A model generated the notes under the pieces. It had not been told where the DNA came from and did no database searches. It saw only the letters and a program-made list of their open reading frames with translations. Below, in pieces: positions 1-64,000 of a DNA stretch of 64,000 nt. The stretch lies in assembly GCF_042100115.1 (NCBI RefSeq), contig NC_091274.1:3224001-3288000 (forward strand). The letters are read 5' to 3'. This DNA is from Alternaria dauci (Eukaryota; Ascomycota; Dothideomycetes; Pleosporales; Pleosporaceae). Position numbers and translations under genes: made by a program. Position 1 is the first letter of the stretch. Every line of letters starts with the position of its first letter.

Positions 1-241
1 CACCTAGGGGTATTCCCTACTCGCCTAGGATAACTTACTCGCTAGTAGGAAGACGCAGGTGCTAACACCTCCGTATAGGGCGAAAATACCATCGACGCTC
101 TTACTACAACTCTCTATAACCGAGCTAACTATACAGGACTTAGGTGTAATAGAGGGTGTTAACCTAACTCCTACTAAGTTACCCGACTAGTACAACTCGC
201 CCGCAAGGCGTCCTAAGTAAGATCTCCTACGTAACCACTAT

Positions 242-277
242 AGGGGGGTCTATTAGAAAGTTTTCTAACTACCCCCT
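242..277. repeat. Small inverted repeat (hairpin) in left flank
   Basis: A perfect 7-bp inverted repeat (TTAGAAA at 253-259, TTTCTAA at 262-268) is enclosed by a run of six G (243-248) and a run of five C (272-276), so the segment could fold into a hairpin with a short loop. No gene is attached to it. It may be only a chance product of RIP decay. Confidence 0.35.
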
Positions 278-312
278 TTATTAGACGCTCTACTACTCTA
301 GAAGACGAAGAC

Positions 313-867
313 GATAATAATATAGGCGTAGAGGGTCTTAATAGTGATGTTAAGGATTTAGATATAGAGGACGGCGTTATACCTATCGGCGTTAAAGAGG
401 GTGTAGACGACTACGGGGCTAAGGATGTTTATGTCCGCGTTATCACAGCTAATATAGCAACCTAGACTCTCGACGGTAAAAAACTAGCGTATTAGGTCTT
501 TCACGTCAACCACTTTACCACTAGAATCCTCTATATCACTCCTAGCTAGCTCTATAAGATTATACTAGACAGCAAGTCTATCAGTAAGGCGTACAATATA
601 CTATTAGGACACGTCGAACTACGTAAACGCTCATACGGTGTGCAGCTCGTCGACGAGGCTATAGGACAGAACTACTAGATTAGTTTCCAGACCGCGACAG
701 CATCCGACTTCCAGCACTAGAGTAAGGCTAACCACTAGGCTCGATTCCTTATTATCCTTCGATCTGTCTTTGCAGATCGTGTCGACAGTGTGTTCCAGGC
801 CACTAAGATTCCAGAAGGGGTAGTCTCGACTTATTATCTTTAGGTATTAGCAAAGATAGTGACTAGG
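313..867 (+). pseudogene. RIP-damaged coding remnant flanking the tandem array
   Basis: Read in the frame starting at 313, this stretch gives a protein-like translation interrupted by seven in-frame stops, every one TAG. They fall where a tryptophan TGG would be plausible. TGG to TAG is a CpA-to-TpA change on the opposite strand, the classic RIP product. No family could be recognised. The reading stops making sense at about 867, where the first tandem unit begins. Positions 1-312 show no clear coding sequence. This DNA is unrelated to the AT-rich block that precedes units 2 and 3, so it is probably the chromosomal or older-element flank of the array. Confidence 0.6.
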
Positions 868-870
868 ATA

Positions 871-1683
871 CTATAGAGGTAAACAGTATAACTAGTATAG
901 GGTTAGAGGTAGGATAGTAGCTATAGGGGTCTACCCCTAGGGGTAAGATAGTATCTATAGAGTACTACCCTTAGGGGCGAGATAGTAGCCGTAGAGTGCT
1001 ACCCCCGGGGGCGAGATAGTAGCCGTAGAGTGCTGCCCCCAGGGGCGAGATAGTAGGCGCGGGTTGCGGCAAGTTACTGTAAGTTACTACCCCCGGGGGC
1101 GAGATAGTAGCCGTAGAGTGCTGCCCCCAGGGGCGAGATAGTAGGCGCGGGTTGCGGCAAGTTGCTGTAAGTTACTGCCCCTAGGGGCGAGATAGTAGGC
1201 GTACACGTAGCGCTAATGTTACTGTCGTTATGCTTGGTGAAATGCTGTGTCTGTAGATCTAATGAGTGAAATTGCACCTCCGCCTGTCTACTCTTCGTAG
1301 ATGGTGCGTATAGTAGTATCTAGATAGTAGATGTAGAGTGCTGTAAGTTGCTGCCCCCAGGGGCGAGATAGTAGGCGTAGAGTGCTGCCCCCGGGGCGAG
1401 ATAGTAGGCATAGAGTGCTGCCCCCGGGGGCGAGATAGTAGCCGTAGAGTGCTACCCCCGGGGGCGAGATAGTAGCCGTAGAGTGCTGCCCCCAGGGGCG
1501 AGATAGTAGCCGTAGAGTGCTGCCCCCGGGGGCGAGATAGTAGCCGTAGAGTGCTGCCCCCGGGGGCGAGATAGTAGCCGTAGAGTGCTGCCCCCGGGGG
1601 CGAGATAGTAGGCGTAGAGTGCTGCCCCCAGGGGCGAGATAGTAGCCGCGGATTGCCGTAAGGTGCTGCCCTTGGGGGCGAGA
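871..1683. repeat. 34-bp GC-rich minisatellite, copy 1 (interrupted)
   Basis: Tandem 34-bp units built around a CCCCCRGGGG core, followed by GCGAGATAGTAGCCGTAGAG. The first units (about 880-990) carry RIP-like changes (TG to TA, CA to TA, CG to TA) and the rest are clean. Unlike copies 2 and 3, this array contains a non-repeat stretch at about 1190-1330 and has fewer units. TTGCGGCAA occurs at 1064-1072 and 1152-1160. Because 34 is not a multiple of 3, the minus strand stays open through all three frames, producing meaningless repeat ORFs. Its left edge is the boundary of the whole tandem repeat. Confidence 0.9.
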
Positions 1684-1689
1684 GTGACT

Positions 1690-1841
1690 AACACTCACCG
1701 CTAGACTTACAGCGGCCTATGCAAGAATAGACGGCTTCTCGCCTACTTATACCTTGTGTAGTACCTCTCTATTGCTTTCTTACCTTCTCTTATCTCTTTT
1801 CCACTTACCTTAGTTTCTGTGTTCTTTCTAACAACGTTGCA
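1690..1841 (+). promoter_or_regulatory. Gene A promoter/leader, pyrimidine-rich
   Basis: Between the GC-rich array and the gene A start lies a CT-rich leader (about 1765-1835), a common feature just upstream of fungal start sites. A possible TATA-like stretch (CTTATACC) is at about 1744. The start ATG at 1842 is preceded by GTTGCA, with G at minus 3. The GC-rich array therefore sits directly against the promoter. Equivalent stretches are at 26417-26568 and 51144-51295. Confidence 0.5.
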
Positions 1842-4109
1842 ATGAAGCGCCCTCTAGCAAACGTTTTAACCAAAAACAGCAAACGGCAGCGTACGAATGA
1901 TCCAGAGATTGAAGAGACAACTCCTATCCACGAACAAGCTGCGCCATACCTACTCGCTATAGCGAAGTTTCCAATCGATGCGCTTAGCGCAGAATGGAGT
2001 TTTGGTGTCAATAGGTCTATTGACACAGCACACCAGCGCCGCCTCTGCGAGATCTTTAACGAAACTGGTATTCTTCGACGAGACCCTAGCCACCAACTGC
2101 AGATTGCCTGTTCTAAGGAACACGTAGAGCAGATGCTTCATCATCTGAAGGTGGAATTGCCAGCTCAGAGCACAGTTACTTCTGCCACGTTTGCGGATAA
2201 GGAAGGATTGGAATGGCCGTCGTTCAAGAGCTGGAAAAGCGTGACTGGAGGGACAGCGGAACTTATTACGGGTCACCATCGTGTAGAGGCATTCAAAGAG
2301 TATCTTCGCCTTCGGCAGTTAGGAGAAGAGGAGAGGTGGTGGGTGTGCCGCATCTACGATAAAGGCGGGTGCCCCTTAACGCGCGTACTGTGAACAACAG
2401 CCCCTAACCTTTTTAGACACGCTACCACCAGACACTCGTGTTAAACTTCGGGCGAATCGGGCCGATATTACGCTCCCTGACAATCATGGCCAGATATGGT
2501 CCGAGTTAACCAGCCTGTTCTGCACAAACGCCAATCTCTTTCAAGGCTCAAGCAAGTCAGTTGAGAAAGAGATGAGAGAGCATCTTCAGCTTAGTAGCCG
2601 CGTCAAGTTCCCAATACGGCGGCTAGTTACCCTGTGGAGAAATCAAAACTGGCAGCCCCTGCTTACGCGTTGGTGTTCTACCGCAATTGGGCAGGCAACG
2701 TTTAATCTCTCCACTTTTGAGTGGATGGCTAGTTGTCGGATAGATGACGTATGTGTAACCCGCCGCCGAAATACTCTGACCTGTCTTGCTAATCTACTGT
2801 CTAGCATTGGTTCGCTGCGTTTGAGAACGTACTTCGCATCTCTACATCTATTCGAAAGCAGTATGGGGTTGACGCCAGTTTAGCAGACTGGAACACGCTA
2901 GCTAGCCTGCCCCAGGCACGAAGTCCCCATGACGTACAAGACCTGTTCTACCCTGGCGAGGAGTTAGACAAGGATCCTGGCCCTTCCCATACGCGCCGGC
3001 AGGGCTTCTTCCCAACTCTAAGCAATGAGGCCTACCATGCGCTATACTCCACTGTACTTTCAAAGCCCACACACACGTACACAAACATCCTCGCTCTCTT
3101 AAAAACCCCGAAGAAAGAGGGGAAGCTTATGAGGAGTATTATGACCCACGTCAGCCAATGGGTAAACAGCGGATCCGCCAAGGTGTCTGACAGCGACAAC
3201 AACAAACCCGCACTGCGGAAGTATCTAGTGCCCGTGCTGCAGAGCAGGCATGCCGGCCAGGCTGATCAAAAATCTCTTGACCTCCAACAAGAAGTACTGC
3301 AACACGTACAGCAAAATGCGGAAGCATTCACAAGCTCTATACTAGACCGCTATATTGACGAGTACCCAAGTGCAGAGATCAAGAACTACGGCGCACGCTT
3401 CCAGCATAAGGTGTGGAGAGAACTGCTGTCAATTGTGACCAGTTTCACAGGGCCAACCTTGCACAACAAGCACTTGGCGTGCCTAATTCAAAGCGATACC
3501 TACATAGCGCGAACGCCTACAATCGCACAAATCGCGTGTGATGCTATCTGTCAGGTCCCTGAAGTCGTCAACGAACCTGCGCTCCAGTCTACTAGGGCAG
3601 CAAACGACTTGCTAGAGACAATTCAGGTCGCAATCACTGAATGGATGTCTAGACACACTCTAGAAGACTCTGATAATACAAGTCAAGAGGTTCCGCTGCC
3701 CGCAAGGCACTCTAACGCCGAGTCTAGCAGAGAGAGAGAGCTCAATCTGACAGTCTCTGAAGCGGCACGTAGCGTTTCAGCACGGTCGAGTTCGGACCAG
3801 CTTACCCCAGAGCTAATTTCTCACCCCTCAACTGAGCCGCGCATACCCAAGGCATCCCAGCAGACCAAAGTTCAAAACAGGGGGATTGAGGACTTGAGTC
3901 TAAGCGACCTTGCTGCAGCCCGAGAGAAACACCGTCAGAAACGCACCCTTAGCGACCAGGTAGCTGTAAAGGGCAGTGCTTCTCTAAGCGAAAAGACCCG
4001 AAAGAAACACCGTAAGAAACACACCCTTGGCGACCAGGTAGCTGTAGAGGGCAGTGCTTCTCCAAGCGAAAAGACTCGACAGAAACAACGAGGGGCTTGG
4101 AGGAAGTAA
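1842..4109 (+). CDS. Gene A copy 1: ParB/sulfiredoxin-like domain protein, 719 aa
   Basis: Proposed exons are 1842-2364, 2417-2748 and 2805-4109 (719 aa). Intron 2 is textbook (donor GTATGT, branch GCTAAT, acceptor TAG). Intron 1 ends in CTAAC plus CTTTTTAG but needs a GC donor (AAAG|GCGGGT); the join restores the frame as YDKDTLPPD. The N-terminal 170 residues carry a ParB/Srx-like signature: a NRxID stretch, then ITGHHRVEAF at residues 142-151, resembling the GxHR/GxRR box of that fold. Such domains bind DNA, hydrolyse NTP or act as nucleases; which applies here is unknown. The C-terminus is basic and holds a 26-aa tandem duplication rich in K and R, probably a nuclear or DNA-contact tail. 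The gene is followed 158 bp downstream by gene B on the same strand. Gene structure is well supported, the ParB assignment moderately. Confidence 0.75.
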
Positions 4110-4267
4110 TCCGTATCTGACCCTAGCCCTAACCCAATAGACACTGTTCCTCTCCTCTTTCCTCTGCACTGGATATTGTGATTCTCGATCATCATCTATC
4201 GATCTACCCTACAAGATCCTCAGCCCTTAGCCAACGTACTATTTTATATAATACTGTTCTTATCATC

Positions 4268-7200
4268 ATGTCTTTAGATCTTGCACAACAAAACGATAGC
4301 GATTACGATAACAGCAGTGCTGGAGAGGAGGACGGCCTGTACCAAGATGTGCAACCTGATGAGCACGATAGAGAACCTGACGAGCATGATGGAGAAGAAT
4401 ACCACGAGAGCAGCCTTGGGGACGAAGACGCAATAGCGAATAATCAACTTACCTGGGCTATTGACCACAGCGGAGGTGACCACCGACTACCTGGTGAGTT
4501 TAAGAGCATCCTACTTGTACGCATATAGTAACTACGTAGTAGTGAAGGGATTTATCAAGATGATAGACAGCCCCGAATTTAACGGCAGTAAGGCTATTGG
4601 AATGCTGCAGAAGCGATACACGATAGACTACGGATCGAGGCGCGTTGGGTCCCGACCAGCCAAGCCTGAGGACAAATTTATCCCTGAGTTCCACCTCGAC
4701 CTTATCATTATCATCGGCCGGCCGCTCCAACCCATTGTGAAGTTCTCTACGTTCTTCGACCACGTAACAATCAGCTTTAAACACTGGCGAGCTCCATACA
4801 GCGCTAAACACAGCCACGGACTGTCGTTTGATATGGAGCATCGTACCTTCCGTCTTGCAAAGGGTGGAACGCGCGAATCTTGGTTTATTGTTATGCACCC
4901 TGTCGATAGCACAGTAGACCCTCTTCTGTCAGGCAGCGAACGTCGCAAACGCCGCGAGAAGGCGTCTGAGCACAGCGCTCTCAAACCCTCCCATGCCCTG
5001 TTCCTTACGTCGTACATTAAGAAAGTCTTCCTTACAGGCGTATTACTTGGAGAGGGTGTTGAGGCTTCTTGGAAATTGGATGGACCCCAGTCGCAATCGA
5101 TCTCAATCGTCAAGTGGGAAACGTTCCAGGAGCAGTTCATGGAAGGGTGGCCAGAGTACGTGCGCAAGAACACGCAGGATCCGTTCTAGACTGAGAACCT
5201 GCCAGCGTTCCATGCGTATGACTACGGGCAGAACCTTCCAATTGAGTTGTCTACTGAGCAACTCAATAGTCTGCCTAAGGAAACCCGGTTGCGCCCTGAT
5301 GACGAGACGTCTGACTCTGATGACGAGACGTCTGACTCTGATGACGAGACGTCTGACTCTGATAGCGAGACGTCTGATTCTGGGAATGATTTGTCAAACT
5401 CTGGGAATGATTTACCAAACTCTCAGAATGATTTATCTAACTCTGAAGACGCGGCGGCTAGGTCCGAAGGCGGCGCAGAGGGGGCTACGCCCCCACAGAG
5501 CGGTACACAAACAGGCGATCCAATTCCCCCGCCGCACGACCATCAACAGCCGTTTGATAACTACACACAGGATCTTCTACGCGCACTAGAGGACAAGTAT
5601 AGACTGGAGAGCATTGAGACGGTCTCCTACGCGCTAGCGGTCGACATCCACTTAATAGCATCTTCCAACCTCCCTAACGCCTCTAATGACGTCGGTGTCA
5701 TTCTCGCACCTGCGCGCTGCCTCCTTGCCAATCGCAACAACGTTGTTCGCCAATACCAACACCCGCGCGACTTTACCTTCTACCCTCTTGCCTTCCATCC
5801 ATCGTACGGCAACTTCTCCTCCGCGCAGCCCCCAGCATTCCTACGCGACAACGTGCTCGCTGTAATGGAGGACAACATGAGCTATCAGAACAACGGTGCG
5901 AGCGTGTTGACTAGTGGTTATTTTCAGGCGTACTCCAACATTAAGCGAACTATACGCCATAGCCCCGGCAACTTACTTGCTACCAAGGGCATTGCCACGG
6001 CTGCCCTGACGCTGCCAGATCAGGATGGCAACCTAAACCCTCGGGTAGCGGCGAAGCGGCAGCGTTTACTGCGGAAATTGCGAGGCGAACAGACTCCTGA
6101 TAACCCTACGTCTTCCCAACCGTTCGCTCGCGAGCAACAGCGGATTAAAGCCGCTATAAAGGAAGAACTGTACGCGTTTAGGATGGAGCAAGTTCTGTCT
6201 GTGCAGGTGTCGCAGTTAGCTGACGGTCAACGGAATTTTGCGACAGTGCTTCAACCTATCCTCCAGCTAATCCGGTACTTCTCGCTGGAACAACCTACCT
6301 ACATTGATGTCCTCTTCGCGTTCAAAGAACGCATCTTTCCAAAGGTTCTCTCCTCCTTTGCTAGTCTGTTCGCGCACGCATCAGACGAGTTTTATCGTCG
6401 CTTCAAGGCTGCTGGCTCTAAAGGGCTGCCTTTTGCCCTAGCGGAAGGTGTGGCCGCATTCGATCGCCTTGGCAGCTACTGCTTTACTGGGTTCCCCCGG
6501 TCTTTAGTGGGCTCAGTGCTCGGGCCTCTCTGCACCATAGAAAGCATTGAGCAGGGTGGGTGGCCGTTTATCGACCCCAACATGCTCAATCTGCAAGGCA
6601 GTGGCCATGCTAACCTAGTGCGTTGGCCGCGCATGGACAATGGACGACCTATTATGATGCACGTTGCTTCCATTCGCCACCACTATGGGCCCCAGGTTGC
6701 CGCTTATTGTCACAGCGAGGTATGGTTCCGTGAGCTTGGTGGGCTCACAGGTAAAGGGCCTCGTGGCGCAGAAGAGTTCCTAGTAGAGGTGCTCGAAGAG
6801 ATGTGGAAGCCGCAGACAATCGCTTTCGTAACACACCAATTCTATCGCGCTCTGAACAAGGGCGGACGGGGCAATGCTCAAAGCGTAAGCCTAACAACAC
6901 TGCAGGCACGACAGGAGGCGCAAGAGCAGGTGACGCGTTGGGCTGAAAGCGAGCACCCCTTCTCTGCAGGGTTCGTGCAATTAGCGTTTCAAATATCAGC
7001 CGCTAACACAGTACAGGGAGTACGAGTCGATCTTTCCTGTCTTTTATCCAGAAGCGACTTCGGGTTTGAGAAGCCAGACGCGACGCGACTTTGCGCAAGA
7101 GCTCTACTGGGAGTGTGTTAACAGCCATGGCCAATCTAGTAGCTACCTCTTTTCAAAGAACGCGAGCTGGTTCACTGTGTTACGCGCTGCCGTGCAACAC

Positions 7201-8143
7201 GCCAGGGCCAAGGCGATGAAGGAGGAATACTGGATCAGCGCCATAATGTCAGCTCTAGCGGCGTGCCGCATTGACTGTGTGCCTGGTTCATACCATGGCC
7301 GATTGAGCTACCGGAGAATGACGCGGCTAGTCGGTAACGTTCCGGCCCCATCCGCTATAGCGGCGAGACCGGGCAGCCTCAAGCGGGCAGCGATTGAGGC
7401 AGTACACCAAGCAAAGCGGCGCTCGCAAACAAAGAGTACTATCGACTTTGGTTGCCAAATCCCTTTTAACGCCATCCCGCCGCTAGTTGAAAAAGGTTTT
7501 CAGCAGTTGGACGGCCAGTTCTCAAAGTCCGGCATGAATCAGAAGGTTCGTGAACACTACCACAGAGCACGTCAGTGCCTCATCGAGTGCTTAGGTCAGC
7601 CAAAATGCGATCTAATGCTCATGTTGGTGTTAACCCTTGCATCCTCTTCAGCTACCCCTACTGTAGCGGTGAATGCGACTGAGTTTTCCAAAGGACCAAC
7701 CAAGAACTCTGAAATGTTTGCGGCCGCCTTGGTAACAAGAATGCTCTGGTCTCTTCGACCAGATTACTTCCCGTCGGAGGAAGACGATGGTTGGGTGCTT
7801 TCGGTACGGGAGATGACGAAGAAGATTGGTAAGACTTCCCTAAGAGAGGCCCTTTTCCCAAGTAAGAAGCATTGCTAACATAGTACTATCTGGGGTAGAG
7901 CACAAAGGTTGCAACAACCGCTTCCTTCGACAACTGCAATGGATTCGGGTTACTAGTGGGCGTCGAGACTCCCCAAGGAACAGCGACATAGCGATCAACT
8001 ATGATTCCGTTCTTGAGAAGAGACGTACAGAGTTAATGCGACTACGGAGCGATGCTAAAGGTTTTATTCAATGCGTGTTTGGTAGTTCTGATTATGCATG
8101 GGTTGACCGATGTCATACTATTATACAGGAGTCCCCAGTGTAG
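4268..8143 (+). pseudogene. Gene B copy 1: unknown protein, broken by a premature stop
   Basis: Proposed exons are 4268-4493, 4540-6974, 7012-7828 and 7884-8143. Intron 1 has donor GTGAGT and tandem acceptors TAGTAG (4539 or 4542). Intron 4 of the track, 7829-7883, has GTAAGA, GCTAAC and TAG. Intron 6975-7011 is only 37 bp, with branch CTAAC, and is the least certain. The full product would be 1,245 aa, but codon 292 is TAG at 5187-5189, where copy 3 has TGG. Seven 21-bp units at 5298-5444 encode acidic DDETSDS and then NDLSNS-like heptads. A basic ERRKRREK stretch could be a nuclear signal. No known domain was recognised. Translation could restart at a downstream ATG, but the copy is most simply read as inactivated. 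Confidence 0.75.
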
Positions 8144-8783
8144 AGTAAGCTATTATAGCTTCCACTATAATTTTACATCTTCTCTCCTATAAAACACGTA
8201 TATACTATATACATCTTCTATCCTATACAGCTTTTGAAGAGATTAATACACGTTACGTAGTGTTATGATTTTTTAAAATATTTCGTATTAACTGTAAATT
8301 CAGAAAAACACCAACCCCAATATTAACCGTACTATCGTTGTCGCATGTAATCCGTTTCTTAATCTTAACTGTGTCTCTTCTCTACTATTTACATAATTAA
8401 CGTAATAGTAAAAAGACGCAGGCACTAGAGAATAGAGCCTGCGAAGTCTACATTGCATTAGTGGCTGAAGTAGCACAGTGTAGAGGCATCCTGTTACTAT
8501 TCTCCGCAGGCAAAGGTAATAGCACCTTGCGCGGCAACCTTTAAGGAAAAGAGAGGAAGCCGCTATGTGTTTCGCTCTTCTTTGTAGTTATTTGTAGATT
8601 TGTAGCCTGCGGTGTTGTTGACTTATCTGTATCGCAATACGACAGCAGCTTCCTAGCAGGCTGTAATCGTCGAGAGCCACGGTACAGCCGGTGACTTAGA
8701 CGACAGACCTAGCCTAACACTAAATTGGCAAGCTTCCGCAACACGGACGCATACACCCCACCTGCTAATAAGCACCGCTATGA
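8144..8783. other. Convergent intergenic region B/C with stem-loop
   Basis: Genes B (+) and C (-) end facing this 640-bp spacer. Its first 260 bp are AT-rich with several candidate polyadenylation stretches. An inverted repeat CGCAGGC (8417-8423) / GCCTGCG (8437-8443) can form a 7-bp stem with a 13-nt loop, and further CCTGCG/GCAGGC copies follow at about 8510 and 8608. The sequence GTAAAAAGACGCAGGCAC (8408-8425) is nearly repeated downstream of gene E (22857-22873). No gene is visible. Confidence 0.55.
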
Positions 8784-10774
8784 CTAGCAACTCTCGTCTA
8801 CCTCACTACTTCCGTAGAGTGTCGCTAGAAGCTCAGCATTGTGCTCTTCGAGCCCATCACTCTTTTTCCGCAGCGCATAGTTCAGGGTCGTCAGGTAACC
8901 CGGTTTATTGTTCAACCTATAGGGCTTACAGGACAGAATAATTCAAGTACCGACATCTGTCGCAATGGCGCCGGCGATGCCGGGATACTTTCCGATGCGT
9001 CAGAATCAGTGTCATCTTCGGCTTCGCTGTCTGGAATCTCTGTTAACCCCACCGCCGTAGCTAGCGCATTCGCTTCAATGCTAAGCCTCTCCTTTCCAGC
9101 AATCGGCGCACCAGTAATTCCATCCGGCCCTAGCCAGGCTTCGAGGGCCCTGCTTGCCGTGCAAATTTCCGGCCGTTCGCGCTTCACTAGCTCAAGAAAA
9201 ACATCGCGCTGGTTCTTCCGCAGCACACGCTCGAGCCAATGGTTTGAGACCTCTTCGTGGGGTATGAGCAGCAGCGATCCCCAGCCTAGAGCTTGAACTA
9301 TGTCGAACCATCGTGTCGCTCGCTTTAGGCGGTAACGAAAGGCTGCGTGGTCAGATTTAGATGGTGATTGGCAAACCAGATGGACCAAATATGTGATAGC
9401 CTCTGTTCGTGCCTGGCCCTTCCCGTACCTGTTGCGAGTTCTGTCGTTACTGGCTAGACGATCAGCGACCTGGATTTCGTCGACCTTGCGAGCGTACGCC
9501 TTCCCTAGCAAAGCGAAAGCCCAGCGAGTGCCAATGTTTACAGCTGCAAGCATCGTCTCGTACCGTGTGCACATGTCCCAGGCAAAGCAGAATGCATTGT
9601 CGGCATCAGTATGAAGTGTTGCGCTACTATCCACTGACTGCGACATTTGCGTCTGGGTAAGAACATAACGATCTACTGGTTTTACCAAGAACGGCGTGCC
9701 CTGTTTCCGCCAATTATGCAGGAACTGCGCAGCGCTGTACTGCGAGGTTGCATTTCCAAAAGCACGCGCTTTTGCTAGCATGCTGCAGGCAGTATAGTAG
9801 GGTGTTGGCGAGGCTGTATAGAAATCAGCATCTTCCGCGACTTTTTGCTTGAAGATCCAAGAGATCGTCGGCTCATCGTCTGGCGCAATGCTGCCGTACG
9901 CCATACGTTCCTGCGCAGGCATCTTCTCAGGCGGTTCCTTTAAGCCTATCGCCTCGAGCTTTATTACACGCGATCTTTCTAGCTTTCTTGTACGCCGTAG
10001 CTCTGCAAGACGATTCTTGTTTGTAACTGTTGCGGACCTCTTTACGGATAGAGGCGTCGTCGCACTCTGGTTTTCGCTGTCCTCGTCGCTTGTTCCGCGC
10101 TCGTGTCCCCCCTCCGCTCTAGCTGTGTCTTTGCCAGCGTGTACTGTCATAGTGTTGACTTCGCTAGCCCTAGCCGTCGATTCGTCCGCGCTGTCCTCCT
10201 GTATTGCTAGGCGGTTTAAGCTGTTGGCACGGATCTCGCTGCGAATAGGCGATGAGGAGGCTGGACGTTTACGGTACGGCACAAGGTCGCCTGTAGCCCT
10301 CTGTGCTGATGGCGGTATGCTATCGTCCTTGTCTGAGTCTATAGCCATGCGGTCCTCCGCGATGCCTTCCGTTGGCGTCATTAGCCGCGCTGTAGTTAAG
10401 TTTCTAGGCTCTAGAGACTTACTACTAGCAAAGTCCATAGCAGCGCTTGTGAGACGCCCCCAATTTTCTGCGTCAAGTGTGCTGGCACCCAGCGTCTCTT
10501 TCAGCAGCCATATCGCATCTAGTGTCGAGTGGGCTATGAAAACCGGCTTGCACGCTTCGTCGTCGCCTACTTCTGGAACGATCCATCCCGCGTATCGTAC
10601 ATCGCCTGGTACACGGCATGGTTCTGCGAGACGACGCGCAAGAAATCTGCTGTAGGACGGGTTAGGTGGGCTGTATGCTAAGTTGTTAGCGACTGTAGCG
10701 TCCCACTGTGCAGGAAAGCCTCTTCCGCTGTGTTTATCCTGACAATGGTCACTATCGAGCTGTAACTGATCCAT
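8784..10774 (-). CDS. Gene C copy 1: unknown protein, about 650 aa
   Basis: The ATG at 10774 has a strong fungal context (AAA before, G after). One long frame runs to a stop at 8912, but the next frame clearly continues as coding sequence, including KPGYLTTLNYALRKK, to a stop at 8784-8786. A 38-bp intron (8917-8954, donor GTCGGT, acceptor TATAG) joins the two in phase and gives 650 aa; the exact splice sites are uncertain. The protein has an acidic/serine-rich middle (residues about 150-240), a basic helix-like stretch (RLAELRRTRKLERSR), a Trp- and Arg-rich C-terminal half that may be globular, then an acidic SEAEDDTDSDASES run. No family was recognised. It faces gene B and lies upstream of the gene-poor segment. 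Confidence 0.7.
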
Positions 10775-11218
10775 TTTAGAACCAAGGCTGACGCTCTAAG
10801 CCAGCGATTAGTGTGTGGGTAGAAAAGTAGTAAGAATAACAGCAGAGAAAAGAAGACGTGGCATGGAAAGCAGGGGGCCAGGGCGTGCCGGCAAGGTGCG
10901 GCATATAGTCGCACCGACTAACAAGGTAGAGTACGGTCCCTAATCCCAGAAGAGGTCGCGTCCTTGAGTGTAGAATACATGTTATTTCTCTTTTTAGAGT
11001 GCTATTCTTATATAATATTGAATACTAAAGTTTAGTTGTTGAAGACACGAAAGATCTCAAAGAGGTAGTCCTAGATAGGGAGGGTCGCTCTGCCTCGTAC
11101 ATCTAAGAGCGCAGTTCCAAATAATATAACACTAGTATTTGCCTTTAGAGGTGCAGCGTGAAGAAGGTTGGAGCGCCAGCCCTAAGGTAGTTAAAGCGTC
11201 CGAATGTTCCAGCTGCAA
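10775..11218. promoter_or_regulatory. Upstream region of gene C
   Basis: No gene is seen here. The region would hold the gene C promoter on the minus strand: on that strand the sequence just before the ATG is pyrimidine-rich (CTGCTGTTATTCTTACTACT), and AT-rich TATATAATATTG lies at about 11010-11025. Nothing else distinctive was found. Confidence 0.4.
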
Positions 11219-11290
11219 GGTTGCGATATGGCTTGGGACGCAAGTTGCCGCAACGGTTGGTTGCCAGCGAGGGCAAGTTACGCAGAGACC
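11219..11290. repeat. Isolated 68-bp repeat unit
   Basis: One diverged unit of the 68-bp repeat that forms the array at 12244-12456 (core GCGATATGGCTTGGGACGC, then TTGCCGCAA and CGGTTGGTTGC). It is separated from that array by about 950 bp holding the MITE and the decayed gene, as if those had been placed between members of an older array. Confidence 0.8.
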
Positions 11291-11364
11291 ACGGTATGGC
11301 TTCATACACCTACTAACACCTTTTGGGCAACTCTCTGGACTGTCCAAGGTACTGCATGACAGAG

Positions 11365-11777
11365 TTGTCAACAATCAAGCCAATCAAGCTGGGTGCCCCA
11401 GCTTAGCTTGATTAGTGGGTACCTCTACCTCAGCTTAGCTTGATTGGCTTGATGGTTAAAATTAATAAGCTTGGCTTGTTTAGCTTGATTAGCTTAACAA
11501 AATTAATCCCCCTTTCAAGAAGCTTAAAAGGGGATAGTGTAGGGGTATCCTTATATAATCTTATCACCACGTGATCTTATCACCACGTGACCTTACTTAC
11601 TTACTTTAACCTTCTTTATAGAGTATTAATTCTATCAAGCCAATCAAGCCAAACAATCAAGCTAGCTTATAGTAGCTTGTCTTAATTGATTTATACCTCT
11701 ACTCTAGCTTGGCTTGATTGATACGCCAGCTTGATGCCCCAGCTTGATAGCGATCAAGCTGGCTTGATTGTTGACAA
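11365..11777. mobile_element. 413-bp MITE-like foldback element
   Basis: Perfect 18-bp terminal inverted repeats, TTGTCAACAATCAAGCCA at 11365-11382 and its complement at 11760-11777, enclose sequence made largely of scattered AATCAAGC/GCTTGATT modules in both orientations. There is no coding capacity. The middle holds a TATATAA stretch and two direct copies of TTATCACCACGTGA (CACGTG at 11568 and 11584). No clean target-site duplication was found; the flanks share only an imperfect CTGCATGA(A)CAGA. It interrupts the decayed minus-strand gene next to it. Positions 11680 and 11711 differ from copy 3. Confidence 0.75.
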
Positions 11778-12197
11778 GTCTGCTGCATGAACAGACGGTT
11801 GTTGAACCAATGAACAAACTGATTCCTAATGGTTGTCGCTGTAGAGAAAACGTCGAGGTAGGCAGTATACTCAGTCCTGGACGGCACGCTGGGACTCTGC
11901 CTTGGCCACTGGTTCCTCAGATCTTCCACGAACGAGTCGATCGCCCTAGTTTGATTCTCCTGAAATGCGGCGTGCAATCCTGTCGTGATGCTGCTGTTCA
12001 GTCTCCGATTCTCGCTTTGGTAGATTCGCTTCATTGGAATCTGCAAACGCCTTGGTGTTGCACAGCACCGTGTTCCGAATCGCATTCTTGTTGAAGTCCT
12101 GTCCCTGGTCTAGCTCGTATTTCAGTGCAGTAGGTGGCTGTACCGCCGAGAGCTTATATACCCTATAGGCTGCAGCTAGAGCCTGTATCGCATCCAT
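11778..12197 (-). pseudogene. Decayed gene truncated by the MITE
   Basis: On the minus strand an ATG at 12197 opens a plausible frame (MDAIQALAAAYRVYKL start) that ends at 11946. The adjacent frame continues with equally protein-like sequence (AIDSFVEDLRNQWPRQ to RNQFVHWFNNRLFMQQ) until it runs into the MITE end at 11777. A single +1 shift near 11970-11990 would link them. This fits an old gene broken by a frameshift and then by the insertion. The family was not recognised. Confidence 0.5.
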
Positions 12198-12243
12198 GTC
12201 TGACTTTTCGGCGTAAGCCGTCGTACAAAACTATGTCATTAGA

Positions 12244-12456
12244 TCACGATATGGCTTGGGAAGCAAGTTGCCGCAACGGTTGGTTGCTAGCGAGGGCACG
12301 TTGCGAAGCGGTTGCGATATGGCTTGGGACGCAAGTTGCCGCAACGGTTGGTTGCTAGCGAGGGCACGTTGCGAAGCGGTTGCGATATGGCTTGGGACGC
12401 AAGTTGCCGCAACGGTTGGTTGCTAGCGAGGGCACATTGCGAAGCGGTTGCGAAGC
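12244..12456. repeat. 68-bp tandem repeat, 3 units (copy 1)
   Basis: Three near-perfect 68-bp units, each with GCGATATGGCTTGGGACGC, TTGCCGCAA, CGGTTGGTTGCTAGCGAGGG and a GTTGCGAAGCG end. Copy 2 has the same three units. Copy 3 has six, which shifts all later positions by 204 bp. No coding role; short plus-strand frames through it are repeat artefacts. Confidence 0.92.
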
Positions 12457-12768
12457 ATGGAGTAGTATTTAGTGTGGTAGGTTGCATTCGGCCTGACTCG
12501 GAAGACCACGCGCCCGCAAGTCAGGCTGACAGCAGCGCTTCCACTCACAACGTTACCTAGGTACAGCAGTAACTTGCTATTGCTAACAGAGGCAACTTTC
12601 TAGGCTTCCTACAGTGGCAGCAGTAGGCAATACGTACAGCGTTACTCTATGTTAGTCTGGTGCGCCTATATCGGTATTGAGTCATGGGATCGATTTTGTA
12701 CTACAGACTACTTGAGAAAGTTACAGTATGTCTCCGCGATTTCCGGGCAGTCATTCCTTCAAAGTATC
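12457..12768. other. Downstream spacer of gene D
   Basis: About 310 bp between the 68-bp array and the gene D stop codon. It would contain the gene D 3' untranslated region and polyadenylation site on the minus strand. No gene or repeat was recognised. Confidence 0.4.
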
Positions 12769-15700
12769 TCAGTCTTGCGCCTTTATCGTGCTCTGAAAAT
12801 AGCCTTTAGCTTGGAGGTTCTTGACTATCCTCATGTCAATGGTGTCTCGGCATCCTTGAGGGGCAGTAGTTGTCAGCCATTCAACGAAGACTTCGGCGAA
12901 CCTCGTATTAATGCGATGTTGGCGTTTCGCAGCCTGTTCAGCAATATGCGCGTTACTCTGAGGCTCAAGACCATGCAAGATGTTGCCCTCTGTAAGCGAT
13001 ATTGACTGACACATCGCGCCCGTTGCACCCACGAGAATATAGACGCCATCGTCGACCTTGCCGCCCCCCTCATCCCAGACCTTCTTCCACTTGGGTACTT
13101 CCTTGTCCCGTGTCACGGCGTTGTAGGCATGAACAACGTGTTTCTCTCCAAACGTTTGGCAGATGTAAGCGTAGATCAGAGCACGTGACAATGTCGAGCT
13201 CGCGAGTACGACGTACTTGGCTCTGTACTCTAGGGTTTCTCCTTGGTGTGCGCGAGGACGGGGATGGGGAATGGTCGTCTTCTTGTTGCGTAGCTCTTCC
13301 AACGTCTTGTGAATGTATGCGACCTTGGCTGAGCCCTTGCAAGCCTCCAATGCAATGTCCCAGATGAATGAGTGTCGAATTGTGTCGCTGTTCACAAGAG
13401 CTGTGCGGAGGTTTTCGTTGTTATTACTGAGACTGCGGTGAGGGTCGAGGATCCGATCTCCGATAAGCTGGTCGGCATCCCAATTGTTGATTGCGGCCAT
13501 AAGGTTAGGAAAGATGCTGACATGTCGCGCAATGCGGTAGGCCTCGGAGTCTGCGACTGCGCCTGGGGGCATGGTGGGCTTGGACTTCTTGCTGCTCTCT
13601 CCCCCTTGGTCTTCCCAGGCCTCCACTTCCTTCTCGTAATGCTGTTTGACCGCGGCTAGCACGCGAGACTCTTCTTGTTCCACGTTAGCGAAGTAACACG
13701 CATCGTGCTGCAGATACGTGAAGTTGACAGTAAGCTTTGCTGTGACAACGTTGAGGGGTTTGCGCCAGGGATCCAGACTGTCGGTGTCGCGCATTATGAA
13801 ACACCACCGAACCATGTCCCGAAAATTGTTCAGCATGTCCTTGATCTCGCCGGACTGGAGTTGCTTGTCGAGCGCGGACTGTACTTTGTTCTTTTCCTTC
13901 TCGGTTTTACAACGCTGCATCCCGTCGTGATACTTCTTGTAGCTATTGAGGAGCTTTCTCCACACTGCAGTACAATCTACCCCTTTCAAATTGGCTAAAG
14001 CTTTGGCGCCTGGATCGGTGGACTGCTTTTGTACTAACCGCTGGATCACGTGGTCGGCGAATCCTAACACCAGGTCGACCCCGTTCGTGAGAGCTGTGCC
14101 CGTCTGACCTACTATACCAGTACGATGATCATTGGGCCTGTAGTCCAAAATGGGGTCGATGATGTGGGTGTAGGTTTGAGTTTTTGTACCCGGGGCGGTA
14201 TGCAGCTCGTCGACCATGATTATTGCAGCGCAACCAACGAATGTGACCAACCACACCTCGACCCTCACACCTTTGTCGTCTGTCCATATTTGCATGCGAC
14301 GAGCCTGCCAAGGGCCGAGACCATCAAGCGCAGGCAATCGTGAAGTGTCCATATGCGTCTTGGCGCACAGGCTCAGCTGTGCTCTCAACGCCGCCCTCTT
14401 CTTAGTATGCCTCTTGTCGGTCTTTTCTAACTGTTGTTTTAGCCTCTTGTACTGAGGGGGCGCAGAGGTATCGACAAGCGTGCCAAAGATCTTCGTCTTC
14501 CAAGACTCGCGAGTTGAGACTATCAAGAACCTAACGCTCGTCTTTTGAGGTCTGAAGTCCGATGTCTCAGGGACGCTGTTTGCCCATTCCTTAGTCGGGT
14601 TGTTCAACTTCCACACCTTGTTGTACTCCCCATAGGCCAATCGTGATTTCAACCAGTTAGGGCGACGGTTGACTTCATCCCACTCTTTTGGTGTCATGCT
14701 AGAGTAGATGCTGTTCTTCGCACCGCCATAACGCTGTACAATCTCTTCGCCCGTACCGTGCAAGACTATCAGCTTCGGTGGCTTGTACTCTGATCCTTGA
14801 GCCAAGTGGGCGCTGCCACCCATGATCATACGCCATGCTTGTACCAATGTTTCAAGGCCTGCTGCACTCGCAACAAAGTAGGTGCATCCAAACAGATTCG
14901 GCGTCTCTATCTCGTCTCCGTTCGATTTGAGAGCAGTGTAGGGGAAGTCTGGCGTCGCGCTGATGCCGAGGCGCTGGTACGATCTAGCAAAATTGAGATA
15001 CCATATGAGGACATCGGTGATCGTCTTGCCCATGCCCATGTCGTCGGCGATGACAAGTGCTCCTCGGTCGCCGGCGAGGACATCCAAGCCATCCTTGGCG
15101 CCGACCAACTGATGGGGTAGCGGGTGGAAATCTGGGTTTAAGCCGACCCCAGTTCCGAGGTTGATCTGGTCGCCTTTGAGGTCGTCGAGCGCAAGGCCGA
15201 AGGTTTGCGCGGCTAAGTCCCACAAGTCTATGTTCGACTTTTGCGCGTGCGCAAAAGCAGACATACCATCCATCTTCACCTTCATAGTGCTCGAGAAATG
15301 CGCGTTTGCCTGGGTCTTAGCTTGTTCGTTCAATGGGGGTTGTTCCGGTTCGCCTTCGTCTAACATGCATTCTTCTAGCACCTCTTCATCGTCTACGAGA
15401 ATGTCCATGTTGTTACTAGACTCGCTGTCACTAGAATCGCTGCTACCACTATCGTCGCTGATATGTATTGGGTCGTCTAGTCCGCTACCGTGGTAGCTAT
15501 TAGAAGGGAAGGTCTCGACAAACTTGAGAAAGGACTTAGGTGCGCTGGACGGTGGTTTGGCAGGTCTGGCGAGCGGTAGCAGATTCACGGGTGTGAACGA
15601 CGAGGGTTGAAGTGTGCGGGGGAAGGCGATGCTGTTATTCCTGGACATGTATGACGAGAACGGACCTACAGGATGCTGCTTGTGTGCGCTGTTGCTAGGT

Positions 15701-17130
15701 GTGGATTCTTCCCTCGACCAGGATAATGGATGTATGTTGGCCGCCAAATCTAGTATCTCCTTGAGTGTCTTGGGTGTAAGCTCCTTACTTTCCGGTGGGA
15801 CGGCTTCGGAGGAGGCAACTTGCATGTGGGTGGCATCTTGTTGCTGGTCACCTTGCACCTCTGCTGGCGGGGCGGGCTCGGAGGAGGCAACTTGCATGTG
15901 GGTGGCATCTTGTTGCTGACCATCTTGCACCTCTGCTGGCGGGGCGGGCTCGGAGGAGGCAACTTGCATGTGGGTGGCATCTTGTTGCTGGTCACCTTGC
16001 ACCTCTGCTGGCGGGGCGGGCTCGGAGGAGGCAACTTGCATGTGGGTGGCATCTTGTTGCTGACCATCTTGCACCTCTGCTGGCGGGGCGGGCTCGGAGG
16101 AGGCAACTTGCATGTGGGTGGCATCTTGTTGCTGGTCACCTTGCACCTCTGCTGGCGGGGCGGGCTCGGAGGAGGCAACTTGCATGTGGGTGGCATCTTG
16201 TTGCTGACCATCTTGCACCTCTGCTGGCGGGACGACTTTGGAGGAGGCAACTTGCGTGTCGGTTACGTTCAATCTAACCGTCGTGACAAACACTACGGCT
16301 GTGCCAGCTGGGATTTCTCGCATAGCAAAGTTGAATCCACCTTGGCTTCCAATTCCGATATGCTGATTTGCTCTTGGAGCGATAAACAAGCGGCCCTTGA
16401 AGTCGAATCCATCGAGTCCTAGGCCTTGCGCAGTTTCGTAGCATTGCTCAGCTTCGTCGCGTAGTTTTTCCCAGTTGGGGATGCCCTCCCAACATATGTC
16501 ACTGAATTCGACCATGCTGACTACTTCGCTGATCTCTCCATCCTTTACGGCGCATATATGTACCTGTGTGTCGAGATTTGAAGCGGTTGGCATGGGAGGA
16601 TTAGCAGGCTTGTCGTTGTTCGGAGTAGGCGTGAATCCTGTAGGAACGGTTCTGGATCGAGAGCGCTTAGGTGGGTGGTCTTTGGAGTTGTGCGTTGATT
16701 CTGGCGATAACTCGCGCTTTTGGAGTGTAGAGGTTGCCGTCAAGGGGTTGGGGGTTGGGGCTTTAGCATGGTCGCCTTCCGCTTTACGCTTCCTCAGGCG
16801 ATTGAGAGAATGTGTGATCAACTTGCTAATCGCCATTGTCCTCCACGCCTTGGGTTCGTTGCGGAAGTCGGGTACGGACTTCCAGACCAGGGCGTGTAGG
16901 TTCTTGTTCAGGTCTTCATTGGCAGTGTCGCTGAGCTTTGCTGCACCTCGATTGCGTGCATCGGGGTAGTTGTCCACAAGAATCTTGTCAATCGTCCTGG
17001 CTATCTCCTTTTGTCTGGTGGCGTCGTCGATGCCGAAGCCGCGGAAGATCTCTGTTTGGTTCCCCGAGTAGCTAAGGGAGCTGGGGTCGCCTGCCGGTGG
17101 ATGGGCGGGTGACTGCGTGTTATCGTCCAT
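12769..17130 (-). CDS. Gene D copy 1: SNF2-type helicase-like ATPase, 1,453 aa
   Basis: Uninterrupted frame. The start at 17130 was chosen (A at minus 3, G at plus 4) rather than an open extension to 17643 whose codons come from promoter repeats. Visible SF2/SNF2 motifs: DDMGMGKT (motif I, about residues 697-704), VDELH (II, about 972-976), GQTGTALTNG (III, about 1005-1015), GAMCQSISLTEGN (V, about 1370) and EQAAKRQHRINTR (VI, about 1398-1410). The gap of about 270 residues between motifs I and II is longer than usual, implying an insertion. The N-terminal half is low complexity: six 24-aa repeats (VASSEPAPPAEVQ plus QQQDATHMQ) and an acidic serine stretch. Such ATPases remodel chromatin or translocate on DNA. 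The gene is transcribed divergently from gene E across a shared promoter. Confidence 0.88.
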   Translation of the reverse strand: MDDNTQSPAHPPAGDPSSLSYSGNQTEIFRGFGIDDATRQKEIARTIDKILVDNYPDARNRGAAKLSDTANEDLNKNLHALVWKSVPDFRNEPKAWRTMAISKLITHSLNRLRKRKAEGDHAKAPTPNPLTATSTLQKRELSPESTHNSKDHPPKRSRSRTVPTGFTPTPNNDKPANPPMPTASNLDTQVHICAVKDGEISEVVSMVEFSDICWEGIPNWEKLRDEAEQCYETAQGLGLDGFDFKGRLFIAPRANQHIGIGSQGGFNFAMREIPAGTAVVFVTTVRLNVTDTQVASSKVVPPAEVQDGQQQDATHMQVASSEPAPPAEVQGDQQQDATHMQVASSEPAPPAEVQDGQQQDATHMQVASSEPAPPAEVQGDQQQDATHMQVASSEPAPPAEVQDGQQQDATHMQVASSEPAPPAEVQGDQQQDATHMQVASSEAVPPESKELTPKTLKEILDLAANIHPLSWSREESTPSNSAHKQHPVGPFSSYMSRNNSIAFPRTLQPSSFTPVNLLPLARPAKPPSSAPKSFLKFVETFPSNSYHGSGLDDPIHISDDSGSSDSSDSESSNNMDILVDDEEVLEECMLDEGEPEQPPLNEQAKTQANAHFSSTMKVKMDGMSAFAHAQKSNIDLWDLAAQTFGLALDDLKGDQINLGTGVGLNPDFHPLPHQLVGAKDGLDVLAGDRGALVIADDMGMGKTITDVLIWYLNFARSYQRLGISATPDFPYTALKSNGDEIETPNLFGCTYFVASAAGLETLVQAWRMIMGGSAHLAQGSEYKPPKLIVLHGTGEEIVQRYGGAKNSIYSSMTPKEWDEVNRRPNWLKSRLAYGEYNKVWKLNNPTKEWANSVPETSDFRPQKTSVRFLIVSTRESWKTKIFGTLVDTSAPPQYKRLKQQLEKTDKRHTKKRAALRAQLSLCAKTHMDTSRLPALDGLGPWQARRMQIWTDDKGVRVEVWLVTFVGCAAIIMVDELHTAPGTKTQTYTHIIDPILDYRPNDHRTGIVGQTGTALTNGVDLVLGFADHVIQRLVQKQSTDPGAKALANLKGVDCTAVWRKLLNSYKKYHDGMQRCKTEKEKNKVQSALDKQLQSGEIKDMLNNFRDMVRWCFIMRDTDSLDPWRKPLNVVTAKLTVNFTYLQHDACYFANVEQEESRVLAAVKQHYEKEVEAWEDQGGESSKKSKPTMPPGAVADSEAYRIARHVSIFPNLMAAINNWDADQLIGDRILDPHRSLSNNNENLRTALVNSDTIRHSFIWDIALEACKGSAKVAYIHKTLEELRNKKTTIPHPRPRAHQGETLEYRAKYVVLASSTLSRALIYAYICQTFGEKHVVHAYNAVTRDKEVPKWKKVWDEGGGKVDDGVYILVGATGAMCQSISLTEGNILHGLEPQSNAHIAEQAAKRQHRINTRFAEVFVEWLTTTAPQGCRDTIDMRIVKNLQAKGYFQSTIKAQD
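15797..16262 (-). repeat. Coding 72-bp minisatellite in gene D
   Basis: Six full 72-bp units and a partial one encode a 24-residue repeat. Units alternate between DGQQQ and GDQQQ versions, so the real period is a 144-bp dimer, implying expansion by dimer duplication. All units stay in frame. Copy 2 has an identical array at 40524-40989. Confidence 0.93.
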
Positions 17131-17461
17131 CCTAGTCACCCGTGGTAGAAGGTGTATGCAGGTTGACGATGCTGCGGTACGTGGTGGGTGGGTGGTGTTG
17201 CGGCGAGCGTCGCAACGTTCGTGTTGTGGCAACATGCGCGAGGAAACAGCCGGAGAGCGGTGAAAAGTGAAAGGGGAAGCTCCCAGTAATTTTAGCCTCG
17301 TCGCCCGTACTGAGCCTAGTAGAACGATGACCAGGAGTAGGGCATAGTATAGCCACCCGGTTCTGGCGTGAGCGCTCACTGTTGAGCATTGCGGGTACAG
17401 CGCACAAGACTCTGACGCGGGCTCACGTTGCGTACGCGCGAAACAGAGAAAGTTGATAAAA

Positions 17462-17872
17462 GATATGGGGATCACCCGAGTGTATAGAAAGCGAGCAGAG
17501 GGAGAAGAGAGACAAGGAGCAGGGAAAGTAGGGAGAGACATGGGGATCACCCAAACGCAGTTCTGGCCGTCATCGTGAACTGAATCGAGCATAGAAGTTG
17601 ATAGAACCAAACAAAAGAAAGCGAAAAGAGATATGGGGATCACCCAGCCGTAGGACTAACTGTAGTCGCGAAGGAGAGAGCCAAGACGTAGCCGGCTACA
17701 CGCTGCGCATTGCTGTGGCCTTGACGCTCGCTAGATCTCCCATTCACCTTGGCATGTCCTCGCTTATTTGTATGGCCGGTCCGATAGTTATCTTCCTATT
17801 GCCCAAAGGTCGACTGGCTGTCCACTTCTGTCTCTTGGTACCAACTTGTAGAACTCGGGTGATCCCCATATC
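17462..17872. promoter_or_regulatory. Four copies of a 16-bp motif GATATGGGGATCACCC
   Basis: Copies are at 17462-17477, 17537-17552 (GACATGGGGATCACCC), 17630-17645 and, inverted, 17857-17872. The core GGGGATCACCC is a near-palindrome, as expected for a dimeric transcription factor site. The motif sits only between the divergent helicase genes, which suggests joint control; that is inference. The copies are conserved while the spacers between them are unrelated to each other. Confidence 0.7.
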
Positions 17873-18130
17873 CTCTTCGCGTCCCTATCGTTCTCCATCC
17901 AATCCTTCTTTTCACGTGTCTTTATCTTGCTCCTCGCTTCCTCACGCACAACCCAAGGTGAGCAACGCAAAATTTGCTTGGCGTTAGCGTCTCTCGCGCT
18001 CGCGCTACCTAGTCCTGCACAAATAACACTTTCCTCCACACCAACTACTTGACACCTTCCCCGAATTGCTTCTCTTGAAAGCAAACCACTCTCAACGTCG
18101 ATATCTCTACCTACCCATTGACCCTTGTCG

Positions 18131-18190
18131 GTAAGTTGTTGTGGCCTCCTGTTCCGCTGATCGATTGCTAACGATGTGCTGTCCGTATAG
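18131..18190 (+). other. Leader intron of gene E
   Basis: A 60-bp intron with consensus donor GTAAGT at 18131, branch TTGCTAACG and acceptor TATAG ending at 18190, located 50 bp before the gene E start codon. It shows that transcription of gene E begins upstream of 18131. A second GTGAGC at about 17961 might be another donor. Confidence 0.75.
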
Positions 18191-18240
18191 AAACAAAGTC
18201 TCACCTACCGTTGAAACTCTGTTTTTGCATATCGTCCAGC

Positions 18241-21200
18241 ATGGCCGACCAGTCTGTCATGCACTACATGGTCAATGACCGGCCGACGTCGGCGCCGCAT
18301 GATACAGAAGTCTACGACCAGGGCATTGCTGTCTTGGAGGCACCCGGCAAAGACTCTGTCCAGCTCGGAGGCCTTCCCGACGCCCCTGACCGAGAGAAGC
18401 ACGCCTGCTTCACCTGCAAAGAACCAGGCCACAGGGCCAAAGATTGCCCCAAGAAGCTCGAACAGCAAGCGTGTTCCAACTGCGGCGAGGTTGGCCATGT
18501 CTACCGCGACTGTCCCACGAACGAGTGCTTCAACTGCGGTGGTCACGGGCACCTCTCCAAGCAATGCCCTAGTGAGCCAGCAGCAGACCAGGGCCCTAGG
18601 TGCAACGGCTGTAACCGTCTCGGCCACGTTGCCTCGGATTGCTTCTATCCCCAGCCGATCAAAACCCGCAAGTTTCGTGCTCCTAAGGAGGACGCCTCCA
18701 AGGAGGACGTCTCCAAGGAGGACGTCTCCAAGGATGGCAAAGACGAGCTTCCTCCTGCCCAAACCATGGCCCCACCACTGGATAAACCTAGCTTCACAAC
18801 AAAGTTATTCACTCGGAAGATCCCTCACTATGTCTCCTCCGTTAGTGTAGAGATGGATATTTCCTATCCGAGCGACGACGCTAGTATCACCCTCCGTGGC
18901 CACGCTCATCGGGCAGCCTCCATTACCCTGACAGCCCACAACATCGTCAACTGCACTGTACTTCCCATGAAGATCACCGATGAGTTCTTCACCTCAAGGG
19001 TTTCCCAAGAAGATGTTAAGCGAGCTGCTAGTAAGCTTGCACTCAGCGAACTAGGGATGCTCCTACACTTCCGCTTCGACCTCCAAACCGAACAACCTGA
19101 CGGACAACCTCTGAACTCCCGCCCCCTCTACGGATTGGGGTTCTTCTCCCACCAGAACTTTGGGATCTTCGATGAAGTCATCCATCGTGCTCGCGATATC
19201 CTCGAGAATGGCGGCGAGGGCACCGTGCTGCACTTCTTCACGGTCGCCACAGAGTCAGCACAAGAGCGCATGGATACCGTGTACAAAGAGATGCAAGCTC
19301 AATACAAGAACGACCCGATTCTGCTCTACTGGAAGGACTGTCGTGTCAACCCTCAGACTGGCATGGAGATCTCTGTCGACAAGCAGCCGAAAGGATTCAA
19401 GGTCCCTCCCCAGTGGGCATTCCAGAACAACACACAGTACGTCACCGTGCACTACCAGAACCTTGTCCACGAACTGCGCAAGGCCGCCAAGCAGAAGGGT
19501 TTCGAGATCACCGACACCAAGATTATGAAGGTTCGCGGCGGCGGTGACCGGTTATACTACGCCGAGCTCAGGGTACCAGAGGGCGCCAGCTACCGCGAGG
19601 GCGCCTTCGTGGACATCCAGTTCAGTCCCTACCAGGAGCAAGCGGACACCTGGCGATTTGAGATCAAACCGTCCGCAGGCATCACGCCCGCTAGCTACAT
19701 AGGCGGCTTTCTCTACCGCCCTCGCTTGGGTGCATCCTTCGCCGAGCAGCCCCTGTTCAAGGAGGGCGTTCACTACAGCTGTGCATTTAACTATCGTACT
19801 TTGCCTGAAGCTGAAGAGGCATTGCGTAAGCTTCGCGGCATCTACGTCTTTGCTCGCTTGAACCCTGCCACCGTGGGAATCAAGCGCCAGATCAACGCCC
19901 TTAACCATTACTTCCGAGGCGGCGATGCCTTTAGCGATGTCACTCAAATCCTCCACAACTCCTACCTTCGCTTCCCAGACGACAAGATCGTGGACTACTT
20001 CGCCGGCATGTTCGCGTATTTGGGAGACAACGGTGCTAAGGACAGCATCATGGAGCGTCTGAACCGCTCACTCCAACCCGACGTTTTGCAGAAGCTTCGC
20101 GCCCTTGCCGGTGGTGTAGCGCTCATCCAAGGTCCTGGTGGCGTTGGCAAGACACGCATCATCGAGGCTCTGGCTGTTGCGCACTACGAGGCTCAACAAA
20201 CTGGCGTTATCCATGGCCTTGGTCGCCTTGCTGCTTTCTGGGTCACGTCGCCGTTGAACAAGCAGCTCGACGACGCTATGCTCAGGATCTACACGGCCTG
20301 CCTAGAGCGACGGAAGGAGCTCAAGGCCGCTGGCATCCAGGCACGTTTCCCTATCGTAATCCGACGCCATATGAAAGAGACGGAGACAGCGGTTGTTCGC
20401 AAGGAGTCCGAAGCTGCTCGCAACGTCCTGCTAAAGAACGAGAAGCCGCCCTACTTTGAATACATCGAAGAAGAGCACTTCACCAAGGACCAGCTGAAAG
20501 AGCAGGCAGCGGCTTACCAGGAGAAGTCCAGTGAAGACAGGCGGACCATGGCGTTCCTTGACGCACTGACAGTGGACTCGCAATTCCGCATCCTTCTTGA
20601 GACGTCCGAGACAAAGTCGTCTTTCACCGACAAGCGACTTCAGTTGGAAATGCTGTCGGAGGGTGCGTGGGTTCTGCGCCTCGCCGGAGTGCCGGAGCGT
20701 AATGCCGATACGAACGAGTTAGTGGTACACGAAATCGCCCAACCAAAAAAGTACCGCGATTTCCGTTTTCAGCTCGACCTCTATGCTTCAGGCCAAGAAT
20801 TCGACGCCGATGACATGCGCCGACTGACTGCTCTCACCAACGAGATCATTAGGGACCTCGCTCAACTGGCCGTAGCCATTGGCATGACCTCCGACGTAAT
20901 CTCGCAGCCGCGTACTCATACGCTCGAGCAGCCGTATGCCGTTCATCACGACGAGGCTGGCAAGTCAAGCGAGTCAAGCACGCTCGCTCCTCTCGTGTAC
21001 ACGCACGCCTATAATAACGAGGGCCCGCTGATGGTCGAGCGCAAGGCCATAACACCCCACCTGTTCTTCGGCGATATCCATCAGCCAAAGCCTTCTGCTG
21101 CCGGTGGTTCGGAGGAACGTCACGTCTTCAGTGATCAGCAGGACCTACCTTTCTTCCATCGTGCGATGCTAGGCGGCTGTACCACTATTTACCTGCACAC

Positions 21201-22647
21201 ACAGTACCGCTTCAATTCCGACATCAACGCTCTCACCAACCACATCCTTCCTCGTGGCCGTATGGAAGTGGCCCCCGGGGTAGATGACCGGGAAGAAAAC
21301 ATTCGCGCCATGGAGATCGCGATGGAGCAGTTCAACATTTCCTCCGGCCATCGCGTCATCTTCGTCAGCGTCAAAGGTAGCCACGACATCGTCGGTGCCA
21401 CCAAGTCTCGCTACAACAAGGACTTCATTCCCTATACCCTCCGGGCCGTCTGCAAGATGATCGCTGGCGGGTTTTCTGGTAAGCAGGTCGCTATCATCAC
21501 CCCGTATGTAGCGCAAGTTGCCGCTATCCGCTTCGTATTGGCTAGATTCATGGAGCACTTAGCCAATCAGGTTGACGAGGAGGAGCTGTTCAAACTTAGC
21601 GTCCAGCTGCGAGACGTCGAAGTCTTCACAGTCGACAAAATGCAGGGCGCCGAGAAGGAAGGTATTGTATTCGACACCACCAACGCTGGCGACCTCGGTT
21701 TCGTCAAGCATACCACACGAATGCTCCTAGCCGTTGGACGCGCGCGTTCCCTCCTCGTTATCGTTGGTAATCCTGTGAGCGTCCTCGCCGAATACACTGG
21801 TGCGACCGACAAGGACAAGCGGTACGTCAAGCTCGCCTACTACAAGGTTTGGAAATGGTGCCTAGACCGAAAATCCGCCATCCAATTGCACGTTGATCCA
21901 GAATTGGCTCAAGGTTGGTGCGAGTTCAACCCCCCGTTCAATGTCGCCGAGCATATAGAGGCCTTCGCTGCGGGCTCTCAGGCCACTGAAGAGCCCATAA
22001 AGATGTTTCCCGATGCCAACTACGGACCTCTCCCCACATTTTCCACAGCCTCCCCCGTCGACGGTGATGGAATTGATTTCTATTCCGGTGGAGATGACTG
22101 GAATCGGGATGACGCCAAGGACAAGCCAAATGATGATGGGGTTCCTTTCTATTCCGGTGGAGATGACTGGAATCGGGATGACGCCAAGGACAAGCCAAAT
22201 GATGATGGGGTTCCTTTCTATTCCGGTGGAGATGACTGGAATCGGGATGACGCCAAGGACAAGCCAAATGATGATGGGATTCCTTTCTATTCCGGTGGAG
22301 ATGACTGGAATCGGGATGACGCCAAGGACAAGCCAGAGGGTGAGGATCACGCCGACGATGGTGGAGACGAAGCCAAGGACAAGCCAGAGGGTGAGGATCA
22401 CGCCGACGATGGTGGAGACGAAGCCAAGGACAAGCCAGAGGGTGAGGATCATGCCGACGATGGTGGAGACGAAGCCAAGGACAAGCCAGAGGGTGAGGAT
22501 CACGCCGACGATGGTGGAGACGAAGCCAAGGACAAGCCAGAGGGTGAGGATCACGCTGACGATGATGAGGATCACGCCGGCAATGATGAGGGTCACGGTG
22601 GAGATCAGTGCAGCAACGTAGCACACGACTGGAACCAGTACGATTGA
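18241..22647 (+). CDS. Gene E copy 1: CCHC zinc-knuckle SF1 helicase (UPF1/NFX1-like), 1,468 aa
   Basis: The start at 18241 has an A at minus 3 and G at plus 4. Four CX2CX4HX4C zinc knuckles lie at residues 56-69, 78-91, 96-109 and 121-134, a type that binds single-stranded nucleic acid. The SF1 helicase core shows GPGGVGKT (631-638), FFGDIHQPKP (motif III, about 942), TQYRFNSD (about 987), VDKMQGAEKE (1131-1140) and GRARSLLVIVGN (motif VI, from 1166), as in UPF1/SEN1/NFX1 helicases. Where motif II is expected the sequence reads YNNEGPLMVE (924-933), lacking the usual Asp; HHDEAG at 902-907 is an alternative. The tail is acidic tandem repeats (23-aa and 17-aa units). An RNA- or DNA-processing helicase is likely; the substrate is unknown. 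Confidence 0.9.
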   Translation: MADQSVMHYMVNDRPTSAPHDTEVYDQGIAVLEAPGKDSVQLGGLPDAPDREKHACFTCKEPGHRAKDCPKKLEQQACSNCGEVGHVYRDCPTNECFNCGGHGHLSKQCPSEPAADQGPRCNGCNRLGHVASDCFYPQPIKTRKFRAPKEDASKEDVSKEDVSKDGKDELPPAQTMAPPLDKPSFTTKLFTRKIPHYVSSVSVEMDISYPSDDASITLRGHAHRAASITLTAHNIVNCTVLPMKITDEFFTSRVSQEDVKRAASKLALSELGMLLHFRFDLQTEQPDGQPLNSRPLYGLGFFSHQNFGIFDEVIHRARDILENGGEGTVLHFFTVATESAQERMDTVYKEMQAQYKNDPILLYWKDCRVNPQTGMEISVDKQPKGFKVPPQWAFQNNTQYVTVHYQNLVHELRKAAKQKGFEITDTKIMKVRGGGDRLYYAELRVPEGASYREGAFVDIQFSPYQEQADTWRFEIKPSAGITPASYIGGFLYRPRLGASFAEQPLFKEGVHYSCAFNYRTLPEAEEALRKLRGIYVFARLNPATVGIKRQINALNHYFRGGDAFSDVTQILHNSYLRFPDDKIVDYFAGMFAYLGDNGAKDSIMERLNRSLQPDVLQKLRALAGGVALIQGPGGVGKTRIIEALAVAHYEAQQTGVIHGLGRLAAFWVTSPLNKQLDDAMLRIYTACLERRKELKAAGIQARFPIVIRRHMKETETAVVRKESEAARNVLLKNEKPPYFEYIEEEHFTKDQLKEQAAAYQEKSSEDRRTMAFLDALTVDSQFRILLETSETKSSFTDKRLQLEMLSEGAWVLRLAGVPERNADTNELVVHEIAQPKKYRDFRFQLDLYASGQEFDADDMRRLTALTNEIIRDLAQLAVAIGMTSDVISQPRTHTLEQPYAVHHDEAGKSSESSTLAPLVYTHAYNNEGPLMVERKAITPHLFFGDIHQPKPSAAGGSEERHVFSDQQDLPFFHRAMLGGCTTIYLHTQYRFNSDINALTNHILPRGRMEVAPGVDDREENIRAMEIAMEQFNISSGHRVIFVSVKGSHDIVGATKSRYNKDFIPYTLRAVCKMIAGGFSGKQVAIITPYVAQVAAIRFVLARFMEHLANQVDEEELFKLSVQLRDVEVFTVDKMQGAEKEGIVFDTTNAGDLGFVKHTTRMLLAVGRARSLLVIVGNPVSVLAEYTGATDKDKRYVKLAYYKVWKWCLDRKSAIQLHVDPELAQGWCEFNPPFNVAEHIEAFAAGSQATEEPIKMFPDANYGPLPTFSTASPVDGDGIDFYSGGDDWNRDDAKDKPNDDGVPFYSGGDDWNRDDAKDKPNDDGVPFYSGGDDWNRDDAKDKPNDDGIPFYSGGDDWNRDDAKDKPEGEDHADDGGDEAKDKPEGEDHADDGGDEAKDKPEGEDHADDGGDEAKDKPEGEDHADDGGDEAKDKPEGEDHADDDEDHAGNDEGHGGDQCSNVAHDWNQYD
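22078..22556 (+). repeat. Two coding minisatellites in the gene E tail
   Basis: About four 69-bp units (23 residues, FYSGGDDWNRDDAKDKP core) are followed by five 51-bp units (17 residues, EGEDHADDGGDEAKDKP). The AKDKP element is shared by both, so the second array probably arose from the first. All units keep the frame. Copy 2 is identical. Confidence 0.93.
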
Positions 22648-23201
22648 AAAGGTTCTAGAGACGCTGGAGGTGATTTGGAGATCAAGGAAGACAAGCCTCC
22701 CAGTAGGATAGTGTGGGACTAGGCTAATATCGATCTCTTCTTGTTCTTTGAAAGCCAGTACGTAGTAATGAAGAGAAGTAGTAGAGTAAGAGTTTATGCG
22801 CTTACTCTATTCCTCTTAAAGTGATAATACACTGTATCAAAATAATAAACGTGCTGGTAAAAGACGCAAGCACAACACTGTTGAAAGACACTGTAATAAA
22901 TCGCGGTAAAGGTGTGTTTCCTAAACACCTTGAGTTCACCGTATGCAGCTGTATATGTTTGACAATAGATGGGTTGGAAGTAAAGCCCTGAACTTCAAGC
23001 GGTTCTGGAGAGTTGCGGCTACGTTGGGGAGAAGAGGAGTTAAGGCAGAAGAGGATTTTGGAGGAGAAGTAATAATATACTGTATGTAGAACTTATACGG
23101 GTGTATAAAGCTGTAATATGTAGTATAGTAAGGTACAATAGGTGGTACAATAGTTGGTAATATGTACTATAGTATGTTGTATTATACATTACGATATATC
23201 A
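22648..23201. other. Downstream region of gene E
   Basis: No gene is seen. It contains AATAATAAA-like polyadenylation candidates at about 22845 and GTAAAAGACGCAAGCAC (22857-22873), nearly the same as a motif downstream of gene B. From about 23060 the sequence becomes AT-rich with many TA-containing words, before the 22-bp array starts. Confidence 0.45.
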
Positions 23202-24210
23202 CGGTTGATGTTGCAGCAAGTTGAGGTTCATGTTGCAGCAAGTTGCGGTTGATGTTGCAGTAAGTTGCGGTTAATGTTGCAGCAAGTTGAGGTTCATGTT
23301 GCAGCAAGTTGCGGTTAATGTTGCAGCAAGTTGCGGTTGATGTTGCCGCAAGTTGAGGTTCATATTACAGCAAGTTGCGGTTAATGTTACAGCAAGTTGC
23401 AGTTAATGTTGCAGCAAGTTGAGGTTCATGTTGCAGCAAGTTGCGGTTGATGTTGCAGCAAGTTGAGGTTCATGTTGCAGCAAGTTGCGGTTGATGTTGC
23501 AGTAAGTTGCGGTTAATGTTGCAGCAAGTTGAGGTTCATGTTGCAGCAAGTTGCGGTTAATGTTGCAGCAAGTTGCGGTTGATGTTGCCGCAAGTTGAGG
23601 TTCATATTACAGCAAGTTGCGGTTAATGTTACAGCAAGTTGCAGTTAATGTTGCAGCAAGTTGAGGTTCATGTTGCAGCAAGTTGCGGTTGATGTTGCAG
23701 CAAGTTGAGGTTCATGTTGCAGCAAGTTGAGGTTCATGTTGCAGCAAGTTGCGGTTGATGTTGCCGCAAGTTGAGGTTCATGTTGCAGCAAGTTGCGGTT
23801 GATGTTGCAGCAAGTTGCGGTTGATGTTGCCGCAAGTTGAGGTTCATGTTGCAGCAAGTTGAGGTTTATGTTGCAGCAAGTTGAGGTTCATGTTGCAGCA
23901 AGTTGAGGTTTATGTTGCAGCAAGTTGCGGTTGATGTTGCAGCAAGTTGAGGTTTATGTTGCAGCAAGTTGAGGTTCATGTTACAGTAAGTTGCGGTTAA
24001 TATTGCAGTAAGTTGCGGTTGATGTTGCCGTAAGTTAAGGTTGATGTTACAGTAAGTTAAGGTTCATGTTACAGCAAGTTACGGTTTATATTATAGTAAG
24101 TTAAGGTTTATATTATAGTAAGTTAAGGTTTATATTATAGTAAGTTAAGGTTTATATTATAGTAAGTTAAGGTTTATATTATAGTAAGTTAAGGTTTATA
24201 TTATAGTAAC
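23202..24210. repeat. 22-bp minisatellite with RIP gradient (copy 1)
   Basis: About 46 tandem units of 22 bp, consensus GGTTSATGTTGCAGCAAGTT plus GM, with a higher-order period of 242 bp (11 units) visible between 23219 and 23461. Most units carry the palindrome TTGCAGCAA. From about 23985 the units lose CA and TG dinucleotides step by step, and the last six read GGTTTATATTATAGTAAGTT plus AA, in which every CA and TG has become TA. The array thus merges into the AT-rich block. Confidence 0.93.
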
Positions 24211-25282
24211 TTTTAATAAATATTAAAGTTAGTATTACCTAATCTTTTAAAAATTTATATATCTATTAGTATAAATAGTTAGTAATCCTTTTACTATATC
24301 TTTAAAAAATATACTTTCTACTAAATATATTTATAATAATTAATTTTTTTCTTTCTTATTTATTATTTAATAATATTACTATAGAAGTAATAAAACTAGA
24401 CTACTTTTACTTTATAATAATAAAGTAATAAATAAAGAAAAAGTATAAAATAAAGCTAGTTAAATTAAATTTTATTTAAATAAGTAGAATAATAAATACT
24501 AAAGTAAGAATAAAGTTATTAAGTATTTAATTAAGTAATAAGTAAAGATAGTTTAAAGCTATATTAACTAAATACTAGTTACTACTAAGTAAGACTTTCT
24601 TATATTATCTTTATAAAAGAAATTTATACTACTATATATAAAACTTAAATAAAGATTAAGAATTTATAAAGTTTTACTATAATTAAGAAACCTTTTAAAA
24701 AAAGTTATTTATTTTACTTAACTAAGGGTAAGTATATAGTATATAGTAATATATTAAATAAGATTTTTTTACTTTTTTATTTATCTATATTCTTATATAA
24801 AGGTTTACTTAGATTTAATAACTTTTAACTACTTTATAAAAAGAAGAAAAGAGTATAACTTATATTTAAGATAAAGATATTTATAAAGTAAAAGAATAAA
24901 ATATTTAATACTTTAAAATAAAAAATATTTTATAAAAATTTAGTATTTTTTCTTTAAGAAAAAAAAGTATAATAAAGTATTAGTAACTACTAAGTATAGT
25001 TATTTAAAAAATAAGAAGTAGTTTTTTATAATTTATTATTTTATAATAACTAGTTACTTCTAATTAACTTACTATATAATAGGCTAAAACTTAATTAGCT
25101 TATTCCTTAATAAGATCTTAGTTATATATATAAAGTATACTATTTATAAAATCTAAGTAGTAAGTAGTTTACTTAGATTCTATACTAGTATACTAGATAA
25201 ATAATACTCTAAGCTACTACCTCCTAAATAACTTTTAAACTATAGCTTTCCTTAACTTCTTTTCTTATTTAATATAATAATA
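24211..25282. other. AT-rich RIP-saturated block (copy 1)
   Basis: About 1.07 kb of very AT-rich sequence in which I found no CA, TG or CG dinucleotide until AAACAG at about 25294. That is the end state of RIP. No gene or recognisable ancestral sequence remains. It lies between the 22-bp array and the next unit's GC-rich array, so it forms the junction of the tandem repeat. Nine differences from the copy 2 block are clustered at 25082-25221. Confidence 0.85.
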
Positions 25283-26410
25283 CTATAGAGGTAAACAGTA
25301 TAACTAGCATAGGGTTAGAGGTAAGAGAGTAGCTATAGAGGTCTACCCCTAGGGGTAAGATAGTATCTATAGAGTACTACCCTTAGGGGCGAGATAGTAG
25401 GCGTAGAGTGCTGCCCCCAGGGGCGAGATAGTAGGCGCGGGTTGCTGCAAGTTACTGCAAGTTGCTACCCCCGGGGGCGAGATAGTAGGCGTAGAGTGCT
25501 GCCCCCAGGGGCAAGATAGTAGCCGTAGAGTGCTGCCCCCGGGGGCGAGATAGTAGCCGTAGAGTGCTGCCCCCAGGGGCGAGATAGTAGCCGTAGAGTG
25601 CTGCCCCCAGGGGCGAGATAGTAGCCGTAGAGTGCTGCCCCCGGGGGCGAGATAGTAGCCGTAGAGTGCTGCCCCCAGGGGCGAGATAGTAGCCGTAGAG
25701 TGCTGCCCCCAGGGGCGAGATAGTAGCCGTAGAGTGCTACCCCCGGGGGCGAGATAGTAGCCGTAGAGTGCTGCCCCCGGGGGCGAGATAGTAGCCGTAG
25801 AGTGCTACCCCCAGGGGCGAGATAGTAGCCGTAGAGTGCTGCCCCCAGGGGCGAGATAGTAGCCGTAGAGTGCTGCCCCCGGGGGCGAGATAGTAGCCGT
25901 AGAGTGCTGCCCCCAGGGGCGAGATAGTAGCCGTAGAGTGCTGCCCCCGGGGGCGAGATAGTAGCCGTAGAGTGCTGCCCCCAGGGGCGAGATAGTAGCC
26001 GTAGAGTGCTGCCCCCAGGGGCGAGATAGTAGCCGTAGAGTGCTACCCCCGGGGGCGAGATAGTAGCCGTAGAGTGCTGCCCCCGGGGGCGAGATAGTAG
26101 CCGTAGAGTGCTACCCCCAGGGGCGAGATAGTAGCCGTAGAGTGCTGCCCCCAGGGGCGAGATAGTAGCCGTAGAGTGCTGCCCCCGGGGGCGAGATAGT
26201 AGCCGTAGAGTGCTGCCCCCAGGGGCGAGATAGTAGCCGTAGAGTGCTGCCCCCAGGGGCGAGATAGTAGCCGTAGAGTGCTGCCCCCGGGGGCGAGATA
26301 GTAGCCGTAGAGTGCTGCCCCCGGGGGCGAGATAGTAGGCGTAGAGTGCTGCCCCCAGGGGCGAGATAGTAGCCGCGGATTGCCGTAAGGTGCTGCCCTT
26401 GGGGGCGAGA
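25283..26410. repeat. 34-bp GC-rich minisatellite, copy 2
   Basis: About 30 uninterrupted 34-bp units alternating CCCCCAGGGG and CCCCCGGGGG cores, with RIP-like changes only in the first two or three units at the AT-block side. TTGCTGCAA occurs at 25442-25450. The minus strand is open for over 300 codons only because of the repeat. Identical in copy 3. Confidence 0.93.
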
Positions 26411-26568
26411 GTGACTAACACTCACCGCTAGACTTACAGCGGCCTATGCAAGAATAGACGGCTTCTCGCCTACTTATACCTTGTGTAGTACCTCTCTATT
26501 GCTTTCTTACCTTCTCTTATCTCTTTTCCACTTACCTTAGTTTCTGTGTTCTTTCTAACAACGTTGCA

Positions 26569-28836
26569 ATGAAGCGCCCTCTAGCAAACGTTTTAACCAA
26601 AAACAGCAAACGGCAGCGTACGAATGATCCAGAGATTGAAGAGACAACTCCTATCCACGAACAAGCTGCGCCATACCTACTCGCTATAGCGAAGTTTCCA
26701 ATCGATGCGCTTAGCGCAGAATGGAGTTTTGGTGTCAATAGGTCTATTGACACAGCACACCAGCGCCGCCTCTGCGAGATCTTTAACGAAACTGGTATTC
26801 TTCGACGAGACCCTAGCCACCAACTGCAGATTGCCTGTTCTAAGGAACACGTAGAGCAGATGCTTCATCATCTGAAGGTGGAATTGCCAGCTCAGAGCAC
26901 AGTTACTTCTGCCACGTTTGCGGATAAGGAAGGATTGGAATGGCCGTCGTTCAAGAGCTGGAAAAGCGTGACTGGAGGGACAGCGGAACTTATTACGGGT
27001 CACCATCGTGTAGAGGCATTCAAAGAGTATCTTCGCCTTCGGCAGTTAGGAGAAGAGGAGAGGTGGTGGGTGTGCCGCATCTACGATAAAGGCGGGTGCC
27101 CCTTAACGCGCGTACTGTGAACAACAGCCCCTAACCTTTTTAGACACGCTACCACCAGACACTCGTGTTAAACTTCGGGCGAATCGGGCCGATATTACGC
27201 TCCCTGACAATCATGGCCAGATATGGTCCGAGTTAACCAGCCTGTTCTGCACAAACGCCAATCTCTTTCAAGGCTCAAGCAAGTCAGTTGAGAAAGAGAT
27301 GAGAGAGCATCTTCAGCTTAGTAGCCGCGTCAAGTTCCCAATACGGCGGCTAGTTACCCTGTGGAGAAATCAAAACTGGCAGCCCCTGCTTACGCGTTGG
27401 TGTTCTACCGCAATTGGGCAGGCAACGTTTAATCTCTCCACTTTTGAGTGGATGGCTAGTTGTCGGATAGATGACGTATGTGTAACCCGCCGCCGAAATA
27501 CTCTGACCTGTCTTGCTAATCTACTGTCTAGCATTGGTTCGCTGCGTTTGAGAACGTACTTCGCATCTCTACATCTATTCGAAAGCAGTATGGGGTTGAC
27601 GCCAGTTTAGCAGACTGGAACACGCTAGCTAGCCTGCCCCAGGCACGAAGTCCCCATGACGTACAAGACCTGTTCTACCCTGGCGAGGAGTTAGACAAGG
27701 ATCCTGGCCCTTCCCATACGCGCCGGCAGGGCTTCTTCCCAACTCTAAGCAATGAGGCCTACCATGCGCTATACTCCACTGTACTTTCAAAGCCCACACA
27801 CACGTACACAAACATCCTCGCTCTCTTAAAAACCCCGAAGAAAGAGGGGAAGCTTATGAGGAGTATTATGACCCACGTCAGCCAATGGGTAAACAGCGGA
27901 TCCGCCAAGGTGTCTGACAGCGACAACAACAAACCCGCACTGCGGAAGTATCTAGTGCCCGTGCTGCAGAGCAGGCATGCCGGCCAGGCTGATCAAAAAT
28001 CTCTTGACCTCCAACAAGAAGTACTGCAACACGTACAGCAAAATGCGGAAGCATTCACAAGCTCTATACTAGACCGCTATATTGACGAGTACCCAAGTGC
28101 AGAGATCAAGAACTACGGCGCACGCTTCCAGCATAAGGTGTGGAGAGAACTGCTGTCAATTGTGACCAGTTTCACAGGGCCAACCTTGCACAACAAGCAC
28201 TTGGCGTGCCTAATTCAAAGCGATACCTACATAGCGCGAACGCCTACAATCGCACAAATCGCGTGTGATGCTATCTGTCAGGTCCCTGAAGTCGTCAACG
28301 AACCTGCGCTCCAGTCTACTAGGGCAGCAAACGACTTGCTAGAGACAATTCAGGTCGCAATCACTGAATGGATGTCTAGACACACTCTAGAAGACTCTGA
28401 TAATACAAGTCAAGAGGTTCCGCTGCCCGCAAGGCACTCTAACGCCGAGTCTAGCAGAGAGAGAGAGCTCAATCTGACAGTCTCTGAAGCGGCACGTAGC
28501 GTTTCAGCACGGTCGAGTTCGGACCAGCTTACCCCAGAGCTAATTTCTCACCCCTCAACTGAGCCGCGCATACCCAAGGCATCCCAGCAGACCAAAGTTC
28601 AAAACAGGGGGATTGAGGACTTGAGTCTAAGCGACCTTGCTGCAGCCCGAGAGAAACACCGTCAGAAACGCACCCTTAGCGACCAGGTAGCTGTAAAGGG
28701 CAGTGCTTCTCTAAGCGAAAAGACCCGAAAGAAACACCGTAAGAAACACACCCTTGGCGACCAGGTAGCTGTAGAGGGCAGTGCTTCTCCAAGCGAAAAG
28801 ACTCGACAGAAACAACGAGGGGCTTGGAGGAAGTAA
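26569..28836 (+). CDS. Gene A copy 2: ParB/sulfiredoxin-like domain protein, 719 aa
   Basis: Identical in sequence to the copy 1 gene. Proposed exons are 26569-27091, 27144-27475 and 27532-28836, with the same GC-donor intron 1 and consensus intron 2. The GHHR box is encoded at about 26998-27009. It is intact, so all copies of this gene in the window look functional. Confidence 0.75.
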
Positions 28837-28994
28837 TCCGTATCTGACCCTAGCCCTAACCCAATAGACACTGTTCCTCTCCTCTTTCCTCTGCACTGGA
28901 TATTGTGATTCTCGATCATCATCTATCGATCTACCCTACAAGATCCTCAGCCCTTAGCCAACGTACTATTTTATATAATACTGTTCTTATCATC

Positions 28995-31900
28995 ATGTCT
29001 TTAGATCTTGCACAACAAAACGATAGCGATTACGATAACAGCAGTGCTGGAGAGGAGGACGGCCTGTACCAAGATGTGCAACCTGATGAGCACGATAGAG
29101 AACCTGACGAGCATGATGGAGAAGAATACCACGAGAGCAGCCTTGGGGACGAAGACGCAATAGCGAATAATCAACTTACCTGGGCTATTGACCACAGCGG
29201 AGGTGACCACCGACTACCTGGTGAGTTTAAGAGCATCCTACTTGTACGCATATAGTAACTACGTAGTAGTGAAGGGATTTATCAAGATGATAGACAGCCC
29301 CGAATTTAACGGCAGTAAGGCTATTGGAATGCTGCAGAAGCGATACACGATAGACTACGGATCGAGGCGCGTTGGGTCCCGACCAGCCAAGCCTGAGGAC
29401 AAATTTATCCCTGAGTTCCACCTCGACCTTATCATTATCATCGGCCGGCCGCTCCAACCCATTGTGAAGTTCTCTACGTTCTTCGACCACGTAACAATCA
29501 GCTTTAAACACTGGCGAGCTCCATACAGCGCTAAACACAGCCACGGACTGTCGTTTGATATGGAGCATCGTACCTTCCGTCTTGCAAAGGGTGGAACGCG
29601 CGAATCTTGGTTTATTGTTATGCACCCTGTCGATAGCACAGTAGACCCTCTTCTGTCAGGCAGCGAACGTCGCAAACGCCGCGAGAAGGCGTCTGAGCAC
29701 AGCGCTCTCAAACCCTCCCATGCCCTGTTCCTTACGTCGTACATTAAGAAAGTCTTCCTTACAGGCGTATTACTTGGAGAGGGTGTTGAGGCTTCTTGGA
29801 AATTGGATGGACCCCAGTCGCAATCGATCTCAATCGTCAAGTGGGAAACGTTCCAGGAGCAGTTCATGGAAGGGTGGCCAGAGTACGTGCGCAAGAACAC
29901 GCAGGATCCGTTCTAGACTGAGAACCTGCCAGCGTTCCATGCGTATGACTACGGGCAGAACCTTCCAATTGAGTTGTCTACTGAGCAACTCAATAGTCTG
30001 CCTAAGGAAACCCGGTTGCGCCCTGATGACGAGACGTCTGACTCTGATGACGAGACGTCTGACTCTGATGACGAGACGTCTGACTCTGATAGCGAGACGT
30101 CTGATTCTGGGAATGATTTGTCAAACTCTGGGAATGATTTACCAAACTCTCAGAATGATTTATCTAACTCTGAAGACGCGGCGGCTAGGTCCGAAGGCGG
30201 CGCAGAGGGGGCTACGCCCCCACAGAGCGGTACACAAACAGGCGATCCAATTCCCCCGCCGCACGACCATCAACAGCCGTTTGATAACTACACACAGGAT
30301 CTTCTACGCGCACTAGAGGACAAGTATAGACTGGAGAGCATTGAGACGGTCTCCTACGCGCTAGCGGTCGACATCCACTTAATAGCATCTTCCAACCTCC
30401 CTAACGCCTCTAATGACGTCGGTGTCATTCTCGCACCTGCGCGCTGCCTCCTTGCCAATCGCAACAACGTTGTTCGCCAATACCAACACCCGCGCGACTT
30501 TACCTTCTACCCTCTTGCCTTCCATCCATCGTACGGCAACTTCTCCTCCGCGCAGCCCCCAGCATTCCTACGCGACAACGTGCTCGCTGTAATGGAGGAC
30601 AACATGAGCTATCAGAACAACGGTGCGAGCGTGTTGACTAGTGGTTATTTTCAGGCGTACTCCAACATTAAGCGAACTATACGCCATAGCCCCGGCAACT
30701 TACTTGCTACCAAGGGCATTGCCACGGCTGCCCTGACGCTGCCAGATCAGGATGGCAACCTAAACCCTCGGGTAGCGGCGAAGCGGCAGCGTTTACTGCG
30801 GAAATTGCGAGGCGAACAGACTCCTGATAACCCTACGTCTTCCCAACCGTTCGCTCGCGAGCAACAGCGGATTAAAGCCGCTATAAAGGAAGAACTGTAC
30901 GCGTTTAGGATGGAGCAAGTTCTGTCTGTGCAGGTGTCGCAGTTAGCTGACGGTCAACGGAATTTTGCGACAGTGCTTCAACCTATCCTCCAGCTAATCC
31001 GGTACTTCTCGCTGGAACAACCTACCTACATTGATGTCCTCTTCGCGTTCAAAGAACGCATCTTTCCAAAGGTTCTCTCCTCCTTTGCTAGTCTGTTCGC
31101 GCACGCATCAGACGAGTTTTATCGTCGCTTCAAGGCTGCTGGCTCTAAAGGGCTGCCTTTTGCCCTAGCGGAAGGTGTGGCCGCATTCGATCGCCTTGGC
31201 AGCTACTGCTTTACTGGGTTCCCCCGGTCTTTAGTGGGCTCAGTGCTCGGGCCTCTCTGCACCATAGAAAGCATTGAGCAGGGTGGGTGGCCGTTTATCG
31301 ACCCCAACATGCTCAATCTGCAAGGCAGTGGCCATGCTAACCTAGTGCGTTGGCCGCGCATGGACAATGGACGACCTATTATGATGCACGTTGCTTCCAT
31401 TCGCCACCACTATGGGCCCCAGGTTGCCGCTTATTGTCACAGCGAGGTATGGTTCCGTGAGCTTGGTGGGCTCACAGGTAAAGGGCCTCGTGGCGCAGAA
31501 GAGTTCCTAGTAGAGGTGCTCGAAGAGATGTGGAAGCCGCAGACAATCGCTTTCGTAACACACCAATTCTATCGCGCTCTGAACAAGGGCGGACGGGGCA
31601 ATGCTCAAAGCGTAAGCCTAACAACACTGCAGGCACGACAGGAGGCGCAAGAGCAGGTGACGCGTTGGGCTGAAAGCGAGCACCCCTTCTCTGCAGGGTT
31701 CGTGCAATTAGCGTTTCAAATATCAGCCGCTAACACAGTACAGGGAGTACGAGTCGATCTTTCCTGTCTTTTATCCAGAAGCGACTTCGGGTTTGAGAAG
31801 CCAGACGCGACGCGACTTTGCGCAAGAGCTCTACTGGGAGTGTGTTAACAGCCATGGCCAATCTAGTAGCTACCTCTTTTCAAAGAACGCGAGCTGGTTC

Positions 31901-32870
31901 ACTGTGTTACGCGCTGCCGTGCAACACGCCAGGGCCAAGGCGATGAAGGAGGAATACTGGATCAGCGCCATAATGTCAGCTCTAGCGGCGTGCCGCATTG
32001 ACTGTGTGCCTGGTTCATACCATGGCCGATTGAGCTACCGGAGAATGACGCGGCTAGTCGGTAACGTTCCGGCCCCATCCGCTATAGCGGCGAGACCGGG
32101 CAGCCTCAAGCGGGCAGCGATTGAGGCAGTACACCAAGCAAAGCGGCGCTCGCAAACAAAGAGTACTATCGACTTTGGTTGCCAAATCCCTTTTAACGCC
32201 ATCCCGCCGCTAGTTGAAAAAGGTTTTCAGCAGTTGGACGGCCAGTTCTCAAAGTCCGGCATGAATCAGAAGGTTCGTGAACACTACCACAGAGCACGTC
32301 AGTGCCTCATCGAGTGCTTAGGTCAGCCAAAATGCGATCTAATGCTCATGTTGGTGTTAACCCTTGCATCCTCTTCAGCTACCCCTACTGTAGCGGTGAA
32401 TGCGACTGAGTTTTCCAAAGGACCAACCAAGAACTCTGAAATGTTTGCGGCCGCCTTGGTAACAAGAATGCTCTGGTCTCTTCGACCAGATTACTTCCCG
32501 TCGGAGGAAGACGATGGTTGGGTGCTTTCGGTACGGGAGATGACGAAGAAGATTGGTAAGACTTCCCTAAGAGAGGCCCTTTTCCCAAGTAAGAAGCATT
32601 GCTAACATAGTACTATCTGGGGTAGAGCACAAAGGTTGCAACAACCGCTTCCTTCGACAACTGCAATGGATTCGGGTTACTAGTGGGCGTCGAGACTCCC
32701 CAAGGAACAGCGACATAGCGATCAACTATGATTCCGTTCTTGAGAAGAGACGTACAGAGTTAATGCGACTACGGAGCGATGCTAAAGGTTTTATTCAATG
32801 CGTGTTTGGTAGTTCTGATTATGCATGGGTTGACCGATGTCATACTATTATACAGGAGTCCCCAGTGTAG
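28995..32870 (+). pseudogene. Gene B copy 2: unknown protein, same premature stop
   Basis: Proposed exons are 28995-29220, 29267-31701, 31739-32555 and 32611-32870. It carries TAG at 29914-29916 (codon 292), exactly as copy 1, and T at 30380 (Leu at codon 447, where copy 3 encodes Ser). Sharing both changes means copies 1 and 2 descend from one already mutated unit. Confidence 0.75.
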
Positions 32871-33510
32871 AGTAAGCTATTATAGCTTCCACTATAATTT
32901 TACATCTTCTCTCCTATAAAACACGTATATACTATATACATCTTCTATCCTATACAGCTTTTGAAGAGATTAATACACGTTACGTAGTGTTATGATTTTT
33001 TAAAATATTTCGTATTAACTGTAAATTCAGAAAAACACCAACCCCAATATTAACCGTACTATCGTTGTCGCATGTAATCCGTTTCTTAATCTTAACTGTG
33101 TCTCTTCTCTACTATTTACATAATTAACGTAATAGTAAAAAGACGCAGGCACTAGAGAATAGAGCCTGCGAAGTCTACATTGCATTAGTGGCTGAAGTAG
33201 CACAGTGTAGAGGCATCCTGTTACTATTCTCCGCAGGCAAAGGTAATAGCACCTTGCGCGGCAACCTTTAAGGAAAAGAGAGGAAGCCGCTATGTGTTTC
33301 GCTCTTCTTTGTAGTTATTTGTAGATTTGTAGCCTGCGGTGTTGTTGACTTATCTGTATCGCAATACGACAGCAGCTTCCTAGCAGGCTGTAATCGTCGA
33401 GAGCCACGGTACAGCCGGTGACTTAGACGACAGACCTAGCCTAACACTAAATTGGCAAGCTTCCGCAACACGGACGCATACACCCCACCTGCTAATAAGC
33501 ACCGCTATGA
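32871..33510. other. Convergent intergenic region B/C, copy 2
   Basis: Same content as 8144-8783: AT-rich 3' ends and the CGCAGGC/GCCTGCG stem-loop at 33144-33170. No gene seen. Confidence 0.55.
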
Positions 33511-35501
33511 CTAGCAACTCTCGTCTACCTCACTACTTCCGTAGAGTGTCGCTAGAAGCTCAGCATTGTGCTCTTCGAGCCCATCACTCTTTTTCCGCAG
33601 CGCATAGTTCAGGGTCGTCAGGTAACCCGGTTTATTGTTCAACCTATAGGGCTTACAGGACAGAATAATTCAAGTACCGACATCTGTCGCAATGGCGCCG
33701 GCGATGCCGGGATACTTTCCGATGCGTCAGAATCAGTGTCATCTTCGGCTTCGCTGTCTGGAATCTCTGTTAACCCCACCGCCGTAGCTAGCGCATTCGC
33801 TTCAATGCTAAGCCTCTCCTTTCCAGCAATCGGCGCACCAGTAATTCCATCCGGCCCTAGCCAGGCTTCGAGGGCCCTGCTTGCCGTGCAAATTTCCGGC
33901 CGTTCGCGCTTCACTAGCTCAAGAAAAACATCGCGCTGGTTCTTCCGCAGCACACGCTCGAGCCAATGGTTTGAGACCTCTTCGTGGGGTATGAGCAGCA
34001 GCGATCCCCAGCCTAGAGCTTGAACTATGTCGAACCATCGTGTCGCTCGCTTTAGGCGGTAACGAAAGGCTGCGTGGTCAGATTTAGATGGTGATTGGCA
34101 AACCAGATGGACCAAATATGTGATAGCCTCTGTTCGTGCCTGGCCCTTCCCGTACCTGTTGCGAGTTCTGTCGTTACTGGCTAGACGATCAGCGACCTGG
34201 ATTTCGTCGACCTTGCGAGCGTACGCCTTCCCTAGCAAAGCGAAAGCCCAGCGAGTGCCAATGTTTACAGCTGCAAGCATCGTCTCGTACCGTGTGCACA
34301 TGTCCCAGGCAAAGCAGAATGCATTGTCGGCATCAGTATGAAGTGTTGCGCTACTATCCACTGACTGCGACATTTGCGTCTGGGTAAGAACATAACGATC
34401 TACTGGTTTTACCAAGAACGGCGTGCCCTGTTTCCGCCAATTATGCAGGAACTGCGCAGCGCTGTACTGCGAGGTTGCATTTCCAAAAGCACGCGCTTTT
34501 GCTAGCATGCTGCAGGCAGTATAGTAGGGTGTTGGCGAGGCTGTATAGAAATCAGCATCTTCCGCGACTTTTTGCTTGAAGATCCAAGAGATCGTCGGCT
34601 CATCGTCTGGCGCAATGCTGCCGTACGCCATACGTTCCTGCGCAGGCATCTTCTCAGGCGGTTCCTTTAAGCCTATCGCCTCGAGCTTTATTACACGCGA
34701 TCTTTCTAGCTTTCTTGTACGCCGTAGCTCTGCAAGACGATTCTTGTTTGTAACTGTTGCGGACCTCTTTACGGATAGAGGCGTCGTCGCACTCTGGTTT
34801 TCGCTGTCCTCGTCGCTTGTTCCGCGCTCGTGTCCCCCCTCCGCTCTAGCTGTGTCTTTGCCAGCGTGTACTGTCATAGTGTTGACTTCGCTAGCCCTAG
34901 CCGTCGATTCGTCCGCGCTGTCCTCCTGTATTGCTAGGCGGTTTAAGCTGTTGGCACGGATCTCGCTGCGAATAGGCGATGAGGAGGCTGGACGTTTACG
35001 GTACGGCACAAGGTCGCCTGTAGCCCTCTGTGCTGATGGCGGTATGCTATCGTCCTTGTCTGAGTCTATAGCCATGCGGTCCTCCGCGATGCCTTCCGTT
35101 GGCGTCATTAGCCGCGCTGTAGTTAAGTTTCTAGGCTCTAGAGACTTACTACTAGCAAAGTCCATAGCAGCGCTTGTGAGACGCCCCCAATTTTCTGCGT
35201 CAAGTGTGCTGGCACCCAGCGTCTCTTTCAGCAGCCATATCGCATCTAGTGTCGAGTGGGCTATGAAAACCGGCTTGCACGCTTCGTCGTCGCCTACTTC
35301 TGGAACGATCCATCCCGCGTATCGTACATCGCCTGGTACACGGCATGGTTCTGCGAGACGACGCGCAAGAAATCTGCTGTAGGACGGGTTAGGTGGGCTG
35401 TATGCTAAGTTGTTAGCGACTGTAGCGTCCCACTGTGCAGGAAAGCCTCTTCCGCTGTGTTTATCCTGACAATGGTCACTATCGAGCTGTAACTGATCCA
35501 T
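33511..35501 (-). CDS. Gene C copy 2: unknown protein, about 650 aa
   Basis: Identical to copy 1. The start is at 35501, a candidate 38-bp intron at 33644-33681 joins the long frame to the short last exon, and the stop codon is at 33511-33513. No family recognised. Confidence 0.7.
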
Positions 35502-35945
35502 TTTAGAACCAAGGCTGACGCTCTAAGCCAGCGATTAGTGTGTGGGTAGAAAAGTAGTAAGAATAACAGCAGAGAAAAGAAGACGTGGCATGGAAAGCAG
35601 GGGGCCAGGGCGTGCCGGCAAGGTGCGGCATATAGTCGCACCGACTAACAAGGTAGAGTACGGTCCCTAATCCCAGAAGAGGTCGCGTCCTTGAGTGTAG
35701 AATACATGTTATTTCTCTTTTTAGAGTGCTATTCTTATATAATATTGAATACTAAAGTTTAGTTGTTGAAGACACGAAAGATCTCAAAGAGGTAGTCCTA
35801 GATAGGGAGGGTCGCTCTGCCTCGTACATCTAAGAGCGCAGTTCCAAATAATATAACACTAGTATTTGCCTTTAGAGGTGCAGCGTGAAGAAGGTTGGAG
35901 CGCCAGCCCTAAGGTAGTTAAAGCGTCCGAATGTTCCAGCTGCAA
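35502..35945. promoter_or_regulatory. Upstream region of gene C, copy 2
   Basis: Same as 10775-11218: no gene, likely holds the gene C promoter on the minus strand. Confidence 0.4.
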
Positions 35946-36017
35946 GGTTGCGATATGGCTTGGGACGCAAGTTGCCGCAACGGTTGGTTGCCAGCGAGGG
36001 CAAGTTACGCAGAGACC
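35946..36017. repeat. Isolated 68-bp repeat unit, copy 2
   Basis: Single diverged unit as at 11219-11290, separated from the main 68-bp array by the MITE and decayed gene. Confidence 0.8.
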
Positions 36018-36091
36018 ACGGTATGGCTTCATACACCTACTAACACCTTTTGGGCAACTCTCTGGACTGTCCAAGGTACTGCATGACAGAG

Positions 36092-36504
36092 TTGTCAACA
36101 ATCAAGCCAATCAAGCTGGGTGCCCCAGCTTAGCTTGATTAGTGGGTACCTCTACCTCAGCTTAGCTTGATTGGCTTGATGGTTAAAATTAATAAGCTTG
36201 GCTTGTTTAGCTTGATTAGCTTAACAAAATTAATCCCCCTTTCAAGAAGCTTAAAAGGGGATAGTGTAGGGGTATCCTTATATAATCTTATCACCACGTG
36301 ATCTTATCACCACGTGACCTTACTTACTTACTTTAACCTTCTTTATAGAGTATTAATTCTATCAAGCCAATCAAGCCAAACAATCAAGCTAGCTTATAGT
36401 AGCTTGTCTTAATTGATTTATACCTCTACTCTAGCTTGGCTTGATTGATACGCCAGCTTGATGCCCCAGCTTGATAGCGATCAAGCTGGCTTGATTGTTG
36501 ACAA
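36092..36504. mobile_element. MITE-like foldback element, copy 2
   Basis: Same 413-bp element with 18-bp perfect terminal inverted repeats. Identical to copy 1. Confidence 0.75.
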
Positions 36505-36924
36505 GTCTGCTGCATGAACAGACGGTTGTTGAACCAATGAACAAACTGATTCCTAATGGTTGTCGCTGTAGAGAAAACGTCGAGGTAGGCAGTATACTCA
36601 GTCCTGGACGGCACGCTGGGACTCTGCCTTGGCCACTGGTTCCTCAGATCTTCCACGAACGAGTCGATCGCCCTAGTTTGATTCTCCTGAAATGCGGCGT
36701 GCAATCCTGTCGTGATGCTGCTGTTCAGTCTCCGATTCTCGCTTTGGTAGATTCGCTTCATTGGAATCTGCAAACGCCTTGGTGTTGCACAGCACCGTGT
36801 TCCGAATCGCATTCTTGTTGAAGTCCTGTCCCTGGTCTAGCTCGTATTTCAGTGCAGTAGGTGGCTGTACCGCCGAGAGCTTATATACCCTATAGGCTGC
36901 AGCTAGAGCCTGTATCGCATCCAT
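36505..36924 (-). pseudogene. Decayed gene truncated by the MITE, copy 2
   Basis: Same frameshifted remnant as 11778-12197, starting at 36924 and running into the MITE. Confidence 0.5.
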
Positions 36925-36970
36925 GTCTGACTTTTCGGCGTAAGCCGTCGTACAAAACTATGTCATTAGA

Positions 36971-37183
36971 TCACGATATGGCTTGGGAAGCAAGTTGCCG
37001 CAACGGTTGGTTGCTAGCGAGGGCACGTTGCGAAGCGGTTGCGATATGGCTTGGGACGCAAGTTGCCGCAACGGTTGGTTGCTAGCGAGGGCACGTTGCG
37101 AAGCGGTTGCGATATGGCTTGGGACGCAAGTTGCCGCAACGGTTGGTTGCTAGCGAGGGCACATTGCGAAGCGGTTGCGAAGC
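36971..37183. repeat. 68-bp tandem repeat, 3 units (copy 2)
   Basis: Three units, the same number as copy 1. Confidence 0.92.
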
Positions 37184-37495
37184 ATGGAGTAGTATTTAGT
37201 GTGGTAGGTTGCATTCGGCCTGACTCGGAAGACCACGCGCCCGCAAGTCAGGCTGACAGCAGCGCTTCCACTCACAACGTTACCTAGGTACAGCAGTAAC
37301 TTGCTATTGCTAACAGAGGCAACTTTCTAGGCTTCCTACAGTGGCAGCAGTAGGCAATACGTACAGCGTTACTCTATGTTAGTCTGGTGCGCCTATATCG
37401 GTATTGAGTCATGGGATCGATTTTGTACTACAGACTACTTGAGAAAGTTACAGTATGTCTCCGCGATTTCCGGGCAGTCATTCCTTCAAAGTATC
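37184..37495. other. Downstream spacer of gene D, copy 2
   Basis: Same as 12457-12768; no gene or repeat recognised. Confidence 0.4.
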
Positions 37496-40400
37496 TCAGT
37501 CTTGCGCCTTTATCGTGCTCTGAAAATAGCCTTTAGCTTGGAGGTTCTTGACTATCCTCATGTCAATGGTGTCTCGGCATCCTTGAGGGGCAGTAGTTGT
37601 CAGCCATTCAACGAAGACTTCGGCGAACCTCGTATTAATGCGATGTTGGCGTTTCGCAGCCTGTTCAGCAATATGCGCGTTACTCTGAGGCTCAAGACCA
37701 TGCAAGATGTTGCCCTCTGTAAGCGATATTGACTGACACATCGCGCCCGTTGCACCCACGAGAATATAGACGCCATCGTCGACCTTGCCGCCCCCCTCAT
37801 CCCAGACCTTCTTCCACTTGGGTACTTCCTTGTCCCGTGTCACGGCGTTGTAGGCATGAACAACGTGTTTCTCTCCAAACGTTTGGCAGATGTAAGCGTA
37901 GATCAGAGCACGTGACAATGTCGAGCTCGCGAGTACGACGTACTTGGCTCTGTACTCTAGGGTTTCTCCTTGGTGTGCGCGAGGACGGGGATGGGGAATG
38001 GTCGTCTTCTTGTTGCGTAGCTCTTCCAACGTCTTGTGAATGTATGCGACCTTGGCTGAGCCCTTGCAAGCCTCCAATGCAATGTCCCAGATGAATGAGT
38101 GTCGAATTGTGTCGCTGTTCACAAGAGCTGTGCGGAGGTTTTCGTTGTTATTACTGAGACTGCGGTGAGGGTCGAGGATCCGATCTCCGATAAGCTGGTC
38201 GGCATCCCAATTGTTGATTGCGGCCATAAGGTTAGGAAAGATGCTGACATGTCGCGCAATGCGGTAGGCCTCGGAGTCTGCGACTGCGCCTGGGGGCATG
38301 GTGGGCTTGGACTTCTTGCTGCTCTCTCCCCCTTGGTCTTCCCAGGCCTCCACTTCCTTCTCGTAATGCTGTTTGACCGCGGCTAGCACGCGAGACTCTT
38401 CTTGTTCCACGTTAGCGAAGTAACACGCATCGTGCTGCAGATACGTGAAGTTGACAGTAAGCTTTGCTGTGACAACGTTGAGGGGTTTGCGCCAGGGATC
38501 CAGACTGTCGGTGTCGCGCATTATGAAACACCACCGAACCATGTCCCGAAAATTGTTCAGCATGTCCTTGATCTCGCCGGACTGGAGTTGCTTGTCGAGC
38601 GCGGACTGTACTTTGTTCTTTTCCTTCTCGGTTTTACAACGCTGCATCCCGTCGTGATACTTCTTGTAGCTATTGAGGAGCTTTCTCCACACTGCAGTAC
38701 AATCTACCCCTTTCAAATTGGCTAAAGCTTTGGCGCCTGGATCGGTGGACTGCTTTTGTACTAACCGCTGGATCACGTGGTCGGCGAATCCTAACACCAG
38801 GTCGACCCCGTTCGTGAGAGCTGTGCCCGTCTGACCTACTATACCAGTACGATGATCATTGGGCCTGTAGTCCAAAATGGGGTCGATGATGTGGGTGTAG
38901 GTTTGAGTTTTTGTACCCGGGGCGGTATGCAGCTCGTCGACCATGATTATTGCAGCGCAACCAACGAATGTGACCAACCACACCTCGACCCTCACACCTT
39001 TGTCGTCTGTCCATATTTGCATGCGACGAGCCTGCCAAGGGCCGAGACCATCAAGCGCAGGCAATCGTGAAGTGTCCATATGCGTCTTGGCGCACAGGCT
39101 CAGCTGTGCTCTCAACGCCGCCCTCTTCTTAGTATGCCTCTTGTCGGTCTTTTCTAACTGTTGTTTTAGCCTCTTGTACTGAGGGGGCGCAGAGGTATCG
39201 ACAAGCGTGCCAAAGATCTTCGTCTTCCAAGACTCGCGAGTTGAGACTATCAAGAACCTAACGCTCGTCTTTTGAGGTCTGAAGTCCGATGTCTCAGGGA
39301 CGCTGTTTGCCCATTCCTTAGTCGGGTTGTTCAACTTCCACACCTTGTTGTACTCCCCATAGGCCAATCGTGATTTCAACCAGTTAGGGCGACGGTTGAC
39401 TTCATCCCACTCTTTTGGTGTCATGCTAGAGTAGATGCTGTTCTTCGCACCGCCATAACGCTGTACAATCTCTTCGCCCGTACCGTGCAAGACTATCAGC
39501 TTCGGTGGCTTGTACTCTGATCCTTGAGCCAAGTGGGCGCTGCCACCCATGATCATACGCCATGCTTGTACCAATGTTTCAAGGCCTGCTGCACTCGCAA
39601 CAAAGTAGGTGCATCCAAACAGATTCGGCGTCTCTATCTCGTCTCCGTTCGATTTGAGAGCAGTGTAGGGGAAGTCTGGCGTCGCGCTGATGCCGAGGCG
39701 CTGGTACGATCTAGCAAAATTGAGATACCATATGAGGACATCGGTGATCGTCTTGCCCATGCCCATGTCGTCGGCGATGACAAGTGCTCCTCGGTCGCCG
39801 GCGAGGACATCCAAGCCATCCTTGGCGCCGACCAACTGATGGGGTAGCGGGTGGAAATCTGGGTTTAAGCCGACCCCAGTTCCGAGGTTGATCTGGTCGC
39901 CTTTGAGGTCGTCGAGCGCAAGGCCGAAGGTTTGCGCGGCTAAGTCCCACAAGTCTATGTTCGACTTTTGCGCGTGCGCAAAAGCAGACATACCATCCAT
40001 CTTCACCTTCATAGTGCTCGAGAAATGCGCGTTTGCCTGGGTCTTAGCTTGTTCGTTCAATGGGGGTTGTTCCGGTTCGCCTTCGTCTAACATGCATTCT
40101 TCTAGCACCTCTTCATCGTCTACGAGAATGTCCATGTTGTTACTAGACTCGCTGTCACTAGAATCGCTGCTACCACTATCGTCGCTGATATGTATTGGGT
40201 CGTCTAGTCCGCTACCGTGGTAGCTATTAGAAGGGAAGGTCTCGACAAACTTGAGAAAGGACTTAGGTGCGCTGGACGGTGGTTTGGCAGGTCTGGCGAG
40301 CGGTAGCAGATTCACGGGTGTGAACGACGAGGGTTGAAGTGTGCGGGGGAAGGCGATGCTGTTATTCCTGGACATGTATGACGAGAACGGACCTACAGGA

Positions 40401-41857
40401 TGCTGCTTGTGTGCGCTGTTGCTAGGTGTGGATTCTTCCCTCGACCAGGATAATGGATGTATGTTGGCCGCCAAATCTAGTATCTCCTTGAGTGTCTTGG
40501 GTGTAAGCTCCTTACTTTCCGGTGGGACGGCTTCGGAGGAGGCAACTTGCATGTGGGTGGCATCTTGTTGCTGGTCACCTTGCACCTCTGCTGGCGGGGC
40601 GGGCTCGGAGGAGGCAACTTGCATGTGGGTGGCATCTTGTTGCTGACCATCTTGCACCTCTGCTGGCGGGGCGGGCTCGGAGGAGGCAACTTGCATGTGG
40701 GTGGCATCTTGTTGCTGGTCACCTTGCACCTCTGCTGGCGGGGCGGGCTCGGAGGAGGCAACTTGCATGTGGGTGGCATCTTGTTGCTGACCATCTTGCA
40801 CCTCTGCTGGCGGGGCGGGCTCGGAGGAGGCAACTTGCATGTGGGTGGCATCTTGTTGCTGGTCACCTTGCACCTCTGCTGGCGGGGCGGGCTCGGAGGA
40901 GGCAACTTGCATGTGGGTGGCATCTTGTTGCTGACCATCTTGCACCTCTGCTGGCGGGACGACTTTGGAGGAGGCAACTTGCGTGTCGGTTACGTTCAAT
41001 CTAACCGTCGTGACAAACACTACGGCTGTGCCAGCTGGGATTTCTCGCATAGCAAAGTTGAATCCACCTTGGCTTCCAATTCCGATATGCTGATTTGCTC
41101 TTGGAGCGATAAACAAGCGGCCCTTGAAGTCGAATCCATCGAGTCCTAGGCCTTGCGCAGTTTCGTAGCATTGCTCAGCTTCGTCGCGTAGTTTTTCCCA
41201 GTTGGGGATGCCCTCCCAACATATGTCACTGAATTCGACCATGCTGACTACTTCGCTGATCTCTCCATCCTTTACGGCGCATATATGTACCTGTGTGTCG
41301 AGATTTGAAGCGGTTGGCATGGGAGGATTAGCAGGCTTGTCGTTGTTCGGAGTAGGCGTGAATCCTGTAGGAACGGTTCTGGATCGAGAGCGCTTAGGTG
41401 GGTGGTCTTTGGAGTTGTGCGTTGATTCTGGCGATAACTCGCGCTTTTGGAGTGTAGAGGTTGCCGTCAAGGGGTTGGGGGTTGGGGCTTTAGCATGGTC
41501 GCCTTCCGCTTTACGCTTCCTCAGGCGATTGAGAGAATGTGTGATCAACTTGCTAATCGCCATTGTCCTCCACGCCTTGGGTTCGTTGCGGAAGTCGGGT
41601 ACGGACTTCCAGACCAGGGCGTGTAGGTTCTTGTTCAGGTCTTCATTGGCAGTGTCGCTGAGCTTTGCTGCACCTCGATTGCGTGCATCGGGGTAGTTGT
41701 CCACAAGAATCTTGTCAATCGTCCTGGCTATCTCCTTTTGTCTGGTGGCGTCGTCGATGCCGAAGCCGCGGAAGATCTCTGTTTGGTTCCCCGAGTAGCT
41801 AAGGGAGCTGGGGTCGCCTGCCGGTGGATGGGCGGGTGACTGCGTGTTATCGTCCAT
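37496..41857 (-). CDS. Gene D copy 2: SNF2-type helicase-like ATPase, 1,453 aa
   Basis: Identical to copy 1, with start at 41857 and all SNF2 motifs and the 24-aa repeat array (40524-40989) unchanged. It is uninterrupted, so at least two complete gene D copies are present. Confidence 0.88.
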   Translation of the reverse strand: MDDNTQSPAHPPAGDPSSLSYSGNQTEIFRGFGIDDATRQKEIARTIDKILVDNYPDARNRGAAKLSDTANEDLNKNLHALVWKSVPDFRNEPKAWRTMAISKLITHSLNRLRKRKAEGDHAKAPTPNPLTATSTLQKRELSPESTHNSKDHPPKRSRSRTVPTGFTPTPNNDKPANPPMPTASNLDTQVHICAVKDGEISEVVSMVEFSDICWEGIPNWEKLRDEAEQCYETAQGLGLDGFDFKGRLFIAPRANQHIGIGSQGGFNFAMREIPAGTAVVFVTTVRLNVTDTQVASSKVVPPAEVQDGQQQDATHMQVASSEPAPPAEVQGDQQQDATHMQVASSEPAPPAEVQDGQQQDATHMQVASSEPAPPAEVQGDQQQDATHMQVASSEPAPPAEVQDGQQQDATHMQVASSEPAPPAEVQGDQQQDATHMQVASSEAVPPESKELTPKTLKEILDLAANIHPLSWSREESTPSNSAHKQHPVGPFSSYMSRNNSIAFPRTLQPSSFTPVNLLPLARPAKPPSSAPKSFLKFVETFPSNSYHGSGLDDPIHISDDSGSSDSSDSESSNNMDILVDDEEVLEECMLDEGEPEQPPLNEQAKTQANAHFSSTMKVKMDGMSAFAHAQKSNIDLWDLAAQTFGLALDDLKGDQINLGTGVGLNPDFHPLPHQLVGAKDGLDVLAGDRGALVIADDMGMGKTITDVLIWYLNFARSYQRLGISATPDFPYTALKSNGDEIETPNLFGCTYFVASAAGLETLVQAWRMIMGGSAHLAQGSEYKPPKLIVLHGTGEEIVQRYGGAKNSIYSSMTPKEWDEVNRRPNWLKSRLAYGEYNKVWKLNNPTKEWANSVPETSDFRPQKTSVRFLIVSTRESWKTKIFGTLVDTSAPPQYKRLKQQLEKTDKRHTKKRAALRAQLSLCAKTHMDTSRLPALDGLGPWQARRMQIWTDDKGVRVEVWLVTFVGCAAIIMVDELHTAPGTKTQTYTHIIDPILDYRPNDHRTGIVGQTGTALTNGVDLVLGFADHVIQRLVQKQSTDPGAKALANLKGVDCTAVWRKLLNSYKKYHDGMQRCKTEKEKNKVQSALDKQLQSGEIKDMLNNFRDMVRWCFIMRDTDSLDPWRKPLNVVTAKLTVNFTYLQHDACYFANVEQEESRVLAAVKQHYEKEVEAWEDQGGESSKKSKPTMPPGAVADSEAYRIARHVSIFPNLMAAINNWDADQLIGDRILDPHRSLSNNNENLRTALVNSDTIRHSFIWDIALEACKGSAKVAYIHKTLEELRNKKTTIPHPRPRAHQGETLEYRAKYVVLASSTLSRALIYAYICQTFGEKHVVHAYNAVTRDKEVPKWKKVWDEGGGKVDDGVYILVGATGAMCQSISLTEGNILHGLEPQSNAHIAEQAAKRQHRINTRFAEVFVEWLTTTAPQGCRDTIDMRIVKNLQAKGYFQSTIKAQD
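40524..40989 (-). repeat. Coding 72-bp minisatellite in gene D, copy 2
   Basis: Same number and order of units as in copy 1, including the alternating DGQQQ/GDQQQ dimer. Confidence 0.93.
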
Positions 41858-42967
41858 CCTAGTCACCCGTGGTAGAAGGTGTATGCAGGTTGACGATGCT
41901 GCGGTACGTGGTGGGTGGGTGGTGTTGCGGCGAGCGTCGCAACGTTCGTGTTGTGGCAACATGCGCGAGGAAACAGCCGGAGAGCGGTGAAAAGTGAAAG
42001 GGGAAGCTCCCAGTAATTTTAGCCTCGTCGCCCGTACTGAGCCTAGTAGAACGATGACCAGGAGTAGGGCATAGTATAGCCACCCGGTTCTGGCGTGAGC
42101 GCTCACTGTTGAGCATTGCGGGTACAGCGCACAAGACTCTGACGCGGGCTCACGTTGCGTACGCGCGAAACAGAGAAAGTTGATAAAAGATATGGGGATC
42201 ACCCGAGTGTATAGAAAGCGAGCAGAGGGAGAAGAGAGACAAGGAGCAGGGAAAGTAGGGAGAGACATGGGGATCACCCAAACGCAGTTCTGGCCGTCAT
42301 CGTGAACTGAATCGAGCATAGAAGTTGATAGAACCAAACAAAAGAAAGCGAAAAGAGATATGGGGATCACCCAGCCGTAGGACTAACTGTAGTCGCGAAG
42401 GAGAGAGCCAAGACGTAGCCGGCTACACGCTGCGCATTGCTGTGGCCTTGACGCTCGCTAGATCTCCCATTCACCTTGGCATGTCCTCGCTTATTTGTAT
42501 GGCCGGTCCGATAGTTATCTTCCTATTGCCCAAAGGTCGACTGGCTGTCCACTTCTGTCTCTTGGTACCAACTTGTAGAACTCGGGTGATCCCCATATCC
42601 TCTTCGCGTCCCTATCGTTCTCCATCCAATCCTTCTTTTCACGTGTCTTTATCTTGCTCCTCGCTTCCTCACGCACAACCCAAGGTGAGCAACGCAAAAT
42701 TTGCTTGGCGTTAGCGTCTCTCGCGCTCGCGCTACCTAGTCCTGCACAAATAACACTTTCCTCCACACCAACTACTTGACACCTTCCCCGAATTGCTTCT
42801 CTTGAAAGCAAACCACTCTCAACGTCGATATCTCTACCTACCCATTGACCCTTGTCGGTAAGTTGTTGTGGCCTCCTGTTCCGCTGATCGATTGCTAACG
42901 ATGTGCTGTCCGTATAGAAACAAAGTCTCACCTACCGTTGAAACTCTGTTTTTGCATATCGTCCAGC
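41858..42967. promoter_or_regulatory. Divergent promoter D/E, copy 2
   Basis: Contains the four 16-bp motifs at 42189-42204, 42264-42279, 42357-42372 and (inverted) 42584-42599, and the 60-bp leader intron of gene E at 42858-42917 (GTAAGT, GCTAAC, TATAG). No difference from copy 1 was seen. Confidence 0.7.
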
Positions 42968-45900
42968 ATGGCCGACCAGTCTGTCATGCACTACATGGTC
43001 AATGACCGGCCGACGTCGGCGCCGCATGATACAGAAGTCTACGACCAGGGCATTGCTGTCTTGGAGGCACCCGGCAAAGACTCTGTCCAGCTCGGAGGCC
43101 TTCCCGACGCCCCTGACCGAGAGAAGCACGCCTGCTTCACCTGCAAAGAACCAGGCCACAGGGCCAAAGATTGCCCCAAGAAGCTCGAACAGCAAGCGTG
43201 TTCCAACTGCGGCGAGGTTGGCCATGTCTACCGCGACTGTCCCACGAACGAGTGCTTCAACTGCGGTGGTCACGGGCACCTCTCCAAGCAATGCCCTAGT
43301 GAGCCAGCAGCAGACCAGGGCCCTAGGTGCAACGGCTGTAACCGTCTCGGCCACGTTGCCTCGGATTGCTTCTATCCCCAGCCGATCAAAACCCGCAAGT
43401 TTCGTGCTCCTAAGGAGGACGCCTCCAAGGAGGACGTCTCCAAGGAGGACGTCTCCAAGGATGGCAAAGACGAGCTTCCTCCTGCCCAAACCATGGCCCC
43501 ACCACTGGATAAACCTAGCTTCACAACAAAGTTATTCACTCGGAAGATCCCTCACTATGTCTCCTCCGTTAGTGTAGAGATGGATATTTCCTATCCGAGC
43601 GACGACGCTAGTATCACCCTCCGTGGCCACGCTCATCGGGCAGCCTCCATTACCCTGACAGCCCACAACATCGTCAACTGCACTGTACTTCCCATGAAGA
43701 TCACCGATGAGTTCTTCACCTCAAGGGTTTCCCAAGAAGATGTTAAGCGAGCTGCTAGTAAGCTTGCACTCAGCGAACTAGGGATGCTCCTACACTTCCG
43801 CTTCGACCTCCAAACCGAACAACCTGACGGACAACCTCTGAACTCCCGCCCCCTCTACGGATTGGGGTTCTTCTCCCACCAGAACTTTGGGATCTTCGAT
43901 GAAGTCATCCATCGTGCTCGCGATATCCTCGAGAATGGCGGCGAGGGCACCGTGCTGCACTTCTTCACGGTCGCCACAGAGTCAGCACAAGAGCGCATGG
44001 ATACCGTGTACAAAGAGATGCAAGCTCAATACAAGAACGACCCGATTCTGCTCTACTGGAAGGACTGTCGTGTCAACCCTCAGACTGGCATGGAGATCTC
44101 TGTCGACAAGCAGCCGAAAGGATTCAAGGTCCCTCCCCAGTGGGCATTCCAGAACAACACACAGTACGTCACCGTGCACTACCAGAACCTTGTCCACGAA
44201 CTGCGCAAGGCCGCCAAGCAGAAGGGTTTCGAGATCACCGACACCAAGATTATGAAGGTTCGCGGCGGCGGTGACCGGTTATACTACGCCGAGCTCAGGG
44301 TACCAGAGGGCGCCAGCTACCGCGAGGGCGCCTTCGTGGACATCCAGTTCAGTCCCTACCAGGAGCAAGCGGACACCTGGCGATTTGAGATCAAACCGTC
44401 CGCAGGCATCACGCCCGCTAGCTACATAGGCGGCTTTCTCTACCGCCCTCGCTTGGGTGCATCCTTCGCCGAGCAGCCCCTGTTCAAGGAGGGCGTTCAC
44501 TACAGCTGTGCATTTAACTATCGTACTTTGCCTGAAGCTGAAGAGGCATTGCGTAAGCTTCGCGGCATCTACGTCTTTGCTCGCTTGAACCCTGCCACCG
44601 TGGGAATCAAGCGCCAGATCAACGCCCTTAACCATTACTTCCGAGGCGGCGATGCCTTTAGCGATGTCACTCAAATCCTCCACAACTCCTACCTTCGCTT
44701 CCCAGACGACAAGATCGTGGACTACTTCGCCGGCATGTTCGCGTATTTGGGAGACAACGGTGCTAAGGACAGCATCATGGAGCGTCTGAACCGCTCACTC
44801 CAACCCGACGTTTTGCAGAAGCTTCGCGCCCTTGCCGGTGGTGTAGCGCTCATCCAAGGTCCTGGTGGCGTTGGCAAGACACGCATCATCGAGGCTCTGG
44901 CTGTTGCGCACTACGAGGCTCAACAAACTGGCGTTATCCATGGCCTTGGTCGCCTTGCTGCTTTCTGGGTCACGTCGCCGTTGAACAAGCAGCTCGACGA
45001 CGCTATGCTCAGGATCTACACGGCCTGCCTAGAGCGACGGAAGGAGCTCAAGGCCGCTGGCATCCAGGCACGTTTCCCTATCGTAATCCGACGCCATATG
45101 AAAGAGACGGAGACAGCGGTTGTTCGCAAGGAGTCCGAAGCTGCTCGCAACGTCCTGCTAAAGAACGAGAAGCCGCCCTACTTTGAATACATCGAAGAAG
45201 AGCACTTCACCAAGGACCAGCTGAAAGAGCAGGCAGCGGCTTACCAGGAGAAGTCCAGTGAAGACAGGCGGACCATGGCGTTCCTTGACGCACTGACAGT
45301 GGACTCGCAATTCCGCATCCTTCTTGAGACGTCCGAGACAAAGTCGTCTTTCACCGACAAGCGACTTCAGTTGGAAATGCTGTCGGAGGGTGCGTGGGTT
45401 CTGCGCCTCGCCGGAGTGCCGGAGCGTAATGCCGATACGAACGAGTTAGTGGTACACGAAATCGCCCAACCAAAAAAGTACCGCGATTTCCGTTTTCAGC
45501 TCGACCTCTATGCTTCAGGCCAAGAATTCGACGCCGATGACATGCGCCGACTGACTGCTCTCACCAACGAGATCATTAGGGACCTCGCTCAACTGGCCGT
45601 AGCCATTGGCATGACCTCCGACGTAATCTCGCAGCCGCGTACTCATACGCTCGAGCAGCCGTATGCCGTTCATCACGACGAGGCTGGCAAGTCAAGCGAG
45701 TCAAGCACGCTCGCTCCTCTCGTGTACACGCACGCCTATAATAACGAGGGCCCGCTGATGGTCGAGCGCAAGGCCATAACACCCCACCTGTTCTTCGGCG
45801 ATATCCATCAGCCAAAGCCTTCTGCTGCCGGTGGTTCGGAGGAACGTCACGTCTTCAGTGATCAGCAGGACCTACCTTTCTTCCATCGTGCGATGCTAGG

Positions 45901-47374
45901 CGGCTGTACCACTATTTACCTGCACACACAGTACCGCTTCAATTCCGACATCAACGCTCTCACCAACCACATCCTTCCTCGTGGCCGTATGGAAGTGGCC
46001 CCCGGGGTAGATGACCGGGAAGAAAACATTCGCGCCATGGAGATCGCGATGGAGCAGTTCAACATTTCCTCCGGCCATCGCGTCATCTTCGTCAGCGTCA
46101 AAGGTAGCCACGACATCGTCGGTGCCACCAAGTCTCGCTACAACAAGGACTTCATTCCCTATACCCTCCGGGCCGTCTGCAAGATGATCGCTGGCGGGTT
46201 TTCTGGTAAGCAGGTCGCTATCATCACCCCGTATGTAGCGCAAGTTGCCGCTATCCGCTTCGTATTGGCTAGATTCATGGAGCACTTAGCCAATCAGGTT
46301 GACGAGGAGGAGCTGTTCAAACTTAGCGTCCAGCTGCGAGACGTCGAAGTCTTCACAGTCGACAAAATGCAGGGCGCCGAGAAGGAAGGTATTGTATTCG
46401 ACACCACCAACGCTGGCGACCTCGGTTTCGTCAAGCATACCACACGAATGCTCCTAGCCGTTGGACGCGCGCGTTCCCTCCTCGTTATCGTTGGTAATCC
46501 TGTGAGCGTCCTCGCCGAATACACTGGTGCGACCGACAAGGACAAGCGGTACGTCAAGCTCGCCTACTACAAGGTTTGGAAATGGTGCCTAGACCGAAAA
46601 TCCGCCATCCAATTGCACGTTGATCCAGAATTGGCTCAAGGTTGGTGCGAGTTCAACCCCCCGTTCAATGTCGCCGAGCATATAGAGGCCTTCGCTGCGG
46701 GCTCTCAGGCCACTGAAGAGCCCATAAAGATGTTTCCCGATGCCAACTACGGACCTCTCCCCACATTTTCCACAGCCTCCCCCGTCGACGGTGATGGAAT
46801 TGATTTCTATTCCGGTGGAGATGACTGGAATCGGGATGACGCCAAGGACAAGCCAAATGATGATGGGGTTCCTTTCTATTCCGGTGGAGATGACTGGAAT
46901 CGGGATGACGCCAAGGACAAGCCAAATGATGATGGGGTTCCTTTCTATTCCGGTGGAGATGACTGGAATCGGGATGACGCCAAGGACAAGCCAAATGATG
47001 ATGGGATTCCTTTCTATTCCGGTGGAGATGACTGGAATCGGGATGACGCCAAGGACAAGCCAGAGGGTGAGGATCACGCCGACGATGGTGGAGACGAAGC
47101 CAAGGACAAGCCAGAGGGTGAGGATCACGCCGACGATGGTGGAGACGAAGCCAAGGACAAGCCAGAGGGTGAGGATCATGCCGACGATGGTGGAGACGAA
47201 GCCAAGGACAAGCCAGAGGGTGAGGATCACGCCGACGATGGTGGAGACGAAGCCAAGGACAAGCCAGAGGGTGAGGATCACGCTGACGATGATGAGGATC
47301 ACGCCGGCAATGATGAGGGTCACGGTGGAGATCAGTGCAGCAACGTAGCACACGACTGGAACCAGTACGATTGA
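42968..47374 (+). CDS. Gene E copy 2: CCHC zinc-knuckle SF1 helicase, 1,468 aa
   Basis: Identical to copy 1: four zinc knuckles, Walker A GPGGVGKT, motifs III to VI and the repeated acidic tail (46805-47283). Intact. Confidence 0.9.
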   Translation: MADQSVMHYMVNDRPTSAPHDTEVYDQGIAVLEAPGKDSVQLGGLPDAPDREKHACFTCKEPGHRAKDCPKKLEQQACSNCGEVGHVYRDCPTNECFNCGGHGHLSKQCPSEPAADQGPRCNGCNRLGHVASDCFYPQPIKTRKFRAPKEDASKEDVSKEDVSKDGKDELPPAQTMAPPLDKPSFTTKLFTRKIPHYVSSVSVEMDISYPSDDASITLRGHAHRAASITLTAHNIVNCTVLPMKITDEFFTSRVSQEDVKRAASKLALSELGMLLHFRFDLQTEQPDGQPLNSRPLYGLGFFSHQNFGIFDEVIHRARDILENGGEGTVLHFFTVATESAQERMDTVYKEMQAQYKNDPILLYWKDCRVNPQTGMEISVDKQPKGFKVPPQWAFQNNTQYVTVHYQNLVHELRKAAKQKGFEITDTKIMKVRGGGDRLYYAELRVPEGASYREGAFVDIQFSPYQEQADTWRFEIKPSAGITPASYIGGFLYRPRLGASFAEQPLFKEGVHYSCAFNYRTLPEAEEALRKLRGIYVFARLNPATVGIKRQINALNHYFRGGDAFSDVTQILHNSYLRFPDDKIVDYFAGMFAYLGDNGAKDSIMERLNRSLQPDVLQKLRALAGGVALIQGPGGVGKTRIIEALAVAHYEAQQTGVIHGLGRLAAFWVTSPLNKQLDDAMLRIYTACLERRKELKAAGIQARFPIVIRRHMKETETAVVRKESEAARNVLLKNEKPPYFEYIEEEHFTKDQLKEQAAAYQEKSSEDRRTMAFLDALTVDSQFRILLETSETKSSFTDKRLQLEMLSEGAWVLRLAGVPERNADTNELVVHEIAQPKKYRDFRFQLDLYASGQEFDADDMRRLTALTNEIIRDLAQLAVAIGMTSDVISQPRTHTLEQPYAVHHDEAGKSSESSTLAPLVYTHAYNNEGPLMVERKAITPHLFFGDIHQPKPSAAGGSEERHVFSDQQDLPFFHRAMLGGCTTIYLHTQYRFNSDINALTNHILPRGRMEVAPGVDDREENIRAMEIAMEQFNISSGHRVIFVSVKGSHDIVGATKSRYNKDFIPYTLRAVCKMIAGGFSGKQVAIITPYVAQVAAIRFVLARFMEHLANQVDEEELFKLSVQLRDVEVFTVDKMQGAEKEGIVFDTTNAGDLGFVKHTTRMLLAVGRARSLLVIVGNPVSVLAEYTGATDKDKRYVKLAYYKVWKWCLDRKSAIQLHVDPELAQGWCEFNPPFNVAEHIEAFAAGSQATEEPIKMFPDANYGPLPTFSTASPVDGDGIDFYSGGDDWNRDDAKDKPNDDGVPFYSGGDDWNRDDAKDKPNDDGVPFYSGGDDWNRDDAKDKPNDDGIPFYSGGDDWNRDDAKDKPEGEDHADDGGDEAKDKPEGEDHADDGGDEAKDKPEGEDHADDGGDEAKDKPEGEDHADDGGDEAKDKPEGEDHADDDEDHAGNDEGHGGDQCSNVAHDWNQYD
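46805..47283 (+). repeat. Two coding minisatellites in the gene E tail, copy 2
   Basis: About four 69-bp and five 51-bp units, as in copy 1. Confidence 0.93.
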
Positions 47375-47928
47375 AAAGGTTCTAGAGACGCTGGAGGTGA
47401 TTTGGAGATCAAGGAAGACAAGCCTCCCAGTAGGATAGTGTGGGACTAGGCTAATATCGATCTCTTCTTGTTCTTTGAAAGCCAGTACGTAGTAATGAAG
47501 AGAAGTAGTAGAGTAAGAGTTTATGCGCTTACTCTATTCCTCTTAAAGTGATAATACACTGTATCAAAATAATAAACGTGCTGGTAAAAGACGCAAGCAC
47601 AACACTGTTGAAAGACACTGTAATAAATCGCGGTAAAGGTGTGTTTCCTAAACACCTTGAGTTCACCGTATGCAGCTGTATATGTTTGACAATAGATGGG
47701 TTGGAAGTAAAGCCCTGAACTTCAAGCGGTTCTGGAGAGTTGCGGCTACGTTGGGGAGAAGAGGAGTTAAGGCAGAAGAGGATTTTGGAGGAGAAGTAAT
47801 AATATACTGTATGTAGAACTTATACGGGTGTATAAAGCTGTAATATGTAGTATAGTAAGGTACAATAGGTGGTACAATAGTTGGTAATATGTACTATAGT
47901 ATGTTGTATTATACATTACGATATATCA
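47375..47928. other. Downstream region of gene E, copy 2
   Basis: Same as 22648-23201; no gene. The GTAAAAGACGCAAGCAC motif is at 47584-47600. Confidence 0.45.
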
Positions 47929-48937
47929 CGGTTGATGTTGCAGCAAGTTGAGGTTCATGTTGCAGCAAGTTGCGGTTGATGTTGCAGTAAGTTGCGGTTA
48001 ATGTTGCAGCAAGTTGAGGTTCATGTTGCAGCAAGTTGCGGTTAATGTTGCAGCAAGTTGCGGTTGATGTTGCCGCAAGTTGAGGTTCATATTACAGCAA
48101 GTTGCGGTTAATGTTACAGCAAGTTGCAGTTAATGTTGCAGCAAGTTGAGGTTCATGTTGCAGCAAGTTGCGGTTGATGTTGCAGCAAGTTGAGGTTCAT
48201 GTTGCAGCAAGTTGCGGTTGATGTTGCAGTAAGTTGCGGTTAATGTTGCAGCAAGTTGAGGTTCATGTTGCAGCAAGTTGCGGTTAATGTTGCAGCAAGT
48301 TGCGGTTGATGTTGCCGCAAGTTGAGGTTCATATTACAGCAAGTTGCGGTTAATGTTACAGCAAGTTGCAGTTAATGTTGCAGCAAGTTGAGGTTCATGT
48401 TGCAGCAAGTTGCGGTTGATGTTGCAGCAAGTTGAGGTTCATGTTGCAGCAAGTTGAGGTTCATGTTGCAGCAAGTTGCGGTTGATGTTGCCGCAAGTTG
48501 AGGTTCATGTTGCAGCAAGTTGCGGTTGATGTTGCAGCAAGTTGCGGTTGATGTTGCCGCAAGTTGAGGTTCATGTTGCAGCAAGTTGAGGTTTATGTTG
48601 CAGCAAGTTGAGGTTCATGTTGCAGCAAGTTGAGGTTTATGTTGCAGCAAGTTGCGGTTGATGTTGCAGCAAGTTGAGGTTTATGTTGCAGCAAGTTGAG
48701 GTTCATGTTACAGTAAGTTGCGGTTAATATTGCAGTAAGTTGCGGTTGATGTTGCCGTAAGTTAAGGTTGATGTTACAGTAAGTTAAGGTTCATGTTACA
48801 GCAAGTTACGGTTTATATTATAGTAAGTTAAGGTTTATATTATAGTAAGTTAAGGTTTATATTATAGTAAGTTAAGGTTTATATTATAGTAAGTTAAGGT
48901 TTATATTATAGTAAGTTAAGGTTTATATTATAGTAAC
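47929..48937. repeat. 22-bp minisatellite with RIP gradient (copy 2)
   Basis: Same unit order, 242-bp higher-order period and terminal run of fully TA-converted units as in copy 1, so the mutation gradient was already present before the unit was duplicated. Confidence 0.93.
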
Positions 48938-50009
48938 TTTTAATAAATATTAAAGTTAGTATTACCTAATCTTTTAAAAATTTATATATCTATTAGTATA
49001 AATAGTTAGTAATCCTTTTACTATATCTTTAAAAAATATACTTTCTACTAAATATATTTATAATAATTAATTTTTTTCTTTCTTATTTATTATTTAATAA
49101 TATTACTATAGAAGTAATAAAACTAGACTACTTTTACTTTATAATAATAAAGTAATAAATAAAGAAAAAGTATAAAATAAAGCTAGTTAAATTAAATTTT
49201 ATTTAAATAAGTAGAATAATAAATACTAAAGTAAGAATAAAGTTATTAAGTATTTAATTAAGTAATAAGTAAAGATAGTTTAAAGCTATATTAACTAAAT
49301 ACTAGTTACTACTAAGTAAGACTTTCTTATATTATCTTTATAAAAGAAATTTATACTACTATATATAAAACTTAAATAAAGATTAAGAATTTATAAAGTT
49401 TTACTATAATTAAGAAACCTTTTAAAAAAAGTTATTTATTTTACTTAACTAAGGGTAAGTATATAGTATATAGTAATATATTAAATAAGATTTTTTTACT
49501 TTTTTATTTATCTATATTCTTATATAAAGGTTTACTTAGATTTAATAACTTTTAACTACTTTATAAAAAGAAGAAAAGAGTATAACTTATATTTAAGATA
49601 AAGATATTTATAAAGTAAAAGAATAAAATATTTAATACTTTAAAATAAAAAATATTTTATAAAAATTTAGTATTTTTTCTTTAAGAAAAAAAAGTATAAT
49701 AAAGTATTAGTAACTACTAAGTATAGTTATTTAAAAAATAAGAAGTAGTTTTTTATAATTTATTATTTTATAATAACTAGTTACTTCTAATTAACTTACT
49801 ATATAATAAGCTAAAGCCTAATTAGTTTATTCCTTAATAGGATCTTAGTTATATATATAAAGTATACTACTTATAGAATCTAAGTAGTAAGTAGTTTACT
49901 TAGATTCTATACTAGTATACTAAATAAATAATACTCTAAGCTACTACTTCCTAAATAACTTTTAAACTATAGCTTTCCTTAACTTCTTTTCTTATTTAAT
50001 ATAATAATA
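48938..50009. other. AT-rich RIP-saturated block (copy 2)
   Basis: Same block as 24211-25282 and lacking CA, TG and CG. Nine transitions separate it from copy 1, all between 49809 and 49948. No gene. Confidence 0.85.
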
Positions 50010-51137
50010 CTATAGAGGTAAACAGTATAACTAGCATAGGGTTAGAGGTAAGAGAGTAGCTATAGAGGTCTACCCCTAGGGGTAAGATAGTATCTATAGA
50101 GTACTACCCTTAGGGGCGAGATAGTAGGCGTAGAGTGCTGCCCCCAGGGGCGAGATAGTAGGCGCGGGTTGCTGCAAGTTACTGCAAGTTGCTACCCCCG
50201 GGGGCGAGATAGTAGGCGTAGAGTGCTGCCCCCAGGGGCAAGATAGTAGCCGTAGAGTGCTGCCCCCGGGGGCGAGATAGTAGCCGTAGAGTGCTGCCCC
50301 CAGGGGCGAGATAGTAGCCGTAGAGTGCTGCCCCCAGGGGCGAGATAGTAGCCGTAGAGTGCTGCCCCCGGGGGCGAGATAGTAGCCGTAGAGTGCTGCC
50401 CCCAGGGGCGAGATAGTAGCCGTAGAGTGCTGCCCCCAGGGGCGAGATAGTAGCCGTAGAGTGCTACCCCCGGGGGCGAGATAGTAGCCGTAGAGTGCTG
50501 CCCCCGGGGGCGAGATAGTAGCCGTAGAGTGCTACCCCCAGGGGCGAGATAGTAGCCGTAGAGTGCTGCCCCCAGGGGCGAGATAGTAGCCGTAGAGTGC
50601 TGCCCCCGGGGGCGAGATAGTAGCCGTAGAGTGCTGCCCCCAGGGGCGAGATAGTAGCCGTAGAGTGCTGCCCCCGGGGGCGAGATAGTAGCCGTAGAGT
50701 GCTGCCCCCAGGGGCGAGATAGTAGCCGTAGAGTGCTGCCCCCAGGGGCGAGATAGTAGCCGTAGAGTGCTACCCCCGGGGGCGAGATAGTAGCCGTAGA
50801 GTGCTGCCCCCGGGGGCGAGATAGTAGCCGTAGAGTGCTACCCCCAGGGGCGAGATAGTAGCCGTAGAGTGCTGCCCCCAGGGGCGAGATAGTAGCCGTA
50901 GAGTGCTGCCCCCGGGGGCGAGATAGTAGCCGTAGAGTGCTGCCCCCAGGGGCGAGATAGTAGCCGTAGAGTGCTGCCCCCAGGGGCGAGATAGTAGCCG
51001 TAGAGTGCTGCCCCCGGGGGCGAGATAGTAGCCGTAGAGTGCTGCCCCCGGGGGCGAGATAGTAGGCGTAGAGTGCTGCCCCCAGGGGCGAGATAGTAGC
51101 CGCGGATTGCCGTAAGGTGCTGCCCTTGGGGGCGAGA
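50010..51137. repeat. 34-bp GC-rich minisatellite, copy 3
   Basis: Same array as copy 2, about 30 units, uninterrupted. Confidence 0.93.
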
Positions 51138-51295
51138 GTGACTAACACTCACCGCTAGACTTACAGCGGCCTATGCAAGAATAGACGGCTTCTCGCCTAC
51201 TTATACCTTGTGTAGTACCTCTCTATTGCTTTCTTACCTTCTCTTATCTCTTTTCCACTTACCTTAGTTTCTGTGTTCTTTCTAACAACGTTGCA

Positions 51296-53563
51296 ATGAA
51301 GCGCCCTCTAGCAAACGTTTTAACCAAAAACAGCAAACGGCAGCGTACGAATGATCCAGAGATTGAAGAGACAACTCCTATCCACGAACAAGCTGCGCCA
51401 TACCTACTCGCTATAGCGAAGTTTCCAATCGATGCGCTTAGCGCAGAATGGAGTTTTGGTGTCAATAGGTCTATTGACACAGCACACCAGCGCCGCCTCT
51501 GCGAGATCTTTAACGAAACTGGTATTCTTCGACGAGACCCTAGCCACCAACTGCAGATTGCCTGTTCTAAGGAACACGTAGAGCAGATGCTTCATCATCT
51601 GAAGGTGGAATTGCCAGCTCAGAGCACAGTTACTTCTGCCACGTTTGCGGATAAGGAAGGATTGGAATGGCCGTCGTTCAAGAGCTGGAAAAGCGTGACT
51701 GGAGGGACAGCGGAACTTATTACGGGTCACCATCGTGTAGAGGCATTCAAAGAGTATCTTCGCCTTCGGCAGTTAGGAGAAGAGGAGAGGTGGTGGGTGT
51801 GCCGCATCTACGATAAAGGCGGGTGCCCCTTAACGCGCGTACTGTGAACAACAGCCCCTAACCTTTTTAGACACGCTACCACCAGACACTCGTGTTAAAC
51901 TTCGGGCGAATCGGGCCGATATTACGCTCCCTGACAATCATGGCCAGATATGGTCCGAGTTAACCAGCCTGTTCTGCACAAACGCCAATCTCTTTCAAGG
52001 CTCAAGCAAGTCAGTTGAGAAAGAGATGAGAGAGCATCTTCAGCTTAGTAGCCGCGTCAAGTTCCCAATACGGCGGCTAGTTACCCTGTGGAGAAATCAA
52101 AACTGGCAGCCCCTGCTTACGCGTTGGTGTTCTACCGCAATTGGGCAGGCAACGTTTAATCTCTCCACTTTTGAGTGGATGGCTAGTTGTCGGATAGATG
52201 ACGTATGTGTAACCCGCCGCCGAAATACTCTGACCTGTCTTGCTAATCTACTGTCTAGCATTGGTTCGCTGCGTTTGAGAACGTACTTCGCATCTCTACA
52301 TCTATTCGAAAGCAGTATGGGGTTGACGCCAGTTTAGCAGACTGGAACACGCTAGCTAGCCTGCCCCAGGCACGAAGTCCCCATGACGTACAAGACCTGT
52401 TCTACCCTGGCGAGGAGTTAGACAAGGATCCTGGCCCTTCCCATACGCGCCGGCAGGGCTTCTTCCCAACTCTAAGCAATGAGGCCTACCATGCGCTATA
52501 CTCCACTGTACTTTCAAAGCCCACACACACGTACACAAACATCCTCGCTCTCTTAAAAACCCCGAAGAAAGAGGGGAAGCTTATGAGGAGTATTATGACC
52601 CACGTCAGCCAATGGGTAAACAGCGGATCCGCCAAGGTGTCTGACAGCGACAACAACAAACCCGCACTGCGGAAGTATCTAGTGCCCGTGCTGCAGAGCA
52701 GGCATGCCGGCCAGGCTGATCAAAAATCTCTTGACCTCCAACAAGAAGTACTGCAACACGTACAGCAAAATGCGGAAGCATTCACAAGCTCTATACTAGA
52801 CCGCTATATTGACGAGTACCCAAGTGCAGAGATCAAGAACTACGGCGCACGCTTCCAGCATAAGGTGTGGAGAGAACTGCTGTCAATTGTGACCAGTTTC
52901 ACAGGGCCAACCTTGCACAACAAGCACTTGGCGTGCCTAATTCAAAGCGATACCTACATAGCGCGAACGCCTACAATCGCACAAATCGCGTGTGATGCTA
53001 TCTGTCAGGTCCCTGAAGTCGTCAACGAACCTGCGCTCCAGTCTACTAGGGCAGCAAACGACTTGCTAGAGACAATTCAGGTCGCAATCACTGAATGGAT
53101 GTCTAGACACACTCTAGAAGACTCTGATAATACAAGTCAAGAGGTTCCGCTGCCCGCAAGGCACTCTAACGCCGAGTCTAGCAGAGAGAGAGAGCTCAAT
53201 CTGACAGTCTCTGAAGCGGCACGTAGCGTTTCAGCACGGTCGAGTTCGGACCAGCTTACCCCAGAGCTAATTTCTCACCCCTCAACTGAGCCGCGCATAC
53301 CCAAGGCATCCCAGCAGACCAAAGTTCAAAACAGGGGGATTGAGGACTTGAGTCTAAGCGACCTTGCTGCAGCCCGAGAGAAACACCGTCAGAAACGCAC
53401 CCTTAGCGACCAGGTAGCTGTAAAGGGCAGTGCTTCTCTAAGCGAAAAGACCCGAAAGAAACACCGTAAGAAACACACCCTTGGCGACCAGGTAGCTGTA
53501 GAGGGCAGTGCTTCTCCAAGCGAAAAGACTCGACAGAAACAACGAGGGGCTTGGAGGAAGTAA
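51296..53563 (+). CDS. Gene A copy 3: ParB/sulfiredoxin-like domain protein, 719 aa
   Basis: Same sequence as copies 1 and 2. Proposed exons are 51296-51818, 51871-52202 and 52259-53563. The GC-donor intron is also present here, so it is not a single-copy sequencing error. Confidence 0.75.
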
Positions 53564-53721
53564 TCCGTATCTGACCCTAGCCCTAACCCAATAGACACTG
53601 TTCCTCTCCTCTTTCCTCTGCACTGGATATTGTGATTCTCGATCATCATCTATCGATCTACCCTACAAGATCCTCAGCCCTTAGCCAACGTACTATTTTA
53701 TATAATACTGTTCTTATCATC

Positions 53722-56700
53722 ATGTCTTTAGATCTTGCACAACAAAACGATAGCGATTACGATAACAGCAGTGCTGGAGAGGAGGACGGCCTGTACCAAG
53801 ATGTGCAACCTGATGAGCACGATAGAGAACCTGACGAGCATGATGGAGAAGAATACCACGAGAGCAGCCTTGGGGACGAAGACGCAATAGCGAATAATCA
53901 ACTTACCTGGGCTATTGACCACAGCGGAGGTGACCACCGACTACCTGGTGAGTTTAAGAGCATCCTACTTGTACGCATATAGTAACTACGTAGTAGTGAA
54001 GGGATTTATCAAGATGATAGACAGCCCCGAATTTAACGGCAGTAAGGCTATTGGAATGCTGCAGAAGCGATACACGATAGACTACGGATCGAGGCGCGTT
54101 GGGTCCCGACCAGCCAAGCCTGAGGACAAATTTATCCCTGAGTTCCACCTCGACCTTATCATTATCATCGGCCGGCCGCTCCAACCCATTGTGAAGTTCT
54201 CTACGTTCTTCGACCACGTAACAATCAGCTTTAAACACTGGCGAGCTCCATACAGCGCTAAACACAGCCACGGACTGTCGTTTGATATGGAGCATCGTAC
54301 CTTCCGTCTTGCAAAGGGTGGAACGCGCGAATCTTGGTTTATTGTTATGCACCCTGTCGATAGCACAGTAGACCCTCTTCTGTCAGGCAGCGAACGTCGC
54401 AAACGCCGCGAGAAGGCGTCTGAGCACAGCGCTCTCAAACCCTCCCATGCCCTGTTCCTTACGTCGTACATTAAGAAAGTCTTCCTTACAGGCGTATTAC
54501 TTGGAGAGGGTGTTGAGGCTTCTTGGAAATTGGATGGACCCCAGTCGCAATCGATCTCAATCGTCAAGTGGGAAACGTTCCAGGAGCAGTTCATGGAAGG
54601 GTGGCCAGAGTACGTGCGCAAGAACACGCAGGATCCGTTCTGGACTGAGAACCTGCCAGCGTTCCATGCGTATGACTACGGGCAGAACCTTCCAATTGAG
54701 TTGTCTACTGAGCAACTCAATAGTCTGCCTAAGGAAACCCGGTTGCGCCCTGATGACGAGACGTCTGACTCTGATGACGAGACGTCTGACTCTGATGACG
54801 AGACGTCTGACTCTGATAGCGAGACGTCTGATTCTGGGAATGATTTGTCAAACTCTGGGAATGATTTACCAAACTCTCAGAATGATTTATCTAACTCTGA
54901 AGACGCGGCGGCTAGGTCCGAAGGCGGCGCAGAGGGGGCTACGCCCCCACAGAGCGGTACACAAACAGGCGATCCAATTCCCCCGCCGCACGACCATCAA
55001 CAGCCGTTTGATAACTACACACAGGATCTTCTACGCGCACTAGAGGACAAGTATAGACTGGAGAGCATTGAGACGGTCTCCTACGCGCTAGCGGTCGACA
55101 TCCACTCAATAGCATCTTCCAACCTCCCTAACGCCTCTAATGACGTCGGTGTCATTCTCGCACCTGCGCGCTGCCTCCTTGCCAATCGCAACAACGTTGT
55201 TCGCCAATACCAACACCCGCGCGACTTTACCTTCTACCCTCTTGCCTTCCATCCATCGTACGGCAACTTCTCCTCCGCGCAGCCCCCAGCATTCCTACGC
55301 GACAACGTGCTCGCTGTAATGGAGGACAACATGAGCTATCAGAACAACGGTGCGAGCGTGTTGACTAGTGGTTATTTTCAGGCGTACTCCAACATTAAGC
55401 GAACTATACGCCATAGCCCCGGCAACTTACTTGCTACCAAGGGCATTGCCACGGCTGCCCTGACGCTGCCAGATCAGGATGGCAACCTAAACCCTCGGGT
55501 AGCGGCGAAGCGGCAGCGTTTACTGCGGAAATTGCGAGGCGAACAGACTCCTGATAACCCTACGTCTTCCCAACCGTTCGCTCGCGAGCAACAGCGGATT
55601 AAAGCCGCTATAAAGGAAGAACTGTACGCGTTTAGGATGGAGCAAGTTCTGTCTGTGCAGGTGTCGCAGTTAGCTGACGGTCAACGGAATTTTGCGACAG
55701 TGCTTCAACCTATCCTCCAGCTAATCCGGTACTTCTCGCTGGAACAACCTACCTACATTGATGTCCTCTTCGCGTTCAAAGAACGCATCTTTCCAAAGGT
55801 TCTCTCCTCCTTTGCTAGTCTGTTCGCGCACGCATCAGACGAGTTTTATCGTCGCTTCAAGGCTGCTGGCTCTAAAGGGCTGCCTTTTGCCCTAGCGGAA
55901 GGTGTGGCCGCATTCGATCGCCTTGGCAGCTACTGCTTTACTGGGTTCCCCCGGTCTTTAGTGGGCTCAGTGCTCGGGCCTCTCTGCACCATAGAAAGCA
56001 TTGAGCAGGGTGGGTGGCCGTTTATCGACCCCAACATGCTCAATCTGCAAGGCAGTGGCCATGCTAACCTAGTGCGTTGGCCGCGCATGGACAATGGACG
56101 ACCTATTATGATGCACGTTGCTTCCATTCGCCACCACTATGGGCCCCAGGTTGCCGCTTATTGTCACAGCGAGGTATGGTTCCGTGAGCTTGGTGGGCTC
56201 ACAGGTAAAGGGCCTCGTGGCGCAGAAGAGTTCCTAGTAGAGGTGCTCGAAGAGATGTGGAAGCCGCAGACAATCGCTTTCGTAACACACCAATTCTATC
56301 GCGCTCTGAACAAGGGCGGACGGGGCAATGCTCAAAGCGTAAGCCTAACAACACTGCAGGCACGACAGGAGGCGCAAGAGCAGGTGACGCGTTGGGCTGA
56401 AAGCGAGCACCCCTTCTCTGCAGGGTTCGTGCAATTAGCGTTTCAAATATCAGCCGCTAACACAGTACAGGGAGTACGAGTCGATCTTTCCTGTCTTTTA
56501 TCCAGAAGCGACTTCGGGTTTGAGAAGCCAGACGCGACGCGACTTTGCGCAAGAGCTCTACTGGGAGTGTGTTAACAGCCATGGCCAATCTAGTAGCTAC
56601 CTCTTTTCAAAGAACGCGAGCTGGTTCACTGTGTTACGCGCTGCCGTGCAACACGCCAGGGCCAAGGCGATGAAGGAGGAATACTGGATCAGCGCCATAA

Positions 56701-57597
56701 TGTCAGCTCTAGCGGCGTGCCGCATTGACTGTGTGCCTGGTTCATACCATGGCCGATTGAGCTACCGGAGAATGACGCGGCTAGTCGGTAACGTTCCGGC
56801 CCCATCCGCTATAGCGGCGAGACCGGGCAGCCTCAAGCGGGCAGCGATTGAGGCAGTACACCAAGCAAAGCGGCGCTCGCAAACAAAGAGTACTATCGAC
56901 TTTGGTTGCCAAATCCCTTTTAACGCCATCCCGCCGCTAGTTGAAAAAGGTTTTCAGCAGTTGGACGGCCAGTTCTCAAAGTCCGGCATGAATCAGAAGG
57001 TTCGTGAACACTACCACAGAGCACGTCAGTGCCTCATCGAGTGCTTAGGTCAGCCAAAATGCGATCTAATGCTCATGTTGGTGTTAACCCTTGCATCCTC
57101 TTCAGCTACCCCTACTGTAGCGGTGAATGCGACTGAGTTTTCCAAAGGACCAACCAAGAACTCTGAAATGTTTGCGGCCGCCTTGGTAACAAGAATGCTC
57201 TGGTCTCTTCGACCAGATTACTTCCCGTCGGAGGAAGACGATGGTTGGGTGCTTTCGGTACGGGAGATGACGAAGAAGATTGGTAAGACTTCCCTAAGAG
57301 AGGCCCTTTTCCCAAGTAAGAAGCATTGCTAACATAGTACTATCTGGGGTAGAGCACAAAGGTTGCAACAACCGCTTCCTTCGACAACTGCAATGGATTC
57401 GGGTTACTAGTGGGCGTCGAGACTCCCCAAGGAACAGCGACATAGCGATCAACTATGATTCCGTTCTTGAGAAGAGACGTACAGAGTTAATGCGACTACG
57501 GAGCGATGCTAAAGGTTTTATTCAATGCGTGTTTGGTAGTTCTGATTATGCATGGGTTGACCGATGTCATACTATTATACAGGAGTCCCCAGTGTAG
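53722..57597 (+). CDS. Gene B copy 3: intact unknown protein, 1,245 aa
   Basis: Only copy in the window without the premature stop: codon 292 is TGG (54641-54643). Proposed exons are 53722-53947, 53994-56428, 56466-57282 and 57338-57597. The last exon adds a C-terminus reading VLSGVEHKGCNNRF to IIQESPV. The N-terminal 75 residues are acidic, residues about 80-290 may be globular, a heptad array of DDETSDS/NDLSNS units (54752-54898) forms an acidic linker, and the C-terminal two thirds is Trp- and Arg-containing, possibly globular. No transmembrane stretch or known catalytic motif was recognised. Codon 447 is Ser here, Leu in the other copies. The 37-bp third intron is the weakest part of the model. 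Confidence 0.75.
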
Positions 57598-58237
57598 AGT
57601 AAGCTATTATAGCTTCCACTATAATTTTACATCTTCTCTCCTATAAAACACGTATATACTATATACATCTTCTATCCTATACAGCTTTTGAAGAGATTAA
57701 TACACGTTACGTAGTGTTATGATTTTTTAAAATATTTCGTATTAACTGTAAATTCAGAAAAACACCAACCCCAATATTAACCGTACTATCGTTGTCGCAT
57801 GTAATCCGTTTCTTAATCTTAACTGTGTCTCTTCTCTACTATTTACATAATTAACGTAATAGTAAAAAGACGCAGGCACTAGAGAATAGAGCCTGCGAAG
57901 TCTACATTGCATTAGTGGCTGAAGTAGCACAGTGTAGAGGCATCCTGTTACTATTCTCCGCAGGCAAAGGTAATAGCACCTTGCGCGGCAACCTTTAAGG
58001 AAAAGAGAGGAAGCCGCTATGTGTTTCGCTCTTCTTTGTAGTTATTTGTAGATTTGTAGCCTGCGGTGTTGTTGACTTATCTGTATCGCAATACGACAGC
58101 AGCTTCCTAGCAGGCTGTAATCGTCGAGAGCCACGGTACAGCCGGTGACTTAGACGACAGACCTAGCCTAACACTAAATTGGCAAGCTTCCGCAACACGG
58201 ACGCATACACCCCACCTGCTAATAAGCACCGCTATGA
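57598..58237. other. Convergent intergenic region B/C, copy 3
   Basis: Same as 8144-8783, with the stem-loop at 57871-57897. No gene seen. Confidence 0.55.
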
Positions 58238-60228
58238 CTAGCAACTCTCGTCTACCTCACTACTTCCGTAGAGTGTCGCTAGAAGCTCAGCATTGTGCTC
58301 TTCGAGCCCATCACTCTTTTTCCGCAGCGCATAGTTCAGGGTCGTCAGGTAACCCGGTTTATTGTTCAACCTATAGGGCTTACAGGACAGAATAATTCAA
58401 GTACCGACATCTGTCGCAATGGCGCCGGCGATGCCGGGATACTTTCCGATGCGTCAGAATCAGTGTCATCTTCGGCTTCGCTGTCTGGAATCTCTGTTAA
58501 CCCCACCGCCGTAGCTAGCGCATTCGCTTCAATGCTAAGCCTCTCCTTTCCAGCAATCGGCGCACCAGTAATTCCATCCGGCCCTAGCCAGGCTTCGAGG
58601 GCCCTGCTTGCCGTGCAAATTTCCGGCCGTTCGCGCTTCACTAGCTCAAGAAAAACATCGCGCTGGTTCTTCCGCAGCACACGCTCGAGCCAATGGTTTG
58701 AGACCTCTTCGTGGGGTATGAGCAGCAGCGATCCCCAGCCTAGAGCTTGAACTATGTCGAACCATCGTGTCGCTCGCTTTAGGCGGTAACGAAAGGCTGC
58801 GTGGTCAGATTTAGATGGTGATTGGCAAACCAGATGGACCAAATATGTGATAGCCTCTGTTCGTGCCTGGCCCTTCCCGTACCTGTTGCGAGTTCTGTCG
58901 TTACTGGCTAGACGATCAGCGACCTGGATTTCGTCGACCTTGCGAGCGTACGCCTTCCCTAGCAAAGCGAAAGCCCAGCGAGTGCCAATGTTTACAGCTG
59001 CAAGCATCGTCTCGTACCGTGTGCACATGTCCCAGGCAAAGCAGAATGCATTGTCGGCATCAGTATGAAGTGTTGCGCTACTATCCACTGACTGCGACAT
59101 TTGCGTCTGGGTAAGAACATAACGATCTACTGGTTTTACCAAGAACGGCGTGCCCTGTTTCCGCCAATTATGCAGGAACTGCGCAGCGCTGTACTGCGAG
59201 GTTGCATTTCCAAAAGCACGCGCTTTTGCTAGCATGCTGCAGGCAGTATAGTAGGGTGTTGGCGAGGCTGTATAGAAATCAGCATCTTCCGCGACTTTTT
59301 GCTTGAAGATCCAAGAGATCGTCGGCTCATCGTCTGGCGCAATGCTGCCGTACGCCATACGTTCCTGCGCAGGCATCTTCTCAGGCGGTTCCTTTAAGCC
59401 TATCGCCTCGAGCTTTATTACACGCGATCTTTCTAGCTTTCTTGTACGCCGTAGCTCTGCAAGACGATTCTTGTTTGTAACTGTTGCGGACCTCTTTACG
59501 GATAGAGGCGTCGTCGCACTCTGGTTTTCGCTGTCCTCGTCGCTTGTTCCGCGCTCGTGTCCCCCCTCCGCTCTAGCTGTGTCTTTGCCAGCGTGTACTG
59601 TCATAGTGTTGACTTCGCTAGCCCTAGCCGTCGATTCGTCCGCGCTGTCCTCCTGTATTGCTAGGCGGTTTAAGCTGTTGGCACGGATCTCGCTGCGAAT
59701 AGGCGATGAGGAGGCTGGACGTTTACGGTACGGCACAAGGTCGCCTGTAGCCCTCTGTGCTGATGGCGGTATGCTATCGTCCTTGTCTGAGTCTATAGCC
59801 ATGCGGTCCTCCGCGATGCCTTCCGTTGGCGTCATTAGCCGCGCTGTAGTTAAGTTTCTAGGCTCTAGAGACTTACTACTAGCAAAGTCCATAGCAGCGC
59901 TTGTGAGACGCCCCCAATTTTCTGCGTCAAGTGTGCTGGCACCCAGCGTCTCTTTCAGCAGCCATATCGCATCTAGTGTCGAGTGGGCTATGAAAACCGG
60001 CTTGCACGCTTCGTCGTCGCCTACTTCTGGAACGATCCATCCCGCGTATCGTACATCGCCTGGTACACGGCATGGTTCTGCGAGACGACGCGCAAGAAAT
60101 CTGCTGTAGGACGGGTTAGGTGGGCTGTATGCTAAGTTGTTAGCGACTGTAGCGTCCCACTGTGCAGGAAAGCCTCTTCCGCTGTGTTTATCCTGACAAT
60201 GGTCACTATCGAGCTGTAACTGATCCAT
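58238..60228 (-). CDS. Gene C copy 3: unknown protein, about 650 aa
   Basis: Identical to copies 1 and 2. Start at 60228, candidate intron 58371-58408, stop codon at 58238-58240. Confidence 0.7.
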
Positions 60229-60672
60229 TTTAGAACCAAGGCTGACGCTCTAAGCCAGCGATTAGTGTGTGGGTAGAAAAGTAGTAAGAATAACAGCAGA
60301 GAAAAGAAGACGTGGCATGGAAAGCAGGGGGCCAGGGCGTGCCGGCAAGGTGCGGCATATAGTCGCACCGACTAACAAGGTAGAGTACGGTCCCTAATCC
60401 CAGAAGAGGTCGCGTCCTTGAGTGTAGAATACATGTTATTTCTCTTTTTAGAGTGCTATTCTTATATAATATTGAATACTAAAGTTTAGTTGTTGAAGAC
60501 ACGAAAGATCTCAAAGAGGTAGTCCTAGATAGGGAGGGTCGCTCTGCCTCGTACATCTAAGAGCGCAGTTCCAAATAATATAACACTAGTATTTGCCTTT
60601 AGAGGTGCAGCGTGAAGAAGGTTGGAGCGCCAGCCCTAAGGTAGTTAAAGCGTCCGAATGTTCCAGCTGCAA
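60229..60672. promoter_or_regulatory. Upstream region of gene C, copy 3
   Basis: Same as 10775-11218; no gene seen. Confidence 0.4.
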
Positions 60673-60744
60673 GGTTGCGATATGGCTTGGGACGCAAGTT
60701 GCCGCAACGGTTGGTTGCCAGCGAGGGCAAGTTACGCAGAGACC
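60673..60744. repeat. Isolated 68-bp repeat unit, copy 3
   Basis: Single diverged unit as in the other copies. Confidence 0.8.
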
Positions 60745-60818
60745 ACGGTATGGCTTCATACACCTACTAACACCTTTTGGGCAACTCTCTGGACTGTCCA
60801 AGGTACTGCATGACAGAG

Positions 60819-61231
60819 TTGTCAACAATCAAGCCAATCAAGCTGGGTGCCCCAGCTTAGCTTGATTAGTGGGTACCTCTACCTCAGCTTAGCTTGATTG
60901 GCTTGATGGTTAAAATTAATAAGCTTGGCTTGTTTAGCTTGATTAGCTTAACAAAATTAATCCCCCTTTCAAGAAGCTTAAAAGGGGATAGTGTAGGGGT
61001 ATCCTTATATAATCTTATCACCACGTGATCTTATCACCACGTGACCTTACTTACTTACTTTAACCTTCTTTATAGAGTATTAATTCTATCAAGCCAATCA
61101 AGCCAAACAATCAAGCTAGCTTATAGTAGCTTGGCTTAATTGATTTATACCTCTACTCTAGCTTAGCTTGATTGATACGCCAGCTTGATGCCCCAGCTTG
61201 ATAGCGATCAAGCTGGCTTGATTGTTGACAA
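60819..61231. mobile_element. MITE-like foldback element, copy 3
   Basis: Same 413-bp element; two single-base differences from copies 1 and 2, G for T at 61134 and A for G at 61165. The terminal inverted repeats are unchanged. Confidence 0.75.
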
Positions 61232-61651
61232 GTCTGCTGCATGAACAGACGGTTGTTGAACCAATGAACAAACTGATTCCTAATGGTTGTCGCTGTAGAG
61301 AAAACGTCGAGGTAGGCAGTATACTCAGTCCTGGACGGCACGCTGGGACTCTGCCTTGGCCACTGGTTCCTCAGATCTTCCACGAACGAGTCGATCGCCC
61401 TAGTTTGATTCTCCTGAAATGCGGCGTGCAATCCTGTCGTGATGCTGCTGTTCAGTCTCCGATTCTCGCTTTGGTAGATTCGCTTCATTGGAATCTGCAA
61501 ACGCCTTGGTGTTGCACAGCACCGTGTTCCGAATCGCATTCTTGTTGAAGTCCTGTCCCTGGTCTAGCTCGTATTTCAGTGCAGTAGGTGGCTGTACCGC
61601 CGAGAGCTTATATACCCTATAGGCTGCAGCTAGAGCCTGTATCGCATCCAT
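61232..61651 (-). pseudogene. Decayed gene truncated by the MITE, copy 3
   Basis: Same remnant as 11778-12197 with the same frameshift. Confidence 0.5.
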
Positions 61652-61697
61652 GTCTGACTTTTCGGCGTAAGCCGTCGTACAAAACTATGTCATTAGA

Positions 61698-62114
61698 TCA
61701 CGATATGGCTTGGGAAGCAAGTTGCCGCAACGGTTGGTTGCTAGCGAGGGCACGTTGCGAAGCGGTTGCGATATGGCTTGGGACGCAAGTTGCCGCAACG
61801 GTTGGTTGCTAGCGAGGGCACGTTGCGAAGCGGTTGCGATATGGCTTGGGACGCAAGTTGCCGCAACGGTTGGTTGCTAGCGAGGGCACGTTGCGAAGCG
61901 GTTGCGATATGGCTTGGGACGCAAGTTGCCGCAACGGTTGGTTGCTAGCGAGGGCACGTTGCGAAGCGGTTGCGATATGGCTTGGGACGCAAGTTGCCGC
62001 AACGGTTGGTTGCTAGCGAGGGCACGTTGCGAAGCGGTTGCGATATGGCTTGGGACGCAAGTTGCCGCAACGGTTGGTTGCTAGCGAGGGCACATTGCGA
62101 AGCGGTTGCGAAGC
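61698..62114. repeat. 68-bp tandem repeat, 6 units (copy 3)
   Basis: Six units instead of three, adding exactly 204 bp. The extra units match the internal units of the shorter arrays, as expected from unequal exchange or replication slippage. Confidence 0.93.
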
Positions 62115-62426
62115 ATGGAGTAGTATTTAGTGTGGTAGGTTGCATTCGGCCTGACTCGGAAGACCACGCGCCCGCAAGTCAGGCTGACAGCAGCGCTTCC
62201 ACTCACAACGTTACCTAGGTACAGCAGTAACTTGCTATTGCTAACAGAGGCAACTTTCTAGGCTTCCTACAGTGGCAGCAGTAGGCAATACGTACAGCGT
62301 TACTCTATGTTAGTCTGGTGCGCCTATATCGGTATTGAGTCATGGGATCGATTTTGTACTACAGACTACTTGAGAAAGTTACAGTATGTCTCCGCGATTT
62401 CCGGGCAGTCATTCCTTCAAAGTATC
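62115..62426. other. Downstream spacer of gene D, copy 3
   Basis: Same as 12457-12768; no gene recognised. Confidence 0.4.
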
Positions 62427-64000
62427 TCAGTCTTGCGCCTTTATCGTGCTCTGAAAATAGCCTTTAGCTTGGAGGTTCTTGACTATCCTCATGTCAATGG
62501 TGTCTCGGCATCCTTGAGGGGCAGTAGTTGTCAGCCATTCAACGAAGACTTCGGCGAACCTCGTATTAATGCGATGTTGGCGTTTCGCAGCCTGTTCAGC
62601 AATATGCGCGTTACTCTGAGGCTCAAGACCATGCAAGATGTTGCCCTCTGTAAGCGATATTGACTGACACATCGCGCCCGTTGCACCCACGAGAATATAG
62701 ACGCCATCGTCGACCTTGCCGCCCCCCTCATCCCAGACCTTCTTCCACTTGGGTACTTCCTTGTCCCGTGTCACGGCGTTGTAGGCATGAACAACGTGTT
62801 TCTCTCCAAACGTTTGGCAGATGTAAGCGTAGATCAGAGCACGTGACAATGTCGAGCTCGCGAGTACGACGTACTTGGCTCTGTACTCTAGGGTTTCTCC
62901 TTGGTGTGCGCGAGGACGGGGATGGGGAATGGTCGTCTTCTTGTTGCGTAGCTCTTCCAACGTCTTGTGAATGTATGCGACCTTGGCTGAGCCCTTGCAA
63001 GCCTCCAATGCAATGTCCCAGATGAATGAGTGTCGAATTGTGTCGCTGTTCACAAGAGCTGTGCGGAGGTTTTCGTTGTTATTACTGAGACTGCGGTGAG
63101 GGTCGAGGATCCGATCTCCGATAAGCTGGTCGGCATCCCAATTGTTGATTGCGGCCATAAGGTTAGGAAAGATGCTGACATGTCGCGCAATGCGGTAGGC
63201 CTCGGAGTCTGCGACTGCGCCTGGGGGCATGGTGGGCTTGGACTTCTTGCTGCTCTCTCCCCCTTGGTCTTCCCAGGCCTCCACTTCCTTCTCGTAATGC
63301 TGTTTGACCGCGGCTAGCACGCGAGACTCTTCTTGTTCCACGTTAGCGAAGTAACACGCATCGTGCTGCAGATACGTGAAGTTGACAGTAAGCTTTGCTG
63401 TGACAACGTTGAGGGGTTTGCGCCAGGGATCCAGACTGTCGGTGTCGCGCATTATGAAACACCACCGAACCATGTCCCGAAAATTGTTCAGCATGTCCTT
63501 GATCTCGCCGGACTGGAGTTGCTTGTCGAGCGCGGACTGTACTTTGTTCTTTTCCTTCTCGGTTTTACAACGCTGCATCCCGTCGTGATACTTCTTGTAG
63601 CTATTGAGGAGCTTTCTCCACACTGCAGTACAATCTACCCCTTTCAAATTGGCTAAAGCTTTGGCGCCTGGATCGGTGGACTGCTTTTGTACTAACCGCT
63701 GGATCACGTGGTCGGCGAATCCTAACACCAGGTCGACCCCGTTCGTGAGAGCTGTGCCCGTCTGACCTACTATACCAGTACGATGATCATTGGGCCTGTA
63801 GTCCAAAATGGGGTCGATGATGTGGGTGTAGGTTTGAGTTTTTGTACCCGGGGCGGTATGCAGCTCGTCGACCATGATTATTGCAGCGCAACCAACGAAT
63901 GTGACCAACCACACCTCGACCCTCACACCTTTGTCGTCTGTCCATATTTGCATGCGACGAGCCTGCCAAGGGCCGAGACCATCAAGCGCAGGCAATCGTG
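62427..64000 (-). CDS. Gene D copy 3: SNF2-type helicase, C-terminal part
   Basis: The 3' 1,574 bp of gene D, cut by the window edge; the start lies beyond 64000. It includes VDELH, GQTGTALTNG and the C-terminal motifs V and VI, all unchanged from copies 1 and 2. Confidence 0.88.
   Translation of the reverse strand, partial: RLPALDGLGPWQARRMQIWTDDKGVRVEVWLVTFVGCAAIIMVDELHTAPGTKTQTYTHIIDPILDYRPNDHRTGIVGQTGTALTNGVDLVLGFADHVIQRLVQKQSTDPGAKALANLKGVDCTAVWRKLLNSYKKYHDGMQRCKTEKEKNKVQSALDKQLQSGEIKDMLNNFRDMVRWCFIMRDTDSLDPWRKPLNVVTAKLTVNFTYLQHDACYFANVEQEESRVLAAVKQHYEKEVEAWEDQGGESSKKSKPTMPPGAVADSEAYRIARHVSIFPNLMAAINNWDADQLIGDRILDPHRSLSNNNENLRTALVNSDTIRHSFIWDIALEACKGSAKVAYIHKTLEELRNKKTTIPHPRPRAHQGETLEYRAKYVVLASSTLSRALIYAYICQTFGEKHVVHAYNAVTRDKEVPKWKKVWDEGGGKVDDGVYILVGATGAMCQSISLTEGNILHGLEPQSNAHIAEQAAKRQHRINTRFAEVFVEWLTTTAPQGCRDTIDMRIVKNLQAKGYFQSTIKAQD

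What the first reader, a model, noticed from the sequence alone, without database searches (positions are those of the whole stretch)
868..64000. Head-to-tail array of a 24.7-kb multigene unit with near-identical copies
The same five-gene unit restarts at 871, 25,283 and 50,010 with a fixed period of 24,727 bp. The copies are not perfect clones (stop/no stop, VNTR number, MITE SNPs, junction transitions), so they look like real amplification rather than an assembly echo. Tandem multigene units this long are unusual in RIP-competent fungi, and the coding parts show almost no RIP although they are long identical duplicates. The array must be very recent, RIP inactive, or the locus protected as rDNA is.
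Basis: partly seen in the sequence, partly recalled or inferred. Interest (0 to 1): 0.9.

Follow-up and report, generated by a model that had tools for sequence, protein, structure and literature searches.

The report
Self-capping mobile element at fungal telomeres
The repeated 25-kb block is a mobile-looking element that sits at nearly every chromosome end of this fungus, always starts at exactly the same base and ends in its own telomere, which suggests that it re-caps broken chromosome ends.

Summary
The tandem array is real, but it is part of something larger. The four-unit array that contains the window runs to a telomere, and 36 such units occupy 19 of 20 assembled chromosome ends, pointing to the telomere; the twentieth ends in rDNA. 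Terminal copies that were read end in an AT-rich tail, an 18-bp satellite, AACCG and (TTAGGG)n. All 42 left edges found start at the same base after AT (AT|ACTATAGAGG): 22 flanks outside the unit, of which only one pair is alike, and 20 in older copies. Where a comparison exists, DNA distal to the join is missing; no edge has telomere repeats in the 50-100 bp upstream. Four old interior copies are truncated or deleted and heavily RIPed (repeat-induced point mutation). RIP is not off: 20 of 23 core transitions between young copies are at CpA/TpG. Escape from it is not special to the array: a dispersed retroelement has 27 copies at 99% or more. The unit encodes a UPF1-like helicase with zinc knuckles, a frame with SNF2-like motifs and three unknowns, no recognised reverse transcriptase. 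Best reading: a terminal mobile element joined by a fixed 5' end to uncapped ends, homogenised by recombination. The joining enzyme is unknown; copy number is untested by reads.

The parts
1..869 (.). Chromosome-arm sequence just inside the array, RIP-marked; window 400-604 is homologous to the flanks of C2 left and C8 right, where the unit joins 265-270 bp earlier
   Evidence: RIP composite index 1.68; flank comparison
870..25281 (+). Unit 1 (24,412 bp), 5' edge AT|ACTATAGAGG at 870; its 3' cap is absent where unit 2 joins
25282..50008 (+). Unit 2 (24,727 bp)
50009..64000 (+). Unit 3, continues outside the window to C3:3299083; a fourth unit follows and ends in the cap and (TTAGGG)n at C3:3325536-3325693
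25316..26375 (.). 34-bp tandem repeat behind the 5' edge (unit 1: within 904-1648; unit 3: 50043-51102)
1731..4109 (+). Gene A: three overlapping ORFs (introns or frameshifts unresolved); weak DUF3723 match below cut-off
4437..7878 (+). Gene B, no convincing family; one 894-aa frame in unit 3, interrupted by TAG in units 1 and 2 (RIP-type change); further ORF 6985-7878 in another frame
8912..10795 (-). Gene C, 627-aa frame, no family (repeated at 33639-35522 and 58366-60249)
12247..12453 (.). 68-bp VNTR, 3 copies (36974-37180: 3; 61701-62111: 6)
12769..17655 (-). Gene D, 1628-aa frame with SNF2-like ATPase motifs read by eye (ADDMGMGKT, DELHT); no Pfam, NCBIfam or PDB match
18172..22647 (+). 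Gene E, 1491-aa frame: four CCHC zinc-knuckle motifs and a UPF1/SEN1-like SF1 helicase (AAA_11/AAA_12); 33 copies genome-wide, 28 without a stop in the 1276 aa compared (one of these split by a frame change)
23203..24196 (.). 22-bp tandem repeat, 45 copies (unit 2: 47930-48923)
24200..25281 (.). AT-rich RIP-like tail; at chromosome ends it runs on about 500 bp into the 18-bp satellite and telomere, inside the array it is cut where the next unit joins

Best explanation
The unit is a terminal mobile element. It has a fixed 5' end (AT|ACTATAGAGG) and a 3' end that is the chromosome end itself: AT-rich tail, 18-bp satellite, AACCG and (TTAGGG)n. When a chromosome end has lost its telomere by erosion or breakage, a complete unit is joined to it by its 5' end at an AT dinucleotide. 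Everything distal is gone, and the new unit supplies a fresh cap and telomere. Repeated rounds, plus recombination between ends, build head-to-tail arrays whose inner units lack TTAGGG. Copies that become interior are truncated or deleted and eroded by RIP. Shown here: the end-wide distribution, orientation, exact 5' edge, AT rule, missing distal DNA where a comparison exists, broken RIP-marked relics, and no recognised RT. Inferred: that joining is an enzymatic or primed event driven by the element. A possible route is strand displacement from a nick at the 5' edge to run-off at the telomere by the encoded helicase, or priming of an uncapped 3' end ...AT on a template that ends at this edge.
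For: 36 units on 19 of 20 ends, towards the telomere; each of 33 gene E copies pairs with its own edge 17-23 kb upstream, and the 3 edges without gene E are at contigs that stop inside a unit. Cap/telomere junction: 16 exact hits at 13 ends. 42 of 42 edges start at the same base after AT. 22 flanks outside the unit; one pair alike (C2 left/C8 right), plus matches of 26-33 bp between two others; background AT 9.3%. On C3 right the homologous flank runs 265-270 bp beyond the join seen on C2 left and C8 right. Nested joins lie in the tail, its extension, the satellite and the 34-bp repeat; at 8 distinct sites whose uninterrupted sequence is known, the target reads A-T there. No edge has two tandem telomere hexamers in the 100 bp (one case 50 bp) upstream. 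Relics stop at unit base 3339 (C8 left) and 1538 (C3 right). At C1, C3 and C8 right the outermost unit has another edge subtype than the inner ones, so outer units can come from elsewhere.
Against: No transposase, recombinase, nuclease or RT was recognised; AlphaFold2 took no job (11 tries for gene C, one for gene B). Identical upstream junctions with different edge subtypes (C1R3/C1R4; C3R3/C5R2) show that ordinary recombination also reshapes edges; at C6 right and C4 left the subtype order does not show distal addition. The C1 left relic is not simply 3'-truncated: it keeps pieces of unit 22280-22504 and 24520-24575 behind the 5' edge. The C3R4 edge keeps a cap-like G (AGTATAGAGG), which hints at microhomology annealing. 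The edges were found by a pattern, so 5'-truncated relics without an edge could be missed; the two body searches scored capped candidate lists. One genome only; no reads, no sister strain, no observed event.
Confidence: 0.6

Rival explanations
1. Y'-type subtelomeric element spread only by homologous recombination and break-induced replication between ends, as in telomere-failure survivors; no element-specific joining.
For: Helicase gene, VNTRs, end-wide distribution and homogenisation are Y'-like. Some array junctions are identical copies, and edge subtypes are swapped at the same junction. In Pyricularia, telomere failure copies subterminal sequences onto deprotected ends and amplifies them in tandem (PMC8381367; section 28 and part 1 of section 30 read).
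Against: Homology-driven copying does not give one exact 5' base at 22 outside flanks of which only one pair is alike, nor an AT before 42 of 42 edges. All 33 unit bodies have their edge.
Confidence: 0.22
2. RNA-mediated end addition as for HeT-A: an antisense RNA whose 3' end is the unit's 5' edge is primed by uncapped chromosome ends, with a reverse transcriptase supplied in trans.
For: Precise centromere-proximal edge, distal truncation and head-to-tail arrays resemble terminal retrotransposition as reviewed in PMC5537684 (passages). Gene E has CCHC knuckles. The genome has retroelement RTs elsewhere.
Against: No RVT_1 match lies in a unit among 112 genomic hits. A 25-kb template with genes on both strands is very long. 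No poly(A) or telomere tract at the joined edge.
Confidence: 0.13
3. Assembly echo: the copies or joins are artefacts.
For: Some contig ends look misjoined: after the telomere C3 carries DNA that reads as mitochondrial (cox3-like and LAGLIDADG-like frames by eye), C4 carries DNA identical to C6:1308358-1310358 over the 2,001 bases tested, and C9 left starts with a stray unit fragment. Three right ends break inside a unit. Units 1 and 2 are identical over 23 kb.
Against: Copies differ in RIP sites, VNTR numbers, edge subtype and flanks. The same join rule occurs at unlike flanks and in RIP-aged relics.
Confidence: 0.05

Closest known systems
Saccharomyces Y' elements and fungal telomere-linked helicase (TLH) regions
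   Same: Helicase-bearing, VNTR-rich repeats at many ends, tandem, homogenised
   Different: About 25 kb against 5.2-6.7 kb for Y'; UPF1-like helicase and SNF2-like motifs rather than Y'-Help or RecQ; exact 5' edge at unlike flanks; no telomere repeats just before any edge, whereas 145 of 234 tandem Y' junctions hold interstitial telomere sequence (PMC13177704, passages)
Telomeric non-LTR retrotransposons (MoTeR, FoTeR, HeT-A/TART, Giardia GilT/GilM)
   Same: Directional end arrays and truncation on one side; RIP-damaged copies and VNTRs in FoTeR (PMC12857005, abstract and sections 19 and 20; others from PMC5537684 passages)
   Different: No RT recognised; edge not in telomere repeats; 25 kb with genes on both strands; carries its own satellite and telomere
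Terminons (Athena elements of bdelloid rotifers)
   Same: Up to 40 kb, extra ORFs, terminal, often truncated (PMC5537684 passages)
   Different: Terminons always hold an RT; none recognised here
Helitrons, incl. the telomeric helitron-like elements on 11 of 12 chromosome-end extensions of Oscheius tipulae
   Same: AT target rule (Helitron rule recalled), a helicase, no RT; a precedent for helitron-like elements concentrated at chromosome ends (PMC8022731, passages)
   Different: No Rep/HUH or PIF1 domain found, no known Helitron termini, 3' end is the telomere

Membership tests
Y' element / TLH region | Subtelomeric repeat shared by many ends and facing the telomere | tested here: met
   19 of 20 ends, 36 units
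Y' element / TLH region | Encodes Y'-Help or RecQ-type helicase | tested here: not met
   Gene E matches UPF1/IGHMBP2-like SF1; gene D has SNF2-like motifs only
Y' element / TLH region | Telomere tracts between tandem copies or proximal to them (common, not universal) | tested here: not met
   None in the 50-100 bp before 42 edges; in the window only three one-mismatch TTAGGGTTAGGG sites, inside unit bodies
Telomeric non-LTR retrotransposon / Terminon | Reverse transcriptase | tested here: not met
   112 RVT_1 hits in the genome, none inside a unit; no RT among 9 ORFs in Pfam
Telomeric non-LTR retrotransposon / Terminon | One precise end joined to the chromosome, the other end truncated | tested here: met
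   but the C1 left relic is internally deleted rather than truncated
Helitron | Rep (HUH) and PIF1-type helicase | tested here: not met
   No such Pfam match in 9 ORFs at E <= 0.1; SF1 helicase is UPF1-like
Helitron | Insertion at an AT dinucleotide | tested here: met
   42 of 42 edges; AT present in the target at 8 distinct sites of known sequence. Whether the T belongs to element or target is open
Helitron | 5' TC and 3' hairpin-CTRR (definition recalled) | tested here: not met
   5' end is (T)ACTATAGAGG; 3' end is AACCG(TTAGGG)n
Starship | Captain tyrosine recombinase (DUF3435, recalled) at the 5' end | tested here: not met
   No DUF3435 in 9 ORFs; only a sub-threshold DUF3723 match in gene A

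The most novel reading that the evidence does not exclude
A DNA-level, RT-free terminal transposon: an element that mobilises from an exact 5' end to run-off at the telomere, is joined by that 5' end at A^T to broken chromosomes, and so replaces lost ends with its own 25-kb cap. This would be a mobile telomere cap that outlives RIP by re-copying itself at ends while interior copies decay.
Probability: 0.33. Interest if true: 0.9.

Novelty: new variant of a known kind. Interest (0 to 1): 0.72.

Why it matters
If right, one element family caps nearly every chromosome of a fungus that has TTAGGG telomeres, at a fixed joining base, without a recognised reverse transcriptase. That would add a DNA-based route to the known ways in which mobile elements and telomeres support each other, and it gives a concrete assay: the AT|ACTATAGAGG edge can be scored in any read set. 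RIP relics and near-identical copies of one element in the same genome also let the balance between RIP and re-copying be measured. The listings of the literature searches here showed no title or abstract start that describes such an element; most subscription papers and bioRxiv preprints are outside that library, and the listed papers were mostly not opened.

Tried and rejected
Rejected: RIP inactivity; rDNA-like protection as a needed explanation; rDNA itself (no Rfam match in window 25000-50300; the SSU rRNA gene is at C7 right); Starship, Helitron and non-LTR membership. Led nowhere: protein database searches (one weak hit for gene E, none for gene D); viral contigs with gene E (the gene D scan failed on a frame error, and was not repeated); PDB for genes B and D (none) and C (one hit at E 0.26); AlphaFold2. 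Interior matches of the last 213 bp of the tail were not followed. In one search the edge was not found in the C2 left piece as given, so that row is uninformative; its comparison comes. The AT background is from 19 fetched flank pieces that include about 46 bases of unit each.
Full report
Where the window lies. The window is C3:3224001-3288000 of a 34.9-Mb, 10-contig genome. Its first unit begins at window 870; three more follow at 25282, 50009 and C3:3299084, and the array ends in a telomere tract up to about C3:3325693. The contig goes on for 120 kb after that telomere. I read 2 kb at either end of this tail: the last 2 kb carry a cox3-like frame and LAGLIDADG-like frames in the mould mitochondrial code (families assigned by eye) and the first 2 kb a group I intron, so I take the tail for joined mitochondrial DNA. 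The 21-kb tail after the C4 right telomere is 100% identical to C6:1308358-1310358 over the 2,001 bases tested, which I also take for a misjoin. C9 left begins with a unit fragment in the opposite direction (unit 90-3164) joined to CCCTAA; it has no edge because the contig starts inside it.

Copy census. The 5' edge occurs 42 times. Four are old interior edges (C1:55749, C3:3193724, C5:2870965, C8:50941) and two belong to short 5' fragments just inside a complete unit (C4:155788, C9:2614210). That leaves 36, on 19 of 20 assembled ends. Gene E is found 33 times in these arrays; each copy pairs with its own edge 16.9-23.1 kb upstream. The three edges without gene E are at C2, C5 and C6 right, where the contig stops inside a unit. 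The twentieth end, C7 right, ends in rDNA. Arrays hold 1 to 6 units, and orientation is towards the telomere. 36 x 25 kb is about 2.5% of the assembly.

Terminal structure. The chromosome ends read have the AT-rich tail, about 500 bp more of AT-rich DNA, an 18-bp satellite (TAACTAAGAAGCCCTAAR)n, GCTGTAACCG and (TTAGGG)n. The satellite/telomere junction pattern is found 16 times at 13 ends with no mismatch although two were allowed. C5 left and C10 right show it with small indels. C2 left has a telomere tract whose cap I did not read. C6 left has three such junctions within 830 bp.

The 5' edge. I aligned 41 edges and the last one; one search recounts all 42. All begin at the same base and all are preceded by AT. 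Twenty-two flanks lie outside any unit. All-against-all BLAST of 200-bp flanks finds C2 left and C8 right alike over their length and 26-33-bp matches between C2 right and the old C8 edge. AT makes 9.3% of dinucleotides in the pieces used. The C2 left and C8 right flanks are 90% identical to window 405-604 and 400-599, and there the arm of C3 continues for 265-270 bp before its own join. It therefore shows what is missing at the other two ends. Inside arrays the upstream sequence is an older unit cut at different places: in the tail, in its extension, in the satellite, or in the 34-bp repeat; at C5 right it is an old relic. For 8 distinct sites the uninterrupted sequence is known and has the A-T at the joining point (in the satellite, in A-type monomers); for C8 right the same script found no match at two mismatches. 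No edge has two tandem telomere hexamers in the 100 bp (50 bp for C3R4) upstream.

Growth of arrays. Two edge subtypes exist (AGTATAACTAG-like, 28 of 42, and AGTACTACTAG-like, 14 of 42, counted). At C1, C3 and C8 right the outermost unit has the second subtype and the earlier ones the first, so outer units can come from elsewhere. Against a simple rule: C6 right has the reverse order, C4 left has the second subtype in the middle, and C5 right has only the second. The same upstream junction also occurs with both subtypes (C1R3/C1R4; C3R3/C5R2), which is the mark of recombination. Copies on different ends can be as alike as neighbours: the C3 left copy matches 8,801 bp of the window unit at 15,868 of 15,872 bits (17 of 61 candidates scored).

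RIP. The 22 core tiles of unit 2 (1 kb each, window 26283-48282) have a composite RIP index of -1.13 to 0.43, 8 of them slightly positive; the 34-bp-repeat tile (2.48) and the last two tiles (0.45 and 1.70) are higher. In three 10-kb pieces within 34 kb inside the array 29 of 30 tiles are at 1 or more, the other at 0.96. Among 24 sequence pieces compared with unit 2 (121 kb of core, repeat arrays excluded) I found 24 variable core sites: 23 transitions, of which 20 at CpA/TpG, and 1 transversion. The expected share is 25.5%, binomial p = 1e-9; sites shared by copies are counted once, but linked changes in one copy are not independent. The interior relics are RIP-marked copies of the same element: C8 left has 668 C>T/G>A against 13 reverse transitions and 42 transversions, C5 right 73 against 7 and 10, C1 left 37 against 3 and 9, C3 right 134 against 12 and 35. 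All four keep the 5' edge. C8 left stops at unit 3339 and C3 right at 1538; C5 right is cut by the next unit; C1 left has 5' bases followed by pieces of unit 22280-22504 and 24520-24575, so it is internally deleted rather than only 3'-truncated (only 0.4-10 kb of each was read). A dispersed retroelement (gypsy-like by eye) has 27 of 40 scored copies at 99% or more over 1 kb, 21 with a frame of 1362-1391 aa, beside many relics with stops. Three DNA methylase genes are present, one DIM-2-like and one RID-like by eye. So RIP has acted strongly in the past and weakly since, for dispersed and terminal repeats alike.

Genes. Gene E: AAA_12 (3.6e-27), AAA_11 and zinc knuckles, best PDB relatives UPF1, then NAM7 and SEN1, four CCHC motifs. 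Of 33 copies 28 have no stop in the 1276 residues compared; the C6 right copy among them is split by a frame change. Gene D: SNF2-like motifs by eye only. Gene A: sub-threshold DUF3723. Genes B and C: nothing convincing. No Rfam family in window 25000-50300.

Mechanism. Recombination explains identity and some array changes. It does not explain one exact base at unlike flanks. A defined 5' end, an AT target, loss of distal DNA and a telomeric 3' end are what one would expect if a unit is displaced or copied from a nick at its 5' edge to the physical chromosome end, and the 5' end is then joined to an uncapped end. The helicase would fit strand displacement; the nuclease is not identified, so this remains inference. 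The C3R4 edge with a cap-like G is one hint for annealing of the chromosome's 3' end to the edge sequence.

Comparison. PMC8381367 (section 28 and part 1 of section 30 read, other passages) shows telomere failure followed by tandem amplification and capture in Pyricularia, with telomere tracts as borders. PMC12857005 (abstract, sections 19 and 20), PMC5537684 (passages), PMC13177704 (passages), PMC8022731 (passages) and PMC7473861 (passages) supply the other comparisons. The closest in life style are Y' arrays and HeT-A arrays; the closest in target rule are Helitrons. The element fails a defining test of each.

Noticed in passing
C3:3325694-3445196 (L026, L027): DNA that reads as mitochondrial (cox3-like, LAGLIDADG-like, group I intron) follows the C3 right telomere in the contig; probable misjoin. 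Only 2 kb at either end read.
   Followed up: partly
C4:3421540-3442401 (L015, L028): Post-telomere tail; the tested 2,001 bases are a 100% copy of C6:1308358-1310358, probable misjoin.
   Followed up: partly
C9:1-3235 (L022): A + strand unit fragment (unit 90-3164) is joined directly to a CCCTAA tract, facing the true end; misjoin or end fusion.
   Followed up: no
C6:1-830 (L035): Three telomere tracts interleaved with satellite at one end, as if the end had been re-capped.
   Followed up: no
C9:207199, C4:268737, C4:238546, C4:213235, C4:245270, C7:119933, C9:158978: Interior copies (85-89%) of the last 213-244 bp of the unit's AT-rich tail; origin of the tail or old 3' ends.
   Followed up: no
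C1:2125901-2126900 (L085): Retroelement (gypsy-like by eye) with 27 copies at 99% or more next to graded relics with stops.
   Followed up: partly
window 25282-25325 (also units 1 and 3): Telomere-like TAGGGTTAG about 30 bp behind the 5' edge.
   Followed up: no
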